From: Mycobacterium florentinum
GTDB taxonomy: Bacteria; Actinomycetota; Actinomycetes; Mycobacteriales; Mycobacteriaceae
DNA: 64,000 nucleotides
Direction: 5' to 3'
Assembly: GCF_010730355.1 (NCBI RefSeq)
Contig: NZ_AP022576.1
Location: 3,906,001-3,970,000, forward strand
The position numbers were made by a program, and so were the translations under genes. The notes below the pieces were generated by a model that did no database searches, was not told where the DNA came from, and worked only from the letters and a program-made list of their open reading frames with translations. Positions 1-64,000 of the stretch are shown piece by piece. Position 1 is the first letter of the stretch, and the number at the start of each line of letters is the position of its first letter.

Positions 1-296
1 CAACGCGTGCGGCGCTCAGCGGTGCATCCGGTTGGAGTCGCCCGACGTATCCGGTCTGTCGACGTTCAGCCGTTGACCGCCGAGACAGACGCAGGTCATC
101 GCCGGCGCATCGTCCGCGATCCGTACTTCATACGACCCCAAGTTTGGGCCGGTTACGTACTTTCCCCGGTTGTTGGTGACTCAGGACACAGCAACGATAT
201 AAACGCGTAGTCAGAATATGACCGGCTTGAATCGAATGCCGTGCACTTTCGTATCGGCGAAACGGCCGTGGAAAATTGAATCCCGGAGGGATAGCG
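1..296. other. Upstream non-coding stretch, no gene supported
   Basis: No convincing gene is visible. A 67-codon open frame at 7-210 has arginine-rich low-complexity content and no ribosome binding site. The stretch is the likely leader of the membrane/COX3/COX4 cassette starting at 297. It contains TACGTACTTTC at 154-164, which resembles TACGTAGTTTC at 7402-7412 downstream of the response regulator gene. Confidence 0.5.
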
Positions 297-1043
297 ATGG
301 ATAGAATCACACAACACAGGCTTAACCTCGCGATTGCCTGGTGTGGACCGGCATTCGTGCTCGGATATGTTATCTTCTGGGGGATTTTCGGACATAACGT
401 ACCCCCGCCAAATATGATCGGGCTGAGTGGCCAGGAACTTGTCGCGCAATACTACGGCGCGCACCAGCAATCGATCATGATCGGTATGGCGGTCTCTATG
501 GTCGTGGCTTTCCTTTACCTGCCCTGGTGCTGCCTACTCAGTGGTTTGATCAACGATGAAGAACGCGGTGCCACCAACGTCCTGAGCCGGATGGAACTGA
601 CCGGCGGCGCGCTCACAGCGTGGTCGCTCGGTTTCTGCCCGGGTTTATGGCTGCTGGCCGCCACTTTCGTCCACGACCTGGACCCGAATATCGTCAAAGC
701 CTTCCACGTGTTCGGCTGGTTCACCTACGACATGACGTTCGGGATCACAACCGTCCAGTGCGTGGGCGTAGGGCTATGGACCGTGCTGAACAAGCGCCAG
801 ACGATGTTCCCGGCGTGGGCAGGTTGGTGCACCATCGCCGTGGGAACCATATTCCTGACGCTTGTCGTCCTGCCCTGGATCAAAGCAGGACCGTTCACCG
901 TGTCGGGCACGTGGAACTTCTTCGTAGTCTTCGGCTCCTGGTTGTTCGCCTTCTTCGGCTTGTATAGCTACTTCATTGTCAAGGAGCTGACCGGGCGGCT
1001 GAAGGACGCTACTTCACCATCGGCCGCAGTGAGCGTGGCGTAG
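297..1043 (+). CDS. Multi-pass membrane protein of a COX3/COX4 cassette (copy 1)
   Basis: A 248-residue hydrophobic protein with about six to seven predicted membrane segments separated by short loops. I chose the ATG at 297 because a GGAGGG ribosome binding site lies just upstream at 285-290; an in-frame TTG at 276 is less likely. It is the first gene of a three-gene set with a COX3-like and a COX4-like gene. A protein of the same size and layout occupies the same position in the second cassette (41643-42425), with similar openings (AWCGP and AWSGP) and a similar PxWAGW/PRWAGY loop near the C-terminus. The biochemical role is unknown. The partnership suggests an accessory or assembly role in a redox membrane complex, which is inference. 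Confidence 0.75.
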   Translation: MDRITQHRLNLAIAWCGPAFVLGYVIFWGIFGHNVPPPNMIGLSGQELVAQYYGAHQQSIMIGMAVSMVVAFLYLPWCCLLSGLINDEERGATNVLSRMELTGGALTAWSLGFCPGLWLLAATFVHDLDPNIVKAFHVFGWFTYDMTFGITTVQCVGVGLWTVLNKRQTMFPAWAGWCTIAVGTIFLTLVVLPWIKAGPFTVSGTWNFFVVFGSWLFAFFGLYSYFIVKELTGRLKDATSPSAAVSVA

Positions 1044-1095
1044 CCCAATTCGGTGGTCTGATATCGCGCCCGCAATATAGGCGGAGGGAGCAAAC

Positions 1096-1692
1096 ATGGA
1101 CGGCGACATAGCCGAAGAACTTGCCGACGAGCCTCGCGCAAAGACGTTCCCGGTGGGGAGTGAAGGCATCTGGACCTTCGTCTTCATCGACATGATCGTG
1201 TTCCTGCTGATATTTTTCGTCTTCACCACGCAGCGGATTGATCAATACTCCCTGTACCGAGATGCGCACCACCATCTCAGCGTCATATTTGGATTCGCCA
1301 ATACCATTATCCTTTTGACAAGCTCTTTATTTGTGGTGCGTGGTGTGCGCGCCGCACGCGCGGGAATTGCGACGAAAGTCATGAGCCAGCTGCAATTTGC
1401 GCTTGGATGTGGGCTTCTCTTCTTCGCCAGTAAGGCGATCGAGTATTATGGCAAATTCGCGGCGGGGATCGGTATCGCGACATCGTCCTTTTTCACATTC
1501 TACTTCTTCATCACATTCTTACATCTGCTGCATTTGTTCGGCGCCGTGATATTCGTAATCGCATACCGACGGGGCGCTCGCGACGGAGTTATGGATCCGC
1601 GCTATGTGACGGGTGTCGAGAATGTCGGACTGTTCTGGCATTTCGTCGACCTGTTGTGGGTCTTTATATTCACGCTGCTCTATCTGATGTGA
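1096..1692 (+). CDS. Cytochrome c oxidase subunit III-like (NorE-type) protein
   Basis: A 198-residue membrane protein of the heme-copper oxidase subunit III superfamily, in the short five-helix form typical of NorE-like proteins. Family marks are the early EGIWTFVFIDMIVF helix, the central HLLHLFGAVIF segment and the terminal FWHFVDLLWVFIF helix, all characteristic of COX3. No subunit I or II gene is present anywhere in the window, so this is an orphan subunit. It follows the membrane protein by about 50 bases and ends 8 bases before the COX4-like gene, so the three are probably one transcript. The stretch around 1290-1510 is visibly more AT-rich than its neighbours, which may reflect transfer. 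Confidence 0.85.
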   Translation: MDGDIAEELADEPRAKTFPVGSEGIWTFVFIDMIVFLLIFFVFTTQRIDQYSLYRDAHHHLSVIFGFANTIILLTSSLFVVRGVRAARAGIATKVMSQLQFALGCGLLFFASKAIEYYGKFAAGIGIATSSFFTFYFFITFLHLLHLFGAVIFVIAYRRGARDGVMDPRYVTGVENVGLFWHFVDLLWVFIFTLLYLM

Positions 1693-1700
1693 GGACACGC

Positions 1701-1991
1701 ATGACTGACAACGGACCCACGAGCGTCGCGGCCGATCCTGCCGTTTCAGTGTGGCTAGGACTTGTGCTGCTCAGCGGGGTCTCGTTCGCGGTGATCGAAG
1801 GCGGACTGGTCACCGCAATCGCGTCGGCGGTGGTCGTGCTAATCGCCGGATTAAAGGTTCGGCTTATCATGGTCTATTTCATGGAACTGAAGTCGGTTCC
1901 CCGAAATTGGCAGGTGATGTACACGGTCTGGATCATCGCCGCATCAGCGCTACTGATGATCGGCAATGTTGTTGCCATGGTGAAAGGCTGA
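1701..1991 (+). CDS. Cytochrome c oxidase subunit IV-like (NorF-type) protein
   Basis: A 96-residue protein with three predicted membrane helices. The central KVRLIMVYFMELKSVPRNWQ segment is typical of the prokaryotic cytochrome C oxidase subunit IV family, which usually accompanies NorE-like subunit III proteins. The ATG at 1701 lies just past the COX3-like stop and has GAGGAC upstream. An upstream in-frame ATG at 1656 would overlap the COX3-like gene and is less likely. Copy 2 is at 43059-43346 and shares the AHFMELRKAP variant of the same segment. Function is inferred from the partner gene only. Confidence 0.8.
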   Translation: MTDNGPTSVAADPAVSVWLGLVLLSGVSFAVIEGGLVTAIASAVVVLIAGLKVRLIMVYFMELKSVPRNWQVMYTVWIIAASALLMIGNVVAMVKG

Positions 1992-2135
1992 CACCACGGC
2001 GCCGTACTGTCGGTCATTCCTTACCGCCGCCTGCGCTCGGCGGTCACGATCGTGGTTGCTCATCGCTGACTCAAGACTGGGGGATGCACTGCGACTTTAC
2101 GTTGATCGCAACGGATTCCATCGGGGGTCTTCCGG

Positions 2136-5100
2136 GTGCGTGCCGGCTGTTGCGAATCCTCACGCGGGGCCGGTCGTGACGACACAATCAAGAAGATCCA
2201 CAATGCGAAGCGACGCATCATCGTGATGCCTCACGTCCGCGGGATGACCCTTTGCGAGCGGCTGGAATTGGGCCCGTTGAAGATCGATGAAGCACTGGTC
2301 GTAGCACGTGGCCTGCTGACGTCCTTGGCAGCGATCCACGCACGCGGGCACGTGTATGGAAACGTCAAGCCCACCAATGTCATTGTCGAGTCTGGCCCGC
2401 CGGTCCGTTCTGCGGCGCTCGCCGACGTCGGTTCCGCTGACGTGCCCTCCGAACCAGCGCACGACGACACAACTGACTGCTCGGAGCTTCGTTATATGGC
2501 TCCCGAATTGGCTGGCGTCCTGGACCGCCCGGTGGACGTCAGGGCCGACCTTTATTCGGTGGGCATCGTGTTGTTCGAGTGTCTTGTCGGCCGGCCGCCT
2601 TTCCAGGGGGATGTCGCACAGACCCTCCGCCAGCACCTTTCCGAGCCGTCGCCGCGGTTGCGCAGCCTTGGGGTACCGATTCCCCAGGCTCTCGAGGAGA
2701 TTGTCCGGCGGCTGCTGCTCAAAGATCCCGACGACAGATATGGGTCCGCCGAGGCGGTGCTGGCCGATATCGACGCGCTGGACGCCGGATTGCGCAATGG
2801 CGAGATGGAACCCGTGGTGGCGGTGGGAGCGCACGATTCCCGGAATACGCTCACCGACCCGTCGCTGGTAGGCCGCGAAACTGAGCTACTGGCACTGGCG
2901 CAGCGGCTCGCTGAAGCCAACCGAGGGAGAGCCGCGCTCGTCGCAATCGAAGCGGGTTCGGGCGGCGGCAAGTCCGCGGTGCTGACGGAATTCACTGAGC
3001 GCGCCAGCGCATTCGGTGCGCGCGTGTTCCGCGGCCGCGGCGTCGAGCATGCGGTACCCAAGCCTTTGCAGATGCTGACCGGAATTGTGCACGACCTAGT
3101 CGGTTTCGGTGCCGACGACCCAGCGCTCGTCGAACGGATCAGTGCGGCATTGGGCGATGCCGCCGCTCGGCTCTGTGCGGCGTTGCCAGAACTGAGCGCC
3201 ATCATCGACGCCCCATCCGGTGATGAAGGGCACTCCGAAGCTCATGCCCGGTTACGCCTCGTCAATGCGATTCTGGTGCTGTTGGAATCTCTCGGGGAGC
3301 CCAGTCGGCCGGCGATCATCGCCCTCGACGACTGTCAGTGGGCGGACGAGCTGACGTTGCAGGCACTTGAAGCCTGGAACACCCGACGCATACGGACTGG
3401 CACCGCACCTTGTCACGTACTCATAGTCGCCGCCGTTCGCAACGAGCCCAGCAGTCAATACCGCCGGCTCATCGCGATTCCCTGCGCACAGTCACTGGTG
3501 CTGCCGCCGCTGAACGATCGCCAGGTATGCCAGGTGATCGAGTCGATGGCGGGGCACGTGCCGGCACCGGCCAGCGACGTCATCGTCGAACTGTCGCGCG
3601 GGAATCCCTTGATGGTCTCAGCCGTGTTGCGTGGCCTCATCGAGGCGGGCGCGTTGGCCCCCGGCGAAGGTGGCTGGCAGTTTGTGCCCAACTCGGGGAG
3701 CTGGCAGGCCTCGCGTGAAGCAGCGTCTTTTCTCACCCGCCGATTCGCCCTGCTCAGTCCCCAAACCCGCGAACTGCTGGACGCGGCAGCGATTTTGGGT
3801 CGTGAATTCGACCTCGACCTGGCCGCAACGCTGGCGGGCCAGGATTACACGCAGGCCCGGTACGCGATGCGACCGGCAGTCGAGCGGCATCTCGTCTGGG
3901 CAAGCACCGAAGGACGCTTCACCTTCGCCCATGACAAGCTGCGCGACAGCCTCTTGGCGCAGCTGGATCCCCTGCAGCTGTCCGCGTTGCACATGGCCGC
4001 CGCCGAGCACATCGAGAACCGCGATGCCTCGCAGACTTTTGAGATCGCGTATCACTTCGACGCGGCCAGCGCCCCCGCGCGGGCGTTCGATTACGCGGTT
4101 CAATCTGCACATTCGGCGCGCGCGCACCACGACTTCGAACTCGCCGAGCGCTTGTATCGCATCGCCGAGCGGGGCCTGCCCCACGCGGACGAACGGACCC
4201 GCTATCGCGTGCTGGAAGCCCTCGGCCAGGTTCTGATGCTGCGCGGCCGCTATCCCGAGGCCGCCGAGCGCTTCGAGAAGGCGCGTTTGCTGGCGACTGA
4301 CGATATAAGTCTGGCTGGTATCGAGGGGCAATTGGGCGAGGTGCTATTCCGTCAAGACGATCTGGAGGGGTCAGCACGTCTGATTGAGAACGCCTTGCGC
4401 GTGCTCGGCGAATCGGTATCGTCGGGCGGCAACATCCGAATCCTGCTCCGGATCCTGATCGAAGTTCTGGGCCGCGGGTTGTCCGCATTGCGTTTGCGTC
4501 GAAGGTCCTTGAGCGACAGCGCGCGGCAACGGGACCGCCTGCGCGCACACCTCTACACCCAATTGCAGTATCCCAGCTGGTTCGACTCCCGGCGGCTGCG
4601 GAACCTGTCTCTCATGATGCGACAGGTCAACGTAGCCGAACGATGTCCGGGGAGCCCAGAGCTAGCCCATGCATACGCTGTGTGGTCCGCCGCGCTCGCG
4701 CTCACCTTTCCGTTCACCTGGCGCTACGCGTTGCGGTTCGTTGACCGAAGTCAGCGCATCTACACCTCACTTGGAGACCTGCGCGGCGAAGGGCACACAG
4801 CGAGTATGCGAGCCTGCATCCTGCACGCCGGCGGACGCTATGTTGAGGCCGCGGAGTCGGCCACTTCTGCAGTGCAGATCCTTGGGCAGTTCGGCGACCG
4901 CTGGGAGGTCGGGTTCGCGACTCGCACCAACGCGGTGTGCCTGTACCGGCTAGGCCGCTTTACCGAGGCTCGCGCTGAAGCTCGACGCCTTGCCGAGATC
5001 GGCGCGAATAGCGCTGACGCGCAAGCCAATACGGCGGCGGCGGAAGTCCTGGCAAAAGCGGGTGACGGCGACGTTCCAGCCGCGTTGACACAGCCCGAAC

Positions 5101-6719
5101 TCGGTGTTCACACAGCCGATATCGAAGTCACGGTTGCGGCCTTACAAGCCGAGGCGCTGCGCCTTCGGCGGGCTGGTCAGCTCACCGAAGGCATCGCGAA
5201 ACTGGAAACCGCAGTGTGTCTGGTCCGCAGTTCGCAGCCCACGAGCACCCACCTCGTTCCGGTGTTCGCCTGGCTGGCGACACTGCAACGCGAGGACGCC
5301 GAAGTGCTGCTGCTGCCGCACGTACGCCGCAGAAGGCTTCGGTTGTCCCTGCGGTCGGCACGACGGGCGGTCCGATACGGCCGGTTCTATCCCAACGATC
5401 TGCCTCATGCGCTTCGCGAACTCGGTGTGGTGCATGCGTTGTTGGGACACAGGTGGCGGGCCAGGCGTTGTCTGATGGGCAGCTGCGCCGCCGCGAAGAG
5501 GCGCAGCGCATGGGCAGAGTTGGCGGACACGCTCTTTCAGCTGGATCGTGTGGCGTTTACCGAGCGATCCAAGGCCGACTGGCACAGCCGAGACCTGGAC
5601 CCTGACGCCAAGGTTGGCCGACTGGCGTCGACAAACTGGGGTCGGGCGGATCGGTTCTCCGCGCTACTACATGCCGAAGTGGTCCTAGCCTCGGCGGACA
5701 GCCCGGACGCAGTAGGCATCGCAATCGACCAGGTGGTGCGGTCGTTGTTGCGCGCCGAGCAATGCCGGCTCATCGCTTTGCGGCCGCAGTGGAGGCTCAT
5801 CTCACCGGAAGTGTCCGACGTCGAGCAAGAGGTCGCCGAACGTGCCGCGCAGTACGGTCGGCCACTGGTGATGGGAGATTCGGCCAATCGCGATCACGTT
5901 GCCACCGGTGGGCTTACGGTGGCGGGTGCCCGATCGGCTCTTTGCGCCCCGATTTTCGTGCGAGGCGAGGTCGCGGGATGTTTCCTGGCAGTCCATTCGC
6001 AGGTGGGAGGCTTGTTTGGCGAGGTCGAGATCCAGCTGGCCGAGTTCGTGGCCCGATTGGCGGGAAACGTGGTGGAGCGGCTGGAACTGCAGCGTGAGGT
6101 GCGTGCCGAGGTGATTTCTGCCCAGGAGGCTGAACGAGCGCGAGTTGCCCGAGACCTACACGACGACATTGGTCAGGAACTGACGTCGGTGCTCCTCGGA
6201 GTGCGACTGGTCGAGACCGCCGCGCCGATCGACGTGCATGCCCGCGTCGCAGAACTGCGTCAGGGTGTGGCTCACGCGCTGGAATCAGTGCAAAGACTGG
6301 CTTTCGATCTTCGGCCAACTGTGCTGGACGACCTCGGACTGCTGGACGCGTTGCGCCGACTGGTCGGCAACATCTCGACCGTCGGCACCCGAATAGAGCT
6401 GGAATCCGTTGGGCTACACGGCGGTGAGCGGCTGGCGCCCGACATCGAGACCACTGCTTACCGGATAACCCAGGAAGCGATCACGAATGTGATCCGCCAC
6501 GCGCGAGCGTCCAAATGCAGTGTCGTCGTCGGATTGACCGAGTCGACACTACGAGTGGTTGTCGAAGACGACGGGGTCGGCTTCGAACCCGGGGCGACTC
6601 GGCCCCGCGGGCTCGGACAGCTCGGCATGCACGAGAGGGCCGCGTTGGTCAACGGCGTCTTAGTGGTGGCGTCGGCCCCTGGAGAGGGCACTCAGGTGCT
6701 GTTCGAGGTGATCGTGTGA
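2136..6719 (+). CDS. Pseudokinase / STAND-type ATPase / GAF / histidine kinase fusion
   Basis: A 1527-residue multidomain signalling protein. Residues about 25-230 resemble the middle and C-lobe of a Ser/Thr kinase, including an APE-type segment (YMAPELAG) and a PDVRADLYSVGIVLFE-like stretch. The N-lobe with its P-loop and lysine is absent, the catalytic HRD aspartate is replaced by Asn76 (YGNVKPTN), and DFG reads DVG, so it should be a pseudokinase. Residues about 245-560 form an ATPase with Walker A near 271-279 (AGSGGGKS) and a Walker B ending in LDDCQWAD. A long helical TPR-like region follows, then a GAF-like domain at about 1175-1310 and a HisKA_3 histidine kinase with phospho-accepting His1342 (RDLHDDIGQ) and a C-terminal HATPase domain. 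The start is GTG at 2136; a stop at 2103 limits upstream extension. It overlaps the response regulator start. Confidence 0.85.
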   Translation: MRAGCCESSRGAGRDDTIKKIHNAKRRIIVMPHVRGMTLCERLELGPLKIDEALVVARGLLTSLAAIHARGHVYGNVKPTNVIVESGPPVRSAALADVGSADVPSEPAHDDTTDCSELRYMAPELAGVLDRPVDVRADLYSVGIVLFECLVGRPPFQGDVAQTLRQHLSEPSPRLRSLGVPIPQALEEIVRRLLLKDPDDRYGSAEAVLADIDALDAGLRNGEMEPVVAVGAHDSRNTLTDPSLVGRETELLALAQRLAEANRGRAALVAIEAGSGGGKSAVLTEFTERASAFGARVFRGRGVEHAVPKPLQMLTGIVHDLVGFGADDPALVERISAALGDAAARLCAALPELSAIIDAPSGDEGHSEAHARLRLVNAILVLLESLGEPSRPAIIALDDCQWADELTLQALEAWNTRRIRTGTAPCHVLIVAAVRNEPSSQYRRLIAIPCAQSLVLPPLNDRQVCQVIESMAGHVPAPASDVIVELSRGNPLMVSAVLRGLIEAGALAPGEGGWQFVPNSGSWQASREAASFLTRRFALLSPQTRELLDAAAILGREFDLDLAATLAGQDYTQARYAMRPAVERHLVWASTEGRFTFAHDKLRDSLLAQLDPLQLSALHMAAAEHIENRDASQTFEIAYHFDAASAPARAFDYAVQSAHSARAHHDFELAERLYRIAERGLPHADERTRYRVLEALGQVLMLRGRYPEAAERFEKARLLATDDISLAGIEGQLGEVLFRQDDLEGSARLIENALRVLGESVSSGGNIRILLRILIEVLGRGLSALRLRRRSLSDSARQRDRLRAHLYTQLQYPSWFDSRRLRNLSLMMRQVNVAERCPGSPELAHAYAVWSAALALTFPFTWRYALRFVDRSQRIYTSLGDLRGEGHTASMRACILHAGGRYVEAAESATSAVQILGQFGDRWEVGFATRTNAVCLYRLGRFTEARAEARRLAEIGANSADAQANTAAAEVLAKAGDGDVPAALTQPELGVHTADIEVTVAALQAEALRLRRAGQLTEGIAKLETAVCLVRSSQPTSTHLVPVFAWLATLQREDAEVLLLPHVRRRRLRLSLRSARRAVRYGRFYPNDLPHALRELGVVHALLGHRWRARRCLMGSCAAAKRRSAWAELADTLFQLDRVAFTERSKADWHSRDLDPDAKVGRLASTNWGRADRFSALLHAEVVLASADSPDAVGIAIDQVVRSLLRAEQCRLIALRPQWRLISPEVSDVEQEVAERAAQYGRPLVMGDSANRDHVATGGLTVAGARSALCAPIFVRGEVAGCFLAVHSQVGGLFGEVEIQLAEFVARLAGNVVERLELQREVRAEVISAQEAERARVARDLHDDIGQELTSVLLGVRLVETAAPIDVHARVAELRQGVAHALESVQRLAFDLRPTVLDDLGLLDALRRLVGNISTVGTRIELESVGLHGGERLAPDIETTAYRITQEAITNVIRHARASKCSVVVGLTESTLRVVVEDDGVGFEPGATRPRGLGQLGMHERAALVNGVLVVASAPGEGTQVLFEVIV

Positions 6720-7363
6720 TCCCACCCGTGAGAGTTGTCATCTGCGACGACCACAAAGTGGTGCGCGCCGGCCTGGCTCGCGTCTTGGGCGAACAGGAAG
6801 ACATCGAAGTCGTTGCCGATGTTGGCACTGCATCCGAAATGGCAGCTGTAACAGCTCGTCTACATCCGGACGTGGTGGTTCTGGACATCGCCCTGCCCGA
6901 CGCCAGCGGGATCACCGCCATCGAAGGAGTGATTCGATCGAGTCCACAGACCAAGGTTCTCGTTCTGACGATGCACGACGACGTCGCCTACCTGCGTGAA
7001 GCGTTCGCGGCCGGAGCGCTGGGTTACGTCCTCAAGGCGGCCGCCGACGTGGAGCTTATCCACGCCGTCCACGAGGTCGCCGACGGTAAGCGGTACGTGC
7101 ACCCCGAGCTGGGCGCTGCCCTGTTAGGGGCAGGCACGACTCCGACCGATGCATCCCGTGACCCTCAACTCGGTTTGTCGGAGCGTGAAGTCGAGATTCT
7201 GCGGCTGTTGGCCCTTGGGCACACTAATCCCGAAATGGCTGGGCTGCTTAATCTTTCGGTACGAACTGTGGAGACGTACCGGTATCGGCTTCAGCAAAAG
7301 GTCGGTCTGCGATCCCGAGCCGAACTTGCCAGGCTGGCAAGGGATTCGGGGATTCTGAACTAA
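6716..7363 (+). CDS. NarL/FixJ-family response regulator
   Basis: A 215-residue two-component regulator. An N-terminal receiver has the acidic pair in VVICDDHKVVR, phospho-acceptor Asp57 (VVVLDIALPD) and a lysine in YVLKAA. A C-terminal LuxR-type helix-turn-helix begins at LSEREVEILRLLALGHTN and runs through VRTVETYRYRLQQKVG. The GTG at 6716 overlaps the kinase stop (GTGA), which suggests translational coupling; GTG at 6728 is an alternative. It is almost certainly the partner of the fusion kinase. Targets are unknown; a shared TACGTASTTTC element at 154 and 7402 is a candidate site. Confidence 0.93.
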   Translation: MIPPVRVVICDDHKVVRAGLARVLGEQEDIEVVADVGTASEMAAVTARLHPDVVVLDIALPDASGITAIEGVIRSSPQTKVLVLTMHDDVAYLREAFAAGALGYVLKAAADVELIHAVHEVADGKRYVHPELGAALLGAGTTPTDASRDPQLGLSEREVEILRLLALGHTNPEMAGLLNLSVRTVETYRYRLQQKVGLRSRAELARLARDSGILN

Positions 7364-7401
7364 CTGATGTGACGGACAGAATTCGCGAATCGCCTTCCTG
7401 A

Positions 7402-7417
7402 TACGTAGTTTCTACGT
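7402..7417. promoter_or_regulatory. Inverted repeat, possible response-regulator site
   Basis: Perfect 6-base arms ACGTAG and CTACGT separated by TTT at 7403-7417, in the 242-base gap between the response regulator and the thiolase-like gene. The left half with its 3' flank (TACGTAGTTTC) resembles TACGTACTTTC at 154-164, upstream of the first cassette. NarL-family regulators often bind heptamer half-sites of this kind. Assigning it to the 6716-7363 regulator is inference. Confidence 0.3.
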
Positions 7418-7605
7418 TTGCGCCGAGCCGAAACGTGAGTAGTTGCCGCGCTTGTCGGGCTACGCCGCCGAGGACAGACTCATCGAGCAGGTCTGTTCGT
7501 AGAACCCGGATTCCTCGGAGGCGGCGACATGTTAGGCGCGGCGGTCATTCGTGACGTCCGGTCCGGTACCGACTTATCGCGCGCCTTCCCGCACCGGCGA
7601 TCCCA

Positions 7606-8751
7606 GTGATAACCGATAAGGGCGAACCCTTCGAACACCGGGTCGCACTCACCGGTCTCGGCGAGTTCGTCGCCGGATCGGATCGCGCGTCATCCTGGGT
7701 CCGGATGGCGACGTCAGCGTCGGCCAGGGCGATTGACGACGCGGGGCTGACCGTCGCCGATATAGAGGGTGTCTGCGTGTGCGACGGCTCGCGCGGATTG
7801 CCAGGATTGTCCGAGCGCGGAGTACGGGGCTTGGAGCAGGAGTTTCAGATCCGGCCGGTGTGGCACTGGGGCGGTCGTACCGCGGGAAGGCTCGGTGCCC
7901 TCGTCGACGCAATGCTCGCCGTTGCGGCCGGAATGTGCCGGCATGTGCTGTGCGTCAGCGTATCGACGGACGCGCCGGCCCCACGACACTCCCACCACGC
8001 GGCGGCGAGCGGGTTTGGTCACCGGTCAACTGAGGCACTCTGGGCGGCGCGCGCCAGCGCTGACTACCTCGCGAGGTTTGGCTACTCTCATGCCGCGCTC
8101 GGGTGGGTCGCGATCGCGTCGCGACGCCACGCCGTCCGCAATCCCGCCGCTGTCGTGCGTGCCTCGCTCAGCATGGACGAGTACCTGAGCGCGCCGATTG
8201 TGTGCGCACCGCTACGGCAACGCGATTTCGCTGCGCATCGGCCGGACGCAACAGCGGTGATCGTGTCTGCAGCATCCGGGACCGCCACCCGGCCGGTCTG
8301 GGTCGAGGCGCTGGGCGCCCGTCAGCCGGCACACGCCGGTACGCCATTTGACTTTCCGGGCTACCTGGACGGGTTCCGGCCCGCATCGAAACAGATGTGG
8401 GATCGGACATCCCTGACTCCCGGCGAGGTCGATTTCGCGGCGATCGACGATTCGTCGACATTCAATGTGCTGTGCTGGCTGGAGGCACTCGAATTCTGTC
8501 GTCGTGGCAAAGGCGGTGCCTTCACTCAGTGCGCTTCGCGGATCGGCCCGGACGGCGAGCTGCCGATCAATCCCGACGGTGGTGGCCTTGCCGGCGCAGG
8601 TGGATCTGCTCTTTCCCGAATACGCGAAGCAATTCTGCAACTGAGAGGTCAAGCTGGCCGGCGCCAGATTCCAAATGCGCGGATCGCTGTAGTTGCCAGC
8701 GGCACTTTCGATTCGAATTCGGCCCTGATCGTCAGGACCGGCGGGGGTTGA
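7606..8751 (+). CDS. Degenerate thiolase-like (SCP-x/lipid-transfer type) protein
   Basis: A 381-residue protein with thiolase-fold layout: an N-terminal VALTGLGEFVAG strand, a middle LGALVDAMLAVAAGMCRHVLCVSV segment and a C-terminal LPINPDGGGLAGAGGSALS segment before a QLRGQAGRRQ tail. The nucleophile region that normally reads NACASG here reads HWGGRTAG, and the GHP histidine region reads AGAGG. Both classical catalytic residues therefore appear lost. Thiolase condensation or cleavage is unlikely; an aldolase-like, carrier or regulatory role is possible. No DUF35 partner is adjacent. The GTG start at 7606 has no clear ribosome binding site and is uncertain. Confidence 0.65.
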   Translation: MITDKGEPFEHRVALTGLGEFVAGSDRASSWVRMATSASARAIDDAGLTVADIEGVCVCDGSRGLPGLSERGVRGLEQEFQIRPVWHWGGRTAGRLGALVDAMLAVAAGMCRHVLCVSVSTDAPAPRHSHHAAASGFGHRSTEALWAARASADYLARFGYSHAALGWVAIASRRHAVRNPAAVVRASLSMDEYLSAPIVCAPLRQRDFAAHRPDATAVIVSAASGTATRPVWVEALGARQPAHAGTPFDFPGYLDGFRPASKQMWDRTSLTPGEVDFAAIDDSSTFNVLCWLEALEFCRRGKGGAFTQCASRIGPDGELPINPDGGGLAGAGGSALSRIREAILQLRGQAGRRQIPNARIAVVASGTFDSNSALIVRTGGG

Positions 8752-8818
8752 GCGGGCCCAGTCGATGGGTGTTCCGCGAGCTCAGAGAAATCCGTGACCA
8801 AACGTAGTGGAGGTAGTT

Positions 8819-9580
8819 GTGGAGCGACTTGAAGGCAAGGTGACGATCGTCACCGGCGGTGTCCAGGGCATCGGCAAGGCGACGGCACTTCGATGCGGTG
8901 CCGAAGGGGCATACGTGGTGATTGCGGATCTGCAGGCTGATGAAACCACCGCCAAGGAGATTGTCGCCGCGGGCGGCGAAGCCATCCACGTGGAGATGGA
9001 CGTGCGCGAGCGCCGCGATTGGAAACGCTTGCTTGACGAAACGCAGAAGTCCTTCGGGCCGGTCGACCATCTCGCGAACGTGGCCGGCGTCGTCAACATG
9101 TTCAGCGCCGACAACGTCGTGGATCTCACCGACGAAGGTTGGGACTATGTCATCAATTCCGACTTGCGTGGTGTGTGGCTTGGCATGCAGGCCGTCATCC
9201 CCGGCATGATCAGCCGCGGCGGTGGCAGCATCGTGAACGTGGCATCGATGGCCGCCTTGAAGGGCCTCAACAACCTTGCCGCCTACTCTGCGGCAAAAGG
9301 CGGAGTTGTCAGTTTGACTCAACAAGTGGCAATGGAGTACGGCGCGAGGGGAATTCGCTGCAACTGCGTATGCCCCGGTACGATTGATACTCCGATTTTG
9401 GCGAATCTACCGACCAGCATGAGGCAGAAATATGCCGACGCACACATAATTCCTCGCCTCGGCAAGACCGAAGAAATAGCTGCCGCGGTCGCATTCTTTC
9501 TTTCCGACGACGGCGCGTTCTGCACCGGAGAGGTGCTGCCGGTAGACGGTGGCTGGAACACCAAGGGCAACGAAAGCTAG
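8819..9580 (+). CDS. Short-chain dehydrogenase/reductase
   Basis: A 253-residue classical SDR that oxidises or reduces an alcohol/ketone with NAD(P). It has the cofactor motif TGGVQGIG near the N-terminus, an aspartate in VIADLQ at the end of strand 2 (NAD preference, inferred), NVAGVV in place of NNAG, a serine in NVASMAALKG and the catalytic pair in YSAAK. The GTG at 8819 has GGAGG at 8809-8813; an upstream in-frame GTG at 8807 is also possible. It follows the thiolase-like gene by about 65 bases on the same strand. The substrate is not identifiable. Confidence 0.85.
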   Translation: MERLEGKVTIVTGGVQGIGKATALRCGAEGAYVVIADLQADETTAKEIVAAGGEAIHVEMDVRERRDWKRLLDETQKSFGPVDHLANVAGVVNMFSADNVVDLTDEGWDYVINSDLRGVWLGMQAVIPGMISRGGGSIVNVASMAALKGLNNLAAYSAAKGGVVSLTQQVAMEYGARGIRCNCVCPGTIDTPILANLPTSMRQKYADAHIIPRLGKTEEIAAAVAFFLSDDGAFCTGEVLPVDGGWNTKGNES

Positions 9581-9794
9581 CCCGCCGGCGATGGCCAAGA
9601 ACTGGACCATCTTTTCGCTGCCGCTACGCATCTGGCTGCGCCACAGCGGCGAGTCGTAGCTTCGTTTCATCTCTCGGCGTGCAGGCGCCGTCAGATACCT
9701 CAGCTCACCGTCACCAGCTCCGTGACGCCGGCGGGCTGATTACGCTCGACGAGCGATGGTTTCGTACCTGGTAGCTGTCACCGAAACCGCTTCT

Positions 9795-10852
9795 CTAGAA
9801 ATTCAAGTCGTCGTCGACCGGCTCGAAATTCGCCTCGACGTCGGACGCGGTGACCGCGGCCAGTGTCGGGGGCGACCACGTCGGGTTACGGTCCTTGTCG
9901 ATGAGTTGTGCGCGGATACCCTCCACGAAGTCGTGTGTGCGCAGCGCCGCGGATGACACCCGGTAGTCCTGGACCAGAACGTCTTCCAGCGCTTCAAGTC
10001 TGGCCGCCCGGCGTACAGCTTCCGATGTCACCGACAGTGCGATGGGGGAGCGGTTGGCGATCAACGTGGCGGCGTCGCTAGCCGGTCCCGTCCCTACTCC
10101 GTGGTGTTGCTGCAACCTGCCAACGATATCGCTGACTGTTTCGCCCGAATAGCACTCGTCGATCCAATCGCGTTGTGCCATAAGTTCACTGGCGGCGGTT
10201 CGATGGCATGTCGGGCGAGCGCGTTCGCCACGCCCTCGGCGATGATTGCGCGGGTGAACGCCCTGACATCTGTGTGTGGCACGTAGTGGTCGGCGAATCC
10301 CATTGCGATGGCGTCGGCTCCGGAAAACGGTCCTCCGGTCAGCGCGGCGTGCAATCCCAACGCGCCGGGTGCCCGCGATAGCGGAAACGCGGCACCAACG
10401 TCTGGGATGAAGCCAATGCCCACCTCAGGCATCGCTATCTTCGAGGCGTCAGTGACCACTCGGGTGTTCGCATGGGCACCCAGGCCGACGCCGCCGCCCA
10501 TCACGATGCCGTCCATCAACGCCACGTACGGCTTAGGGGAGTCGGCGATTCGGGCGTTGAGACGCTACTCGTCGCGCCAGAACTGCCGTGCCTCGACCCC
10601 GCCCTTGCGGGCGCTGTGGTAGATCGCGACCACATCGCCGCCGGCGCATAATCCGCGTTCGCCAGCGCCAGACAGCAAGACCGCACTCACGGCGTCATCG
10701 TCCTGCCAACGGTCCAGTGCGGCGCTTAGCTCGTCGACCATCTTCTGGGTCAGCGAGTTGAACGCCTTGGGTCGGTTGAGCGTGATCAACCCGACGGTTC
10801 CCTCGACGCGAGTCAGAACCGCGTCGTGTTCTTCGCTGATGTCCTCAGCCAC
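9795..10852 (-). pseudogene. echA9: Broken 3-hydroxyisobutyryl-CoA hydrolase (EchA9-like)
   Basis: Three open pieces on the minus strand together match one crotonase-family 3-hydroxyisobutyryl-CoA hydrolase of about 350 residues. The first (10852-10568, from GTG) carries ITLNRPKAFNSL and LCAGGDV, the second carries DGIVMGGGVGLG, and the third (9795-10181) carries the family-typical AQRDWIDECYSG. Piece one ends at an in-frame TAG at 10565-10567 where a tyrosine codon is expected (RDE-stop-RLNARIADSP). Pieces two and three lie in different frames, with the shift near 10185-10205. With a nonsense codon and a frameshift, valine catabolism through this copy should be lost unless a second copy exists. 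Confidence 0.85.
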
Positions 10853-10955
10853 GCTTTAGCCTCCCGTTCGTCGGAATCGCCTCTACTCCACTGAATTTCA
10901 TGTCTACGGCCGCGTCAGACTTCCGCCGGAGCGGCGAGACGTACGCGCGACGTCG

Positions 10956-11645
10956 CTATTGAGCCGGCGTGGCCGGTGGCGGGTAGACACCTCGCAGAAT
11001 CCAGGGGAGCCAATTGAGGCCGAATTCAAGTTCGTCGCTGGCGTCGTAGTCAGGGCTGGGGTCCAGGGGGACGTTCTCTTGTGCGGCCGCGATGGGTGCG
11101 GGCCCTGTTGGTGCTGCTTTTGGTGCCGTCGGATGGGGTTGGCTGGGTTGGCCGTAGACGGCTACTACGACGGTGCGGCTCGGGCTGTTTTCCGACCACA
11201 CGCCCATTTGGGAGTTGGCGCAATCGGACATGATCGCGTAGTCGGCGGGATTGCTGAACCACTGGTTGATCAATTCGATGCCGCTGATTGCCATAGCGGG
11301 GTTGATGGCCACCGTCTCGGCGACCTGACCTTTGTAGCCGGCGGCATTGGCGCGGTCTTGTGGGGTGGATCCGTCCGAACCAACGTCGCCGCCGAGGTTT
11401 TGGTTGTGCAGGACGTCGAGGGTATGCCGTTGGGCGGCAAGTTGTAGCTGAGGGTTGATTCTGACATCGTTGGTGCAGCCGGCCTGGTGCTGGACTGTAA
11501 ACACATTGGCGACGACGCCGTTGTTGAGTCGTTGGTTGTTGGGTATGAGGGTGTTGTTGTCGCCATCGGCATGTGCGGTGGGCGTGCCGAGTAGGGCGCC
11601 GGCGGCGACTACCACGACAGGCAGCGTGAGCCGTTGATGCTGCAT
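10956..11645 (-). CDS. Secreted CAP-domain (SCP-like) protein
   Basis: A 229-residue protein. The ATG at 11645 is preceded by GGAAAGGAAA and opens a signal peptide ending near GTPTAHA. The mature part has a CAP/SCP fold pattern: NNQRLNNGV, HTLDVLHNQN, a GYKGQVAETVA segment and an SDCANSQMGVWSE-type segment that in the family forms the last strands. The C-terminal 60 residues are rich in proline and alanine. It lies about 200 bases downstream of mceF on the same strand and may be read with the mce operon. CAP proteins bind lipids or sterols in several systems; the ligand here is unknown. Confidence 0.8.
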   Translation of the reverse strand: MQHQRLTLPVVVVAAGALLGTPTAHADGDNNTLIPNNQRLNNGVVANVFTVQHQAGCTNDVRINPQLQLAAQRHTLDVLHNQNLGGDVGSDGSTPQDRANAAGYKGQVAETVAINPAMAISGIELINQWFSNPADYAIMSDCANSQMGVWSENSPSRTVVVAVYGQPSQPHPTAPKAAPTGPAPIAAAQENVPLDPSPDYDASDELEFGLNWLPWILRGVYPPPATPAQ

Positions 11646-11849
11646 GGCGTTTTCCTTTCCGTCAACCGCCAGCATCGGCTGGTGGCCGGTAGGGGGCTAT
11701 TCCGTTGCACAACTGCGAGATTGGGGCGTCACCCAGCACGGTGAAACTGCGGCGTCGTGGTGGTCAGACAGGCTCGAATTGCGAACTAGCGATCACCGAC
11801 CTCTCGTCCTCCATGTGTTGAAACTCATTGGGGTTGTGCATCATTGCGG

Positions 11850-13289
11850 TCACGAACCCGGCGGGAGCATCATGTTTTGCCATGTCTTGGGGCCGGTATG
11901 ACCCAAGTCGGATTGGGTGTAGACCTTCCCGTCAGGTCCGGTGTAGGTGCCGGTGGTCGGGTCATAGTGGGTGGCCGCGATCGGTGGTGGAGGGGATGGC
12001 GCTTGTGGGGGCGAGCCGGGCGGCAGCTGTGGGACGCCTTGCCCGGACAGGGTGGCGTTGGGATCGCCTTTCCAGTTGAAGCCGTCGTTGAGGGGCACAT
12101 ACTGCTCGTCGCTTTCGCACATCTTCACAGTGGGTGCGCGCTTCCCGGGCACGGTCTCGCAGGGGATGTTGCGTGCGCCACGCACATTCAGTGGTGAATC
12201 TTGGGGGACCCTGCAGTACAAGTCGCCCGGTGGGCGCTGCGGATAATCGACGAAAGTAGCGCTGCGCTGCTGCTGGGCAGGCAGAAACCCGGTCGTGCAG
12301 GCCGGGGGCAAGTTGATGTTGAGGTTGAAACTCAAGTAGGCGCCCCGGTAGGGCTGTTTGGTGTTGGCGTTGGCCACCAGGGTTGCGCCCATGATCGAGA
12401 TACCTTGGGGCACAAGCACCAACAGCTGTTCGAGGTCATTGCGGTAGGCCAGTGCGACCTGGCCGACGCTAACGAGGTTAGCCATCAGGATGGGCAGCGT
12501 CGGTTGCAGGCGCTCGATAAGTTGGCGTGCCTCGGCCGCCGCTGGGCCGCTTTTGGTGATGCTGCCGGCGACGGCTTGGTCGTGGGTTTGCAATTCGGTG
12601 GTCACCGTGGCCAGATGCGACGCCCAGCCCTGAATGGCAGCGGAGGTATTGGTCTGCGATTCGGCCACTGGCCGCCATTGGTCGATCAGGGCGATCAGCG
12701 GGTCGAGGTTGTTGCGGGCCTCGATCGACAGGTCGGACGAGCCCTTGACGAGGCGGGACAGTTCAGGTCCCAAACCACCCACGGCCGTGTAGGACTCGTC
12801 GATGACGGTCTTGAGGTTGTCGTGCGGGATGGCCCGCAATGCGGTGTTCGCGGCGGAGAGCAGGGAGTTGATGTCGGGCGGTACGGACGTCGCCGCCAGC
12901 GGAATGGTGTCGCCGTCTTTGAGTGGCGGCGAGGTGGCGTTACGGGGGAGCAACTCGACGTATTGTTCGCCGATCGCTGATTGGCTATGTACCTCGGCCC
13001 TGAGATCCCGGGGGATGTCGATGCCGGATTTCAGCGAAAGCACGGCTTCCACTCCGGTGTCGGTCAGCCGAACCGATTGCACCCGACCCACTTCGGTACC
13101 ACGGTAGGTGACGTTGCTGGTGTCGTAGAGACCGCCGGTTTTCGGCAGTTGCATCTTCACCGTGTAGCGCCCGACGCCGAAGAACATGGCCGGCAGTTTC
13201 ATAAAGTGCAGCGACATGATCGCCACCGCCACGACGGCGACCGCGGTGAAGATGGCCAGCTGGATCCTGATCTGTTTGCTGAGATACAT
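11850..13289 (-). CDS. mceF: MceF, mammalian-cell-entry family protein
   Basis: A 479-residue last subunit of the Mce lipid-import complex. It has one N-terminal membrane anchor (about residues 8-28), an MCE domain (about 40-125) containing GGLYDTSNVTYRGTEVGRV, a long helical region and a proline-rich tail with DPTTGTYTGPDGKVY, typical of MceF. The ATG directly follows the mceE stop at 13290. MCE proteins assemble as hexamers bridging the envelope, and MceF closes the operon order. An operator shared with the nearby catabolic genes lies upstream of the operon at 21746. Confidence 0.93.
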   Translation of the reverse strand: MYLSKQIRIQLAIFTAVAVVAVAIMSLHFMKLPAMFFGVGRYTVKMQLPKTGGLYDTSNVTYRGTEVGRVQSVRLTDTGVEAVLSLKSGIDIPRDLRAEVHSQSAIGEQYVELLPRNATSPPLKDGDTIPLAATSVPPDINSLLSAANTALRAIPHDNLKTVIDESYTAVGGLGPELSRLVKGSSDLSIEARNNLDPLIALIDQWRPVAESQTNTSAAIQGWASHLATVTTELQTHDQAVAGSITKSGPAAAEARQLIERLQPTLPILMANLVSVGQVALAYRNDLEQLLVLVPQGISIMGATLVANANTKQPYRGAYLSFNLNINLPPACTTGFLPAQQQRSATFVDYPQRPPGDLYCRVPQDSPLNVRGARNIPCETVPGKRAPTVKMCESDEQYVPLNDGFNWKGDPNATLSGQGVPQLPPGSPPQAPSPPPPIAATHYDPTTGTYTGPDGKVYTQSDLGHTGPKTWQNMMLPPGS

Positions 13290-14447
13290 CTAGGGTCCTT
13301 GGTCCTGGCGGTAGGGAATTACCAGCGGATTGCCCGGCGTACCGCGGAAGCCCGCCGTGCATGGGCTGGGGAATTGACCGATGGTGCGGCCCCACTGCAA
13401 TTCCAGCTGCGTCAAATGGCACTCCCAGCGGGTGCCGGTGAACATGCCTTGGTCGATGCGGCTCAGCGTGAGGTCGACTATCGCGGTCATGTTGGCGTAG
13501 TCGCCGCGCATCCATTTCTCGATCTCTTCATTCGGAAACGGGAAGGTGGAAATCAAGCTCAGCGACCGTGTCAGGCTCGGGCCGGCATTAGCCAGCGACT
13601 CCAACACCGGCCCGACTTCGTGCAACTCTTTGACCAGATTCTCTTTGGTCTTGTTGACCGTGTCCGTGGTCAGTGCGCTGAATTTGCTCAGCGCATCAGC
13701 CGCGTCGACAAGGTTTTGCCGCTCGTTGTTGAGCACCCCGAGCGCGTCGGGGATGGTCGCAAGGGCCCGGTCCAGCACGGGTTTGTCTGCGGCGAACTTT
13801 GCGACCAGCCGGTTGAGACTTTCGGTGGCCGCGATGATGACACCGCTTTGCTCGTTGAGATTCGTACTGAATTTGTCGAGTTGCCCGATCAGGCTTCGCA
13901 GATCTCGGCCGCGGCCCCGTAAGGCTGTACTGAACGCCTCAGTGATGTCCTGGATATGGCCCAGGCCGCCCCCGTTGATCACCAACGACAGCGCCGCCAA
14001 CGTCTGTTCGGTGCTCGGGTAAGCCCCAGCATGGGACAGCGGGATCAGTGAACCGTTAGCCAGCTTGCCCTGCGGTGCAGCGTCTTTCGGCGCTGCCAGC
14101 TCGATGTGCAACGAACCGAGCAGGCTAGTCGTGCCGATCTCGGCGGTGGTGTTGGCCGGCAGGCTCACGTCTCCGTTGAGGCGCATCGTTACCAGCGCAT
14201 GCCAACCCTGGCGCTCAATTTTGGTCACGTGACCGACCGTGACGTCAGCTAGCCGCACCCGAGAATTCGGCTGGATGTTATTGACGTCGGGCATCTGGGC
14301 TTGGATCACAAAGGAGCCCGGCCCATTGCCTTGCGTGCCCGGCAACGGCAGGGAATTCAGCCCGTGCCAGCCGCAGCCGGAAACCGCGGTCACGACAACC
14401 GTCACCGCAAGGGCGGTACGCGCTCTGCGCCAGCAGTTAACTGTCAT
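13290..14447 (-). CDS. mceE: MceE, Mce-family lipoprotein
   Basis: A 385-residue Mce subunit of the Lpr-type. The N-terminus has a hydrophobic segment followed by lipobox VSGC, predicting lipid anchoring. The MCE domain follows (PDVNNIQPNSRVRLADV), then helical repeats. The ATG at 14447 overlaps the mceD stop (TGATG) and has GGAGG six bases upstream; TTG at 14450 is an alternative start. The lipoprotein subunit always occupies the E position in mycobacterial mce operons, which fits here. Confidence 0.93.
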   Translation of the reverse strand: MTVNCWRRARTALAVTVVVTAVSGCGWHGLNSLPLPGTQGNGPGSFVIQAQMPDVNNIQPNSRVRLADVTVGHVTKIERQGWHALVTMRLNGDVSLPANTTAEIGTTSLLGSLHIELAAPKDAAPQGKLANGSLIPLSHAGAYPSTEQTLAALSLVINGGGLGHIQDITEAFSTALRGRGRDLRSLIGQLDKFSTNLNEQSGVIIAATESLNRLVAKFAADKPVLDRALATIPDALGVLNNERQNLVDAADALSKFSALTTDTVNKTKENLVKELHEVGPVLESLANAGPSLTRSLSLISTFPFPNEEIEKWMRGDYANMTAIVDLTLSRIDQGMFTGTRWECHLTQLELQWGRTIGQFPSPCTAGFRGTPGNPLVIPYRQDQGP

Positions 14448-15772
14448 CAACTACCTCCGGGGGGCAGCATCAAGCCGGTCAGGCCGGCGGTCGGGTCGGT
14501 TTGCACGGGGGCGCCGCCTGGCTCGGATGTCGCCGGGGGGCCAGCCGTTGTGGGCGGGGGTGCCCCCGGCGCCGGCGCCGCAGCGGAGGCGGGTGGGACG
14601 TAATCGGGCCGCATCCAAGCTTCGCTGTAGGTCACCTCATTGGGCCTGGCCTGCGCTCCCACCAGTAGGTTCTCGCCGATCGGCGGGTAGTTGATCTGCC
14701 GGTTCTTGAAGATCGGCGCCATGTACTGCACGCATAGTTTCGCTGCCTGCTCACCGCCCAATCGGGAAGCCGCCTGCACCGCTCCGCACAGGAAGTTGAT
14801 CGGGTTGGCCATGTTGTTGACCGCCAGCGCGCCGGTCAGCGACCCATTGGACGCTTCGTAGATGTTGTTGAAGTTGACCAAAGTCGTCGGGGCGATGTGC
14901 AGCGTCTGCTTGATGTCGTCGAGGCTGGCGACCAGCGCGTTGCTGATCGACGCTAGTTTGTCCGACGTGGTGCCCAGCGCCTCCCGATTGTCGGCGATGA
15001 AGCTCTGCACGTCGGCCACGACCGCATTGATGTCTTCGGCCGCCTGACCGACCTTGGTGGGGTCGTCGGCCAGCAGGGAGGACACCGAGGCCATGTTGTG
15101 GTTGAGCTGTTCGAGCAGGTCGGCGCTGTCGTGCAGCGCCGTGACCAGCGTGGACAGATTTTTCATCGTGCTGAAGATGTCTTTGCTGTGATCCCCGAGC
15201 GCCGATACTGTCTGCGACAGTTTGATGATGGAGTCGCGGACAGTGGCACCCTGCCCGCGCAGATTGTCGGCGGCGGTGTTGATCAGAGCGCCCAACGTGC
15301 TCACCCCACCAGGCTGGGCGGGCTTGAGTAGCTCGGTCAGCCGCTGCAGCTGCGACCGCAGGTCATCCCACTCGACCGGCACCGCGGTCCGGTCGAGGGG
15401 TATGACCGCGCCGGTGGCCATGGTGGGGCCGCCACCGTATGGCGGGGTCAGCTGGATCGCTCGCCCGGTGACCAGTTGTGGAGACAAGATGGCGGCTTTC
15501 GCATCGGCGGGGACTTTGTATTTGCCGTCGATCCAGAAGGAGACCTTGGCGCGCTGTGGTTCGGGCTCGATCTTGTCGATCTTGCCCACCGGTACGCCCC
15601 GGATGCGCACGTCATCGCCCGGAAATACCCCGGTGGTGTTGTCGAAGTAGGCGACCACCTTGATTCGCGCGGACGTGTCGGGGGCCCGCATCGCCATCAG
15701 AGCCCCGCCGGCGAGGACCAAGGCCAACGTCGTCGCCAAGATAGGGCGGGCCCGCCGCAGTCTGGCCGTCAT
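14447..15772 (-). CDS. mceD: MceD, mammalian-cell-entry family protein
   Basis: A 441-residue Mce subunit. An N-terminal membrane anchor is followed by an MCE domain with FDNTTGVFPGDDVRIRGVPV, a long helical stretch with repeated heptad-like spacing, and a tail rich in proline and alanine. Its start overlaps the mceC stop by four bases and its stop overlaps mceE, so the operon is translationally coupled. It contributes to the periplasmic lipid-transfer tube. Confidence 0.93.
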   Translation of the reverse strand: MTARLRRARPILATTLALVLAGGALMAMRAPDTSARIKVVAYFDNTTGVFPGDDVRIRGVPVGKIDKIEPEPQRAKVSFWIDGKYKVPADAKAAILSPQLVTGRAIQLTPPYGGGPTMATGAVIPLDRTAVPVEWDDLRSQLQRLTELLKPAQPGGVSTLGALINTAADNLRGQGATVRDSIIKLSQTVSALGDHSKDIFSTMKNLSTLVTALHDSADLLEQLNHNMASVSSLLADDPTKVGQAAEDINAVVADVQSFIADNREALGTTSDKLASISNALVASLDDIKQTLHIAPTTLVNFNNIYEASNGSLTGALAVNNMANPINFLCGAVQAASRLGGEQAAKLCVQYMAPIFKNRQINYPPIGENLLVGAQARPNEVTYSEAWMRPDYVPPASAAAPAPGAPPPTTAGPPATSEPGGAPVQTDPTAGLTGLMLPPGGS

Positions 15773-17109
15773 GGGTGACCCGCCGGCTGCTGGCTGGGCG
15801 CTACCTCACCAGGGGCCGGCACATAGACCGGTGACGGTGTGGGTTCCGGGGTCGACGCCAGCCCCGGCGGGGCCAGCGCGGGCGGGCCGGGCGGGGGACC
15901 GCCCGGCGGTGGGGCTGGCGGCGGCTGCCGGTAGGGGTAGCAACCCGGCCCGGGCAACGGGCACGGGTGGTCACCCGGGTTGCCGGTGATCGCGTCGGGA
16001 ATGTTGAGCCTGGGCTCCCCGCCCTGCCCGGTCCGTGGGTAGGGCGGCGGCAACGGCGGGGTCCCGGGCTGCCCGGTTTGCGGATCATTTAGCTGTGAGG
16101 GGAGCAAGGTGGCCGGGTCCAGTCCTAGGTCGGAGAACGCGGCACTGACGAACGGCTGGACGAACTGACCGGGCAGCAAGTTCACCACGTAGGCCTTGAA
16201 AAACGGGCCCGAGCCCACTGATTCACCCAGCGACATGGCGTAGGCGTTGAGCATCTTGATGGATTGCTGCACGCGTTCCTTGCGAGTGTCCACGATCGCC
16301 AACACCCCGTTGAGCTTGTCTAGCGCCGGGCGCAACTGCTGGCGGTTTTCGGCGATGAATCCCTTCAATTGCTGCGACACCGCGGAGATATTGGTCCAGA
16401 TTTGGTCCAGGGCAGCGCTTTGCGTGCGCAGTTGGGCCAGCAACGCGTTGGTGTCCTTGACCAGACTCACAACCTCGTCGGTGCGATTGGCCAGCACGGC
16501 GGTGGCCTTTGCGGCGTTCTCGAGCAGACTGCGTAGTTGGGTGTCGCGGGTGTCGAGGACTTGGGCGAACCGGGCCACTCCCTGCACGGCGTTCTTCAGA
16601 TCGGTTGGGGTGTCGGCGAAGGTTTGCGCAAGGGTAGCCAGTGAGTCGGACAGTTGGTCGGTATTGAGACCGCTGATGGTAGTGGCCAAGTCGCCCAGGG
16701 CATCTGGCAGCTGGTAGGGAGACACCGTGCGGTCAAGGGGGATGGCACGGTCAAGGGTGCCGGCACCGCGCGGTGTCACGTCGAGGATCTTGCTGCCCAG
16801 CAAGCTCTTGGTTTTGATCGCGGCTTCGGTGCGCTCGCCCAAGTGGACCGTCTTGTCGATCTTGAAGGTGACCAGCACGCCGGGCCCCTCAAGATCGACG
16901 CCGGATACCTTTCCGACCTGGTAGCCAGACACCTCAACCCCGGCGCCGCTGAACAGCCCGCCGGCGTCGGCGAAATAGGCCGAATACGTTGTGCCCTCGT
17001 TGAAAAAGGGAAGCTTCTGGTACTGCAACGCTGCCATCGCCACCGTGGCCACCGCCATGAGGCCAAGCGCGCCGATGACCAGCGGGCTGCGTTCAGAAAA
17101 CGATTTCAT
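15769..17109 (-). CDS. mceC: MceC, mammalian-cell-entry family protein
   Basis: A 446-residue Mce subunit. I chose the ATG at 17109 because it overlaps the mceB stop (ATGA); a longer frame to 17199 would run back into mceB. It has an N-terminal anchor, an MCE domain with ADAGGLFSGAGVEVSGYQVG, a helical core and an unusually proline-rich C-terminal tail of about 100 residues (PPPAPPPGGPPPG). Long proline tails are common in MceC and MceD and probably span the periplasm or cell wall. Confidence 0.92.
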   Translation of the reverse strand: MKSFSERSPLVIGALGLMAVATVAMAALQYQKLPFFNEGTTYSAYFADAGGLFSGAGVEVSGYQVGKVSGVDLEGPGVLVTFKIDKTVHLGERTEAAIKTKSLLGSKILDVTPRGAGTLDRAIPLDRTVSPYQLPDALGDLATTISGLNTDQLSDSLATLAQTFADTPTDLKNAVQGVARFAQVLDTRDTQLRSLLENAAKATAVLANRTDEVVSLVKDTNALLAQLRTQSAALDQIWTNISAVSQQLKGFIAENRQQLRPALDKLNGVLAIVDTRKERVQQSIKMLNAYAMSLGESVGSGPFFKAYVVNLLPGQFVQPFVSAAFSDLGLDPATLLPSQLNDPQTGQPGTPPLPPPYPRTGQGGEPRLNIPDAITGNPGDHPCPLPGPGCYPYRQPPPAPPPGGPPPGPPALAPPGLASTPEPTPSPVYVPAPGEVAPSQQPAGHP

Positions 17110-18134
17110 TTCGGCGTGCACCGCCCCGTGCTTTGACCGGCCAGCTTGACGTAGACCGGTTGCCCACCCTTGCCGTTCACCTTGAGAACGAGGTTGCACA
17201 GATAGAACGTGAAGAAGTCGCCGTAGATCGCCTGCCGGTTCAGCGCCTGATATTTATCGGGCAGTGAGTTGAGCAGATTGTCGAGATAGTCGTGGTCGGC
17301 CACCGCGATGCCCGCGACACGATCAGTCTGTTGAACCACGTGCTGGAACGGCGCCCGGGCGTGCGATAGCAGATCGGCGACCGAGCCGGCGGCAGCGTTG
17401 GTGTAGGCCACCGCGTTGGAAATGTCGGTTTTGCGAGCGGCGAGTCCGTGGATGAGTTGCGACAGCGAGGTCACCGCCTTGTCCAACTTGTCGCTCTGGC
17501 CGCCCAGCGAGCCCAGCACCACGGTGAGGTTGTCGATGACTTGACCAACCAGCACGTCGCGGTCGGCCAACGTGTTGGTCACTGCGGCGGCCTGATCCAG
17601 AAATGATCCGATCGCGGGGCCCTGGCCTTGGAATGCCTGCAGCAACTGCGCGGTCAGCTCGTTGACCTGCTCGGGGTTCAGCGCCCGAAACAGCGGTCGG
17701 AAGCCACCGACGAGCGCGTCGAGATCCAGCGCGGGCTTGGTGCGGGCCAACGGAATTGACTGACCGGGATGAAGAATCGTCGGTGGCCCCGCGCCCTCTT
17801 CCAGGGCTAGGTAGCGGCCGCCGAACAAGTTGTCGTAGCGGATCGCGGCCTGGCTTGCCTCGGTAAGGACGACCGAATTATCGGTGGAGAACTCGACTCG
17901 CACGGTTGCGTCCGGATTGACGGAAATACCCTCGACCTTGCCGACTTCCACCCCTGCGATGCGCACTAGGTTGCCCTTTTTGAGACCCGACACATTACTG
18001 AATTCGGCGTTGTAGGTCGTGCCAGAGCCGAACCGGAACTGCGCAAAAATCGTCAGCAACAAGAACGCGCCGAACGCGCACACCGTCAAGAAAACGCCAA
18101 GGCGCCACACGACGGCTCTTAGCTCACTACGCAC
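17106..18134 (-). CDS. mceB: MceB, mammalian-cell-entry family protein
   Basis: A 342-residue Mce subunit without a long tail, as usual for MceB. The GTG at 18134 has GGAGAG upstream and starts VRSELRAVVWRLG; the open frame extends to 18242 but that part overlaps mceA and is arginine-rich. It has an N-terminal anchor, an MCE domain with SNVSGLKKGNLVRIAGVEVG, and a conserved C-terminus with DFFTFYLCNLVL and two cysteines. Confidence 0.92.
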   Translation of the reverse strand: MRSELRAVVWRLGVFLTVCAFGAFLLLTIFAQFRFGSGTTYNAEFSNVSGLKKGNLVRIAGVEVGKVEGISVNPDATVRVEFSTDNSVVLTEASQAAIRYDNLFGGRYLALEEGAGPPTILHPGQSIPLARTKPALDLDALVGGFRPLFRALNPEQVNELTAQLLQAFQGQGPAIGSFLDQAAAVTNTLADRDVLVGQVIDNLTVVLGSLGGQSDKLDKAVTSLSQLIHGLAARKTDISNAVAYTNAAAGSVADLLSHARAPFQHVVQQTDRVAGIAVADHDYLDNLLNSLPDKYQALNRQAIYGDFFTFYLCNLVLKVNGKGGQPVYVKLAGQSTGRCTPK

Positions 18135-18168
18135 AGCGTCTCTCCTGCCTGGTGTAAATCGTTGGCGG

Positions 18169-19533
18169 TCATGGTGATGGGGGGCCCGAGGGACCTGGCG
18201 GCGGCGGGGCGGGAGGCACGCCCGGCCATAGCGGCACCCCATTCGCGCCGTACAGCGCCGCCCCGTAGGGCGGCCCCCCGGGGTTGGGTCCGACCGCTGG
18301 CCCCGGGATGCATTGACGGATGCTGGGCGGCTGGGGGGTACCGCGGGTGACGGGTCCGTAGTCCACCCAGCAGGGATGCCCGATGCCGGGGTTGGGCCGA
18401 ACGTCGAGCCCGGTTCCCCAGCCGGTGTCCGTGATCAGCTGGCGCACTGGGAAATTCTTCGTGGGATCCGGCAACGACCCGCATCCCGGCTTGCCGCCTG
18501 GTCCCCCCTTGGCCGCGACGATGGGCAGGTTGTCGGGGTAGGCGTAGGGGTCGTTACCCAGCAGCAGGGCAATGTCGAAGTCGAAGCCCTGCCCGCTGGT
18601 ACCGCCGCCGTACGCAGACCTGCCCCCGTTGTCGAGGAACCACTGGGCGCCCTGCAACATGCAGGCGTATTCGGGGCTGTACGTCTGAAGCAGGCTCGTT
18701 GTCGGCTCCAACGTGTTGACGGCGCCGACAAGACTGTCCCTGCTGGTGCCCAGCAGATTTGTTCCGGCATCGGACAGGCCAATGACGTTGAGCATCAACG
18801 CATCCATTGCATCCGAATGATTTACGAGGGTGGTGCTCGTGGTACTCACGGCGTTGAGAATCGCCACGATGTCCGGGGCGGCCGCGGCGTAGGTGTCGTC
18901 GAGGTCTTTGAAGGTGCGCCAGTCATCGCGAAGCGTTTCGTTGCGTGAATTAAGCGCTGACAGAACCTCATTGAGATCGGTGGTCGCCTCGCCCATCCGT
19001 TCGCCTTGGCCACGCACTCCCTCGGCCACCGCGGTCAGCACGGCGTTGAGCTTGAGCGGATCGACCATTTTGAGTAGGTCGACGACGTTTTCAAAGACCG
19101 TGTTGATCTCGGTGCTGGCGTTCGTCGAATGCAGCACCGTCCCGCCCGTCAGCCGCGCGGCACTCGGATGTTCGGGGTAGACCAGTTCGACGAACTTGGC
19201 GCCGAACGCAGTGGTGGCCTTGATCTGCGCCTCGACGTTGGCTGGGATGTAGCGAATCTGGTCGCCGTCGATGTTGAGCTGCAGGCTGATTCGTTTGTTG
19301 CCGGTCGAGCCGACATTGCTGACTTGGCCCACTTGCACGCCGCGCAACTCGACCTTGGCGCCCGGTTCCATGACCAACCCCGCCCGGTCCGATGTCAGCG
19401 TTACCGGCACGTAAGACTTGTAGGCGCCGCTGAAAGCCGCAGTGGTCACGAAGAAGAACGCGCCGATGGCGGTGAACAGAATCACCGTCCACCACGCGGT
19501 GTGGAGTTGGCGCCCCCGCAGCCCGAGTCTCAT
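18169..19533 (-). CDS. mceA: MceA, mammalian-cell-entry family protein
   Basis: A 454-residue first Mce subunit. The start at 19533 lies four bases after the yrbEB stop. It has an N-terminal anchor, an MCE domain with SDRAGLVMEPGAKVELRGVQ, a helical region, and a C-terminal section with FDFDIALLLGNDPYAYPDNL and a proline/glycine-rich end (PPAPPPPGPSG). Which of the numbered mce families it belongs to cannot be decided by eye. Confidence 0.92.
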   Translation of the reverse strand: MRLGLRGRQLHTAWWTVILFTAIGAFFFVTTAAFSGAYKSYVPVTLTSDRAGLVMEPGAKVELRGVQVGQVSNVGSTGNKRISLQLNIDGDQIRYIPANVEAQIKATTAFGAKFVELVYPEHPSAARLTGGTVLHSTNASTEINTVFENVVDLLKMVDPLKLNAVLTAVAEGVRGQGERMGEATTDLNEVLSALNSRNETLRDDWRTFKDLDDTYAAAAPDIVAILNAVSTTSTTLVNHSDAMDALMLNVIGLSDAGTNLLGTSRDSLVGAVNTLEPTTSLLQTYSPEYACMLQGAQWFLDNGGRSAYGGGTSGQGFDFDIALLLGNDPYAYPDNLPIVAAKGGPGGKPGCGSLPDPTKNFPVRQLITDTGWGTGLDVRPNPGIGHPCWVDYGPVTRGTPQPPSIRQCIPGPAVGPNPGGPPYGAALYGANGVPLWPGVPPAPPPPGPSGPPSP

Positions 19534-19537
19534 CCTG

Positions 19538-20413
19538 CTAGCTCGCCAGATGGAAGTTGCCGGAATGGCCATAGACGGCAAGGGTGATCATCACGATCAC
19601 TACCGCGGCTACCACCATCGAACTCCGCACGGCCCGACCCACCGCTTCACCCACCCCGGCGGGTCCGCCGTGGGCGGTGTACCCGTAGTAGGTGTGGACA
19701 AGCATGACGACGATGGTGATCGCCACCGACTGAAAGAACGACCAGATCATGTCGCGGGGATTGAGGAAGGTGTTGAAGTAATGGTCGTAAACGCCCGAAC
19801 CCTGGCCGTAGATCGAGGTGGTGCCCAGGCGCGCCGCCAGAAAGGCCATCATCATCGCCACGCAGTACAGCGGGATCACCACCACCACTGCGGCAGCGAC
19901 CCGGGTAGATGCCAAGTAGCTGATGCTGCGAATTCCAATGACCTCGAGCGCGTCGATTTCTTCGTTGATGCGCATCGCCCCCATTTGAGCGGTGGCGCCG
20001 GCGCCGATGGTGGCCGACAACGCGACGGAGGCAGTGCCGGGCACGATCAGCCGGACGTTGAAGTAGGACGATGCGAACCCAGTCAGGGCTTCGATGCCCA
20101 CCGACGCCAATTGGTTGTAGCCCTGCACCGCTACCAGGGCGCCGGTGGTCATCGTCAGGAACGCGACGATAACCACGGTGCCGCCGATCACTGCGAGTGC
20201 CGCTGCACCCAAGCCCATTTGGGCGATCAGCCGCAGTAATTCGGTGCGGTAGTTGATGACGGCGTCTGGTATCGCCGCCAATGTGCTGGCATAGAACCGT
20301 GTTTGCGCTCCGACCCGATTCCACCCGCTGACCGCGTTCTCGACGGTGCGCCGCAACCGCGGGTGCAGCGCCGCGGGAACCGTACTTGCCGGGCTAGGAG
20401 CGACCTGTGTCAT
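19538..20413 (-). CDS. yrbEB: YrbEB, MlaE-family permease of the Mce transporter
   Basis: A 291-residue integral membrane permease of the MlaE/YrbE family, which forms the inner-membrane channel dimer of Mce lipid importers. It has about five membrane helices and the family segment MGAMRINEEIDALEVIGI. GAGGTGA precedes the ATG. It starts nine bases after yrbEA ends. The ATPase (MceG/Mkl) is not in the window; in mycobacteria it is usually encoded elsewhere and shared. Confidence 0.94.
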   Translation of the reverse strand: MTQVAPSPASTVPAALHPRLRRTVENAVSGWNRVGAQTRFYASTLAAIPDAVINYRTELLRLIAQMGLGAAALAVIGGTVVIVAFLTMTTGALVAVQGYNQLASVGIEALTGFASSYFNVRLIVPGTASVALSATIGAGATAQMGAMRINEEIDALEVIGIRSISYLASTRVAAAVVVVIPLYCVAMMMAFLAARLGTTSIYGQGSGVYDHYFNTFLNPRDMIWSFFQSVAITIVVMLVHTYYGYTAHGGPAGVGEAVGRAVRSSMVVAAVVIVMITLAVYGHSGNFHLAS

Positions 20414-20422
20414 CGGTTCACC

Positions 20423-21292
20423 TCATTGCACCGTGAACTGGACGCCGACGGCGGTAACGATGACGTTGATCGCGAATAGCACCATGAAGGTGAACACCAC
20501 AGTCTCGTTGACCGCATTGCCGACACCGGCCGGTCCGCCGCCCACCGAGATGCCCTTGTAGCAGGCAATGAGCCCTGCCGCCATCCCGAACAGTGTCGCC
20601 TTGGCGAGCGATACCAACACGTCGCCGGCGCCGGTCAATGTGGTCAAACCCGTGACGAACGCGCCGGCCGAGACGTGCTGGATATATACGGTGAAAAAGA
20701 ATGCGCCGCTAAGGCCCACGATGGTCACGGCCGACGAGAGCGCCAACGCGACCGTGGTGGCCGCCAGCACGCGGGGGATCACCAGCGCCTGAATGGGGTT
20801 GATACCCATGACTCGCAGCGCATCGAGTTCTTCGCGAATGGTTCGCGCTCCCAGGTCGGCACACATAGCGGTCGCGCCTGCCCCCGAAATCACGAGCACT
20901 GTCACGATGGGGCCGATTTGATTGACTGTGCCAATCGCGGCCCCGGTGCCCGAAAAATCGCCGGCACCGATCTCGGTCAAGAGAATATTGAAGGTGAAGG
21001 TCAACAGCACCGCATACGGCAAGGTCATCATCACCGCGGGCACGACCGATACCCGCGCGACAAACCAGCTCTGAAACAGATACTCGCGCCAGGCAAACGG
21101 AGGCCGGAACAGCAACACGAAGGTGTCGAGCGTCATGGCGAAAAAGCCACCGACGGCGCGGACTGGTTTGGTAGCTGGGTATGCGGATGTTGCCAGCTGT
21201 CCAGCGAGAGCAATTGCCAGGGCAGTGCGTGGCGGCCGGACGGCGGCGGTTGCGTTGGCGGCGGGTGGTTTTAGCGAGCGCGCCGTAGTCAT
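20423..21292 (-). CDS. yrbEA: YrbEA, MlaE-family permease of the Mce transporter
   Basis: A 289-residue permease, first gene of the mce operon. It has the MlaE-family segment DLGARTIREELDALRVMGI, an IVTVLVISGAGATAMCADLG helix and several further membrane helices. The ATG at 21292 has AGGACAG upstream; the open frame to 21352 lacks this. A palindromic operator at 21746-21761, shared with the catabolic cluster, lies about 450 bases upstream with no gene between. Confidence 0.94.
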   Translation of the reverse strand: MTTARSLKPPAANATAAVRPPRTALAIALAGQLATSAYPATKPVRAVGGFFAMTLDTFVLLFRPPFAWREYLFQSWFVARVSVVPAVMMTLPYAVLLTFTFNILLTEIGAGDFSGTGAAIGTVNQIGPIVTVLVISGAGATAMCADLGARTIREELDALRVMGINPIQALVIPRVLAATTVALALSSAVTIVGLSGAFFFTVYIQHVSAGAFVTGLTTLTGAGDVLVSLAKATLFGMAAGLIACYKGISVGGGPAGVGNAVNETVVFTFMVLFAINVIVTAVGVQFTVQ

Positions 21293-21745
21293 CGGGGTTC
21301 TGTCCTGGTGCCACTTAGGATGACGCGTGTTTCGAACGACATTGCAGTGCAAAGCATTAATGTCACCTCCGCATTGAGGACGGCTGCCGGTCGTCTGCCG
21401 GCAAGGTGTGCGTCGCCTCTGCTAGTGGAGCCACCCCGCGAGTCGAGTTTGGTCGCAGTGGCAGGCCACGAACTAGCGCAACTACTACTGAAGGTCGCTG
21501 CAGTTGGCGGCGTAGAAAATACCTACATAGCGACCACCACCACTCTGACGACGACCCGCGCCGGTAGCAGGCATTCGCCAGGGCGTCTACGCCGGACGGC
21601 TTATAGGAGTGGACTGTGCTCATCGGCGTGTCACCCCGTGACTGCGATCGACTCGGTGGGGCAGTCGTATGCCGCGCCCCGAAATCTGTTCTGACACAAA
21701 ATTCCCTGGTTCGCACAGTCCGCCATGTTCCCTCGCGTTCGCAGA

Positions 21746-21761
21746 AAACAATCACTTGTTT
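21746..21761. promoter_or_regulatory. Shared palindromic operator, mce operon copy
   Basis: AAACAATCACTTGTTT, arms AAACAA and TTGTTT around a 4-base spacer. It lies in the 578-base stretch (21293-21870) between the SMP-30 gene end and yrbEA, which holds no supported gene. The only promoter it can serve nearby is that of the mce operon. On the other strand it reads exactly as the copies at 41512 and, apart from the first base, 27037. Confidence 0.7.
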
Positions 21762-21870
21762 CCGCGACGCTATAGTGTGACGTGAGACCCGTCAAGAGGT
21801 TTCCGCCGGCCAGATCACTAAGCGCGCGGATCGCGCCATCAGATCCGGGAAAACTGAGCCGAGTCGGGCC

Positions 21871-22836
21871 TCATCGCCAGTGCTCCATGGGCATCCCCGG
21901 TACCGGAGACCGCAACATCTGCACCTCTGAGATGCCCAGCCCACCCAAATAGAGCGTCTTCAGATCCGGTCCTCCGAAGGCGATGCTGGACAGGTTGGAC
22001 AAACGAGACCCACGGCTTTGCGCTATTTGATCCCAGGTCAGGCGCCTCTCGGCATGGGTCGCGGAGATCGTATCCAGCTCACTAGGTTCGAAGTCTTCGA
22101 ACAACACGGTCCAAGTCAGATCCGGTGCGACGCGGATCAAGCGGTTGGATATGACGCAGGCGATCCAGAGAGCGCCCTCCGTATCGAAGGCCATGCCATC
22201 GGGGAAGGTGTCTCCCGGGTAGGTGAGCCGGGCGGGATTGCGCAACAAGCCGTCTGCCGTCACGTCGTACCGGGTGGTGCGGCACGCGAAGGTTTCATTG
22301 ACGAAAAGGGACTTGCCATCGGGCGAGATCCGTAGTTCGTTCGTCCAGTTCAGCCCATCTGCCGCAACGCTGACTTTGCCATCCTGCACCAACAGAATCT
22401 GCCCGGTGTTCTCTTCCGCGGTGAAGTGCTCGTGTTTGCGTGCCGACGAGCTGATTGTGATCCAGACCCGATCGCCGTCCACCAGTACGAAATTGGTTCT
22501 CGGAATCGGATTCCCCGCAACCTCTGTCGCGAAGGGGTGGGCCTCACCACGCCGTCCGACCCGCCAGACGCCACCCGCCCTACCCATGTTGGCGAACAAG
22601 AATTCGCCGTCTGCCGTCAACGCGATGCCGTTCGGCCGGAAGCCTTGCGCAATCAGATCTGCCTCGACAGCGGGGCCGGTGGTCCCATCGGGCGCAATTC
22701 GCGCGATGCCGAACGTCCAATCGCCGGTGTAGAGCGATCCATCTCGTGCTGCCAGAACACATTCCGGCCGATTCAGTCCACTGCCGATCTGCGTGAGATC
22801 CGCCGGCAGGAACGGCTCGATCTTGGTCAGCGCCAT
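21871..22836 (-). CDS. SMP-30/gluconolactonase-family protein, probable lactonase
   Basis: A 321-residue beta-propeller protein of the SMP-30/gluconolactonase/LRE family, which hydrolyses lactones using a divalent metal. Typical elements are RPECVLAARDGSLYTGD, the NGIALTADGEFLFANM motif, NELRISPDGKSLFVNE and PDGMAFDTEGALWIA. GGAGAGAAG precedes the ATG. It is the third gene after a Baeyer-Villiger monooxygenase and an SDR on the same strand. A lactonase here would open the ester that such a monooxygenase makes; this role is inferred from context. Confidence 0.85.
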   Translation of the reverse strand: MALTKIEPFLPADLTQIGSGLNRPECVLAARDGSLYTGDWTFGIARIAPDGTTGPAVEADLIAQGFRPNGIALTADGEFLFANMGRAGGVWRVGRRGEAHPFATEVAGNPIPRTNFVLVDGDRVWITISSSARKHEHFTAEENTGQILLVQDGKVSVAADGLNWTNELRISPDGKSLFVNETFACRTTRYDVTADGLLRNPARLTYPGDTFPDGMAFDTEGALWIACVISNRLIRVAPDLTWTVLFEDFEPSELDTISATHAERRLTWDQIAQSRGSRLSNLSSIAFGGPDLKTLYLGGLGISEVQMLRSPVPGMPMEHWR

Positions 22837-22969
22837 GTAGCTTCTCTCCGGATTGCGATGGACAGCAGGTCGCGGTTGGATGGCGATAACTTCAGCGCTC
22901 CAATCGCCGCGATTGCTGTTGTGTGGCGGCTCTATTCGTAGTGGGACGCGCCCAATGCGCCACTGCCGA

Positions 22970-23713
22970 TCAGAGCGCTAGGTAGCCGCCATCGACGGGG
23001 ATCGTCACCCCTGTCACGTAGGACGACATGTCGGAGGCGAGGAACACTGCGGGACCGGCGATCTCATCGGTCTCGCCGACCCGACCCAGCGGCAGTCGTT
23101 GAAGGAATTTATCGCCCGCTGCGCCTTCGACCGTCATCAAGTCACTCTTGATCCGGCCCGGTGCCAGCCCGTTGGCTCGGCCACCCGTCGGCCCAAGCGT
23201 GCGCGCGAAATACTGGACCAGCGAACGGACGGCAGCCTTGGAGGCGCCGTAGGCAGCACTTGATCTCGGCGCGGTGAACCCGGCGATCGACGAAAGGAAG
23301 ATCACGCTTGCGCCGGCGTGCTGCAGCGCGGGGAGCAGGGCAACAGTGATGTCCCACTGTGCGGTGAGATTCACATCGATGACCTGATCCCACTTTTCGG
23401 CCTGATCGGGGTCGTTCGGTCTGATGCGGGGCGCGATGCCCGCGTTGTTCACCAGAACATCGATACTTCCGAATTGCTCCAGCATGCGACCGCCAAAGGC
23501 CTTGACGCCCTCACGGTCACTGATGTCCAGGGTCTCGGCAGAGGCCGAACCGCCGGCGGCCTTGATGCTTGCAACCACGACATCGGCCGCCTCCGTGTTT
23601 CTGTCAACCACTAGGACGCGGGCCCCTTCGGCTGCCAATGCAGTTGAGATGGCAGAGCCCAAACCTCGCCCGCCTCCAGTCACCACCGCCGTCTTCTCGG
23701 AAAGTCGAGCCAT
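22970..23713 (-). CDS. Short-chain dehydrogenase/reductase
   Basis: A 247-residue classical SDR with cofactor motif TGGGRGLG, an aspartate in VVDRN (NAD preference, inferred), NNAG, a serine in LSSIAGF and catalytic YGASK. A strong AAGGAGGAG lies upstream of the ATG. It lies 110 bases after the monooxygenase gene and 133 bases before the SMP-30 gene. It probably oxidises an alcohol intermediate of the same pathway. Confidence 0.88.
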   Translation of the reverse strand: MARLSEKTAVVTGGGRGLGSAISTALAAEGARVLVVDRNTEAADVVVASIKAAGGSASAETLDISDREGVKAFGGRMLEQFGSIDVLVNNAGIAPRIRPNDPDQAEKWDQVIDVNLTAQWDITVALLPALQHAGASVIFLSSIAGFTAPRSSAAYGASKAAVRSLVQYFARTLGPTGGRANGLAPGRIKSDLMTVEGAAGDKFLQRLPLGRVGETDEIAGPAVFLASDMSSYVTGVTIPVDGGYLAL

Positions 23714-23823
23714 AGCCTCTGCTCCTCCTTGATCGAATCACCGGCCAACGCTGCTGGCTGCAACGTGACTTCTTTGCGCACTTGGCGCCATTGCCTCACC
23801 GTGAGAGCCGAAGCCCCGCAGAA

Positions 23824-25461
23824 TCACGACATGATGTAGCCCTTGTAATCGTGGTTGCTCACGTCCTCGCAGTACTCCCGGAACTTGGGAATGCCGCCGG
23901 CGAACAGCAACACCTCGCGCTTGTCGCGACCCTCGATGTTTTTGTTGATCCCGGTGAACCAGGAGTTGGTCTGGCCCAGCAACAGCTTGTCCAGCAGCTT
24001 CGAGCAATAGAGCGAATAGCTTTCGGCCGCGGCAAGTTCGGGTTCGATGCGCTGGATGCCGGCTTCTTTCGCGTGGGCCATCATGTCGCTCAGCCAGTCG
24101 ACGGCGAGCGCGGAACAGCGCGGAATGTTGCAGAAGGTGGCGCCACTCTGCGGCCCGACCAACAGGAAGAAATTGGGAAATCCAGGGCACTGCATGCCCA
24201 TGTAAGTCGTGATTCCGTCAGCCCATGCGTCTTTCAGGTCAACGCCGCCCGGGCCGCGAATGTCGATGCGGTTCCACGAGCCCTTGACCGCGTCGAAACC
24301 TGTGGCGTAGATGATCACGTCGAACTCGTGCAAGGCATCGGTAGTCAGGATGCCTTCGGGCGTGATTCTGGTAATCGGCGTCGTGTTCAGGTCGACAACC
24401 GCGACATTGTCTTGGTTGTAGACCTCGTAATAGTTGGTCTCGAGCGGAACCCGCTTCGTCCCGAAGCCATGATCCTTGGGTATCAGTAGTTCAGCGATGC
24501 GCGGATCCTTGACGCGTTCACGGATTTTTTGCGCCACGAAGTCCGAGACGTATTTATTCGCTGTCGGGTCGGATAGCGCATCCTGATACACACCGAGCCA
24601 CAGCGAGAAGCCTGGCCCCTCATACAGTTCCGCCAGCTTGGCATCGCGCTCTTCTTCCGGAACATCGAACAGGTTTTCCGGAATGAATTCGTGTGGGAAG
24701 CCGGCGATGGACGCATCGCATTTGGCGGTGAACTCGTTGTAGTGCGACTTGATGTAGTCCATCCGCTCCTGCGTCATGGGGCCGTTGCCCAGCGGGGTAC
24801 ACCAGTTCGGTGATCGCAAGAACACCGTCAGGTTCTTGGCTACCTTGGCCATTTCCTGGATCACCTGCACACCCGTCGATCCCACACCGATCACGCCCAC
24901 CCGCTTGCCGGAGAAGTCGAGCTTGGCCGGACCGAACCCGTTGGGGTCGCGCGGCCAATTCGCCGTGTGATAGCTCTCGCCCTTGAAGGTGTTGATGCCG
25001 GGCACGTTGGGCATCTGGGGCGCAGACAGGGGCCCGAGTGCCGAGAAAACGAACCGTGCCGTCACAGGCGCGCGGTACTGCTGCTCGAATTCAAGTGTCC
25101 AGACATTGTTTTCGTCGTCGAACACCGCCCTCTTGACCCTGGCGTTGAAGATGTAATCCTTGCGGATGTCCATGATCTCGACCGCGCGATGGATGTATTC
25201 CAGGACTTCGGGCTGTGCGGCGAAGCGTTCGGACCAGTTCCATTCCTGCTTGAGCTGTTCGCTCCAGAAGTATCCGTAGACTTCGCTCTCCGAATCGATG
25301 CGGCAGCCTGGATAGCGGTTGTGATGCCACACACCGCCCACGTTGTCTGACCCCTCAACCCCCAGTACCCGGTAACCCGTCTCGCGCAGACGATAGGTCT
25401 GATACAGGCCCGTCAATCCCGCGCCGATCACGACAGCGTCGAAGTCGGGTTCTCTCGTCAT
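23824..25461 (-). CDS. Baeyer-Villiger monooxygenase (type I, OTEMO/CPMO-like)
   Basis: A 545-residue FAD/NADPH monooxygenase that inserts oxygen next to a ketone. It has FAD motif GAGLTG (13-18), NADPH motif GVGSTG (192-197) and the type I fingerprint FKGESYHTANWP (159-170, matching FxGxxxHxxxWP). The stretches PNWCTPLGN and IYATGFDAVKGS and the overall length recall the camphor-pathway enzyme OTEMO and cyclopentanone-type enzymes (from memory, not aligned). The ATG at 25461 has AGAGGAAAGG upstream. A shared operator lies about 300 bases upstream at 25768. Confidence 0.9.
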   Translation of the reverse strand: MTREPDFDAVVIGAGLTGLYQTYRLRETGYRVLGVEGSDNVGGVWHHNRYPGCRIDSESEVYGYFWSEQLKQEWNWSERFAAQPEVLEYIHRAVEIMDIRKDYIFNARVKRAVFDDENNVWTLEFEQQYRAPVTARFVFSALGPLSAPQMPNVPGINTFKGESYHTANWPRDPNGFGPAKLDFSGKRVGVIGVGSTGVQVIQEMAKVAKNLTVFLRSPNWCTPLGNGPMTQERMDYIKSHYNEFTAKCDASIAGFPHEFIPENLFDVPEEERDAKLAELYEGPGFSLWLGVYQDALSDPTANKYVSDFVAQKIRERVKDPRIAELLIPKDHGFGTKRVPLETNYYEVYNQDNVAVVDLNTTPITRITPEGILTTDALHEFDVIIYATGFDAVKGSWNRIDIRGPGGVDLKDAWADGITTYMGMQCPGFPNFFLLVGPQSGATFCNIPRCSALAVDWLSDMMAHAKEAGIQRIEPELAAAESYSLYCSKLLDKLLLGQTNSWFTGINKNIEGRDKREVLLFAGGIPKFREYCEDVSNHDYKGYIMS

Positions 25462-25767
25462 CTCAACCTTTCCTCTCATGGCCCGGCGCCGAACATGGTC
25501 GTCGCGGACCGCTCGTGCCGGCGGTGGCCGGGCGCGCGCGTAATGGGTCGGTGGGGCGTCGGTCGGTCGGCCTCGGTCAGGACGGTGCGGATCGGCTTGG
25601 CTCCTAACCGGTTTCCGTGCGTGTCGACGGTCACCGGCGGGAGCTGTCGCGTTCCCGGAACGTCAATCGATGCGCGGTGGCCCCGCCGCAACGGCTATCT
25701 GGCCCGATGCTGTACGGATGCACGACCGCATCGACGACGACGGTGCTATCCAAATCTAGACTCCTCC

Positions 25768-25783
25768 ACACAAGCGTTTGTTT
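25768..25783. promoter_or_regulatory. Shared palindromic operator, monooxygenase operon copy
   Basis: ACACAAGCGTTTGTTT, with one mismatch in the left arm. It lies in the 368-base gap (25462-25829) upstream of the monooxygenase-SDR-SMP-30 genes. No supported gene is seen in that gap. It is also just past the end of the acyl-CoA dehydrogenase gene, so the monooxygenase operon is the likely target. Confidence 0.6.
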
Positions 25784-25829
25784 TCTGTCGAAGCGGGCAA
25801 GCCACCCGGCCGGCGCCGAATGGCTTGGG

Positions 25830-26966
25830 CTAGAGGCCCATCTCTCGGGCGATGATGGTGCGCTGGATTTCGTTTGTTCCGCCGCCGACCATGGCGTGTT
25901 TGGCTTCGCGGAAGTAGCGCTCCATGTCGTATTCGGGCAGCTGAGCGTAGCCGCCGAGGGCTTGCATGCCGTTGAAGGAAACTTTGAAAGCCACATCGGC
26001 CGCGAACACCTTGGCCATCGAGACGTCCTTGAGAGCGTGTTCGCCGCGGGCAAGCTTGGTCGCTGCGCTGTAGACCAGCAGTCGTGCGGCTTCGACCTCG
26101 CACTCATTTTCGGCCATTCGGTGCTTGAGCACTTGAAACGACGACAGCGGCTTCCCGAACTGCGTCCTGTTCTTGGTGTAAGTGATTGTGTCGTCGAGCG
26201 CGGTGCGCGCGTTGCCGACATAGGTGGCCGCCAGCGAAAGTCGTTCCCAGGCAAGGTGACTGTTAACCACCGACCAGCCGTCGCCCGGGGCGCCTATCAT
26301 GTTCTCGGCGGGTATACGCGCGTCGGTGAAGAAGATCTCGGTGGTGCCCAAGCTGCGGCGCACGATGGTGTCGAGCTTGCGAATGTCCACCCCTGAGGTG
26401 GCGTTGGGAACCAAGAACATCGACAGGCCCTTGTGCTTGTCTTCGCCGGTGCGGGCCATCGTGGCGATCACCGTATTCGGCAAGTGAGCTCCCGAACAAA
26501 AAACCTTGTTGCCGTTGAGAATCCACGAGTCACCATCGCGCACGGCTTTGGTGCGCAGACCCGCGGCATCGGAGCCCGCGCCCGGTTCGCTGATCGAGAT
26601 CGAGAACTTCAGCTCGCCGTCCAAAAACGGTGGCAGGTATCTGCGTCGCTGCTCGTCGGTACCGTGGTTGGCGACGTTGGTGGCGGTGAACATCGACGTC
26701 ATCACCGCGGCGGCGAAGTCGAGGCTGTACTTGGCGATCGCTTCGCAGAAGATCGCGTACATGATCGGGTCAGCCGCAAGGCCACCGAACTCTTCGGGGA
26801 TCAGCAACCCCAGCCACCCACGGTCGGCAATCTTCTTGTAAGCCTCATTTGGGAATTCACGGGCTTCGTCGTGCTTGCGGGTGTACTCGACACCGACTTC
26901 TTTCTCCATGAAAGCGTGCACGGTGTCGTGCCACAACTGCTGCTCGGCAGTAAACCGAAAATCCAT
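25830..26966 (-). CDS. Acyl-CoA dehydrogenase
   Basis: A 378-residue FAD acyl-CoA dehydrogenase that introduces the alpha-beta double bond in an acyl-CoA. It has the signature SISEPGAGSDAAG, a TEIFFTDARIPAENMIG segment and RTQFGKPLSSFQ. The base usually at YEGT is glycine here (VGGGTNEIQR), but Glu241 in LAWERL sits where isovaleryl-CoA and long-chain enzymes keep theirs, so the enzyme is probably active. The ATG at 26966 has GGGAG upstream. It is divergent from the CoA-transferase gene, with an operator between. Confidence 0.92.
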   Translation of the reverse strand: MDFRFTAEQQLWHDTVHAFMEKEVGVEYTRKHDEAREFPNEAYKKIADRGWLGLLIPEEFGGLAADPIMYAIFCEAIAKYSLDFAAAVMTSMFTATNVANHGTDEQRRRYLPPFLDGELKFSISISEPGAGSDAAGLRTKAVRDGDSWILNGNKVFCSGAHLPNTVIATMARTGEDKHKGLSMFLVPNATSGVDIRKLDTIVRRSLGTTEIFFTDARIPAENMIGAPGDGWSVVNSHLAWERLSLAATYVGNARTALDDTITYTKNRTQFGKPLSSFQVLKHRMAENECEVEAARLLVYSAATKLARGEHALKDVSMAKVFAADVAFKVSFNGMQALGGYAQLPEYDMERYFREAKHAMVGGGTNEIQRTIIAREMGL

Positions 26967-27036
26967 TAAGGCTCCCTGATTAGCCGCGTCGGCGGGGGTG
27001 TGCGCTGTTGACCACGTTAACAACTTCTGGTACCAA

Positions 27037-27052
27037 GAACAAGTGATTGTTT
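27037..27052. promoter_or_regulatory. Shared palindromic operator, dehydrogenase/CoA-transferase copy
   Basis: GAACAAGTGATTGTTT in the 142-base divergent gap between the acyl-CoA dehydrogenase (start 26966) and the CoA-transferase (start 27109). The position allows control of both promoters. Confidence 0.75.
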
Positions 27053-27108
27053 TTTATCGCGGGTGCATACGGCGACGCGTCGCGACAACACAAGGAATGT
27101 GAGAGTCG

Positions 27109-28296
27109 ATGCCTCTGCAGGGCTGCTACCGCAACCTTCGCGTTCTTGATGTCAGCGAAAATATCGCCGGCCCTTTGGCGACCATGATCTTGGCTGATTT
27201 GGGTGCCGACGTCATCAAGGTCGAACGTGCCGGCCGGGGAGACGCCACCCGGTGGCTTCCGCCGCGGCTCGGTGACACCAGCACCGTGTTCGCCACCGTC
27301 AACCGCAACAAACGCAGTGTGGCCCTGGATCTTTCAACTCCGCTCGGTCGCGCTGGGCTGGTGGACATCGCCCGCGGATGTGACGTGGTGGTGGAGTCTT
27401 TTCGCCCCGGTGTGGCCGAGAAGCTGGGATTGGGATTCGACGACGTCAAAGCGGTGCGTCCCGACGTCATCTACTGCTCGATCAGTGCCTTTGGCCGCGG
27501 CGCCCTGGGCCACGACCGGCCCGGATACGATGCGCTGGTGCAGGCCTTTTCCGGCATCATGAGCCTGACGGGATCCCCGGAGGGTCCGCCCGCCCGAACG
27601 GCCCCCTCCGTGGTGGACATTTCCACGGGAATGTGGGCGGCGATGTCGATCATGGCGGCCATGGCCGACCACCCCGCGGGTTCTGGGCCGATGCGCTTGG
27701 ATGCCACACTTGTCGACAGCGCGCTATTTATGATGTGCCACCAAATCGTTGGGCTGCTGGGTGCGGACTACCATCCACAGCGACTGGGCTCCGCCGCCCC
27801 CAGTGCGGTGCCCTACCGGGAGTTCGCCACCAGCGACGGCTCCATCATGGTCGCCGCGGCAACCGATGCATTGTTCGACAAACTCTGCACCGCTATCGGC
27901 GCTGACGATCTGCGGGGTGATGCGCGCTTCGCGACCGCGGAGCAGCGCGTGGAATCCCGGGAAGCGCTCGACGCCGAATTACAGGCCATTTTCCGCGCGG
28001 AGCCCTCGCAGCATTGGCTGTCGGCCGTCGGCAGTGCCGGCGTGCCGGTCAGCGCAGTCCAAACTTTAGAGGCCGCGGTCGGCGATCCGTTGACCCGGGA
28101 GCGTCGGCTGATCACCACCACCGACGCCGACGCGGTACCAACACTGCGGCTTCCGTTGGACCAGCACCGCGCGTTTCCGCTCCGTCCGCCACCGGCGTTG
28201 GGGCAACATACCGAAGAGGTGCTGCGTGAGATCGGCTATACCGCCGACGAGGCTCATACGCTGGCCACAACACACATACCCCAGGTGGCAGGTTGA
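27109..28296 (+). CDS. Family III CoA-transferase (CaiB/BaiF)
   Basis: A 395-residue enzyme that moves CoA between carboxylic acids. It has the N-terminal RVLDVSENIAGPLATMILADLGADVIKVE signature (residues 11-39), NRNKRSVALDL, and the expected nucleophile Asp170 in APSVVDISTG. The ATG at 27109 is preceded by GAGAG. Its stop overlaps the start of the acyl-CoA ligase gene, so the two are coupled. It could activate a pathway acid using an existing CoA thioester. Confidence 0.9.
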   Translation: MPLQGCYRNLRVLDVSENIAGPLATMILADLGADVIKVERAGRGDATRWLPPRLGDTSTVFATVNRNKRSVALDLSTPLGRAGLVDIARGCDVVVESFRPGVAEKLGLGFDDVKAVRPDVIYCSISAFGRGALGHDRPGYDALVQAFSGIMSLTGSPEGPPARTAPSVVDISTGMWAAMSIMAAMADHPAGSGPMRLDATLVDSALFMMCHQIVGLLGADYHPQRLGSAAPSAVPYREFATSDGSIMVAAATDALFDKLCTAIGADDLRGDARFATAEQRVESREALDAELQAIFRAEPSQHWLSAVGSAGVPVSAVQTLEAAVGDPLTRERRLITTTDADAVPTLRLPLDQHRAFPLRPPPALGQHTEEVLREIGYTADEAHTLATTHIPQVAG

Positions 28297-30044
28297 ACCA
28301 ATCGACGATGATGGTCCGCCGAAAGGCACTGGAAGACAAGTACTCCCCGTGGCGGTCGCGGACAACTGCTCAGCTCTTTGATCTGGTGGCTGCCTCAGCT
28401 CCGGATCGGCCCTTTGTGCTGGGCGATACGGACTCGATCAGCTATGCGCAGATGCGTGATCACAGCCGGCAGCTCGCGGGTGGCTTGCTCGCCATCGGGA
28501 TCCGACCCGGTGACCGGGTCGCGATGGACATGGCGAATTCCGCCGAATTCATCGCTCTCAAGCTCGCCACCGCGCGCATCGGAGCCGTGTCCGTGGCCAT
28601 CAATTTCATGTTGCGCCGCGACGAGTTGGCTTACCAGTTGGAGCAATCCGGCGCCAGCGTCCTGATCACGATGGATCAGTTCCGTGGACTGGACTACTTA
28701 GAGTGTCTGGACTCGATCGCACCGGGCTGGGAACACGGTGTCAACACCAACCGGCTCCCCGAACTGCGGCATATCTTCGTGCACCCGGTGGACAACCCCA
28801 CACCGGCGCGCGGCGCGCCGCTGTCGTGCCTGGCGCAGGCCGGCGCGACGGTCCCACAAGGCCTGCTCGACCATCTAACACAGGGTGTCGATCCGGCCAG
28901 CGTCTCTGACATAATCTACACCTCGGGCACCACCGGTCGGCCCAAAGGCGTTATGCTGGTGCATGATTCGGTCGTACGGATGGCGTACGGTTCGGCCTAC
29001 GCCCGGGCCTTCCAGGATGGCCGCCGGATCGCCACCGCGCTGCCGATGTATCACGTCTTCGGCTATGTCGAAGCGATGATCGCCGCTGTGATAGTCGCTG
29101 GTGCGGTGGTCCCGTTCGCCGCGTTCGAGCCGGCGGCGATGCTGCAGGCCGTCGCCCGTCACCGGGTCGATGAGCTGATCGCGGTGCCGGCGATGACCTC
29201 CCGCCTGCTCGATGAGGCTGAGACCGGCCGCTACGACCTGTCGCATTTGAGCACCATGTTCTCCTCGGGGACCCGCCATGCCCCGCAGATGTGGCAGCGG
29301 ATGATGGACGTCTTGGGTGTCGACGAGCTGTTCACCGCCTACGGGCAGACCGAGACCACGGCATCCACGGCGTGCACCCTGCCCGGGGACCCGCTGAGTC
29401 GGCTGCAGACCACCAACGGCACGATCAAGCCCGCCGGAGTGGCCGGCGACCCCGCCGTCGGTGGAGGACTCGCGGCGTACAAGGTGGTTGCGCCCGACAC
29501 CGGCGAAGAACTCGGCGCAGGCCAGATCGGGGAATTTGTCGTACGCGGCCCCGCGGTCAGCCCCGGATATTTCGACAAGCCAGCCGAGACGGCGCAAGCT
29601 TTCACCGCCGACGGATGGCTGCGCACCGGCGACCTTGGCCGCATCGACCCCGACGGATATCTGGTGCTGACCGGCCGCATCAAAGAGTCCTACCGCTTCG
29701 GCGGCGAATTGGTGCTGCCCTCCGAGGTCGAAGAGGTGCTGGGCCGCCACGCTGCCGTCAAGGCCGCCCACGTCGTCGGGCTGCCCCACGCGCGGATGGG
29801 TGAAATCGGTTGCGCGTTCATCGTGCCAGCCGAGGGTGCCGTGGTAGAAGAGGCCGAGCTGCTGGCTTACTGCGCAGAATCTCTGGCGCGATTCAAGGTT
29901 CCCGCTCACGTGCTGGTGATCGATGAGTCAGAGCTCCCCACCACGGTGACGGGGCGGGTGCAGAAATTTCGTCTGCTACAGCGCGCAACCGCGACACTGG
30001 GCAACATTCCCGGTACGTGCACAGGCACAATGGAGCGTGCGTGA
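28293..30044 (+). CDS. Acyl-CoA ligase (AMP-binding, ANL family)
   Basis: A 583-residue adenylate-forming ligase that converts an acid to its CoA ester with ATP. It has the P-loop YTSGTTGRPKG, YGQTETTAS, WLRTGDLGRIDPDGY and a C-terminal catalytic lysine in TGRVQKF. The TTG at 28293 gives a four-base overlap with the CoA-transferase stop; ATG at 28308 or 28311 are alternatives. The acid substrate is unknown; the regulon suggests a cyclic or branched acid. Confidence 0.9.
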   Translation: MNQSTMMVRRKALEDKYSPWRSRTTAQLFDLVAASAPDRPFVLGDTDSISYAQMRDHSRQLAGGLLAIGIRPGDRVAMDMANSAEFIALKLATARIGAVSVAINFMLRRDELAYQLEQSGASVLITMDQFRGLDYLECLDSIAPGWEHGVNTNRLPELRHIFVHPVDNPTPARGAPLSCLAQAGATVPQGLLDHLTQGVDPASVSDIIYTSGTTGRPKGVMLVHDSVVRMAYGSAYARAFQDGRRIATALPMYHVFGYVEAMIAAVIVAGAVVPFAAFEPAAMLQAVARHRVDELIAVPAMTSRLLDEAETGRYDLSHLSTMFSSGTRHAPQMWQRMMDVLGVDELFTAYGQTETTASTACTLPGDPLSRLQTTNGTIKPAGVAGDPAVGGGLAAYKVVAPDTGEELGAGQIGEFVVRGPAVSPGYFDKPAETAQAFTADGWLRTGDLGRIDPDGYLVLTGRIKESYRFGGELVLPSEVEEVLGRHAAVKAAHVVGLPHARMGEIGCAFIVPAEGAVVEEAELLAYCAESLARFKVPAHVLVIDESELPTTVTGRVQKFRLLQRATATLGNIPGTCTGTMERA

Positions 30045-30183
30045 ATCCCCAACCGCCACAGGGAATTACGCTCGTCAGCGGCGGCCCGGCCGCGGTTCGC
30101 ACTGCTCGAAGTCTGCGCCCGCTGGGCTGTGCCAAGCCGTTTGCAAATCTTTTCCGGGGTGGTGCGGTGACGTGGCCAGGCGC

Positions 30184-30564
30184 ATGATTTCCGACGCAGA
30201 GCTGGCGTGGCTATTGGCCGATGCGACACGTCCGTGCTTGAACAGACACGAGTGTCAGATGGCCTACATTGACCTCGGCAGCGGCGACGAACTTCTAGCG
30301 ATCGAACGTATTTTGCGCGCTGTCATCGCTGCGGGCCACGAACTTCCTCCGTCTCTAATCACGTTGGTGGAAGGCTGGATTGAGCGGTACCGGGGCAGCG
30401 GCTTCGAGCCGACGCTCGATGCCCTGGTCGGCCGGCTCGTTTCAGCCAGACGCGAGTTGGTTTCGGGGGGTGTCGCGATACCGATCAATGGGCCTCATCG
30501 GCCCGGTGTTCAGCGTCACGCGCGCACCGATTCTCACCAATTCCAACCCGCGCATAGCGCTTAA
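30184..30564 (+). CDS. Hypothetical protein
   Basis: A possible 126-residue protein starting MISDAELAWLLADA and containing an amphipathic stretch ELLAIERILRAVIAAGHELPP. Codon use in the middle looks protein-like, while the last 25 residues look less so. I recognise no family. It is the only candidate gene in the 569-base gap between the ligase and the TetR gene, with no clear ribosome binding site. The upstream part of the frame (30037-30183) looks non-coding. Confidence 0.45.
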   Translation: MISDAELAWLLADATRPCLNRHECQMAYIDLGSGDELLAIERILRAVIAAGHELPPSLITLVEGWIERYRGSGFEPTLDALVGRLVSARRELVSGGVAIPINGPHRPGVQRHARTDSHQFQPAHSA

Positions 30565-30613
30565 TGCTTCTGCGATCAGCTGTGGTCACGTTCCTGTACG
30601 CCACCGACTGCGG

Positions 30614-31213
30614 TTAGCTGAGCACGCCGGCGAGGATGACCTGCGCCAGGCCTTTGCTCACCGCCGCCGCCGGATCACGCCTGGTGGGGGAGAACCACTC
30701 AGGGACCCAATTGAGGATGCCCAAAATCGTCAGTACCGCCATGTGGGGGTCAATGTCGCCGCGGAATTCGCCGCTCTTGATGCCGAGGTCGACGATGTCG
30801 CGGATGCGCTGTTCGTAAGCGCGGCGCTTGGCCACGATCCTGTCCCGGTCTGGGCCCTCAATGTGACGCCATTGGTGAAAAACAACCAGCGCCAGGTCAA
30901 CGTTTGCCGCAATCACGTTGAGGTGTGCCTCGATAAGGGCGCACAGTTGCTCCTCAGCGGTGCCGGACAGGTTGGCACTGCTGGCCAGGTATTGGTCCAC
31001 GCCGTCTTCAACCAGTCGCACCAAGATGGTGTGTTTGTTGTCGATGTGGGCATAAACGCTGCCCGGCAGAATGCCTAGGGCGTCACCGAGGTCGCGGATC
31101 GACGTGCCGGCGTAACCCTGCTTGTTGAACAGCTGCACGGCCTCCTCAAAAAGGCGCTGCTGCCGCGATTTCTTCGGGCCTCTGTCGGCGGCCGGCGCCG
31201 CGCTTTTTGCCAC
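30614..31213 (-). CDS. TetR-family repressor (KstR2-like C-terminal domain)
   Basis: A 199-residue regulator. The N-terminal helix-turn-helix runs through GTSIRDLGDALGILPGSVYAH. The C-terminal ligand domain contains LALVVFHQWRHIEGPDRD and ILGILNWVPEWF, both nearly repeated in the second TetR at 37931-38527 (VVFHQWRYLGTENR, ILGALNWVPEW). This ligand domain type occurs in KstR2-like regulators that sense CoA thioesters. It is divergent from the hydrolase operon with an operator at 31335, so it probably represses itself and that operon. Confidence 0.92.
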   Translation of the reverse strand: MAKSAAPAADRGPKKSRQQRLFEEAVQLFNKQGYAGTSIRDLGDALGILPGSVYAHIDNKHTILVRLVEDGVDQYLASSANLSGTAEEQLCALIEAHLNVIAANVDLALVVFHQWRHIEGPDRDRIVAKRRAYEQRIRDIVDLGIKSGEFRGDIDPHMAVLTILGILNWVPEWFSPTRRDPAAAVSKGLAQVILAGVLS

Positions 31214-31260
31214 TTTTTTCCTCTCGGTGGCCGCTAGATTCGGTTGTCACGGGAATCGGA

Positions 31261-31276
31261 TAACAAGCGTTCGTAT
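31261..31276. promoter_or_regulatory. Possible degenerate second operator
   Basis: TAACAAGCGTTCGTAT. The left arm AACAA and spacer GCGT match the copy at 25768, but the right arm TCGTA matches only three of five positions. It lies about 50 bases upstream of the TetR start, which would suit autoregulation. The call is weak. Confidence 0.3.
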
Positions 31277-31334
31277 GTGATGGTAGCCGTAGGGGCCGGT
31301 GGTTGTGGGAATCGCACCTCGATGCTAGCGTAAA

Positions 31335-31350
31335 AAACGAATGATTGTTC
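31335..31350. promoter_or_regulatory. Shared palindromic operator, TetR/hydrolase copy
   Basis: AAACGAATGATTGTTC in the divergent gap between the TetR gene (start 31213) and the 6-oxocamphor-hydrolase-like gene (start 31369), ending 18 bases before the latter. Bound repressor would cover the hydrolase ribosome binding region or promoter. Confidence 0.7.
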
Positions 31351-31368
31351 TGACAGGAGGGAGTGGTG

Positions 31369-32145
31369 ATGGCAGGGTTGCCGACACCCTTTTCCGAGTA
31401 CTCCAAAAAGTACGCTCACATTGCACTCGAGCGTGACGAGCACGGAATCCTTGAGGTCAGGGTGCACACCGGGGACAAGAGCCTGGTGTGGACCGCAGCG
31501 GCACACGACGAACTGGCGTACTGCTTCAACGACATCGCTTGCGACCGAGACAATTCCGTGATGATCCTCACGGGCACCGGCGAATCGTTTTGCAATGAGA
31601 TCGACTTCAGCAGCTTCAAGCTGCGTACACCCCGCCAGTGGGATCAGATCATCTTCGAGGGCCAGCGACTTCTCACCAATTTGTTGGACATCCCGATACC
31701 GGTGATCGCCGCGGTCAACGGGCCGGTCACCAACCATCCCGAAATCCCGGTGATGTGTGACGTCGTGTTGGCCGCCGACACCGCGTTCTTCCAGGACGGC
31801 CCCCACTTCCCGTCGGGCATTGTCCCTGGCGACGGCGCTCATGTGGTCTGGCCCCAGGTGCTCGGTCTCAACCGTGCTCGCTACTTTCTGCTCACCGGCC
31901 AACACCTCGACGCCACCACCGCCCAGCAGTACGGCGTCGTCAACGAAGTGCTGCCCGGTGCCGACCTGATAGCCCGCGCCCGGGAATTGGCAAGAGACAT
32001 CGTTGCCAAACCTCTGCTGGCCCGTCGCTACGCGCGCACCGTGCTGACCCGCGAGTTCAAACGCCGCTTAGAGGCCGATCTGGGCTTCGGCTTGGCCTAT
32101 GAAGCTCTCGCCGCAATCGATTTGGGAATTGAAGACGATCAATGA
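31369..32145 (+). CDS. camK: 6-oxocamphor hydrolase-like beta-diketone hydrolase
   Basis: A 258-residue crotonase-superfamily enzyme that closely resembles 6-oxocamphor hydrolase of Rhodococcus, which opens bicyclic beta-diketones by retro-Claisen cleavage. The distinctive blocks [22 protein letters not shown] and [18 protein letters not shown] are present. The residues I recall as active-site in that enzyme fall at the expected spacing: Trp41, His46, His123, His146, Asp155 and Glu245. The ATG at 31369 has GGAGGGAG upstream. It heads a tight eight-gene operon, and its stop overlaps the MaoC gene (ATGA). Identity is by memory of the family, not by alignment, so a related diketone substrate is possible. 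Confidence 0.85.
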
Positions 32146-32648
32146 CCGCACTCACCCCGGCTCACACCGATTCCGCGACACGCCCGCAGCACCCACTTTT
32201 TGAGGACTTCCCAGTGGGCACAGTGTGCGTCACCGGTGGGCGCACCATCGACATCGGCGACATCTCACTGTTCGCCGGGTTGACCGGCGACCACTACCCG
32301 TTGCACACCGACGAACAGTACGCAGCGGCAACACAATTCGGGGGTCGCATCGCCCACGGCCCGTTAACCTTTTCTATCGCCGTGGGACTCGTCGCGCTTT
32401 CTGGGTTCCTCGGCGAGGCCATCGTGGCACTGCGCGAGGTTGCCTCAATTCGGGCCCTCAAGCCCGTCCGGCCGGGCGACACCGTGCACGTGCGCGCCGA
32501 GGTCGCTGCCGCCGAGCCGGCACGCCGTTCGGACCAGGGCATCCTGTCGTTCGACTACCAAGTGATCAACCAGCATGACGAGACCGTGATGACCGTTCGC
32601 ATGGTGATGCTCGCCAAGCGGCGTACAGAGGTGAAAGGCCCGCAATGA
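32142..32648 (+). CDS. MaoC-like enoyl-CoA hydratase
   Basis: A 168-residue single hot-dog domain protein of the MaoC/R-hydratase type, adding water across an enoyl-CoA double bond. The hydratase motif runs from [15 protein letters not shown], which carries the catalytic Asp and His, to [16 protein letters not shown]. It overlaps the genes on both sides by four bases. With the following thiolase-like and DUF35 genes it resembles the hydratase plus retro-aldolase set (ChsH1/ChsH2/Ltp2) of steroid side-chain breakdown. Confidence 0.88.
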
Positions 32649-33850
32649 CAAATCCAATGGACGGTGACGAGCGCGAAGCCGCGTTCGTCGGCATCGCCGA
32701 AATCCCTTCCGGTCGTTACCCAGACCGTCCATTTATGGGATCACTCGTCGAAGTTGCCGTAGCTGCGGTCCGTGATGCCGCCTTGGAAGTCAGCGATATC
32801 GACACGGTGCTACTGATCCCATGCTTGCACTCCGCCGACGACCAGGCCGACCTGATCTTTTCCAGGGTGATCGAAGAGCTCGGGTTGCACGGGCGCGCCA
32901 AGGCCAGCGCGATGCTGCACTCCGGCGGATCCTCCAGCGACAACATCACGCGTGCAGCGGCCGGCCTCATCGCCAGCGGGCAGGCGCGCAACGTCCTTGT
33001 CGTGCAGGCAGAAAAGTGGGGTTCCGCGCCGGTCGCGGAGATGGTCGACATGCTCAGCGGCTACGGCATTCCCCGCGAATGGGAGCGGCCCACCGGGCTC
33101 ACGTTTAACGCAGTCGGTGGCCTCATCACGAGACGCTACATGGCGGCATCGGGTTCCACTGCCGAGGAAATGGCGGCGGTATGCGTGGCGCTTCGCCAAT
33201 GGGCGCAGCTGAATCCCAACGCGATGTACAAGGACAAGGAGTTGACCGTCGAGAAGGTGCTCGGCTCCAAGGTGGTCTCAGATCCGTTGCACGCCATGGA
33301 ATGCCCCATGCTCGCTGATGGCGCAACCGCCTACGTAATGACAAGTGCGGACAACGCGCGCACCAAACACGACCGCTGGGTGCGTATCGCGGGGTCGGGG
33401 GGCTGCGTGTCGCACTACAGCATCGGCCAGGAACAGGATCTTGCCGTGCTGGGCTGGAAAGTGGCGGGCGAACGCGCTTATGACCAAGCCGGTTGGGGGC
33501 CCGAAGACGCCGACATCGCCGAAGTGTATGACTCTTACGCCGCGGTGTTGACGATCGGGCTTGAGGGGCTGGGACTGTGCAAACCTCACGAGGGTGCACG
33601 GCTTTTCGCCGCGGGAGAGTTCTCACCCGGGGGCCGGCTCCCAGTCTGTACCAACGGCGGGCTGCTGTCGGCGGGCCACACCGGCGTCGGCGGCGGGACG
33701 GCTCTGCTGGTCGAAGGTGTGCGCCAGCTGCTGGGCCGGGCTGGCAAGGAACGCCAAGTGCCCGACTGTCGGCGCGCGGTGTGTGGTGGAACCGGGGGAA
33801 CTTACATGGATAGCCAAGTGCTGCTGCTCGAGCGCGTCGAGCGCGGCTGA
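32645..33850 (+). CDS. Thiolase-fold lipid-transfer-type protein, probable aldolase
   Basis: A 401-residue thiolase-superfamily protein of the SCP-x/Ltp type. The nucleophile block NACASG is replaced by LHSGGSSS, so the acyl-accepting cysteine is gone, while the GGLLSAGHTGVGG histidine block is kept. In steroid breakdown, Ltp2-type relatives act as retro-aldolases with a DUF35 partner, and such a partner follows 15 bases downstream. I therefore favour carbon-carbon cleavage of a beta-hydroxyacyl-CoA over thiolysis; this is inference. Confidence 0.82.
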   Translation: MTNPMDGDEREAAFVGIAEIPSGRYPDRPFMGSLVEVAVAAVRDAALEVSDIDTVLLIPCLHSADDQADLIFSRVIEELGLHGRAKASAMLHSGGSSSDNITRAAAGLIASGQARNVLVVQAEKWGSAPVAEMVDMLSGYGIPREWERPTGLTFNAVGGLITRRYMAASGSTAEEMAAVCVALRQWAQLNPNAMYKDKELTVEKVLGSKVVSDPLHAMECPMLADGATAYVMTSADNARTKHDRWVRIAGSGGCVSHYSIGQEQDLAVLGWKVAGERAYDQAGWGPEDADIAEVYDSYAAVLTIGLEGLGLCKPHEGARLFAAGEFSPGGRLPVCTNGGLLSAGHTGVGGGTALLVEGVRQLLGRAGKERQVPDCRRAVCGGTGGTYMDSQVLLLERVERG

Positions 33851-33865
33851 CAGAAAGACGACGTC

Positions 33866-34252
33866 ATGACCCAATCGTTGACCGATGAGTACTACGCGGG
33901 CCTCGGCCGCGGCGAGCTGTTGATCCAGCATTGCAACGCGTGCGGCACCAACATCATGTACCCCAAATACGTGTGCCCGCCTTGCGGCAGCCGCGATCTG
34001 GGATGGGCCCGCTCGTCCGGGCACGGCACCTTGCACAGCTTTACCGTCCAACGTGTCGGTGCGCCAGGCGGTTTCGAAGACGAGTTGCCGTATGCGCTGG
34101 GGGTGGTCAAGCTCGACGACGGCGTGCAGTTGCTGGGCCGACTGCGCCCCGACAGCAGTGGTGGCTGGGACAGCTACTCCTGCGACGTGCCGGTGCGTTT
34201 TGATCCCACACCGGACCAGGGGCGTCACATCGCCTGGTTCACAGCGGCGTGA
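33866..34252 (+). CDS. DUF35 zinc-ribbon/OB-fold protein
   Basis: A 128-residue protein with a rubredoxin-like zinc ribbon (CNACG and CPPCG, two CxxC pairs) followed by an OB fold with GHGTLHSFTVQRV and LPYALGVVKLDDG. Members of this family bind and complete the active site of Ltp2-like thiolase-fold partners, here the gene just upstream. Its stop overlaps the next ligase start. Confidence 0.9.
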   Translation: MTQSLTDEYYAGLGRGELLIQHCNACGTNIMYPKYVCPPCGSRDLGWARSSGHGTLHSFTVQRVGAPGGFEDELPYALGVVKLDDGVQLLGRLRPDSSGGWDSYSCDVPVRFDPTPDQGRHIAWFTAA

Positions 34253-35895
34253 CGCCTGCTATGACGGCCACACCGGAGATGAATGCCGCGCGCTTTTTGC
34301 AGAAATCGGCGACCCGTTTCCCGGAGCGTCCAGCCATCAGCTACGGCACCGCCAGCTATAACTACCGCGAGTTTTACCGACGCGCCCGCAGTCTGGGCGG
34401 CGAGTTGCGTGCCCGCGGTCTCCGCCACGGTGACCGGGTCGCGTTCGCGTTGTACAACAGCCCCGCAGTGCTGGAAACCATATTCGGCTGCTTTGCAGCC
34501 GGATTGGTAGTCGTCCCGATGAACGCGCGCCTGCATGCCAAGGAGATGGGTTACATCGTCCGGACATCCGGGGCGCGGGTGCTCATCCACGGTGCAGAGT
34601 TCAGCGCCGAGATCGACCGCAACATCGACGACTTCGGATCACTGGATGGACGTTTCGAAGTTGGCGAGGCGGCCGCGGTGGAGCAGTCTGATGGCGCGAT
34701 GGTGGAACCCTATGGCGCACTGCTGGATTCCCGGCATCCCTTAGATGAGCCTGTCGAGATCACCGGTGATGACGCCGCCTGGCTGTTCTACACCTCGGGC
34801 ACCACCGGCCGGCCCAAGGGCGCGATATGGACCCACCGCACCATCCGGGTCGTCGTGATGAACTACCTCGCTGATGTGTACAACACCACCGAAGACGACG
34901 TGGTATTGCATGCCGCGCCGTTGTCGCACGGTAGCGGGATCGTCGCCTTGCCTGCGGTGGCGCGCGGGGCAACCAATGTCATCCTCGAAGCCACCAGCTT
35001 CTCACCCGAGAATCTCTTCGAAACCGTAGAACGGCAGCGTGTTTCGCAGATTGCGTTCTTGGCGCCGACCCAAATCGTGGCCCTCCTCGACAAGTACGAA
35101 CCAGACCGCTTCGACCTGACCAGCCTACGTATGGTGTGCTACGGCGGCGCACCGATCTATGTGGAGCAGCTCAAGGCTGCGATATCGGCCTTCGGGCCGG
35201 TGTTTGCGCAAATCTACGGCCAAGGCGAAGCGCCGATCACCATCTCCGGCATGACCCGTGAGATGCATGCCCATTTCGCCGACACCGATGATCCGCGGCT
35301 GGGTTCGGCGGGGCCGGTCCGCACCGACGTCGAGGTTCGTATCGTCGACGCCGACGGAAACGCGCTGGCACCAGGCCAACTCGGCGAAATCGCGGCACGC
35401 GGTGATGTGGTGATGCGCGGATATTGGGCGGATCACGAGGCGACCGAGGCGACAATCCGCGACGGCTGGCTGCACACCGGCGACATCGGCACGTTGGACG
35501 AGCGCGGCTATCTCTACCTGCTGGACCGCACCAAGGACACCATCATCACGGGAGGCAACAACGTCTACCCGCGGGAGGTCGAAGAGATCTTGATCGCCCA
35601 CCCCGGCGTCGCCCAGGTTGTGGTGTTCGGGATACCCGACGCCTATTGGGGTGAGGCGGTCCACGCCGTGGTGGTTCGTCACCCCGACAGCGAGGTGTCC
35701 GAACGCGAACTCATCGATTACTGTGCCAAGAGCTTGGCGGGCTACAAAAAGCCCAAAGCCGTTGAATTCGTTCACGCATTGCCGGTCAGCGGCTATGGCA
35801 AGGTGCTACGCCGACAGGTGCGGGAACGGTACTGGTCGGACCGCGACCGCAAAATCGGCGGAGGTTCCCGCCCCGAGCACGTATCGGTGACCTGA
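34249..35895 (+). CDS. Acyl-CoA ligase (AMP-binding, ANL family)
   Basis: A 548-residue ATP-dependent ligase with P-loop YTSGTTGRPKG, IYGQGEAPIT in place of the usual YGxTE, WLHTGDIGTLDERGY and a C-terminal lysine in SGYGKVLRRQ. The GTG at 34249 overlaps the DUF35 stop (GTGA); ATG at 34261 is an alternative. This is the second ligase of the regulon, so two different acids are probably activated, for example before and after ring opening. Confidence 0.9.
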   Translation: MTPAMTATPEMNAARFLQKSATRFPERPAISYGTASYNYREFYRRARSLGGELRARGLRHGDRVAFALYNSPAVLETIFGCFAAGLVVVPMNARLHAKEMGYIVRTSGARVLIHGAEFSAEIDRNIDDFGSLDGRFEVGEAAAVEQSDGAMVEPYGALLDSRHPLDEPVEITGDDAAWLFYTSGTTGRPKGAIWTHRTIRVVVMNYLADVYNTTEDDVVLHAAPLSHGSGIVALPAVARGATNVILEATSFSPENLFETVERQRVSQIAFLAPTQIVALLDKYEPDRFDLTSLRMVCYGGAPIYVEQLKAAISAFGPVFAQIYGQGEAPITISGMTREMHAHFADTDDPRLGSAGPVRTDVEVRIVDADGNALAPGQLGEIAARGDVVMRGYWADHEATEATIRDGWLHTGDIGTLDERGYLYLLDRTKDTIITGGNNVYPREVEEILIAHPGVAQVVVFGIPDAYWGEAVHAVVVRHPDSEVSERELIDYCAKSLAGYKKPKAVEFVHALPVSGYGKVLRRQVRERYWSDRDRKIGGGSRPEHVSVT

Positions 35896-35897
35896 CA

Positions 35898-37070
35898 ATG
35901 AGCCGTGTCTACATCGCGGGCGCCGGCATGACGCCGTTTGTCAGCCGCGCGGAAACCGCAGTGCGGCAGCTGGCCCAGTCGGCGGCCTCGGCGGCGCTCG
36001 CTGACGCCGGTGTCACGGCGGCCGAGGTGCAGCGTGTCTATTTTGGCAACGCGGCCGACGGCCTGCTCACCGGCCAGGAGATGATCAGGGGACAGGTCGC
36101 GCTGCGCACGTCCACGCTGGCCGGCACCGCAGTGATCAATGTCGAAAACGCCTGTGCCTCGGGCAGCAGCGCTGTGCTTGCGGCCTTCGATGCCGTCAAG
36201 GCCGGTCGCTGCGATGTGGCGTTGGCGCTGGGTGTCGAGAAGCTGTCGAATGAGAACCGCCACCGCACTTTCGCAGCGATCCGTGGGGCCACCGACATCG
36301 GCGCACTGGATCCCGCCGATTCCCAGGCGGTGCTGACCAGCTCGGCGTTGCTCGATGTCTACGCTGAAGAGGCCCGCGATTACCTGCAGAACCACGACGC
36401 CACGGTGGCGGACTTCGCAGCCGTGGCAGTGAAGAACCGACAACACGCCGCTCTTAACCCGTTGGCCCAGTACCAAAAGCCGCAAAGTGTTGAGGACGTG
36501 CTCAACTCACGCATGATTGCGGACCCGTTGACGCTGCCGATGTGCTCACCCACCACCGACGGGGCTGCTGCGGTGGTGGTGGTGTCCGAGTCATTCCGCC
36601 ACCGCGCGGGAGGACCGGCCTGTGAGATCAAGGCCATCGAGCTGACCGCGGGAACCGGCGCCGGCTCAGCACCGGTGGCCCGTGCCGCCCATGCCGCGTA
36701 TAACTCGGCGGGACTCGGGCCCACCGATCTGGACGTCATTGAACTCCACGAGGCCGCAGCGCCCTCAGAGGTGCTGCAGTACGCCGAAATCGGGCTCTGC
36801 GCCGAAGGCGACGGTCACTATCTGATCCGTTGCGGCGCAACAGCACTCGGGGGAACTATCCCTGTCAATGTCAGCGGGGGACTACTTTCGCGCGGACACC
36901 CGTTGGCCGCTACCGGGTGCGCGCAGCTCGTCGAACTGTTCGACCAGCTCACCGGGCGTGCCGGTGACCGTCAGGTCAGCGGCGCCGCGATCGGTCTCGC
37001 GATCAATGCCGGCGGCTGGCTGGGCGGTACCTACGCGACCGCTGTCGCCACGATCTTGGCCACTGCCTGA
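35898..37070 (+). CDS. Thiolase (acetyl-CoA acetyltransferase family)
   Basis: A 390-residue thiolase that releases acetyl- or propionyl-CoA from a 3-ketoacyl-CoA. Nucleophile Cys86 lies in ENACASGSS, HEAAAPSE stands in for the HEAF block, and GGLLSRGHPLAATG carries the catalytic His; the last cysteine block is less clear. Unlike the gene at 32645, the main catalytic elements are intact. It starts two bases after the ligase stop. Confidence 0.92.
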   Translation: MSRVYIAGAGMTPFVSRAETAVRQLAQSAASAALADAGVTAAEVQRVYFGNAADGLLTGQEMIRGQVALRTSTLAGTAVINVENACASGSSAVLAAFDAVKAGRCDVALALGVEKLSNENRHRTFAAIRGATDIGALDPADSQAVLTSSALLDVYAEEARDYLQNHDATVADFAAVAVKNRQHAALNPLAQYQKPQSVEDVLNSRMIADPLTLPMCSPTTDGAAAVVVVSESFRHRAGGPACEIKAIELTAGTGAGSAPVARAAHAAYNSAGLGPTDLDVIELHEAAAPSEVLQYAEIGLCAEGDGHYLIRCGATALGGTIPVNVSGGLLSRGHPLAATGCAQLVELFDQLTGRAGDRQVSGAAIGLAINAGGWLGGTYATAVATILATA

Positions 37071-37078
37071 AGGAGTTG

Positions 37079-37915
37079 ATGGGGGACCCCATGGTCGAGC
37101 ACTTGGAAACACTGTTCTACGAGCGCCTCGAAGGTGCGGTGGTAGTTGTCACCCTCAACCGGCCCGATCGAGGCAACGGTGTGGTTCCCGAGTTGGCGCG
37201 CGACCTGCTCGCCGTCTTGACTTTGCTTGAGGGCGACACGAGTGTCCGCGCAGTCGTCCTGACGGGGGCAGGTCGGCAGTTTTCAGCCGGCGCCGATCTG
37301 AAAGCGATGAAGGGCTATCTGGAGCAGCATCACAAGGTTGAGCACGAGCCCTACAACGCGCGTGTGTTGTTTCCCGTGACTCAACGTGTGGTGGCATCGC
37401 GGTTGCCGATCATCGCAGCGATCAACGGCGGGGCCACTGCGGGCGGTTTGGACCTGGCGCTGGCCTGCGACTTGAGAGTCTGTTCGACAGTGGCCAAGCT
37501 CGGTGAGACCTACATCAACCTCGGGCTTCCACCCGGCAACGGCGGCTCCTATTTTCTGCCGCGGCTGATCGGCTCGGGAATGGCCGCCGAACTTGCGCTG
37601 ACCGGTGAAGTGATCGGGGCTACGAAAGCGTTGCAGATCGGGCTGGTGAACAAAGTCGTCGAGCCCGACGAGCTACTGCCCACCGCGGTCGGTCTGGCAC
37701 GCACAATCGCCGCAAAATCCCGGCGCGCCGTCGAAGCGACAAAGCAAGCTTTGCGGTCATCGTGGCAAGTCGACCTGGCCACCTCGATGGTCCAATCCTT
37801 TTGGGCGGTAGCGGCGTTGCACTATGGACCAGACCTGGCCGAGGGGGTCGATGCATTCCTGGAAAAGCGTGATGCGCGGTTCAACGGGGATGCGCCGCCC
37901 ACCGGTATGCCATGA
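37079..37915 (+). CDS. Enoyl-CoA hydratase/isomerase family protein
   Basis: A 278-residue crotonase with VVTLNRPDRGNG, the oxyanion block SAGADLKAM and GGLDLALACDL. The two glutamates used by classical hydratases are changed: the first position is Asp (GGLDLA) and the second is Tyr (GETYINLGLPPG). It may be a hydrolase, isomerase or lyase rather than a standard hydratase. AAGGAG precedes the start; ATG at 37091 is an alternative. Confidence 0.85.
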   Translation: MGDPMVEHLETLFYERLEGAVVVVTLNRPDRGNGVVPELARDLLAVLTLLEGDTSVRAVVLTGAGRQFSAGADLKAMKGYLEQHHKVEHEPYNARVLFPVTQRVVASRLPIIAAINGGATAGGLDLALACDLRVCSTVAKLGETYINLGLPPGNGGSYFLPRLIGSGMAAELALTGEVIGATKALQIGLVNKVVEPDELLPTAVGLARTIAAKSRRAVEATKQALRSSWQVDLATSMVQSFWAVAALHYGPDLAEGVDAFLEKRDARFNGDAPPTGMP

Positions 37916-37930
37916 TGACGAGTGGTCGCC

Positions 37931-38527
37931 ATGAATAAGCTCGAACTGACACCGGAAGTCGCCGCCACCCGGCAGGCAATCCTTGAGGCAGCCACCACAT
38001 TGCTGGGGGAGCGCGACTACCCGGCGACCTCGATCCGCGATATTGCCCGCGCGGTTGACCTGCTGCCGGGCCGGATGTACGACTTCATTGAGAACAAAGA
38101 AGCCATCCTCTATGAGATAGTCGCGACCGGGATCAACCGCTTCGTCTCGATGGTCGACGCCATCGCCGATGATCGTCAGCCTCCGGACGCACAGTTGCGC
38201 CGCGCAATCATCGACCACGTGAAATTGGTATCTGAGAACCCGCGGGCGGTGCTCGTGGTCTTTCACCAATGGCGATATTTGGGTACCGAGAACCGGCGCC
38301 GCGTCATCGCGCTGCGCCACCGCTACGAACAGTTCTTTCGTGACACGGTGGAAGCCGGCATCGCAGACGGGTTGTTGCGCCAGGATCTCGATGTGCAGTA
38401 CGCGGTCTTTTCCATCCTCGGTGCGCTCAACTGGGTCCCTGAATGGCTGACGCAACACGATCCACAGACGCAGAACTATGCTGAAAAACTTGCTGACGTG
38501 CTGCTGTCCGGCGTGCTAGTGCGTTAG
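37931..38527 (+). CDS. TetR-family repressor, paralogue of the 30614 regulator
   Basis: A 198-residue TetR regulator with helix-turn-helix ATSIRDIARAVDLLPGRMYDF and the same ligand-domain marks as the first TetR (VVFHQWRYLGTENR, ILGALNWVPEW). It is the last gene of the eight-gene hydrolase operon, so it is probably controlled by the operator at 31335. The start is uncertain between the ATG at 37931 and a GTG at 37922. Whether it binds the shared operators or a separate site is unknown. Confidence 0.9.
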   Translation: MNKLELTPEVAATRQAILEAATTLLGERDYPATSIRDIARAVDLLPGRMYDFIENKEAILYEIVATGINRFVSMVDAIADDRQPPDAQLRRAIIDHVKLVSENPRAVLVVFHQWRYLGTENRRRVIALRHRYEQFFRDTVEAGIADGLLRQDLDVQYAVFSILGALNWVPEWLTQHDPQTQNYAEKLADVLLSGVLVR

Positions 38528-38537
38528 GTATCGCAGA

Positions 38538-39278
38538 TCAGACCGCGGTGTAGCCGCCATCAACCGCAATGGCCTGCCCGGTGATGAACGATGATTCGTC
38601 GGATGCCAAAAACAATGCCACTGTTGCGATCTCGTCAGCACCGGCGATCCGGCCCTGCGGGGTCGCACTTTTCACGCCCTGAATAAGGGCCTCCGGAAGG
38701 CTTTTCGACATACCGGTGTCGATCACGCCGGGCAGGATCACGTTGGCCCGAATACCTTGGGTGGCGTACTCCACTGCGGCGTTCTTGGTCAACATCACTA
38801 CCCCGCCCTTGCTGGCACAGTACGCAGACATTTTTGGGAACGCGACATTGGCCGCGATGGAGGCGGTGCTGATGATCGATCCGCCACCACCTTTCAGCAT
38901 GACCGGGATGCCGTACCGCATGCCCAGAAACGGCCCGGTAAGGTTCACCGCGAGGACTTGGTCCCAGTCCTCGAGCGCGTAATCTCCGGTTAGCGCCAGC
39001 TTGCCGTCGATGCCGGCATTGTTGAACAGGACGTCAAGCTTGCCGAACGTTGTCACGGCCGTCTCGACCATCGTCTCTACATCGGCAGCTTTCGAAACGT
39101 CGGTCTGTACGCTGATAGCGTTGTCGCCCAGGTATTTCGCGAGTCTGTCCTGTTCGCCGGAGATGTCCGCGAGCACGACCTTGGCGCCCTCGCGGTAGAA
39201 CAGCTCCGCAGTGGCGGCACCCATTCCCGACCCAGCGCCGGTGATGATCGCGACCTTGCCATCCAATCTTCCAGGCAT
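38538..39278 (-). CDS. Short-chain dehydrogenase, candidate hydroxyketone dehydrogenase
   Basis: A 246-residue SDR with TGAGSGMG, an aspartate in VLADIS (NAD preference, inferred), NNAG, a serine in STASIAA and catalytic YCASK. It is transcribed away from the P450-ferredoxin genes, with one operator 20 bases upstream of its start. In camphor-type pathways a dehydrogenase oxidises the P450-made alcohol to the diketone that the hydrolase opens, and this gene is well placed for that step. Confidence 0.9.
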   Translation of the reverse strand: MPGRLDGKVAIITGAGSGMGAATAELFYREGAKVVLADISGEQDRLAKYLGDNAISVQTDVSKAADVETMVETAVTTFGKLDVLFNNAGIDGKLALTGDYALEDWDQVLAVNLTGPFLGMRYGIPVMLKGGGGSIISTASIAANVAFPKMSAYCASKGGVVMLTKNAAVEYATQGIRANVILPGVIDTGMSKSLPEALIQGVKSATPQGRIAGADEIATVALFLASDESSFITGQAIAVDGGYTAV

Positions 39279-39298
39279 TCCCGCACTCCCTTGTCCAA

Positions 39299-39314
39299 GA
39301 ACAATCGTTTGTTA
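39299..39314. promoter_or_regulatory. Shared palindromic operator, SDR copy
   Basis: GAACAATCGTTTGTTA, about 20 bases upstream of the SDR start at 39278. It is one of two copies in the 282-base divergent gap between the SDR and the P450 gene. Confidence 0.7.
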
Positions 39315-39504
39315 TATAGGACGCTAGTCGGACCCGGAAAGCATGTCAACGAGTCGCGCAACTGCAATCGTGGCCCCGCGTCCAGCCCACTCAGACGCAC
39401 GGCATGTTCAGGTGAGGTGTGGCACTGGGGCAGGCGCGCAAGCGATTTCATCGAACTTCGGCGAATGTCTTACTCATCATGGGCGCGGTACGGTACGATT
39501 CCAA

Positions 39505-39520
39505 AAACAGATGATTGTTT
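39505..39520. promoter_or_regulatory. Shared palindromic operator, P450 copy
   Basis: AAACAGATGATTGTTT, ending 40 bases before the P450 start codon. The spacing from the copy at 39299 is about 206 bases, so each divergent unit has its own site. Confidence 0.7.
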
Positions 39521-39560
39521 TTCAAGCGAGTGAATCGCGAAGCTCAGAGAGGAGCGCCGG

Positions 39561-40796
39561 ATGACCCAGCCGGATATCCAACCCAATGACCACGTCGCCG
39601 CGGGTGAGGCACTCAAGGGCCGGTACGGGCGCGACATGTTCAACGATTTCGACATCGACGACCCGATGTTCAATGAGCACTTCTTCGACATTCTCGATGA
39701 GATGGTGACCAAATGCCCGGTCGTGCGTAGCAACGTCGGGGCGGGATATTGGATGGTCACCCGACAGGAGGATGTCCGCCGCGTCGGTCAGGATTGGCGC
39801 ACGTTCTCCAGTGCGAAGGGCTACCAGCCGAACAGGCCGGAGGGCTTGCCGTACCTGATGCCCGAGGAGTCTGACCCGCCCAAGCACACTCGTTGGCGCA
39901 CCACACTGAACCCGTATATGAGCCCCAAGGCCGTGGCCAAGTATGAGGACCAAATCCGTAGTGACGCCAACATTTTGATCGACCGCTTCATCGACAACGG
40001 CGAATGTGAATTCGTCGGTGACTTCGGGTCGAAGCTGCCCGGTTGGGCCTTCTTCAAAAACGTGTTGGGTGTGCCCATCGACGACCTCGATATGCTGGTG
40101 ACCGGCGTGGAAAACGGGACATTCGCCCCACCGGAGGAGCGCGCGGGCCATTTCGCGGAGGTCTTTGACTACCTCGGAAAGTATCTGGCGTTGCGCAAGG
40201 ATGAGCCGCCGCGCGGCGATCTGGTCGATGTCATCGCCGCGGGGGTCGAATACGAAGACGGCCAACTTGCGCCCTGGGACGACCGCGTCAGCATCTTGGT
40301 TGACCTGACCTTTGGTGGCATCGCGACCACCACCTATGTGATGGCTGGTGCAATCCTCCACCTTGCAACCCATCAGTCCGATCGCGAGGCGCTCGTTGAC
40401 AATCCGGAGCTGATCGCCGGCGCCGTCGAGGAGTTCGTCCGGGTGTTTCCGCCGGTGGTCGCGCTCGGGCGCACCTGCACCAAGGATGTCGAGGTAGCCG
40501 GAACCCAGATGAAAGAGGGCGACTTCGTTCTGCTCGGTTACGGTTCGGCCTCACGCGATCCACGTGTGGTTGACGACCCCACCACAATCAATATCATGCG
40601 GGATACTGTGCTGCACAGCGCTTTTGGGGTGGGCCAGCACCGGTGCATCGGCTCTAACCTGGCCCGGCTTGAACTACGGGCCACATTTGAAGAATGGCTG
40701 CGACGAATCCCTGACTTCGGCGTCAAGCCCGGCACCGCGCCAACCTACGAAACCGGCATTTTGCGCACGATGAAAGACCTACACCTGGTTTTCTGA
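39561..40796 (+). CDS. Cytochrome P450
   Basis: A 411-residue soluble bacterial P450 that hydroxylates its substrate using electrons from a ferredoxin. The heme-ligand block FGVGQHRCIG holds Cys362, and ExxR lies in EEFVR. In the I helix the usual [AG]Gx[DE]T reads GGIAT, so the acidic residue (Asp251 of P450cam) is Ala255 while Thr256 is kept. That is unusual and may affect proton delivery. AGAGGAG precedes the ATG, and the ferredoxin follows by 28 bases. The family number cannot be assigned by eye. Confidence 0.93.
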   Translation: MTQPDIQPNDHVAAGEALKGRYGRDMFNDFDIDDPMFNEHFFDILDEMVTKCPVVRSNVGAGYWMVTRQEDVRRVGQDWRTFSSAKGYQPNRPEGLPYLMPEESDPPKHTRWRTTLNPYMSPKAVAKYEDQIRSDANILIDRFIDNGECEFVGDFGSKLPGWAFFKNVLGVPIDDLDMLVTGVENGTFAPPEERAGHFAEVFDYLGKYLALRKDEPPRGDLVDVIAAGVEYEDGQLAPWDDRVSILVDLTFGGIATTTYVMAGAILHLATHQSDREALVDNPELIAGAVEEFVRVFPPVVALGRTCTKDVEVAGTQMKEGDFVLLGYGSASRDPRVVDDPTTINIMRDTVLHSAFGVGQHRCIGSNLARLELRATFEEWLRRIPDFGVKPGTAPTYETGILRTMKDLHLVF

Positions 40797-40824
40797 AGCG
40801 CCTCAGAGAGATTGGTGAATCGGC

Positions 40825-41019
40825 ATGAAGGTAGAGGTCAACGAACAGTGCTCGGGACATGGGCGCTGCTACATCCTGGCCCCCGAGGTCTATCGATTAG
40901 ACGACGACGGCTACAACGCCGACCGCGGTCAGATCATCGACGTCACCCCCGGTCACGAGGATGCAGCTGAGCTCGGCATCCACAATTGCCCCGAGGCGGC
41001 AATCAAAGCCGTTGATTGA
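40825..41019 (+). CDS. Single-cluster ferredoxin with CxxHxxC motif
   Basis: A 64-residue [3Fe-4S]-type ferredoxin. The cluster motif is Cys9-x2-His12-x2-Cys15 with Cys55-Pro, so the second cysteine position is histidine. Ferredoxins with a non-cysteine residue there are known as P450 partners in mycobacteria. It lies just after the P450 gene and is its likely electron donor. The ferredoxin reductase is not in the window. Confidence 0.92.
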   Translation: MKVEVNEQCSGHGRCYILAPEVYRLDDDGYNADRGQIIDVTPGHEDAAELGIHNCPEAAIKAVD

Positions 41020-41108
41020 TGCGCGCATGTCGCCGGTTCGCACTCAGAACGGCTGCAACGCATTCCAAGGGGATCTGGTCAGCAAACAAAAAGCCGTGCG
41101 GGTGACGT

Positions 41109-41240
41109 CATTTCACGCCCGTCGGGTCGGGGCCGTCGTGCATCCGGACCACAAACATCGTCCAGTTCGACTTCAAGACGAAGATCGCGCTGAACTCCCA
41201 GCGGCCCTTTGAAGACACTTTCACGGCAACGCTGAACTAG
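41109..41240 (+). pseudogene. Possible coding remnant
   Basis: An open stretch ending NIVQFDFKTKIALN then QRPFEDTFTATLN and a TAG at 41240, with protein-like composition unlike the arginine-rich alternative frames. An in-frame stop at 41103 cuts it off upstream and no start codon or ribosome binding site is seen. It lies in the 623-base gap between the ferredoxin and the second cassette. It may be the tail of a deleted gene; I recognise no family. Confidence 0.25.
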
Positions 41241-41511
41241 GGCGCACCTCGGACGTTAGCGAGCGGTGCGTCGTCGCGGCTGCGTCGACAGGGGTATCAC
41301 CACACGCCACCAACCCCTCTCGGGGCATGGCCACACTGCCTGATATGGCGTCCCGGCGCGTCGGATGCGAATTGAGCAGAGCAACGACGCATGCCGTACG
41401 GGAATCGGCGATGGCCAGCGAAGCCTGGCGGACGGGCGCCGCAAAACGCCTCGCGTGACCTGAACCACAGCCGCCCCTTGACGGGCCCTCAGTCACACGT
41501 TAATGTCGTGG

Positions 41512-41527
41512 AAACAAGTGATTGTTT
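41512..41527. promoter_or_regulatory. Shared palindromic operator, second cassette copy
   Basis: AAACAAGTGATTGTTT, about 115 bases upstream of the membrane-protein gene at 41643. Identical to the reverse complement of the mce copy at 21746. It brings the second membrane/COX3/COX4 set into the regulon. Confidence 0.72.
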
Positions 41528-41642
41528 TTCGAGAGGCAGCGCTCCCGGGCGTACTCAACGCGTCGTCCAAGTAGTCAGCGCACGTCCGATCGGATTGTCA
41601 TCCGTCGACAGACGGGCTGTTTTCGAACAAAAGGAGCACAGC

Positions 41643-42425
41643 GTGAATGCCGTTGCGGCCACCGCGCCTGTTAGGTCTGATGCCGACTACGCCGAAGAGA
41701 CCAGTATGAGCCGAATTGCTCAACTGGCTGTCGCATGGTCGGGACCTACGATGATCGTTCTATTCATTATCGGCAGCACGATTCTGGCGGGATATCTTCC
41801 ACCGCAATGGCATCCAGGCGATGGAGCGGCCAAGGTGGCCGAGATCTACAGCACTCACTTGACCCGGATCCGGATCGGACTGGTGTTCACCGTGATCGCT
41901 TACTCACTAATGATGGTGTGGGGGGTAAGCAACGCAGCGCAGACCCGCAGGCTCGAGGGTAAGTTCCCTGCGCTGACCTACCTGCAGCTCGTGTGCATGG
42001 CCGCCGGTACCGCACAAATCGTCGTAAACACCGGCATGTGGGCGACTGCGGCCTTCCGGCCCGGTGAGGTCTCTCCAGAGATTACTCAGCTCGCCAACGA
42101 CATGGGATTTATCATCCTGCTGGGCACCTGGCCACCCTTCACCATCTGGTCAATCGCGTTGGGAGCACAGATCCTACTGAACAAGAGTTCTCTCGAGGTC
42201 TACCCGCGCTGGGCCGGCTATGTCAGCATCTGGTGTGGCCTGCTCTACATCCCCGGCGGGACAGTCTGGTTCTTCAAAAGCGGCCCGTTCGGCTGGACCG
42301 GCGCGATTTGCATGTATGTGCCGTTCGTCTTCTTCGGCATCTGGATCCTTACCTTCACGGTATTGACGATCAAAAACGTCCGGCGCGGGGACGTGGACCG
42401 GCAAGAGCTGGCACCTGCGGCGTGA
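41643..42425 (+). CDS. Multi-pass membrane protein of a COX3/COX4 cassette (copy 2)
   Basis: A 260-residue protein with about seven membrane segments, paralogous in layout to 297-1043. The GTG at 41643 has AAGGAG six bases upstream, which decides the start; the open frame reaches back to 41391 through arginine-rich sequence. Its stop overlaps the COX3-like start (GTGA). The operator at 41512 precedes it. Function unknown. Confidence 0.78.
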   Translation: MNAVAATAPVRSDADYAEETSMSRIAQLAVAWSGPTMIVLFIIGSTILAGYLPPQWHPGDGAAKVAEIYSTHLTRIRIGLVFTVIAYSLMMVWGVSNAAQTRRLEGKFPALTYLQLVCMAAGTAQIVVNTGMWATAAFRPGEVSPEITQLANDMGFIILLGTWPPFTIWSIALGAQILLNKSSLEVYPRWAGYVSIWCGLLYIPGGTVWFFKSGPFGWTGAICMYVPFVFFGIWILTFTVLTIKNVRRGDVDRQELAPAA

Positions 42426-43048
42426 CCGCCACACGTCCTGCGAACGCATCAAGTCCTTCGGTGGCCCCGGGCGCGTCATTGCCGCACGCCCGGGGCCGCG
42501 TTCCAGGCGAAGTCGGTGTCTGGATCCTCATCCTGGGCGACATGCTCGTGTTCGCCTGGTTCTTCATCGTTTTCATGCACCAACGTGCACGACACGCCGA
42601 GGCGTTCAACGCGGCCCACAAGAGCCTGAACCTGACCTTCGGCGTGCTCAACACAATGCTGCTATTGACCGGATCGTGGTTTGTCGTGATGGCCGTCCAT
42701 GCGTTGCGGGTGAACAATCAGCGACTTGGTAAGGGGCTCATAAAGATTGCGATTGCCTGCGGCTTGGGCTTTGTAGTCAACAAGGTCTTGGAGTACCACG
42801 ATAGGATCGCCGCCGGGCACCCCCACGAGCAGGCTGACTTCTTCATGTACTACTTCGTGCTGACCGGAATTCACCTGGTGCATCTGTTGATCGGCTTGGC
42901 GGTTTTGACTCTCATGCTGCGAGTGGCCGGCAAGCCGGTGTTGGGCCCACGGCAATTCAGAACATTGGAGTCCGGCGCAAGCTTCTGGCATCTGGTCGAC
43001 CTGCTGTGGCTTGTGCTGTTCGCGTTGTTCTACCTGGTATCCGGTTGA
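42422..43048 (+). CDS. Cytochrome c oxidase subunit III-like (NorE-type) protein, copy 2
   Basis: A 208-residue COX3-superfamily protein with EVGVWILILGDMLVFAWFF, LTGIHLVHLLIGLAV and a terminal FWHLVDLLWLVLFALFYL helix. The start at 42422 is fixed by the four-base overlap with the gene upstream. As in copy 1, no catalytic oxidase subunit accompanies it. Its location next to a P450 and a monooxygenase regulon suggests a role tied to oxygen-dependent catabolism, but no mechanism is known to me. Confidence 0.85.
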   Translation: MTATRPANASSPSVAPGASLPHARGRVPGEVGVWILILGDMLVFAWFFIVFMHQRARHAEAFNAAHKSLNLTFGVLNTMLLLTGSWFVVMAVHALRVNNQRLGKGLIKIAIACGLGFVVNKVLEYHDRIAAGHPHEQADFFMYYFVLTGIHLVHLLIGLAVLTLMLRVAGKPVLGPRQFRTLESGASFWHLVDLLWLVLFALFYLVSG

Positions 43049-43058
43049 GGGGATTAAG

Positions 43059-43346
43059 GTGACGGCTAACAACACTGGTGCGTTGACCCGCCTTGTCCGC
43101 TTGCCGGCGTTCCTGCCGTGGGCGCTGTTGGTAGTGCTGACGGGGGTTTCCTGGTGGCTGGGGGACGGACACGGCCCCGCTCGATTCGCCACCGTTGCAG
43201 TGCTTCTCGTCGCGTTCTTCAAAGTCGGCACCGTAGGTGCCCACTTCATGGAGCTACGCAAAGCGCCGCTGGCACTCGAGTTGATCTTCAACGCCTGGTG
43301 TGTACTTGTATGCGCCGTGCTGATCGTCTTATATCTCGGTTCGTAA
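43059..43346 (+). CDS. Cytochrome c oxidase subunit IV-like (NorF-type) protein, copy 2
   Basis: A 95-residue three-helix protein with the subunit IV family segment VGAHFMELRKAPLALE. The GTG at 43059 follows the COX3-like stop by 10 bases with TAAGG just upstream. It closes the second cassette. Confidence 0.8.
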   Translation: MTANNTGALTRLVRLPAFLPWALLVVLTGVSWWLGDGHGPARFATVAVLLVAFFKVGTVGAHFMELRKAPLALELIFNAWCVLVCAVLIVLYLGS

Positions 43347-43448
43347 CCCGAGCGAGGTGAGAGATAGTCCGCACCATAAGCGAGCAGCGAATCTGGAGTG
43401 TTGGTCCACGGTTTGACAGTCGAGTACACAGTGACCGAAAGGATCACG

Positions 43449-44072
43449 ATGACGCACGAAGAGATCGAAGCTGCGGTCCAACAGCTGCTAGACCGCCAGG
43501 CCATCCACGACTGCCTGATGAACTACTCGCGTGGCGTTGACCGCCTCGACCGCGAGTTGCTGCTCTCGACCTATCACGAGGACGCCATCGACGACCACGG
43601 AATGTTTGTGGGCACCCGGGAGGAGTTCGCCGACTGGGTGATCACGATGCACAGGGACACCCACCTCATGCACCAGCACGCGCTGTTCAACCACAGCTGT
43701 GACCTCGACGGCGACGTGGCTCACACCGAGACGTATTACATGTTCGCCGCGATGAATCGGGTTGGCCCGCCATTCGTTATGAGCGGAGGCCGATATCTGG
43801 ATCGCTTCGAGAAGCGATCGGGTCACTGGGCCATCGCGGCCCGATTATGTGTGCGGGACTGGGCACCCCTAGCCGATCGACCCGACATCAACGATCCGTC
43901 AACGATGACCGCGATCCGTGACACGCTGCCGACGGCCGTGCGCCAGTTTATGGCCAGCCAGCTGCCGACCGCCCGCGACCGCAACGACCCGTCCTATATC
44001 CGTCCACTCATGATCGATTCAAAGCGGATCGCCCAAGGCAAGGAGCTGCGACTAAACGCAGATCGTCGTTGA
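43449..44072 (+). CDS. SnoaL-like (NTF2-fold) protein
   Basis: A 207-residue protein of the SnoaL-like/NTF2 fold, found among small hydratases, isomerases and ring-modifying accessory enzymes. It has RQAIHDCLMNYSRGVDRLD, a YHEDAIDDHGMFVGTREEF segment with several acidic and histidine residues lining the expected cavity, and SGGRYLDRFEKRSGHWAIA. The ATG at 43449 has GAAAGGA upstream. It lies 102 bases after the COX4-like gene on the same strand and may still belong to the catabolic set. Confidence 0.8.
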   Translation: MTHEEIEAAVQQLLDRQAIHDCLMNYSRGVDRLDRELLLSTYHEDAIDDHGMFVGTREEFADWVITMHRDTHLMHQHALFNHSCDLDGDVAHTETYYMFAAMNRVGPPFVMSGGRYLDRFEKRSGHWAIAARLCVRDWAPLADRPDINDPSTMTAIRDTLPTAVRQFMASQLPTARDRNDPSYIRPLMIDSKRIAQGKELRLNADRR

Positions 44073-44447
44073 CCCCCGTCCGCCACGCTCGGGAGGAGTT
44101 GTCGAGCCTTCCCCGCCCCGGCGCCAGCGAAACGCCACGGCAGGCTGGCGACACGGTGTCCCGACGAGCGACGTAGCCAGAAGCTGGTCGCAACTTCGCT
44201 GCCATCGCGGCTCGCCGACGTCCTGAACAGTCAAGAGTTCTAGCAGGTCAAGGCCGGTCTTCGCCCTCGCCAGGAAGCTTCGCCCGCTGCCGCGGCCATT
44301 TGCCGCGCTGTCGACGGCCATTCGCCCCGACTTTCTTGGCGATTCGGGATTTTTGCGACTCGCGATCCTATTTACTGTGACCCAACTCACTTGGAGGGCC
44401 GCCGGCAACGCGGTTGGTGGGCCCAGACCGGTGGACGGGGGTGGGGT
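44073..44447. other. Non-coding gap, nothing recognised
   Basis: The 375 bases between the SnoaL-like and diguanylate cyclase genes hold no supported gene, operator copy or clear hairpin terminator. Antisense open frames here are arginine-rich shadows. Confidence 0.5.
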
Positions 44448-45521
44448 ATGAAGTGGCTGGCGGCATGGTGGCGGCAGGCCGACCATTTCGACTGGCTGAC
44501 AGGGTACTTGCAAGCACACGGGTTGGGGGTAAACACCCGCAGGCTCATGGCCGGCGTGGCTGCTTCGTTGGTCCTGGTGCCGGCCAACGTGTGGTTCGGT
44601 CCGGAATTTGTGTATCGGCCTGTGGCGCTGACGTATTCCGTGTTGGCCGCCGTGATCGGCGTGTGCATGGCGATGCTCTGGTTGCGCAGGTGGCCGACAC
44701 GGCGCCAGTCCCTTTTCTTCATCCTGACGGGCAGCGTGATTATCGCCATCGGGTGCTTGTGGCAACCCGAGCCGCTGGTCGCGCTGATGGCATGCTCGGC
44801 CCTGGCGGTTCCCGGCGGCTACATCGCTTTTTTCCACACCGCCAATTACATGACCCTCAACTTTTGGCTGGCCAGCACAATTGCGGTCTGGCAAGCAGCT
44901 CGTCTGGCCGCTGCGGGGCAAGTAGTCCTAGCGCTTTCCGGGTCCTTCCTGGTCCTCGAACTCAACCTTGTAGTCCCGTTGGCCATCCAGATCGTCGTGC
45001 GCGCACTGGGGCTGGATTTGCTGCGCGCCAACTGCGACCCGTTGACCGGCCTGCTGAATCGGCGCGCTTGCGATCGGGCCATCGTCGGCCGGATGCTCGT
45101 CGGCTCCAACAGGATGTTCTTGGTGGTGGCCATCCTCGATCTGGACAGCTTTAAAAAGCTCAACGACACCCACGGACATGCCGCCGGCGATCAAGCGCTC
45201 GTCGCGGTAGCGGGTGCCTTGAACGTTGCCTGCGGCGACACCGCTGTCGTCGGTCGCGTCGGCGGCGAGGAATTCTTGGTCGCAGACATCGTGACCGCCG
45301 AACAGAAGTCCGGGTGGGGTCGGCACCTCTGCGATGCGGTAGCCGCGACGAGCGCGCCGGTCACCGCGAGCGTCGGAATCGCCACCCTGGCGTTGCGCAA
45401 TGTCGGCTCCGAACATGCCCACCCCGCGTATCGCCGGTTGGTCGCCGACGCGGACAAAGCGATGTATGAAGCTAAACGGTGCGGGGGCAACCAGACTCGC
45501 CACCGCGAGGTCGCGGTCTGA
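44448..45521 (+). CDS. Membrane diguanylate cyclase (GGDEF)
   Basis: A 357-residue protein that makes cyclic di-GMP from GTP. The N-terminal half has about six membrane helices. The C-terminal GGDEF domain is intact: DPLTGLLNRRA, ILDLDSFKKLNDTHGHAAGD and the signature RVGGEEF near residue 274. No EAL domain is present. The ATG at 44448 follows GGGGGTGGGG. The signal sensed by the membrane part is unknown. Confidence 0.92.
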   Translation: MKWLAAWWRQADHFDWLTGYLQAHGLGVNTRRLMAGVAASLVLVPANVWFGPEFVYRPVALTYSVLAAVIGVCMAMLWLRRWPTRRQSLFFILTGSVIIAIGCLWQPEPLVALMACSALAVPGGYIAFFHTANYMTLNFWLASTIAVWQAARLAAAGQVVLALSGSFLVLELNLVVPLAIQIVVRALGLDLLRANCDPLTGLLNRRACDRAIVGRMLVGSNRMFLVVAILDLDSFKKLNDTHGHAAGDQALVAVAGALNVACGDTAVVGRVGGEEFLVADIVTAEQKSGWGRHLCDAVAATSAPVTASVGIATLALRNVGSEHAHPAYRRLVADADKAMYEAKRCGGNQTRHREVAV

Positions 45522-45537
45522 GCAGAGGGTTTCCCGC

Positions 45538-45828
45538 TCAGTTTTCGGGGGACGGTTGGAAATCCCAACCCGGCGAGGCATTCCAGCCGGGATCCGATTG
45601 CGAGCTCCACCCCGGATTCGTTGGGGGCTGTACACCCGGATCAGGTACGGGATTCCAGCCCGGATCCGAGGGGTCGTCCGCGGCGAATTGACCGGCGCCG
45701 AATTGGGCAGCGGCCGGCTCCGACGGGCCAGCGTTGAGAAGCGCGAGCGTGGCAACGGTTGCGGCGCCGGCGAATAGCACTTGCATCGCGAGGATTTGTC
45801 GACGATGACGGACGGTCGATGATTGCAT
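45538..45828 (-). CDS. Small secreted protein with DPGW repeats
   Basis: A 96-residue protein. Residues about 10-42 look like a signal peptide ending in PAAAQ. The mature part of about 55 residues is made of variants of a proline-glycine-tryptophan unit: DPGWNPV, DPGVQPP, NPGWSSQ, DPGWNAS and SPGWDFQ. It is convergent with the diguanylate cyclase gene. No known family; a cell-wall or surface role is possible. Confidence 0.65.
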   Translation of the reverse strand: MQSSTVRHRRQILAMQVLFAGAATVATLALLNAGPSEPAAAQFGAGQFAADDPSDPGWNPVPDPGVQPPTNPGWSSQSDPGWNASPGWDFQPSPEN

Positions 45829-45903
45829 TCATTAATTTGGCGCTGCGCCGCTAGTCGCAGGCTGGGCCATTGCTATCGATCAGGTGTGAGTGCGCAACCC
45901 GGA

Positions 45904-46470
45904 TCAACGACGAAATCGCCGGGCGACCAGCTTGGTGAATTCGACCGTCGACCGGCGCACGGATTCGAACTCCAGTGACACCAACAACGTGTCCACCATC
46001 GCGAACGGCAGTGTGGTCGCCACGGCCCCGCGGCCGTACTCGATGTGCCATGAGCCGGGGTGAATGGTCAGGCCCCGGGCGCGGCCCCGCTCGAGGCAGG
46101 TGTGTTCACCGGGCATCAGCGTCATGGCTGTCGTATCGTCGCTCTCGAGATCGTAGGAGTCGATGCGCCCGGCCAACAGGAACTTGTGGATGTCCACATG
46201 CTTGTAGCGGCCCGAAAAGCCTTGAGTGCCAGTGGGAGAACCGAAGATCACGATGTACTCGCGGGGGCTGAAGTAGAGAAAGCGGACCTTGCCGAGGATC
46301 CCGCCGGCCTTACTGCCCACCCATCGGCCCGGCGTCGGATCGACCAGGCCGGGGTATTCGTCGGCGAGCAATTCGACGGCCCGCGTGATCAATTCGCCAT
46401 CCTCGAGCGGCAGGCCGACGACTTGTTTGGCGATGTTGTGCAGCGCATCCGGATCGATTTTGTACGGCAT
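45904..46470 (-). CDS. ERG2/sigma-1-receptor-like protein
   Basis: A 188-residue soluble protein that resembles the ERG2 (sterol C8-isomerase)/sigma-1 receptor family of eukaryotes. Matching blocks are EYIVIFGSPTGTQGFSGRY, MPGEHTCLERG, GSWHIEYGRG, where the glutamate corresponds to the ligand-binding Glu172 of the human receptor, and LPFAMVDTLL. The N-terminal membrane anchor of the eukaryotic proteins is absent. The ATG at 46470 has AAGGGA upstream. It is divergent from the TetR-KshA operon. The family match is from memory; ligand and reaction are unknown. Confidence 0.75.
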   Translation of the reverse strand: MPYKIDPDALHNIAKQVVGLPLEDGELITRAVELLADEYPGLVDPTPGRWVGSKAGGILGKVRFLYFSPREYIVIFGSPTGTQGFSGRYKHVDIHKFLLAGRIDSYDLESDDTTAMTLMPGEHTCLERGRARGLTIHPGSWHIEYGRGAVATTLPFAMVDTLLVSLEFESVRRSTVEFTKLVARRFRR

Positions 46471-46558
46471 CAGCACGTCCCTTCACACACCGAGCACCCG
46501 CCGCGAAACTAGCAGCGCTCGGCCGCCACGACCAGAGCTGACTGGGTATGGTTCGACG

Positions 46559-47221
46559 ATGACGCCGGGCCGCGCAGCACAAGAGCGCCCGGACGCGTCC
46601 GACGCGAAAGCCGATGACGCCGCCCGGGGCCGTCCGCGCGACATGCAGCGTCGCGCGGCCGTCATCGCCGCCACCCGGGAACTGTTGATCGCCAGCGGCT
46701 ACGAGGAGATCACGCTGGCCGGCGTCGCCCGCCATGCCGGGGTGTCGCGCCCCTTCGTCTACGAACACTGGGGCAGCAAGTTCGCGCTGGTCGAGGACGC
46801 CATCTTTTCCGTCCCCGGTGAATACCCCGCGATCGACGAACTTCCCTTCGCCGACGCGCTGACCAGCCTGATCACCGGCATGGTCCGAGTCCAATCGGAT
46901 CCCGCCTACCTGGCCGGCATGCCGGGAGTCGCGACCGTGCTCTACAGCCGGCCCGACCTGGTCGAACAGGTCGAAGCGCGGTACATGGCCCCGATCCGGG
47001 CGCTGTGGGTCCGACTGATCGAACGCGGAAAAACCGAGGGCCTGGTGCGGTCCGAGGTCGACGGGAGCGCGCTGATGGACACCGTGCGTGGCGCGGTCAC
47101 GCTGCACACCTCGGTGAACAAGGCGCTCGGCGAGGCCGAACTGATCGCGCATCTGAGGTCGTTGATCATCCACGGGATCACGGTCGGAACGACCATCGAG
47201 GATTTTCCTTACATTGTGTAA
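46559..47221 (+). CDS. TetR-family regulator
   Basis: A 220-residue regulator with an N-terminal helix-turn-helix (EEITLAGVARHAGVSRPFVYEHW) and an unrelated C-terminal ligand domain rich in short acidic helices. It lacks the FHQWR and LNWVPEW marks of the two TetR proteins in the catabolic island. The ATG lies about 90 bases from the divergent ERG2-like gene. It heads an operon with the SDR, whose start lies just past its stop, and probably controls both directions. Confidence 0.88.
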   Translation: MTPGRAAQERPDASDAKADDAARGRPRDMQRRAAVIAATRELLIASGYEEITLAGVARHAGVSRPFVYEHWGSKFALVEDAIFSVPGEYPAIDELPFADALTSLITGMVRVQSDPAYLAGMPGVATVLYSRPDLVEQVEARYMAPIRALWVRLIERGKTEGLVRSEVDGSALMDTVRGAVTLHTSVNKALGEAELIAHLRSLIIHGITVGTTIEDFPYIV

Positions 47222-47234
47222 GGTGATGGCGCCA

Positions 47235-48002
47235 ATGACTTCGCTGCACGCGCAATTCGACCTCACCGGGCGCACCGCCGTCGTCACCGGCGGCACGCGC
47301 GGCATCGGGCTGGCCATTGCCGAGGGGTTGGTCGAGTGCGGGGCCAATGTGGTTGTCGCCAGCCGAAAGGCCGATGCGTGTGCCGCGGCGGCCGACAAGC
47401 TGCAGGCGCTGGGCGGCGGTCGGGCCGTCGGCGTCCCCACGCACCTGGGGGACCTGGAGGCCATCGATCGTCTCGTCGACGCGACCGTCGCGGAGTTCGG
47501 CGGGATCGACATGGTGGTCAACAACGCCGCCAATGCCTTGTCGCTGCCGCTGGGCGAGTTCACCGCCGAAGCGTGGTCGAAGTCGTTCTCGGTCAACCTC
47601 CAAGGTCCCGTCTTCCTGATCCAGTCGGCGTTGCCGCACCTGCGCAAGAGTGAGCACGCGTCGATCCTCAACGTCGTCTCCGCCGGCGCCTTCATTTATT
47701 CACCGGCGGTGTCGATGTACTCCGCGGCCAAGGCCGCGATGGTCTCGTTCACCCGCTCCATGGCCGCGGCGTTCGCAGCGCAAGGCATTCGCGTCAATGC
47801 CCTGGCGCCCGGCTCGGTCGACACCGACATGGCGCGGGCCAACCCGCCGGAGTTCATCGAGGTGATGAAGGCAGCCGCGCTGCTCAAGCGGATCGCCGAC
47901 CCTGCCGAAATGGTGCCTCCCGCGCTGTTGTTGCTTTCTGACGCAGGCAGTTTCATCACGGGGCAGACCATCATCGCCGACGGTGGAATGGTCGCCAGGT
48001 AG
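47235..48002 (+). CDS. Short-chain dehydrogenase/reductase
   Basis: A 255-residue SDR with TGGTRGIG, NNAANALS in place of NNAG, a serine in NVVSAGAF and catalytic YSAAK. Arg and Lys after strand 2 (VASRKAD) suggest NADP, an inference. Start options are ATG at 47226 or 47235; I prefer 47235, giving MTSLHAQFDLTGRTAVV. It belongs to the TetR-SDR-SnoaL-crotonase-oxidase-KshA operon. Confidence 0.88.
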   Translation: MTSLHAQFDLTGRTAVVTGGTRGIGLAIAEGLVECGANVVVASRKADACAAAADKLQALGGGRAVGVPTHLGDLEAIDRLVDATVAEFGGIDMVVNNAANALSLPLGEFTAEAWSKSFSVNLQGPVFLIQSALPHLRKSEHASILNVVSAGAFIYSPAVSMYSAAKAAMVSFTRSMAAAFAAQGIRVNALAPGSVDTDMARANPPEFIEVMKAAALLKRIADPAEMVPPALLLLSDAGSFITGQTIIADGGMVAR

Positions 48003-48004
48003 GA

Positions 48005-48451
48005 ATGGCAATCATGACCGGCGCAGACGGCGCAACGCGCGAAGCCAACAAGCAAACACTCCGGCGGGCGATGGACGGCATCGGCGCGCTCGACCTCGAC
48101 GCCGTCGTCGCCGAGCTCCATGACGGTGTTCGGTTCGAATTACCTTACGAGGAAGCGGTTCCCGACTCCGGCATGGACGGCATCCGCACCCTGCTCGGTT
48201 CGATGTTCGGCATGTTCGGAAAATTCACGATCACACTCACCGACATCTACGACCTGCTCGACCCGAACATGTTGGTGGCGCGCTACCGCGGCGACGCGCT
48301 GGGTCGTGACAAGCCCGTCGTGTACCGAAACGACTACATCGGCGTGTTCGAGTTCCGCGACGGCAAGATCACGCTGTGGCGGGAGTTCGACAACCCCATG
48401 GTGTCGGCCGCAATGGTCGCCGGGTTCGCCGCGGACGGGGCAAGCGCGTGA
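48005..48451 (+). CDS. SnoaL-like (NTF2-fold) protein
   Basis: A 148-residue NTF2-fold protein with TLRRAMDGIGALDLDAVVAEL, FELPYEEAVPDSGMDGIRTLL and FRDGKITLWREFDNP, typical of SnoaL-like polyketide or steroid-isomerase relatives. The start could be the ATG at 48005 or 48014. Its stop overlaps the crotonase start (GTGA). A role as isomerase or cyclase helper in the operon is possible. Confidence 0.82.
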   Translation: MAIMTGADGATREANKQTLRRAMDGIGALDLDAVVAELHDGVRFELPYEEAVPDSGMDGIRTLLGSMFGMFGKFTITLTDIYDLLDPNMLVARYRGDALGRDKPVVYRNDYIGVFEFRDGKITLWREFDNPMVSAAMVAGFAADGASA

Positions 48452-49296
48452 GCACCGATACGGCGATCACCGTCGAGCGGTTAGACGACGGTGCGATCGC
48501 GATCCTGACGATCAATCGTCCGCAGCGCCGAAATGCCTTGGACTCACAGACTCTCGTCGAACTGCATCGCCTGCTGGACACGTTGAACGGTGATCCCGCG
48601 CTGCGCGCGATCGTGGTGACGGGCCAAGGCGTCTCGTTCTGCGCGGGCGCCGACCTGAGGTCGCAGCCGGACGATCTCTGCGACAGCGCGGGTGTCCCGT
48701 ACGCCGAGCTGCGCTCCGCGGCCACCTCGACCGTCGCTGTCACGATGGCCGCGCAGGAGCTCATGGCGTCGGCCTTCGAGAAGATCCACCGGCTGCGGGT
48801 CCCGGTGATCGCCGCGGTCAACGGATTCGCGTTGGGCGGTGGCTTCGCGCTGGCGTTGGCCTGTGACATCCGGTACGCGGTCGAATCGGCAACGTTCGGT
48901 GCGGTTTTCATCCGGCACGGGGTGTCGGCGTGCGACATGGGCACCAGCTACTTTCTGCCGCGTCTGGTCGGAGCGTCGCGGGCCGCCGAGCTGATGCTCA
49001 CCGGACGGGTTTTCGGCGCGGCCGAAGCGGTCGCCATCGGATTGGTCCTCGAGGTCCTCGACGCGGCGAGCCTGCTCGACACCGCGGTCGCGAAAGCCCG
49101 TGAGATAGCCCAGAACTCGCCCTTGGCGGTCTGGATGACCAAGGAAACGATGTGGCAGACCGTCGACTCGCCGAGTCTGCGTCACGCGCTCGACATCGAA
49201 AACCGGACACAGGTGATGTGTACGGGCACGGGGGATCTGGCCAACTCGTTCGCCGCCTTTCGCGACGAAGGGTCCGCTCGATGGAACCCACTGTGA
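48448..49296 (+). CDS. Enoyl-CoA hydratase/isomerase family protein
   Basis: A 282-residue crotonase with ILTINRPQRRNALD, oxyanion block CAGADLRSQ and GGGFALALACDIR. As in the gene at 37079, both classical catalytic glutamates are absent: Ala in GGGFALA and Phe in GAVFIRHG. The downstream TSYFLPRLVG matches the SYFLPRLIG of 37079, so the two may share a non-hydratase reaction type. The GTG start is fixed by overlap with the SnoaL-like stop. Confidence 0.87.
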   Translation: MSTDTAITVERLDDGAIAILTINRPQRRNALDSQTLVELHRLLDTLNGDPALRAIVVTGQGVSFCAGADLRSQPDDLCDSAGVPYAELRSAATSTVAVTMAAQELMASAFEKIHRLRVPVIAAVNGFALGGGFALALACDIRYAVESATFGAVFIRHGVSACDMGTSYFLPRLVGASRAAELMLTGRVFGAAEAVAIGLVLEVLDAASLLDTAVAKAREIAQNSPLAVWMTKETMWQTVDSPSLRHALDIENRTQVMCTGTGDLANSFAAFRDEGSARWNPL

Positions 49297-49315
49297 CTCG
49301 GAAAGGTAACTGAGT

Positions 49316-50419
49316 ATGGCGAATGCCCTGTGTGAGCGCCTCGGTATCGAGTTCCCGCTGTTCGCGTTCTCGCACTGTCGCGACGTCGTCGCCGAGGTCA
49401 GCAAGGCCGGGGGATACGGCGTGCTGGGGGCGCTGGCCTACAACGCCGAGCGCCTCGAGGTCGAGCTGTCCTGGATCGACGAGCACGTCGGTGGCAAGCC
49501 CTACGGCGTGGATTTCGCAATGCCGGAGAAGTTCGTCGGCAAGGGTGAGCCCTACAGCCTCGATGCGCTGCGTGAGCTCATCCCGGCCAGTCACACCGAA
49601 CACATGGAGGAAGTGCTCGCTAACCACGGTGTGCCGCCGCTGCCGGAGGACGCCGAGCGGCGGGTGATCGCGGCCGGTCTCGGCGTCGAGGCGGAAGGGC
49701 CCGGCCAGGTGGAGGTCGCGCTTCGTCACCCGGTGTCGATGGTCGTCAACGCGCTGGGCCCGCCACCGGCGTACGCCGTCGAGGCCGCACACGAAAAGGG
49801 CGTCCTGGTAGGTGCATTGAGTGGCTCGCCGCGCCATGCCCGGCGCAACGTCGACGCCGGCGTGGACGTGATCATCGCCCAGGGCGGCGAGGCCGGCGGA
49901 CACACCGGCGAGATCTCCACGATGGTGCTGGTGCCCGCGGTCGTCGACGAGGTCGGACCCGACATCCCCGTGCTGGCTGCGGGGGGCATCGGGAACGGTC
50001 GACAGATGGCGGCCGCGATGGCTCTGGGGGCGCAGGGCGCTTGGACTGGATCGCTGTGGCTGACGGTCGCCGAGGCGTCGACCGAACCGTGGGTCGTCGA
50101 GAACCTCTTGAAGGCCGGGTACTCCGACACGGTGCGGTCGCGCGCGATGACCGGCAAGCCGGCCAGGCAGATCCGCACCGAATGGACCGAGGCCTGGGAC
50201 GGCCCCGACAACCCGGAACCTTTGCCAATGCCGTTGCAAGGCATCATCTATGCCGATGCTTCCGCACGGTTCATGCGGGCGCGGTCGAGCGCGTTGTCGG
50301 GCTCTCCGGCGGGGCAGATCGTCGGGTCGATCAACAAGGTGCGGCGCTCGCGGGAGGTCGTTCTCGACATCGTCGAGGAATGGCTGACCACCGTGCGGCG
50401 ACTGGCGGAAGACGACTGA
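49316..50419 (+). CDS. Nitronate monooxygenase-family FMN protein
   Basis: A 367-residue TIM-barrel flavoprotein of the nitronate monooxygenase/2-nitropropane dioxygenase family. It has GIEFPLFAFSHCRDVVAEVSK, QGGEAGGHTGEISTM, the phosphate-binding AAGGIGNGRQMAAAMALGAQG segment and an insertion near residues 70-100. Many members in lipid operons have no known nitronate role and may act as flavin reductases or oxidases. It precedes the Rieske oxygenase gene by 12 bases. Confidence 0.88.
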   Translation: MANALCERLGIEFPLFAFSHCRDVVAEVSKAGGYGVLGALAYNAERLEVELSWIDEHVGGKPYGVDFAMPEKFVGKGEPYSLDALRELIPASHTEHMEEVLANHGVPPLPEDAERRVIAAGLGVEAEGPGQVEVALRHPVSMVVNALGPPPAYAVEAAHEKGVLVGALSGSPRHARRNVDAGVDVIIAQGGEAGGHTGEISTMVLVPAVVDEVGPDIPVLAAGGIGNGRQMAAAMALGAQGAWTGSLWLTVAEASTEPWVVENLLKAGYSDTVRSRAMTGKPARQIRTEWTEAWDGPDNPEPLPMPLQGIIYADASARFMRARSSALSGSPAGQIVGSINKVRRSREVVLDIVEEWLTTVRRLAEDD

Positions 50420-50431
50420 GGAGGAAACGCT

Positions 50432-51568
50432 GTGGTCACCACCAACAACGACGTACGGGACATCGACACCGGCGTACCCATGACGCGCTTTGCCCGCGGC
50501 TGGCACTGCATCGGCCTGGCCGAAGACTTCCGCGACGGAAAGCCGCACGCCATCAACGCATTCGGCACGCGCCTGGTGGCTTTCGCCGACTCGGAGGGCG
50601 AGGTGCACGTCCTCGACGCGTACTGCCGGCACATGGGGGGTGACCTGTCCCAGGGGACTGTCAAGGGTGATTCGGTGGCATGCCCGTTTCACGACTGGCG
50701 CTGGCAGGGGTCGACCGGGCGCTGCTCGCTGGTGCCCTATGCCAAGCGCACTCCCCGACTGGCGCGGACGCGGCGCTGGCCCACCGGAGAGGTCAACGGC
50801 CAACTGCTCGTCTGGCACGATCCCGAGGGATCGACGCCCGCCCCCGAGCTCTTCCCGCCGACGATCGACGGTTACGCCGAAGGACAGTGGTCGCCGTGGT
50901 CGTGGAACTCCATCCTGATCGAGGGGTCACACTGCCGCGAGATCGTCGACAACAACGTCGATATGGCGCACTTCTTCTACATCCACCACGCGTACCCGAC
51001 GTTCTTCAAGAACATCATCGAAGGCCACACCGCGACGCAGATCATGGAGTCAAAGGCCCGCCCCGATACCACGAAGAATTACGACAAGCTCTGGGAAGGA
51101 ACGAAGCTTCGTTCCGAGGCAACGTATTTCGGCCCCGCCTACATGATCAACTGGCTGCATAACGACGTGGCACCGGACTTCACGATCGAAGTGGCGCTGA
51201 TCAACTGCCACTATCCGGTCACCCACGACTCGTTCGTGCTGCAGTGGGGCGTGGCGGTCCAGGAACTGGCCGGCCTGCCGGCGGACAAGGCGGCCAAGCT
51301 CGCCGCCGCGATGAGCCGATCGTTCGGCGAGGGCTTCCTCGAAGACGTCGAGATCTGGAAGCACAAGACACGCATCGAAAACCCGTTGCTCACCGAGGAG
51401 GACGGCGCGGTGTATCAGCACCGGCGCTGGTACGAACAGTTCTACGTCGACGCCGCCGACGTCACCGCGGAGATGACCGACCGCTTCGAAATCGAGATAG
51501 ACACCAACCACGCCAACAGGTTTTGGCAACACGAGGTCGCCGAGAACCTCGCCGCGGCCGCCCAGTAG
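50432..51568 (+). CDS. kshA: Rieske oxygenase, KshA-like (3-ketosteroid 9-alpha-hydroxylase type)
   Basis: A 378-residue Rieske non-heme iron oxygenase closely resembling KshA, the oxygenase of 3-ketosteroid 9-alpha-hydroxylase. Rieske ligands are Cys65, His67, Cys84 and His87 (YCRHMGGDLSQGTVKGD and ACPFHDWRW). The mononuclear iron site has His180 and His185 in NNVDMAHFFYIHH and a late Asp in EDVEIWKHKTRI. GGAGGAAA precedes the GTG. The KshB reductase is not nearby. Outside the cholesterol locus such paralogues differ in substrate, so steroid specificity is only a guess. Confidence 0.88.
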   Translation: MVTTNNDVRDIDTGVPMTRFARGWHCIGLAEDFRDGKPHAINAFGTRLVAFADSEGEVHVLDAYCRHMGGDLSQGTVKGDSVACPFHDWRWQGSTGRCSLVPYAKRTPRLARTRRWPTGEVNGQLLVWHDPEGSTPAPELFPPTIDGYAEGQWSPWSWNSILIEGSHCREIVDNNVDMAHFFYIHHAYPTFFKNIIEGHTATQIMESKARPDTTKNYDKLWEGTKLRSEATYFGPAYMINWLHNDVAPDFTIEVALINCHYPVTHDSFVLQWGVAVQELAGLPADKAAKLAAAMSRSFGEGFLEDVEIWKHKTRIENPLLTEEDGAVYQHRRWYEQFYVDAADVTAEMTDRFEIEIDTNHANRFWQHEVAENLAAAAQ

Positions 51569-51627
51569 TAGCCCTGCGCTCCGATGCGGGAGGAAAGTTC
51601 TCCTGGCCATGTGCCGCGGTTCGCCGC

Positions 51628-51798
51628 ATGCTGGATGGGGTGCATTCGAAGGGTGTCGCGGGGGTCGCAATCACGGGAGGAACTCGCGGCATCGGTCTCG
51701 CCGACGGCACTCAAAGTGCAGCGGTGGCATACCAATTAGGCGATCTCGAGGTATGGGACGCCGGACGGTTCGACGCGTTCCTGGTGCGCCCCGCCTGA
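51628..51798 (+). pseudogene. Possible SDR remnant
   Basis: A 56-codon stretch reading GVAGVAITGGTRGIGLAD near its start, which is the N-terminal cofactor motif of an SDR, then losing all similarity before a stop at 51798. It looks like the two ends of a deleted SDR gene between the KshA-like and glycosyltransferase genes. It is too short to be functional, and a chance motif cannot be excluded. Confidence 0.3.
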
Positions 51799-51822
51799 CG
51801 TCCGGAACGTTGAGGTCAAGCC

Positions 51823-52944
51823 ATGCGGATACTGTTCAGCTGCGTACCCGGACACGGGCACCTCATACCGCTGTTACCTCTAGCCCGGGCCTTCAGGACG
51901 CGGGGACACCGCGTCGCAGTCATGGTTCCCCCTGCCTACGTTCCGGTTGTGTCGGCCGAAGATCTGGAAGTGTTGGTCGCGGGCGCGGACAATCCGTCCG
52001 TGATCGCGGAGGTCATCCGGCGCACCGGTGAAGATGTCAGGGGTGAGTGCACTCGTGAAGCGATACTCGAAGCGTTTACCACCGCCCGAATCGATATGTC
52101 GATCGACGACGCGCTGCCCGCGGCGCAAGCCTGGCGCCCGGACCTGGTAGTCCATGACCTGACGGACTACGTTGGGCCGTTTCTTGCCGCGGCCTGCGAC
52201 GTTGAAAGGGTCTCCCACACCTTCGGCGCCGACGTATCCGCGGATATGGTCCAGGACGCCGAGGTACGCGCTGCCGCCGATTACCTGGCGCGCGGTGTGC
52301 GATGGCGACCGTCCCGGTGGGTCGTCGATATCTGCCCGGCTGATCTGCAGGTGCATGGATGGCGGGCGCCGCCGGGATGGCTACCCATGCGGCCCGAGGC
52401 GCATCGGTCGCCCAGCACCTCGCAACCCGGGAATCCAAAGCCCTTGGCGCGCAGGCCCGGGGTCCTGGTGACGTTCGGCACCGTGTACAGCGATCCCGGC
52501 GTGCTCAGTCCCATTATCCGGGCATTGTCACAGCACGACCTTTCGTTGCGAGTCACGCTCGGCCTGAACGCATCACCGTGCGAATTCGCGGTCGACAGTG
52601 AATTCGTCAGCTTCGAAGAGTTCCTCCCATACCGTGAACTCCTTGAGGGCGTGGACGTCGTGGTGTCGCATGGCGGCGCCGGCACTAATCTTGGTGCGCT
52701 TACCCGCGGTCTTCCGCTGGTGCTCGCGCCCCGGGGCGCCGATCAGGCTGGTCAAGCCGAGCGAGTCGCGGCGGCGGGCGCCGGGATCTGCATTCCGCAC
52801 GACGCGTTCAGTCCAGATCGAATTGTCCTGGCGGTCAACGAAATTATGCGAAATTCGAGCTATCGGGCGGCTGCCCGCAGGATTGCCAGGCAAATCGGCG
52901 ACATGCCCTCAGCAGACGATGTCGCAGCATTGCTGGTCAACTAA
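51823..52944 (+). CDS. GT1-type glycosyltransferase (GT-B fold)
   Basis: A 373-residue UDP-sugar-dependent transferase of the macrolide/flavonoid glycosyltransferase type. The N-terminus CVPGHGHLIPLLPLARAF is typical, and the C-terminal donor site has VVSHGGAGTNLGAL and RGADQAGQAERVA. A short VLVTFGTVYSD strand begins the second domain. It lies downstream of the KshA-like operon on the same strand. The acceptor is unknown; a hydroxylated isoprenoid or steroid would fit the context. Confidence 0.88.
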   Translation: MRILFSCVPGHGHLIPLLPLARAFRTRGHRVAVMVPPAYVPVVSAEDLEVLVAGADNPSVIAEVIRRTGEDVRGECTREAILEAFTTARIDMSIDDALPAAQAWRPDLVVHDLTDYVGPFLAAACDVERVSHTFGADVSADMVQDAEVRAAADYLARGVRWRPSRWVVDICPADLQVHGWRAPPGWLPMRPEAHRSPSTSQPGNPKPLARRPGVLVTFGTVYSDPGVLSPIIRALSQHDLSLRVTLGLNASPCEFAVDSEFVSFEEFLPYRELLEGVDVVVSHGGAGTNLGALTRGLPLVLAPRGADQAGQAERVAAAGAGICIPHDAFSPDRIVLAVNEIMRNSSYRAAARRIARQIGDMPSADDVAALLVN

Positions 52945-52995
52945 AGGCTAAAGCCGCCAACGATATTGACCAGCTGCCGATCGTGGCTTATCGGG

Positions 52996-54126
52996 CTAGC
53001 CGAGCCCGGCGATCAGTCCCCGAGCCGCCTGCAATTCGGTGGGCCGATAGGGCCGACCATCGGGCAAAAGCAGGTCGTGGAACCACAGTTTCGGCGGCGC
53101 CGAGTACGGGTGATTCCAGGAGTCCCACGGATAGTAAGTCTGGGTCTTCCCGGCGACCAGACCCCAGTTGAACGCACCCACGTTGTGCCGCTTGGCAATC
53201 GGCAGGATCGTTTCGATGGTGCTGCCTTGAGACCGGGCCATGTACTCGGTGCACAGGATCGGCCGCCCCATCGGCGCCAGTTCGTTGATCTTCGATTCGA
53301 ACTCGGCCGGTTTGCCGTAGTTGTGGAAGGTGATCACGTCGGCGTTGTCGAGTTGGATGGCGTTGATGGCGCTGCGGCTTCCCGGATCTCCCCAGGATCC
53401 TTGCCACACACCGCTTGTCAATGGCTGCGCGGGATCGACCGCACGTGCCCATCGGAACACCTGGGGAAGCAGGTCGGCGACTCGCTGCAGCTTGTCTGCG
53501 CGCTCGACTTTGCGGTACTCCTTGGCGGGATTGTCGGGTTCGTTCCATAGGTCCCAACCCAAAACCCGGTCGTCATTGCGGAATTGACTCAACACGCCGG
53601 TGACGTAGTCCTGCATGACCGGGACGTAGCGGGGGTCGCCGAGGCGTTCGGCACCCGGACTCTGCACCCAGCCGGAGTTGTGCACCCCCGGTACCGGCGC
53701 GTGCTGCGGGCCGGCCTTGGGGAGGGGGTCCCAGCAGGAGTCGAACAACACGAACAGCGGCTTAATGCCATGGCGCGAGGCGATTCCGACGAACTGGCCC
53801 AAACGGCTTTGGAAGCCCTGGCGGTCGGTGGCCCACAACTGATCGTGGAGGAAGACCCGCATTGTGTTGAACCCCAGTGTGCGGGCCAAGCCCAACTCGC
53901 CGTCGATGCGTTGGGCGTCAAACGTTCCCGGCTGAAACATCTCCAGCTGATTGATGGCGGTCGACGGGATGTAGTTCGCGCCGACAAGCCAGCCCTGCGC
54001 GCGATACCAGGCGTTGGCGCGTTCGATCGACCACCGGGTCGCTTCAGCAGAAGCCCGCGGCATATGGGTCAATGCCGCGCCAGCTGCCAGCACGAGTGGC
54101 AACTTCATGGCCGTTCGGCGGTTCAC
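52996..54126 (-). CDS. Secreted GH5-like glycoside hydrolase
   Basis: A 376-residue exported (beta/alpha)8 hydrolase of the cellulase/GH5-like group. The signal peptide begins MNRRTAMKLPLVLAAGAA (possibly Tat, from the RR pair) and ends near PRASA. Candidate acid/base and nucleophile glutamates are in DLWNEPDNP and ILCTEYMAR. GFNTMRVFLHDQLW forms an early barrel strand. It is convergent with the glycosyltransferase. The target glycan is unknown. Confidence 0.85.
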   Translation of the reverse strand: MNRRTAMKLPLVLAAGAALTHMPRASAEATRWSIERANAWYRAQGWLVGANYIPSTAINQLEMFQPGTFDAQRIDGELGLARTLGFNTMRVFLHDQLWATDRQGFQSRLGQFVGIASRHGIKPLFVLFDSCWDPLPKAGPQHAPVPGVHNSGWVQSPGAERLGDPRYVPVMQDYVTGVLSQFRNDDRVLGWDLWNEPDNPAKEYRKVERADKLQRVADLLPQVFRWARAVDPAQPLTSGVWQGSWGDPGSRSAINAIQLDNADVITFHNYGKPAEFESKINELAPMGRPILCTEYMARSQGSTIETILPIAKRHNVGAFNWGLVAGKTQTYYPWDSWNHPYSAPPKLWFHDLLLPDGRPYRPTELQAARGLIAGLG

Positions 54127-54221
54127 GAAGTGACACTAGATTTCCCTTGTCGCGCAGGAGGTTCGACGCGCCGATCGCAATGATTTGTGGTTAGGAATTG
54201 TGACCTGATCGTGATCTGGTG

Positions 54222-54782
54222 CTAGCGAAGCTTGCGGCCGTGGTCGTCCTTCACGCTGCCGGTGAACATCATGATCGCGTCGACGATGGCCCAGATGGCG
54301 CTGCCGATCAAGAGCGGCGATGCGATGAAGCAGAAGAGGGTCAAGACGAGTCCCACGAGGCCGAGTATCAGCTGCGCGACCGCGATCTGCGTCGAGTCGA
54401 TGTAGAAGCGGCCGACGCCGAACACGCCAAAGAAAAGCTGCAACAGCCCCGCGGTGGTGCCGGACTTGTCCGACAGCGGAACACCCGTGGCGGGATCGCG
54501 CCCGAACGGTGCTTGGGGATCAACCGGCGTCCCCGGATACCCGGCATAGCCGGGATATGGCTGCGCGGGCGAATAGCCGGGAGGCGGGTAGCCGGATTGC
54601 GGTGGGGGATAGCCGGGGGGCGGGTAGCCGGGCAGCGGAGGGGGGTAGCCGGGTTGCGGAGGGTATGCCGGATACCCCGACGGCGGCGGCATCGGCGGCC
54701 CCGGGGGCGGCACGTAGCCGGGTGGCTGCCAACCCTCGGGCGGCGGCCCGGCGGGGAATCCGGGTGGGTTCGGCGTCGACAT
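54222..54782 (-). CDS. TM2-domain protein with proline/glycine-rich N-terminus
   Basis: A 186-residue protein. Residues 1-95 are low-complexity repeats of the form GYPPP. The C-terminal part is a TM2 domain with two membrane helices: KSGTTAGLLQLFFGVFGVGR, FYIDSTQIAVAQLILG and the WAIVDAIMMF end. Such proteins are common in actinobacterial membranes; no biochemical role is established. Confidence 0.85.
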   Translation of the reverse strand: MSTPNPPGFPAGPPPEGWQPPGYVPPPGPPMPPPSGYPAYPPQPGYPPPLPGYPPPGYPPPQSGYPPPGYSPAQPYPGYAGYPGTPVDPQAPFGRDPATGVPLSDKSGTTAGLLQLFFGVFGVGRFYIDSTQIAVAQLILGLVGLVLTLFCFIASPLLIGSAIWAIVDAIMMFTGSVKDDHGRKLR

Positions 54783-55131
54783 TGCCCCGAGTTAACCCTG
54801 CCGGGGGGCGGTGCGTCCATTCGCCGTGGACATTGCGCGGCCGCACGCGGGCGACCACCTCGGATCACCCTACTCGTGTAGACACAAACAATTGCCTATT
54901 GCTACTATCGCATCCGATATTGTTTTGCTGACCCGGGAGTGCGCCGATGCGCTGGTCGACATCGCCCGCATCTACGCCGAAACCGACGGAGCCGCGGCCC
55001 GCCGCTTGAATGAGTTCCGCCCTCCGGGCGGTTACCGGCTCGCCGGATAGGCGCATCAGCGCGGCAAATTCGCTGGGCATAGTCGGTGATGTCTCTTCTA
55101 ACTTTGGCCCCGACGGCGCGATACTTACCAG

Positions 55132-55518
55132 ATGTCCGATCGCAACGTGCTCGGCGGCCCACTGCAGCCGTGCGGCAACGAGCCCCTCACCGGTTACTAC
55201 CGCGACGGCTGTTGCTCGAGCGGACCCGAGGACACCGGCCGCCACACGATCTGCGCGGTGATGACCGCGGATTTTCTCGAGCATCAACGATCCATTGGCA
55301 ATGACTTGCTGACGCCGGTGCCCGAGTACCGATTTCCAGGCCTGCTCCCCGGTGACCGCTGGTGTGTGACTGCCCTGAATTGGCTTCGGGCTCATCGCGA
55401 TGGCTGCGCCGCGCCGGTGGTGTTGGCCTGCACCCACGAACGCACGCTCGAGGTCGTGCCTCTCGAGGCGCTCAGGGAACACCAAGTCGACGTTCCCGAC
55501 GATCTGGCTAACTTGTAG
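55132..55518 (+). CDS. DUF2237 family protein
   Basis: A 128-residue cysteine-containing protein matching the DUF2237 family: NVLGGPLQPCG, TGYYRDGCC, GRHTICAVMTADFLEHQ and LPGDRWCVTALNWL. Function unknown. It is convergent with the IclR gene and overlaps its end by 11 bases. The ATG at 55132 has no strong ribosome binding site. Confidence 0.85.
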   Translation: MSDRNVLGGPLQPCGNEPLTGYYRDGCCSSGPEDTGRHTICAVMTADFLEHQRSIGNDLLTPVPEYRFPGLLPGDRWCVTALNWLRAHRDGCAAPVVLACTHERTLEVVPLEALREHQVDVPDDLANL

Positions 55519-56395
55519 GGATCTCGATCCGTCGCGCCGCGGCGCAGACCTGCTCACCCAGGCGCGTCACATCGGCCGCGGTCAGGTCGGTGAACGGCGC
55601 GGCGCTGATGGACATCGCGACCACGCCGTCGTCGTCGAAGATCGGGGCGGAAATGGTGGCGATGCTGTGCGTGTCGCTGTCGGTGAGTTCGGCGTCCAGC
55701 ACGTCGATCACCGTGAGGTCGGCGAACGCCCGCGCGAGGCGCGCGGTGATCGCGTCGGGTTCGCCGTCTCCGCGCAGCGCCCGCAGTGCGGTATACACCT
55801 GCAGGTATTCGCGGCCGAGTCGTTCGACGGTGTATCCACGTTCCCGAATCTCGCTGAGCACCGCGGTGATTCGCCGTGACAGCGCGCCGGACGGCTTGCC
55901 GATGCCTCCCAGCCAGGCGCGCTGCGCGCCGGCCGGACTCCAGGCGATGTAGTCGCGGCCGAACGGTGCGACCAGGGGCATGCGTAGTCCGCGATCGATG
56001 CGCATGCCGGAGGCGGATTCACCGGCGCTGTCCAGCACGACGATCGCATTACCCTCGCGGCGCGCCAGAAACGCTTGTGCCGCTGTCGATTCCGCGAGCT
56101 GCTGCAAAATTCCATGAAAGACCCGGTCACCCGCCGGGTTCGCCAGCGACGCAATGCCCGGTCCCCAGGAGTAGGCGGCCGTCGTGATGTCACGCACCAC
56201 CCAGTGGTGGGCGGCCAGCGTCGTCAGGATCGCGTGCCCGGTGGCGCGGCTGATCCCCAGTTCGCGGTTGATCTCCGCGAGGGAGAACGCTCGGGTGGGT
56301 TGGGACCCGAGCAGCCGCATGACCGCGACCACGCGTTCGGTCGGCGGGGAAGTGGGTTGACGACGCGTCTGTCGCGCGTCTACCGTCCGTATCAT
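55508..56395 (-). CDS. IclR-family regulator
   Basis: A regulator of about 295 residues with an N-terminal winged helix (RVVAVMRLLG, AFSLAEINRELGISRATGHAI) and a C-terminal IclR effector domain (RREGNAIVVLDSAG, RGYTVERLGREY, SAPIFDDDGVVAMSISA). The start is uncertain: the frame extends to 56425, but ATG at 56395 leaves the palindromes at 56388-56423 mostly upstream. It is divergent from the sulfotransferase operon and probably controls it. Confidence 0.88.
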   Translation of the reverse strand: MIRTVDARQTRRQPTSPPTERVVAVMRLLGSQPTRAFSLAEINRELGISRATGHAILTTLAAHHWVVRDITTAAYSWGPGIASLANPAGDRVFHGILQQLAESTAAQAFLARREGNAIVVLDSAGESASGMRIDRGLRMPLVAPFGRDYIAWSPAGAQRAWLGGIGKPSGALSRRITAVLSEIRERGYTVERLGREYLQVYTALRALRGDGEPDAITARLARAFADLTVIDVLDAELTDSDTHSIATISAPIFDDDGVVAMSISAAPFTDLTAADVTRLGEQVCAAARRIEIPTS

Positions 56396-56423
56396 ATTTC
56401 GAATCATACGTCGAATATTCGAC
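56388..56423. promoter_or_regulatory. Palindromic operator candidate for the IclR regulator
   Basis: GTCGAATATTCGAC at 56410-56423 is a perfect 14-base palindrome. An adjoining imperfect inverted repeat at 56388-56410 has CGTAT and ATACG ends with TTCGAA at its core. They lie between the divergent IclR and sulfotransferase genes, ending 23 bases before the latter. Two related boxes of this kind are usual for IclR regulators. Confidence 0.55.
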
Positions 56424-56445
56424 ACTCGGTCAGGGAGGCGGTCGC

Positions 56446-57714
56446 ATGGGCTCTGCGGGCCCCGACATCACCGACATCGATTTCGACGACCTGACCTCGC
56501 CGCAGCTGACCGATGTTCAGCGCCAGATTCTGGAATTCACCGAGGCCAAACAGATCGCCTTCGACATCGACGGGATGCTCGCGGAGGCCGTCGAGCAAGC
56601 GGGCGCCGATGATCTGGACGACACCGACGGATTCGGTGACCGGCTCACCGCGCACGTCGCCGCGATCGAAGCCGACGACGGTCTGCGCCAGCTCAGCCGC
56701 TCGACCTTGCGGCAGCGAGTGGTTCGCCTGCTGCGAAACCGGTTGTCGCTCACCGAACTCGTCAAGCGCTATCCCGAGATCGAGTCGATTCCAATCGAGA
56801 AGCCGTTCATCGTTGTCGGCATGCCGCGATCCGGCACCACCCATCTGGTCAATCTCATCGCCGCGGACACCCGCCGGCGCGCATTGCCGTATTGGGAGAG
56901 CCAGGAGCCGATCCCCGCGCGTGGCGAGGGCCCCGACATCTTCGGGGTCGACCCGCGTTACGCGCGCGCCAAGGCCGAACACGACGCCCTGATGGTCAGT
57001 GCTCCCGTGGTGGCGGCCATGCATGACCGGTTCCCCGAGGCGATCGAGGAGGAGGTCGAACTCCTCGACCTCGACCTCGCCGGCTATGTGCTGGAATGGC
57101 ATGCCCGCGTGCCGGATTGGCGCGACTATTACCTCGCGCTCGACCAGACGCGGCACTATGGCTATCTGAAGAAGGTCTTGCAGGCGCTGACCTTCCTGCG
57201 CGGGCCGCGGACCTGGATCCTGAAGAGTCCCCAGCATTGCGAGCAGCTCGGCCCGCTGATGGCGACCTTCCCCGACGCGACCGTCGCGTTCACGCACCGC
57301 GACCCCGTCGCGGTGGTGCAGTCGGCGATCACGATGATGGCCTACTCCGACCGGCTGCGCCGCACGAGTATCGACCCGGCCTGGCTGCTGGACTACTGGA
57401 CCGATCGGGTGCACCGACTACTCAGCGCATGTGTCCGCGATCGCGACCTGGTGCCCTCCGAGCGCAGCATCGACGTCAACTTCCACCAGCTCAACGGCAA
57501 CGAGTTGCCGGTGCTCGACGAGCTGTACCGGCGCGGTGGAGTCGAACTGACGCCGAAGGTGCGTAACCGATTCCAGCACTACCTCGACGGCAACCCGCGC
57601 GGCAAGCACGGCCGCATCCGCTACGACCTGCAACGCCACTTCGGCGTCACGGCCGAGGAACTGCGTGGGCGGTTCGACTTCTACTTCGACCGGTTCGACG
57701 TCCGCCCCGAATGA
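56446..57714 (+). CDS. PAPS-dependent sulfotransferase
   Basis: A 422-residue sulfotransferase family protein that should transfer sulfate from PAPS to an alcohol. The 5'-phosphosulfate loop is IVVGMPRSGTTHL, and the 3'-phosphate region includes VAFTHRDPVAVVQS. It is larger than minimal members because of an N-terminal helical region of about 110 residues. GGGAGG precedes the ATG. It is followed after 9 bases by a sulfatase-like gene, an interesting pairing. Confidence 0.9.
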   Translation: MGSAGPDITDIDFDDLTSPQLTDVQRQILEFTEAKQIAFDIDGMLAEAVEQAGADDLDDTDGFGDRLTAHVAAIEADDGLRQLSRSTLRQRVVRLLRNRLSLTELVKRYPEIESIPIEKPFIVVGMPRSGTTHLVNLIAADTRRRALPYWESQEPIPARGEGPDIFGVDPRYARAKAEHDALMVSAPVVAAMHDRFPEAIEEEVELLDLDLAGYVLEWHARVPDWRDYYLALDQTRHYGYLKKVLQALTFLRGPRTWILKSPQHCEQLGPLMATFPDATVAFTHRDPVAVVQSAITMMAYSDRLRRTSIDPAWLLDYWTDRVHRLLSACVRDRDLVPSERSIDVNFHQLNGNELPVLDELYRRGGVELTPKVRNRFQHYLDGNPRGKHGRIRYDLQRHFGVTAEELRGRFDFYFDRFDVRPE

Positions 57715-57723
57715 GGAGCCTCG

Positions 57724-58983
57724 ATGAGCGCCCACGACTTTGAGCCGGTTTACCGCAGCAGGCCGGGCGCCGATGACCTTCGGCCGGCGGCCGCCGAACG
57801 CGCCGAACAGATCGCGCCGGGGCTGTGGTGCTCGCCGGGCCTGTCCAACGCGTACCTGCTCACCACGGGCGACGGCCGGGTGATCGTGAACACCGGCATG
57901 GGTTTCGAGGGGCCGGTGCATCGGGCCAACTTCGATGCCGTCGACTCCTCGCCGGTGCGCTACATCATCTTCACCCAAGGCCACGTCGACCATGTCGGCG
58001 GCCTGGACAGCGTTCGCGATCCCGACACAACCGTTGTCGCCCAGTCGAACTGGACCCAGTGGCGAGACGACAACGAACGCCTCATCCCGTACCGCGCCAG
58101 CCGCAGCGCCTTCGCCTTCTCCGACACCTTGGCGACCGGGATTCAGGCCATTCAACGCCGGCTAGGAACGAAGCGACTGCCCGCCCAGAGCGTCCCCACC
58201 GTCGACCTGGACTTCGACGACACGCTCACCCTCGAGGTCGGCGGGCGGCGACTGGAGCTGATCTCGGTCCCCGGCGGCGAAACCACGGACTCGTTGGTGA
58301 TCTGGCTGCCCGAGGAGCGGATATGCCTGTGCGGAAACACCTTTGGCCCGATCTTCGGGCACATTCCCAACCTGGTGACGATGCGCGGCGACCGCTACCG
58401 CGACGCCCTGACCACGATCGCCTCGGTCGAGCGGGTACGCGAGCTGCAGCCCGAGCTGCTGGTGACCGGACACTTCGAACCCATCGCGGGCGCCGAGCGG
58501 ATCCACCACGAACTCACCCGGCTGCGTGACGCCATCGAGTACATCCACGATCAGACGGTGGCCGGGATGAACGCCGGAAAAGATGTCCAGACCCTGATGC
58601 GCGAGATCACCCTGCCGCCGGAATACGAAGTGGGCCAGGGATATGGAAAGGTCTCCTGGGATGTGCGGGCGGTCTGGGAGAACTACTCGGGCTGGTTCCA
58701 CCACCGGTCGACCACCGAGCTGTATCCCGTCGGGTTCGACACCGTCGGTACCGATGTGGTGGAACTGGCCGGAGCCGATGCGCTTGTGGGCCGAGCGAGG
58801 GCACACCTCGCCGAGAGTCGTCCCTTGCACGCCATTCATTTGGCCGAACTCGTCGCCACCGTGCGGCCCGATCACCCGGGGGCGCGCGAAGTGCTGCGGG
58901 AAGCGCATGAAAGTCTGCTGGACGGCACTACGAACTTCTGGGAAAGAGCGTGGCTCTCGCGGCAGATAGCGAGTTACTCGTGA
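57724..58983 (+). CDS. Metallo-beta-lactamase fold protein, alkylsulfatase-like
   Basis: A 419-residue MBL-fold hydrolase. Its C-terminal part with SWDVRAVWENYSGWFHH resembles the dimerisation region of SdsA1-type alkylsulfatases. The metal motif HxHxDH reads QGHVDHVGG near residues 83-92, so the first histidine is Gln, and the later ligand region reads PGGETTDS. Metal binding may be altered. With the sulfotransferase next door, handling of an organic sulfate ester is a reasonable but unproven idea. Confidence 0.82.
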   Translation: MSAHDFEPVYRSRPGADDLRPAAAERAEQIAPGLWCSPGLSNAYLLTTGDGRVIVNTGMGFEGPVHRANFDAVDSSPVRYIIFTQGHVDHVGGLDSVRDPDTTVVAQSNWTQWRDDNERLIPYRASRSAFAFSDTLATGIQAIQRRLGTKRLPAQSVPTVDLDFDDTLTLEVGGRRLELISVPGGETTDSLVIWLPEERICLCGNTFGPIFGHIPNLVTMRGDRYRDALTTIASVERVRELQPELLVTGHFEPIAGAERIHHELTRLRDAIEYIHDQTVAGMNAGKDVQTLMREITLPPEYEVGQGYGKVSWDVRAVWENYSGWFHHRSTTELYPVGFDTVGTDVVELAGADALVGRARAHLAESRPLHAIHLAELVATVRPDHPGAREVLREAHESLLDGTTNFWERAWLSRQIASYS

Positions 58984-58999
58984 CGGAAGGGACATCACC

Positions 59000-59485
59000 A
59001 TGACGTTTGTGTTGCAGCCCGAGGACTTCTATCACACCGGGATCGTGGTGCCAGACCTCGACGCCGCGATGGCCCGCCTCACCGCCCTGGCCGGCTACCG
59101 GTGGATCACTCCGCTGCGCTATACGTTGCCGTTCCGGACCACGGCCGGAGTTCGCGACCTGACCTCGACGATCGTCTACTCGGTGCAAAGCCCGCACCTC
59201 GAACTGGTGCAGGAGGTTCCGGGCACGCCGTGGACCGCCGCACCGGGTAACTCCGTGCACCACGTCGGCTATTTCACCGATAACCTCGCCGAGACCGCGC
59301 GTGCGTTGGAGGCCAATGGCTTCACCTTCGAAATGACCGGGGAAATACCGGATTCGGAGTTTGGGATGTTCGCCTACTACGTCGACCCGTTCGGCACCCG
59401 CGTCGAAATCGTCGACCGCGCACTGTTCCCCGATTTCGCCGCGTTCGTGGAGTCCATCGCCGCCCCGGACCCCGACGGAGCCTGA
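59000..59485 (+). CDS. VOC-family (glyoxalase-like) protein
   Basis: A 161-residue vicinal-oxygen-chelate protein with two beta-alpha-beta-beta-beta units. HTGIVVPDLDAAM starts the first and VHHVGYFTDNLAETA the second. Candidate metal ligands are His12, Glu72 (HLELVQE), His87 or 88, and Glu in TRVEIVDR. It lies 16 bases after the sulfatase-like gene. The substrate is unknown. Confidence 0.85.
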   Translation: MTFVLQPEDFYHTGIVVPDLDAAMARLTALAGYRWITPLRYTLPFRTTAGVRDLTSTIVYSVQSPHLELVQEVPGTPWTAAPGNSVHHVGYFTDNLAETARALEANGFTFEMTGEIPDSEFGMFAYYVDPFGTRVEIVDRALFPDFAAFVESIAAPDPDGA

Positions 59486-59486
59486 C

Positions 59487-60452
59487 ATGGTATTGACGGT
59501 GCTGCGCTTCAACTTCGCGTCGCCGCACGGGGAACCGCGCACCCAGAGCAAGCTCTTGTCCGCCGCGCTCGAATTGGCGCAATGGGGTGAGTCCCATGGC
59601 ATCATGACGGTCAGCGTCGATGAGCACCACGCCACCGGCCACGGCTGGAGCTGCAACCCGATCATGGCCGCGGCGATGTTCCTGGCCCGCACCTCGACGA
59701 TGATTGCCAGCGTGGACTGCGCGCTGGGGCCGTTGTGGAATCCGGTCCGGCTCGCCGAAGACATTGCGCTCGTGGACAACATGAGCCGCGGCCGGCTGCA
59801 CACGACGGTGGGCCTGGGCTACCGCTCCGTCGAGTATGACTCGCTCGGAATGGATTTCAGCCAGCGGGGCGCATTGATGGACGATCTGGTTGCGCAGCTG
59901 CTGGCGGTCTGGTCCGGCGCCGGGGCGGGAATCTGTACCGGTACCTGGACCCGGCCGCATCCGCCGCTGTACGTCGGTGGCGGTGCACGCGCCACGGCGC
60001 GGCGCGCGGCGCGATTCGGCCTGCCGCTGAGCCTGGCCGACCATCTGCCCGACATCGCCGCCTACTACCGCGAGCTTTGCGCGCAGGAGGGCATCAAGCC
60101 GTTCATCCTGATGCCCGGGCCGATCAATCGCGGAATGATCTACTTGCACGAGGATCCCGAGCGGGCCTGGGCCGAACTCGGCGAGCATATCCTTTGGGAG
60201 GCGGTCACTTACGGCGAGTGGTCGACCGACCAACGATCCCTGATGCACCTGCCCGGCATCCGGACGCTGGACGAGGTCAGAGCGTCCGGACGATACCGGT
60301 TCCTGACCCCCGACGAGCTGATCGCCGAGATCTCAGACAGCGACGACTACGGACCGCTGGTGCTACACCCGCTGGTCGGCGGCATGCCCGTCGACGAGGC
60401 GTGGAAATCGGTCCAGCTGCTGACCGACACCGTGCTGCCCGTGCTCAGCTGA
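59487..60452 (+). CDS. LLM-class flavin-dependent oxidoreductase
   Basis: A 321-residue luciferase-like TIM-barrel oxidoreductase using FMN or F420. It has VSVDEHHATGHGWSCNP, NPVRLAEDIALVDNMSRGRL and VGLGYRSVEYDSLGMDF, which are core LLM blocks. The ATG at 59487 overlaps nothing but starts one base after the VOC stop. It ends the IclR-controlled operon, and its end overlaps the convergent peptidase gene by 8 bases. Confidence 0.9.
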   Translation: MVLTVLRFNFASPHGEPRTQSKLLSAALELAQWGESHGIMTVSVDEHHATGHGWSCNPIMAAAMFLARTSTMIASVDCALGPLWNPVRLAEDIALVDNMSRGRLHTTVGLGYRSVEYDSLGMDFSQRGALMDDLVAQLLAVWSGAGAGICTGTWTRPHPPLYVGGGARATARRAARFGLPLSLADHLPDIAAYYRELCAQEGIKPFILMPGPINRGMIYLHEDPERAWAELGEHILWEAVTYGEWSTDQRSLMHLPGIRTLDEVRASGRYRFLTPDELIAEISDSDDYGPLVLHPLVGGMPVDEAWKSVQLLTDTVLPVLS

Positions 60453-61773
60453 CCGGCACCGCCGTCGAGTACAGCCACGCTTCCCACAGCGGGCGCAGCG
60501 ACTCGTCCGAGTAGTTGGCCGCCAGGCCGGTGAAGTCGGCGGTCACAGCGGTGCCGTGGCGATGGCGCGACGTCCAATCCTTCAGCAGTGCAAAGAAATT
60601 GTCGCTGCCCACCCGTCCGCGCAGCGCGTGCAGGGTCAACGCGCCGCGCTTGTATACGCGGTCGTCGAACATGTCGCGTGCTCCGGGATCGGTCAGTAAC
60701 AGGTCTTGCGGCTTGGCCCGCAGCTGCGTGTGGTGCAACCGCGCGAGGTCGTCGGCGCTGGGACCGCCGCTGCTCTCCGACCACAACCATTCCGCGTAAC
60801 ACGCGAATCCTTCGTGCAGCCAGATATCGCGCCACTGGCCCGCGGTCACCGAGTTACCGAACCACTGATGTGCCAGTTCGTGGGCGATCAGCCGTTCACT
60901 GGACCGGGTGCCGTCGCAATGGTTGGCGCCGAAGATCGAAATACCCTGGGCCTCAAGGGGTATCTCCAACTGATCGTCGGTGACGACGACGGTGTACCCG
61001 GTGGCCAGCGGGTAGGGTCCGAACAGTTCGACGAACAACTTCATCATCTCGGGTTGGCGGGCGAAGTCGTGATCGAAGTCGCTGCGCAACCGCGCGGGCA
61101 GCGCGGCCTGTATCGGCACCGGAGTACGGGCCAGCCGCCGCATCTCGTAGCTGCCGATCTGCAGCGTGATCAGGTATGTCGACGTCGGCTCGCGCTGTTC
61201 ATAGGTCCACACGGTGCGTGAGGCGCGGGCCCGGCGCGAGAGCAGCTGCCCGTTGGCGATCACCCGGTACCGGCTTTCGGTGCTGACCTGTAGGTGAAAC
61301 GCCGCCTTGGCACTGGGATGGTCGTTGCAGGGGAACCACGACGCGGCGCCGTTGGGTTGCCCCGCGACCAGCACGCCGTCGGTCAGTTCTTCGAAACCGA
61401 CATCGCCCCACAGCGTACGAAGCGGGCGCGGCGAGCCGCCGTATCGCACGACGATCGACAACGCGGCCCCGGTCGGGAGCTTGGTGCCCAATCGGATGCG
61501 CAATTTGCCGCCACGACAAGAGAACTGGTCAACCCGCTTTCCGTTGACCGAGACCTTCGACACCGTCAACGCCGCCGCCAGGTCGAGGGTGAATTGCTGC
61601 AATTCGGTCAGCGTGACGGCGGTGATCGTGGCCGAGCCGGACAGCCGGTTCAACGAGACCTTATAGTCCAGATCCAACTCATACCGGGAGACTTGGTAAC
61701 CGGCGTTGCCGTTTTTCGGCAGGTACTCGTCGATCACATCCGCCGGCGGCGCCTTCTTGGCGGAATCCTTCAC
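60445..61773 (-). CDS. M1-family zinc metallopeptidase
   Basis: A 442-residue gluzincin aminopeptidase-like enzyme, short compared with full M1 aminopeptidases of about 850 residues. Zinc ligands are His298 and His302 in HELAHQW and Glu321 (x18 spacing, HEGFACYAEW). The exopeptidase GAMEN block is not clear; GISIFGANH stands in that area. The GTG at 61773 overlaps the stop of the NRPS-like gene (GTGA), so the two are coupled. In streptomycetes a peptidase is linked with poly-lysine synthetase, which this pairing recalls. Confidence 0.88.
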   Translation of the reverse strand: MKDSAKKAPPADVIDEYLPKNGNAGYQVSRYELDLDYKVSLNRLSGSATITAVTLTELQQFTLDLAAALTVSKVSVNGKRVDQFSCRGGKLRIRLGTKLPTGAALSIVVRYGGSPRPLRTLWGDVGFEELTDGVLVAGQPNGAASWFPCNDHPSAKAAFHLQVSTESRYRVIANGQLLSRRARASRTVWTYEQREPTSTYLITLQIGSYEMRRLARTPVPIQAALPARLRSDFDHDFARQPEMMKLFVELFGPYPLATGYTVVVTDDQLEIPLEAQGISIFGANHCDGTRSSERLIAHELAHQWFGNSVTAGQWRDIWLHEGFACYAEWLWSESSGGPSADDLARLHHTQLRAKPQDLLLTDPGARDMFDDRVYKRGALTLHALRGRVGSDNFFALLKDWTSRHRHGTAVTADFTGLAANYSDESLRPLWEAWLYSTAVPVS

Positions 61774-64000
61774 GCCGCGGTGTCCTCGACGCCACGCCCG
61801 GACGCATCCTTGCGCGATTTCTTGCGCCGGGGATTCCACGGCTTGATCGGATTGCCTTGCCAACGTGTCGATCCCGGCACCTCGTCGCCGCGCACCACCA
61901 GCGACGCGGGTCCAACAGTCGCGCCGGCGCCGAGCCGGGCGGCGGGCAGCGCGACGCAATGCGGACCCAGCGTCGCACCGGGTTCCAGCACGACACTGTC
62001 CATGCGCATGATCCGGTCGTGGAAGAGGTGAGTCTGCACCACACAGCCGCGGTTGACGGTTGCCCCGTCGCCCAGCGTGACGAGATCTGCCTCAGGGAGC
62101 CAATAGGTTTCGCACCAGACGCCGCGCCCGATCCGGGCGCCCAGCATACGCAGCCACATGTTCAGGGCCGGTGTGCCGCTGGCCGCTCGGGCGAACCACG
62201 GTGCGGCCAGGGTCTCGACGAACGTATCGGCGACTTCGTTGCGCCAGACGAACGACGACCAGAGCGGAAATTCGCCGGCCCGGATCCGGCCGACCAGAAG
62301 CCATTTCGCGATGATCGTGATTACAGCGGCGATCGCACCCGCCGCCAGCAGCACCAGACCGCCGCCCAACGCCGCCCACCAGATGCCGAATATCTGTGCC
62401 AGCGCCTGCAATCCGCCCAGCACGGCCAGCCCGATCGCGACCGATACGATCACCGGCAGCAACCGGAACGTCTCGACCAACGCTCGCATCACCTTCAGTC
62501 GTTGCGGCGGGTCGTAGGTGGTTGCCGCGTCGGCCTCGGCCGGGCGACGTCGCAGCCGCATCGGCGGGCTGCCCAGCCAGGACGAGCCGCGCTTGGCCTT
62601 GGGCGGCGCGGCCGACAGCACCGCCACCAGTCCGTCGTCGGGCACCCGGCGGCCGGGCTGGGTGATGCCGGAATTGCCGAGGAACGCGCGCCTGCCGACG
62701 GTCGTCGTCGCCGCGTAGATCCACCCACCGCCCAGCTCGTAGGACGCGACCATCGTGTCGTCGGCCAGGAACGCGCCGTCCTCGATCACGGCGAACTTCG
62801 GCGTCAGCAACACCGTCGAGATCTCGGTGCCCTGGCCGACTTTCGCGCCCAGCAGCCGCAGCCACGTCGGCGTCAGCAGGCCGGCATAGAGCGGGAACAG
62901 ATAGTTACGCGCGGCGTCCATCAGGCGCTCGGTGGCCCACAGCTGCCACCCGGCGCGACTGCGCACCGGGTGATAGCCCTCGCGCAACCCGAGCGACAAC
63001 ACCCGCACCGCGAGCACCGTCAGCAGGGCGTACATCGCGAGCGCGGCCAGCGTCGCCACCGGGGTCCACAGCAGCGCCGGGACCACGGCCTGCGACAGCC
63101 GGTGGGTGTGCCGCACGGCAAGCCCGATGACCGCGAGGCCGCTCGCCACCGCGATCAGCGGCAGCGCCCCCAGCAGTGCCGACGTCAGCCCGTACATGGC
63201 GACCCAATGCGTTCGGCGCGGTGGCCGCTCGTCCGGCCACGGGTGGTTGACCCGGCCGGACTTCACCGCCGGCGAGCCCTTCCAGTACTGGCCGTTCTTG
63301 ATCTTGTCGAGCACACCCGCGCCCGGTGCCACGTCGGCGTTCTTGCCGACGACCGCGCCGGGCAGCAACGTGCTGCGGGCACCGACCGTCGCATCGTTGC
63401 CGATCGTGATCTCGCCGACGTGGAACGCGTCCCCGTCGACCCAGTGACCACACAGGTCGACTTCGGGTTCGACCGCGCAGCGGTGGCCGAGGGTGAGCAA
63501 TCCGGTGACCGGCGGCAGCGAATGCAGGTCGACACCCTTGCCGATGTTGGATCCGAGCGCGCGGGCGTAGTACACCAGCCACGGCGCCCCGGACAGGTTG
63601 TGCGCGCCGCTGGCCTCGGCGAGCCGCTCGGTGAACCAGATCCGCAGGTGTACCGACCCGCCGCGGCGATAGGTTCCCGGTCGCACGTTCCACAGCAGAA
63701 TCCGCGCGCACAGCACCGCGATTCCCATCCGGCCCAACGGCGTGACAAACAGAAGGAATGCCACCGCGATCAGCCACCAGTTCACCGCCACGGTCCACGG
63801 CACCACGTGCAGGGCGCGGGCGACCTTGTTGCCCAGCGCCAGCCACGTCAACCACGGCAGCGCCGCCAGCGACGCCAACGGCACGGCCAGCAGGGTCTGC
63901 GCGAACCGCGTCAGCCACGGCGTCGGGGAGACCGTCCGCTCGGCGACCTCCGGCGGCGCCTCGAGTTCGTCGAGGAATCCGGCGAGCGAGCCTAGCCGGG
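61770..64000 (-). CDS. Pls/PosA-like NRPS, C-terminal membrane part (5' end outside window)
   Basis: At least 743 residues, open at the window edge. The first visible residues (RLGSLAGFLDEL) look like the end of a carrier-protein domain. The rest holds about six membrane helices interleaved with three left-handed beta-helix acyltransferase-like domains (for example GNDATVGARSTLLPGAVVG, GRRAFLGNSGITQPG, GDGATVNRGCVVQTHLF). This is the C-terminal layout of Pls/PosA proteins such as epsilon-poly-lysine synthetase, whose adenylation domain would lie upstream. No adenylation domain is visible here, so the monomer cannot be inferred. Confidence 0.85.
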   Translation of the reverse strand, partial: RLGSLAGFLDELEAPPEVAERTVSPTPWLTRFAQTLLAVPLASLAALPWLTWLALGNKVARALHVVPWTVAVNWWLIAVAFLLFVTPLGRMGIAVLCARILLWNVRPGTYRRGGSVHLRIWFTERLAEASGAHNLSGAPWLVYYARALGSNIGKGVDLHSLPPVTGLLTLGHRCAVEPEVDLCGHWVDGDAFHVGEITIGNDATVGARSTLLPGAVVGKNADVAPGAGVLDKIKNGQYWKGSPAVKSGRVNHPWPDERPPRRTHWVAMYGLTSALLGALPLIAVASGLAVIGLAVRHTHRLSQAVVPALLWTPVATLAALAMYALLTVLAVRVLSLGLREGYHPVRSRAGWQLWATERLMDAARNYLFPLYAGLLTPTWLRLLGAKVGQGTEISTVLLTPKFAVIEDGAFLADDTMVASYELGGGWIYAATTTVGRRAFLGNSGITQPGRRVPDDGLVAVLSAAPPKAKRGSSWLGSPPMRLRRRPAEADAATTYDPPQRLKVMRALVETFRLLPVIVSVAIGLAVLGGLQALAQIFGIWWAALGGGLVLLAAGAIAAVITIIAKWLLVGRIRAGEFPLWSSFVWRNEVADTFVETLAAPWFARAASGTPALNMWLRMLGARIGRGVWCETYWLPEADLVTLGDGATVNRGCVVQTHLFHDRIMRMDSVVLEPGATLGPHCVALPAARLGAGATVGPASLVVRGDEVPGSTRWQGNPIKPWNPRRKKSRKDASGRGVEDTAA

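Follow-up and report, generated by a model that had tools for sequence, protein, structure and literature searches.

A palindromic operator family in a catabolic island of Mycobacterium florentinum recurs with KstR2-like TetR repressor genes in two bacterial phyla

A catabolic gene island of Mycobacterium florentinum carries seven copies of the palindrome RAACAA-N4-TTGTTY (RAACAANNNNTTGTTY), which lie between genes, are concentrated in the island and recur in two phyla together with orthologous genes and regulators. On sequence grounds we consider it highly probable that a KstR2-like TetR repressor, in all likelihood TetR1, uses these palindromes as its operators and would be released from them by a pathway intermediate. 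The window analysed here is the whole stretch of 64,000 nt from assembly GCF_010730355.1 (NZ_AP022576.1, positions 3,906,001 to 3,970,000, forward strand), and coordinates below refer to it unless the genome is named.

Results

Seven palindromes in the window

A preliminary description of this DNA had listed seven copies of a 16-base element. All seven palindromes are present with at most one mismatch to the pattern, but only three are exact (21746, 27037 and 41512); each of those at 25768, 31335, 39299 and 39505 departs from it at a single position. The inner core deviates at 31335 (AACGA) and 39505 (AACAG). No further site with up to one mismatch was found in the whole window, and 100 dinucleotide shuffles of the window gave a mean of 0.15 sites and a maximum of 1. 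The intergenic placement described for every copy also held in our assessment of all seven. Site 41512 falls within the mechanically called ORF 41391-42425 and was counted as intergenic because the true start of the gene is likely the GTG at 41643, behind an AAGGAG box. For two sites the distance to the gene presumably served is long, 394 bases for yrbEA and 289 bases for the Baeyer-Villiger gene. The operators and genes of the island are as follows.

21746..21761, minus strand: operator 1 (AAACAAGTGATTGTTT on the minus strand), exact; upstream of the yrbE/mce importer operon, with a TTGAC box 34 bases upstream
25768..25783, minus strand: operator 2, one mismatch; upstream of BVMO-SDR1-SMP30
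27037..27052, plus strand: operator 3, exact; between the divergent acyl-CoA dehydrogenase (minus) and CoA-transferase/CoA-ligase (plus) genes
31335..31350, plus strand: operator 4, one mismatch; between divergent TetR1 (minus) and the long CoA operon ECH1 to TetR2 (plus)
39299..39314, minus strand: operator 5, one mismatch; upstream of SDR2
39505..39520, plus strand: operator 6, one mismatch; upstream of P450-ferredoxin
41512..41527, plus strand: operator 7, exact; upstream of the oxidase-subunit-like cassette, perhaps with the SnoaL gene in the same transcript
31261..31276, minus strand: weak candidate for an eighth operator (TAACAAGCGTTCGTAT), some 48 bases ahead of TetR1; it scores 14.3, less than the 17.2 reached by the best of 20 shuffled windows
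11850..20413, minus strand: importer operon, yrbEB (19538-20413) plus six more collinear ORFs
20423..21352, minus strand: yrbEA, which begins the importer operon; Mce permease of the MlaE family
21871..22836, minus strand: SMP-30/gluconolactonase-like protein, possible lactone hydrolase
22970..23713, minus strand: SDR1 dehydrogenase
23824..25479, minus strand: Baeyer-Villiger monooxygenase (BVMO); among solved chains closest to OTEMO from the camphor pathway
25830..27023, minus strand: acyl-CoA dehydrogenase
27109..28296, plus strand: class III CoA-transferase
28293..30044, plus strand: AMP-binding CoA ligase 1
30614..31213, minus strand: TetR1, KstR2-like TetR repressor (PF17932), helix GILPGSVYAHI; putative operator reader
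31363..37915, plus strand: CoA operon of ECH1, MaoC, thiolase 1, small protein, CoA ligase 2, thiolase 2 and ECH2
37922..38527, plus strand: TetR2, paralogue of TetR1 (37-41% identical) at the end of the CoA operon; helix DLLPGRMYDFI
38538..39278, minus strand: SDR2 dehydrogenase
39561..40796, plus strand: cytochrome P450; nearest solved chains, after an ancestral CYP125 construct, of CYP101 type
40849..41016, plus strand: match to a ferredoxin, following the P450; 54% over 56 residues with the ferredoxin of the Rhodococcus island
41643..43346, plus strand: cassette of a membrane protein without Pfam match, a COX3-like and a COX4_pro-like protein
43398..44072, plus strand: SnoaL-like protein; its homologues in other islands match at 61-66%

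Mce proteins were identified for ORFs 17106-18242 and 18169-19581, and by position the other four of the six ORFs collinear with yrbEB are presumably Mce proteins too. The small protein of the CoA operon is weakly like BbsA, which we take to be of DUF35 type. The earlier proposal that one operator family joins a transporter, two oxygenases, CoA-ester enzymes and an oxidase-subunit cassette is supported, the transporter being the Mce importer and the oxygenases the P450 and the Baeyer-Villiger monooxygenase. The set had been drawn to end at 41527; it probably extends to the SnoaL-like gene ending at 44072, homologues of which sit in other islands. The window contains no Rfam family at gathering score and no tRNA gene.

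A scoring matrix built from 33 sites of relatives, themselves chosen by the preliminary pattern with one mismatch allowed, placed the seven sites at ranks 1-7 of the window (scores 20.3-28.0), followed by scores of 14.3 and 8.0. Across the whole genome (6,219,859 bases), the pattern with at most one mismatch occurs at 26 places, 7 of them in the window, compared to 13 places for a control pattern read backwards, so the motif is not equally common elsewhere in the genome. All three exact genomic copies lie in this island. By arithmetic, the 19 outside places predict about 0.07 per 24 kb, for a stretch chosen after the fact. Among the 12 of these 19 that were inspected, the place at genome position 1270963 scores 17.6, near the weakest island site.

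The same palindrome in other bacteria

The palindrome is present in homologous islands on a Rhodococcus plasmid and on 10/10 genome contigs with an 80-84% oxygenase, whose hosts are Nocardioides, Aeromicrobium, sphingomonads, Rhodoferax and others (Actinomycetota and Pseudomonadota). It stands before orthologous genes in relatives, where the preliminary description had proposed to look for it. The motif was found in all 11 loci with a BVMO of about 80% identity or more; of 65 more distant BVMO loci, 6 had it, each as a single copy. An unbiased palindrome count over 12 loci ranked AAACAA-N4-TTGTTT first, with 18 perfect copies in 9 loci against at most 3 loci in three shuffles. Locus G846, found via TetR1 alone, holds 6/6 exact copies of its genome in its island, which covers a 39 kb stretch (71% GC) and the sequence that continues it, and in Nocardioides gansuensis 8/8 places lie on one contig within 34 kb. 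Genome-wide enrichment at one mismatch was little or none in seven Pseudomonadota hosts, where real and control counts ranged from 30 vs 32 (G764) to 32 vs 17 (G768).

The importer behind the operator varies by host (Mce, MFS or Liv-type ABC), and the operator recurs in the two phyla with unlike flanks. At E at most 1e-180, the BVMO was found in 1/396 genomes of the genus, namely this one, and in 3/394 genomes of the class; among plasmid records, a BVMO above 60% occurs only in Rhodococcus sp. 008. The window BVMO falls outside a clade of six other actinobacterial copies, its placement in the tree being unsettled. The regulon is therefore not a feature of the genus: patchy among close relatives, with 80-84% homologues in distant taxa, it has the distribution of a horizontally moving catabolic island. 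Finding one switch ahead of related gene clusters in such dissimilar bacteria suggests that it spread jointly with its regulator and the pathway.

Two loci with a 78% BVMO (G406 and G446) lack the motif and have a different palindrome and a changed recognition helix.

TetR1 as the likely reader

TetR1 and TetR2 both match TetR_N plus TetR_C_24 (PF17932) above gathering scores, and the operator is repeated at regulator and target promoters, as expected of KstR2-like TetR repressors. At least one TetR with the helix G[IVL]L[PA]GS[LV]Y[AT]HI occurs in 10/10 motif-bearing islands having a TetR in view; three further motif-bearing loci (L020, L022 and L028) have no TetR within the stretch examined. 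This common recognition helix is kept in TetR1 and altered in TetR2, so the two are not equivalent candidates. Because of its helix and its position beside operator 4, TetR1 is the likely reader of the operators, and TetR2 is probably an auxiliary or re-targeted paralogue. The reverse arrangement, with TetR2 as main reader and TetR1 as second regulator for part of the set, appears unlikely to us. In its favour, TetR2 is the last gene in the CoA operon and, over the whole protein, 8/10 of the relatives' island regulators are nearer to TetR2 (39-45%) than to TetR1 (34-41%), the other two being slightly nearer to TetR1; both G846 regulators are also nearer to TetR2. Against it, the TetR2 helix departs from that of the motif-bearing islands, which TetR1 retains.

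Position relative to promoters

From 43 matches in the window and 11 loci, 34 gave 38 rows oriented by hand from gene direction; the other 9 were left out for an unclear target gene, an overlapping register or, in one case, as a near-copy. TTGAC occurs at -36 to -24 from the palindrome in 17/38 rows and on the wrong side in 5/38 (shuffles: mean 0.48, largest 4). In 27 further places, comprising the left-out matches except two overlapping registers plus 20 from other stretches, TTGAC was found on either side in 7, compared to 0.49 in shuffles (largest 3). The remaining 21/38 and 20/27 rows have no TTGAC in range, and several rows are near-copies of one another. Positions of the -10-like TANNNT showed no enrichment: the best offset collected 5 rows, against up to 7 in shuffles. 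Given the TTGAC boxes 24-36 bases upstream, the best reading is that the palindrome is the site of a repressor covering the transcription start. Some TetR proteins activate, and repression is here a prediction; nevertheless, the dyad symmetry, the palindrome's place behind the TTGAC box instead of upstream of it and its link with TetR genes make an activator site or promoter element very improbable.

Relation to resident KstR2

The preliminary description had set the operator apart from the KstR2 site. The published KstR2 motif is AnCAAGnnCTTGnT in the excerpted text of PMC3068626, and the operator is not identical to it, but neither is it unrelated: the CAA-N4-TTG geometry is the same, AACAAGTGATTGTT differs from the motif at one fixed position, the seven island sites, counted by hand, depart from it at 1 to 3 such positions, and both island TetRs belong to the PF17932 family. 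Control of the island by the resident KstR2 through degenerate boxes would fit this common geometry and the presence of kstR2 itself elsewhere in the genome (397 bits to PDB 4w1u). However, the genome has 9 exact matches to the KstR2 motif, and no island promoter carries one (three are at genome positions 4265603-4273110, one directly before kstR2, and one at window position 16799 is inside ORF 15769-17199); the operator recurs in Pseudomonadota islands with their own TetR, and TetR1 is 26% identical to KstR2. We therefore discarded KstR2 as island regulator, a role that we hold to be most doubtful. We give a negligible probability to the view that the palindromes arose by chance or as a repeat copied between intergenic regions. 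In its favour, a 24-base family that takes in the operator shows 71-83% similarity across four of the seven sites, and a fifth member, at 31021 (67%), is not an operator. The counts far above shuffles, the recurrence in two phyla with unlike flanks and the recovery in G846 through the regulator rule out chance; copying may be the origin of some sites.

Candidate substrate

The best solved match of the BVMO is OTEMO (618.7 bits, residues 8-549; next 461.9). The oxygenase set hints at an alicyclic, perhaps terpenoid-like substrate. Among the papers listed by literature searches on mce/BVMO/terpene, abscisic acid, SMP-30/P450 (no papers), geosmin, camphor and cineole there was no matching cluster, and spelled-out forms of the operator found no paper in the library searched. 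We considered an abscisic-acid or ionone-type ring, which would be compatible with OTEMO's trimethyl-ring substrate and with the thiolase/MaoC set, and for which the known users are a Rhodococcus and a Novosphingobium (PMC7996341).

Discussion

We propose that each palindrome coincides with the transcription start or closely follows it; a repressor dimer bound there, most likely of TetR1, would block the promoter. A pathway intermediate, most likely a CoA thioester, would bind the repressor and free the operators, and the importer, the oxygenases, the CoA-ester enzymes and the repressors themselves would then be switched on together. We infer release by a CoA thioester by analogy with KstR2 and HIP-CoA, as given in an excerpt of PMC8700777.

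More broadly, we see an even balance for and against a portable code, in which a KstR2-like TetR and its AACAA-N4-TTGTT operator would have passed between Actinomycetota and Pseudomonadota along with a CoA-ester catabolic core. Hosts would have added their own importers (Mce, MFS, Liv-type ABC) and upper-pathway oxygenases, and one actinobacterial branch would have rewritten the code to CGAACG-N2-CGTTCG while a leucine of the recognition helix became glutamine, so that operator and reader would be seen to co-evolve. Such a pair of operator dialects, with helix changes to match, offers a natural test case for TetR-DNA recognition. The defined operator is also a handle to seek an uncharacterised catabolic pathway in other genomes, linking an Mce importer to one particular pathway, presumably an inducible one, helps with the question of what individual Mce systems carry, and the regulator could become a sensor once its ligand is known.

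Three known systems invite comparison. EdcR, the TetR-type oestrogen-pathway repressor of Caenibius tardaugens, has a palindromic operator overlapping the promoters of its catabolic cluster, as proposed for the island; in the excerpt of PMC8700777, that operator (TnnCnnTACnAnTnGTAnnGnnA) is unlike the island's and was found in one relative and absent in two others. The camphor (CAM plasmid) pathway of Pseudomonas putida, with P450cam and OTEMO, compares with the island in its oxygenases: among solved chains, the island BVMO is nearest to OTEMO and the island P450 lies near those of CYP101 type. The KstR2 regulon, which serves the HIP branch of cholesterol catabolism in mycobacteria and Rhodococcus, shares with the island a TetR repressor and a 14-base palindrome with a CAA-N4-TTG core between divergent CoA-ester operons; the recognition helices are GILSGSLYHHF in KstR2 and GILPGSVYAHI in TetR1. 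Unlike that regulon, the island has its own TetR, other genes and horizontal spread, and its operator has nearly fixed outer AA/TT and no fixed inner G/C. The operator system is a further case of a known kind, a KstR2-like TetR repressor with a palindromic operator, and an unusually widespread one.

The operator and its island

The preliminary description had proposed that RAACAA-N4-TTGTTY palindromes at 21746, 25768, 27037, 31335, 39299, 39505 and 41512 (operators 1-7) precede genes of a catabolic island. Searching the window with RAACAANNNNTTGTTY, allowing one mismatch, returned exactly these seven places, three of them exact, compared to 0.15 matches expected from a shuffled window. With GTG 41643 taken as the start of the oxidase cassette, we judged all seven sites to be intergenic, as had been claimed. 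The motif is not equally common elsewhere in the genome, which held 26 places at one mismatch versus 13 for a control pattern read backwards, all three exact copies genome-wide lying inside the island. Of the 19 off-island places, the 12 with loci made were inspected; all were under open frames of 157-928 codons (in GC-rich DNA a weak sign of coding). Scored against a matrix derived from relatives, they ranged from -2.6 to 17.6, 11 of them below 10. The place scoring 17.6, AAACAAACGCTGGTTC at G000:C1:1270963 (G000 being this genome), is a possible further member of the operator family.

Features of the island and its edge are:
20423-21352, minus strand: yrbEA, Mce permease of the importer operon behind operator 1
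21630-21760, minus strand: one frame in the leader that separates operator 1 from yrbEA, ending in AAYDCPTESIAVTG and a stop
23824-25479, minus strand: Baeyer-Villiger (flavin) monooxygenase (BVMO)
30614-31213, minus strand: TetR1, likely reader of the operator
37922-38527, plus strand: TetR2, paralogue, last gene of the CoA operon
41643-43346: genes for a membrane protein, a COX3-like and a COX4_pro-like protein behind operator 7, with other oxidase subunits absent
44391-45521: GGDEF-domain protein adjoining the island end

The families found were Mce permeases and Mce proteins, SMP-30, SDRs, flavin monooxygenase, acyl-CoA dehydrogenase, CoA-transferase, CoA ligases, enoyl-CoA hydratases, MaoC, thiolases, two TetR proteins, P450, COX3, COX4_pro and SnoaL. 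The closest solved relative of the BVMO is OTEMO (618.7 bits; next, 461.9). Among solved proteins the P450 scores best against an ancestral CYP125 construct and chains of CYP101 type. A ferredoxin match lies downstream of the P450. The tail AAYDCPTESIAVTG, which we take to resemble ferredoxin, makes the frame upstream of yrbEA look like a ferredoxin remnant. A BLAST search of the relatives' stretches returned no counterpart of the 41643-43346 cassette proteins. The Mce operons, together with the KstR2 encoded in this genome, point to a mycobacterial host.

Conservation in related islands

A plasmid DNA search gave 17 records, and among the best 10 of these a related island was present in one, pR8L1 of Rhodococcus sp. 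008. Genome contigs scanned with the BVMO yielded 75 loci; identity was 80-84% in ten and ≤56% in the remainder. The motif occurred in all 11 loci formed by those ten and the Rhodococcus plasmid, every locus carrying between 1 and 8 matches (36 in total, some in overlapping registers), and in 6 of the 65 distant loci, one match each. We also counted all perfect hexamer palindromes with spacers of 0-8 in the 11 loci and the island, without using the proposed motif. AAACAA-N4-TTGTTT led this count with 18 copies in 9 of 12 loci, followed by its own shifted form in 5 loci; three shuffles reached at most 3 loci. Genes with a site in front of them in more than one island were P450 or SDR2, BVMO, CoA-transferase, acyl-CoA dehydrogenase and ECH1, thiolase 2 and MaoC. 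Many of the sites fall inside ORFs called as the longest frame, a procedure that uses the first start codon; in the annotated Rhodococcus record, 8/8 sites lie between genes.

Genome-wide, the motif was concentrated at the island in N. gansuensis (8/8 places inside 34 kb of a single contig; control 2), Aeromicrobium (5/8 on the island's contig; control 0) and Nocardioides Root1257 (6/11; control 2). Seven Pseudomonadota hosts had little or no genome-wide excess (motif:control 30:32, 28:26, 22:21, 61:37, 32:17, 40:33 and 30:27).

At least one TetR with the helix G[IVL]L[PA]GS[LV]Y[AT]HI was found in 10/10 motif-bearing islands with a TetR in view, the window included. TetR1 has GILPGSVYAHI and TetR2 DLLPGRMYDFI; an additional N. 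gansuensis TetR has GIRPGSLYSHI.

What the operator tracks

A TetR1 search of 397 genomes of the order gave two at E 1e-40, our own and G846 (44%; 6.1 Mb), and a search of the genus gave 1/148 at E 1e-25. G846 has six exact sites, which cluster within 29 kb of a single contig; one mismatch gave 23 sites, nine of them inside the same stretch of 35 kb (control 3). Its island contains CoA-ester genes, SnoaL and two TetRs with leucine at the third helix position, and over the 51.6 kb examined neither a P450 nor a monooxygenase was matched at E 1e-12. The stretch G846:C13:77818-112920 combines the CoA core and the operator with no match to either oxygenase, which argues that the operator tracks the regulator and CoA core, not the oxygenases, and that the upper pathway may be exchangeable.

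Importers behind the operator were compared in four islands. The site precedes the Mce operon in the window, an MFS gene in Rhodococcus and, with one mismatch, a Liv-type ABC set in N. gansuensis and a Liv-type binding protein in Rhodoferax. Among the nearest yrbEA homologues of the genus (73-84%), scanned with flanks of roughly 1.5 kb on either side (less at one locus), 0/11 loci had the motif at ≤1 mismatch and one had a place with two. Either the Mce copy here was therefore recruited under the operator, or the other copies lost it.

Two islands with a 78% monooxygenase, in genomes G406 and G446, had no site at ≤1 mismatch in the 35 kb examined; G446 carries a single exact copy 18 kb past that stretch of its contig, and G406 none nearby. 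Their TetR helices read G[VL]QPGSLYAHI. CGAACG-N2-CGTTCG topped an unbiased palindrome count over these two islands (5 perfect copies between them; next, 3). This palindrome precedes the BVMO in both islands (L105-L106 in G406, L107-L108 in G446) and a TetR gene in G406, and imperfect copies precede CoA-transferase. In the tree, where several forks are open, G406 and G446 are sister to the Rhodococcus, Nocardioides and Aeromicrobium copies, within the motif-bearing set. Because of this nesting the change of operator looks derived, a lead drawn from two islands.

Promoter geometry

Orienting operators by the direction of the downstream gene gave 38 rows from 34 of 43 places. TTGAC stood at -36 to -24 in 17/38 rows, compared to 5/38 on the wrong side and a mean of 0.48 in shuffles; in 27 further, unoriented places it was found on either side in 7 (0.49 shuffled, maximum 3). 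No -10 box was demonstrable around the operators. The TTGAC position places the operator at about +1 and downstream, where a bound repressor would block initiation.

Relation to known systems

Six spelled-out forms of the operator were absent from the literature searched, though a survey of TetR motifs in mycobacteria (PMC4482099), here considered in part, may hold a match. The nearest known system by operator geometry and TetR type is KstR2, the TetR of cholesterol catabolism; the KstR2 of this genome (397 bits to PDB 4w1u) and its three sites lie outside the island. We regard the operator and regulator set as new, but of a known, KstR2-like type.
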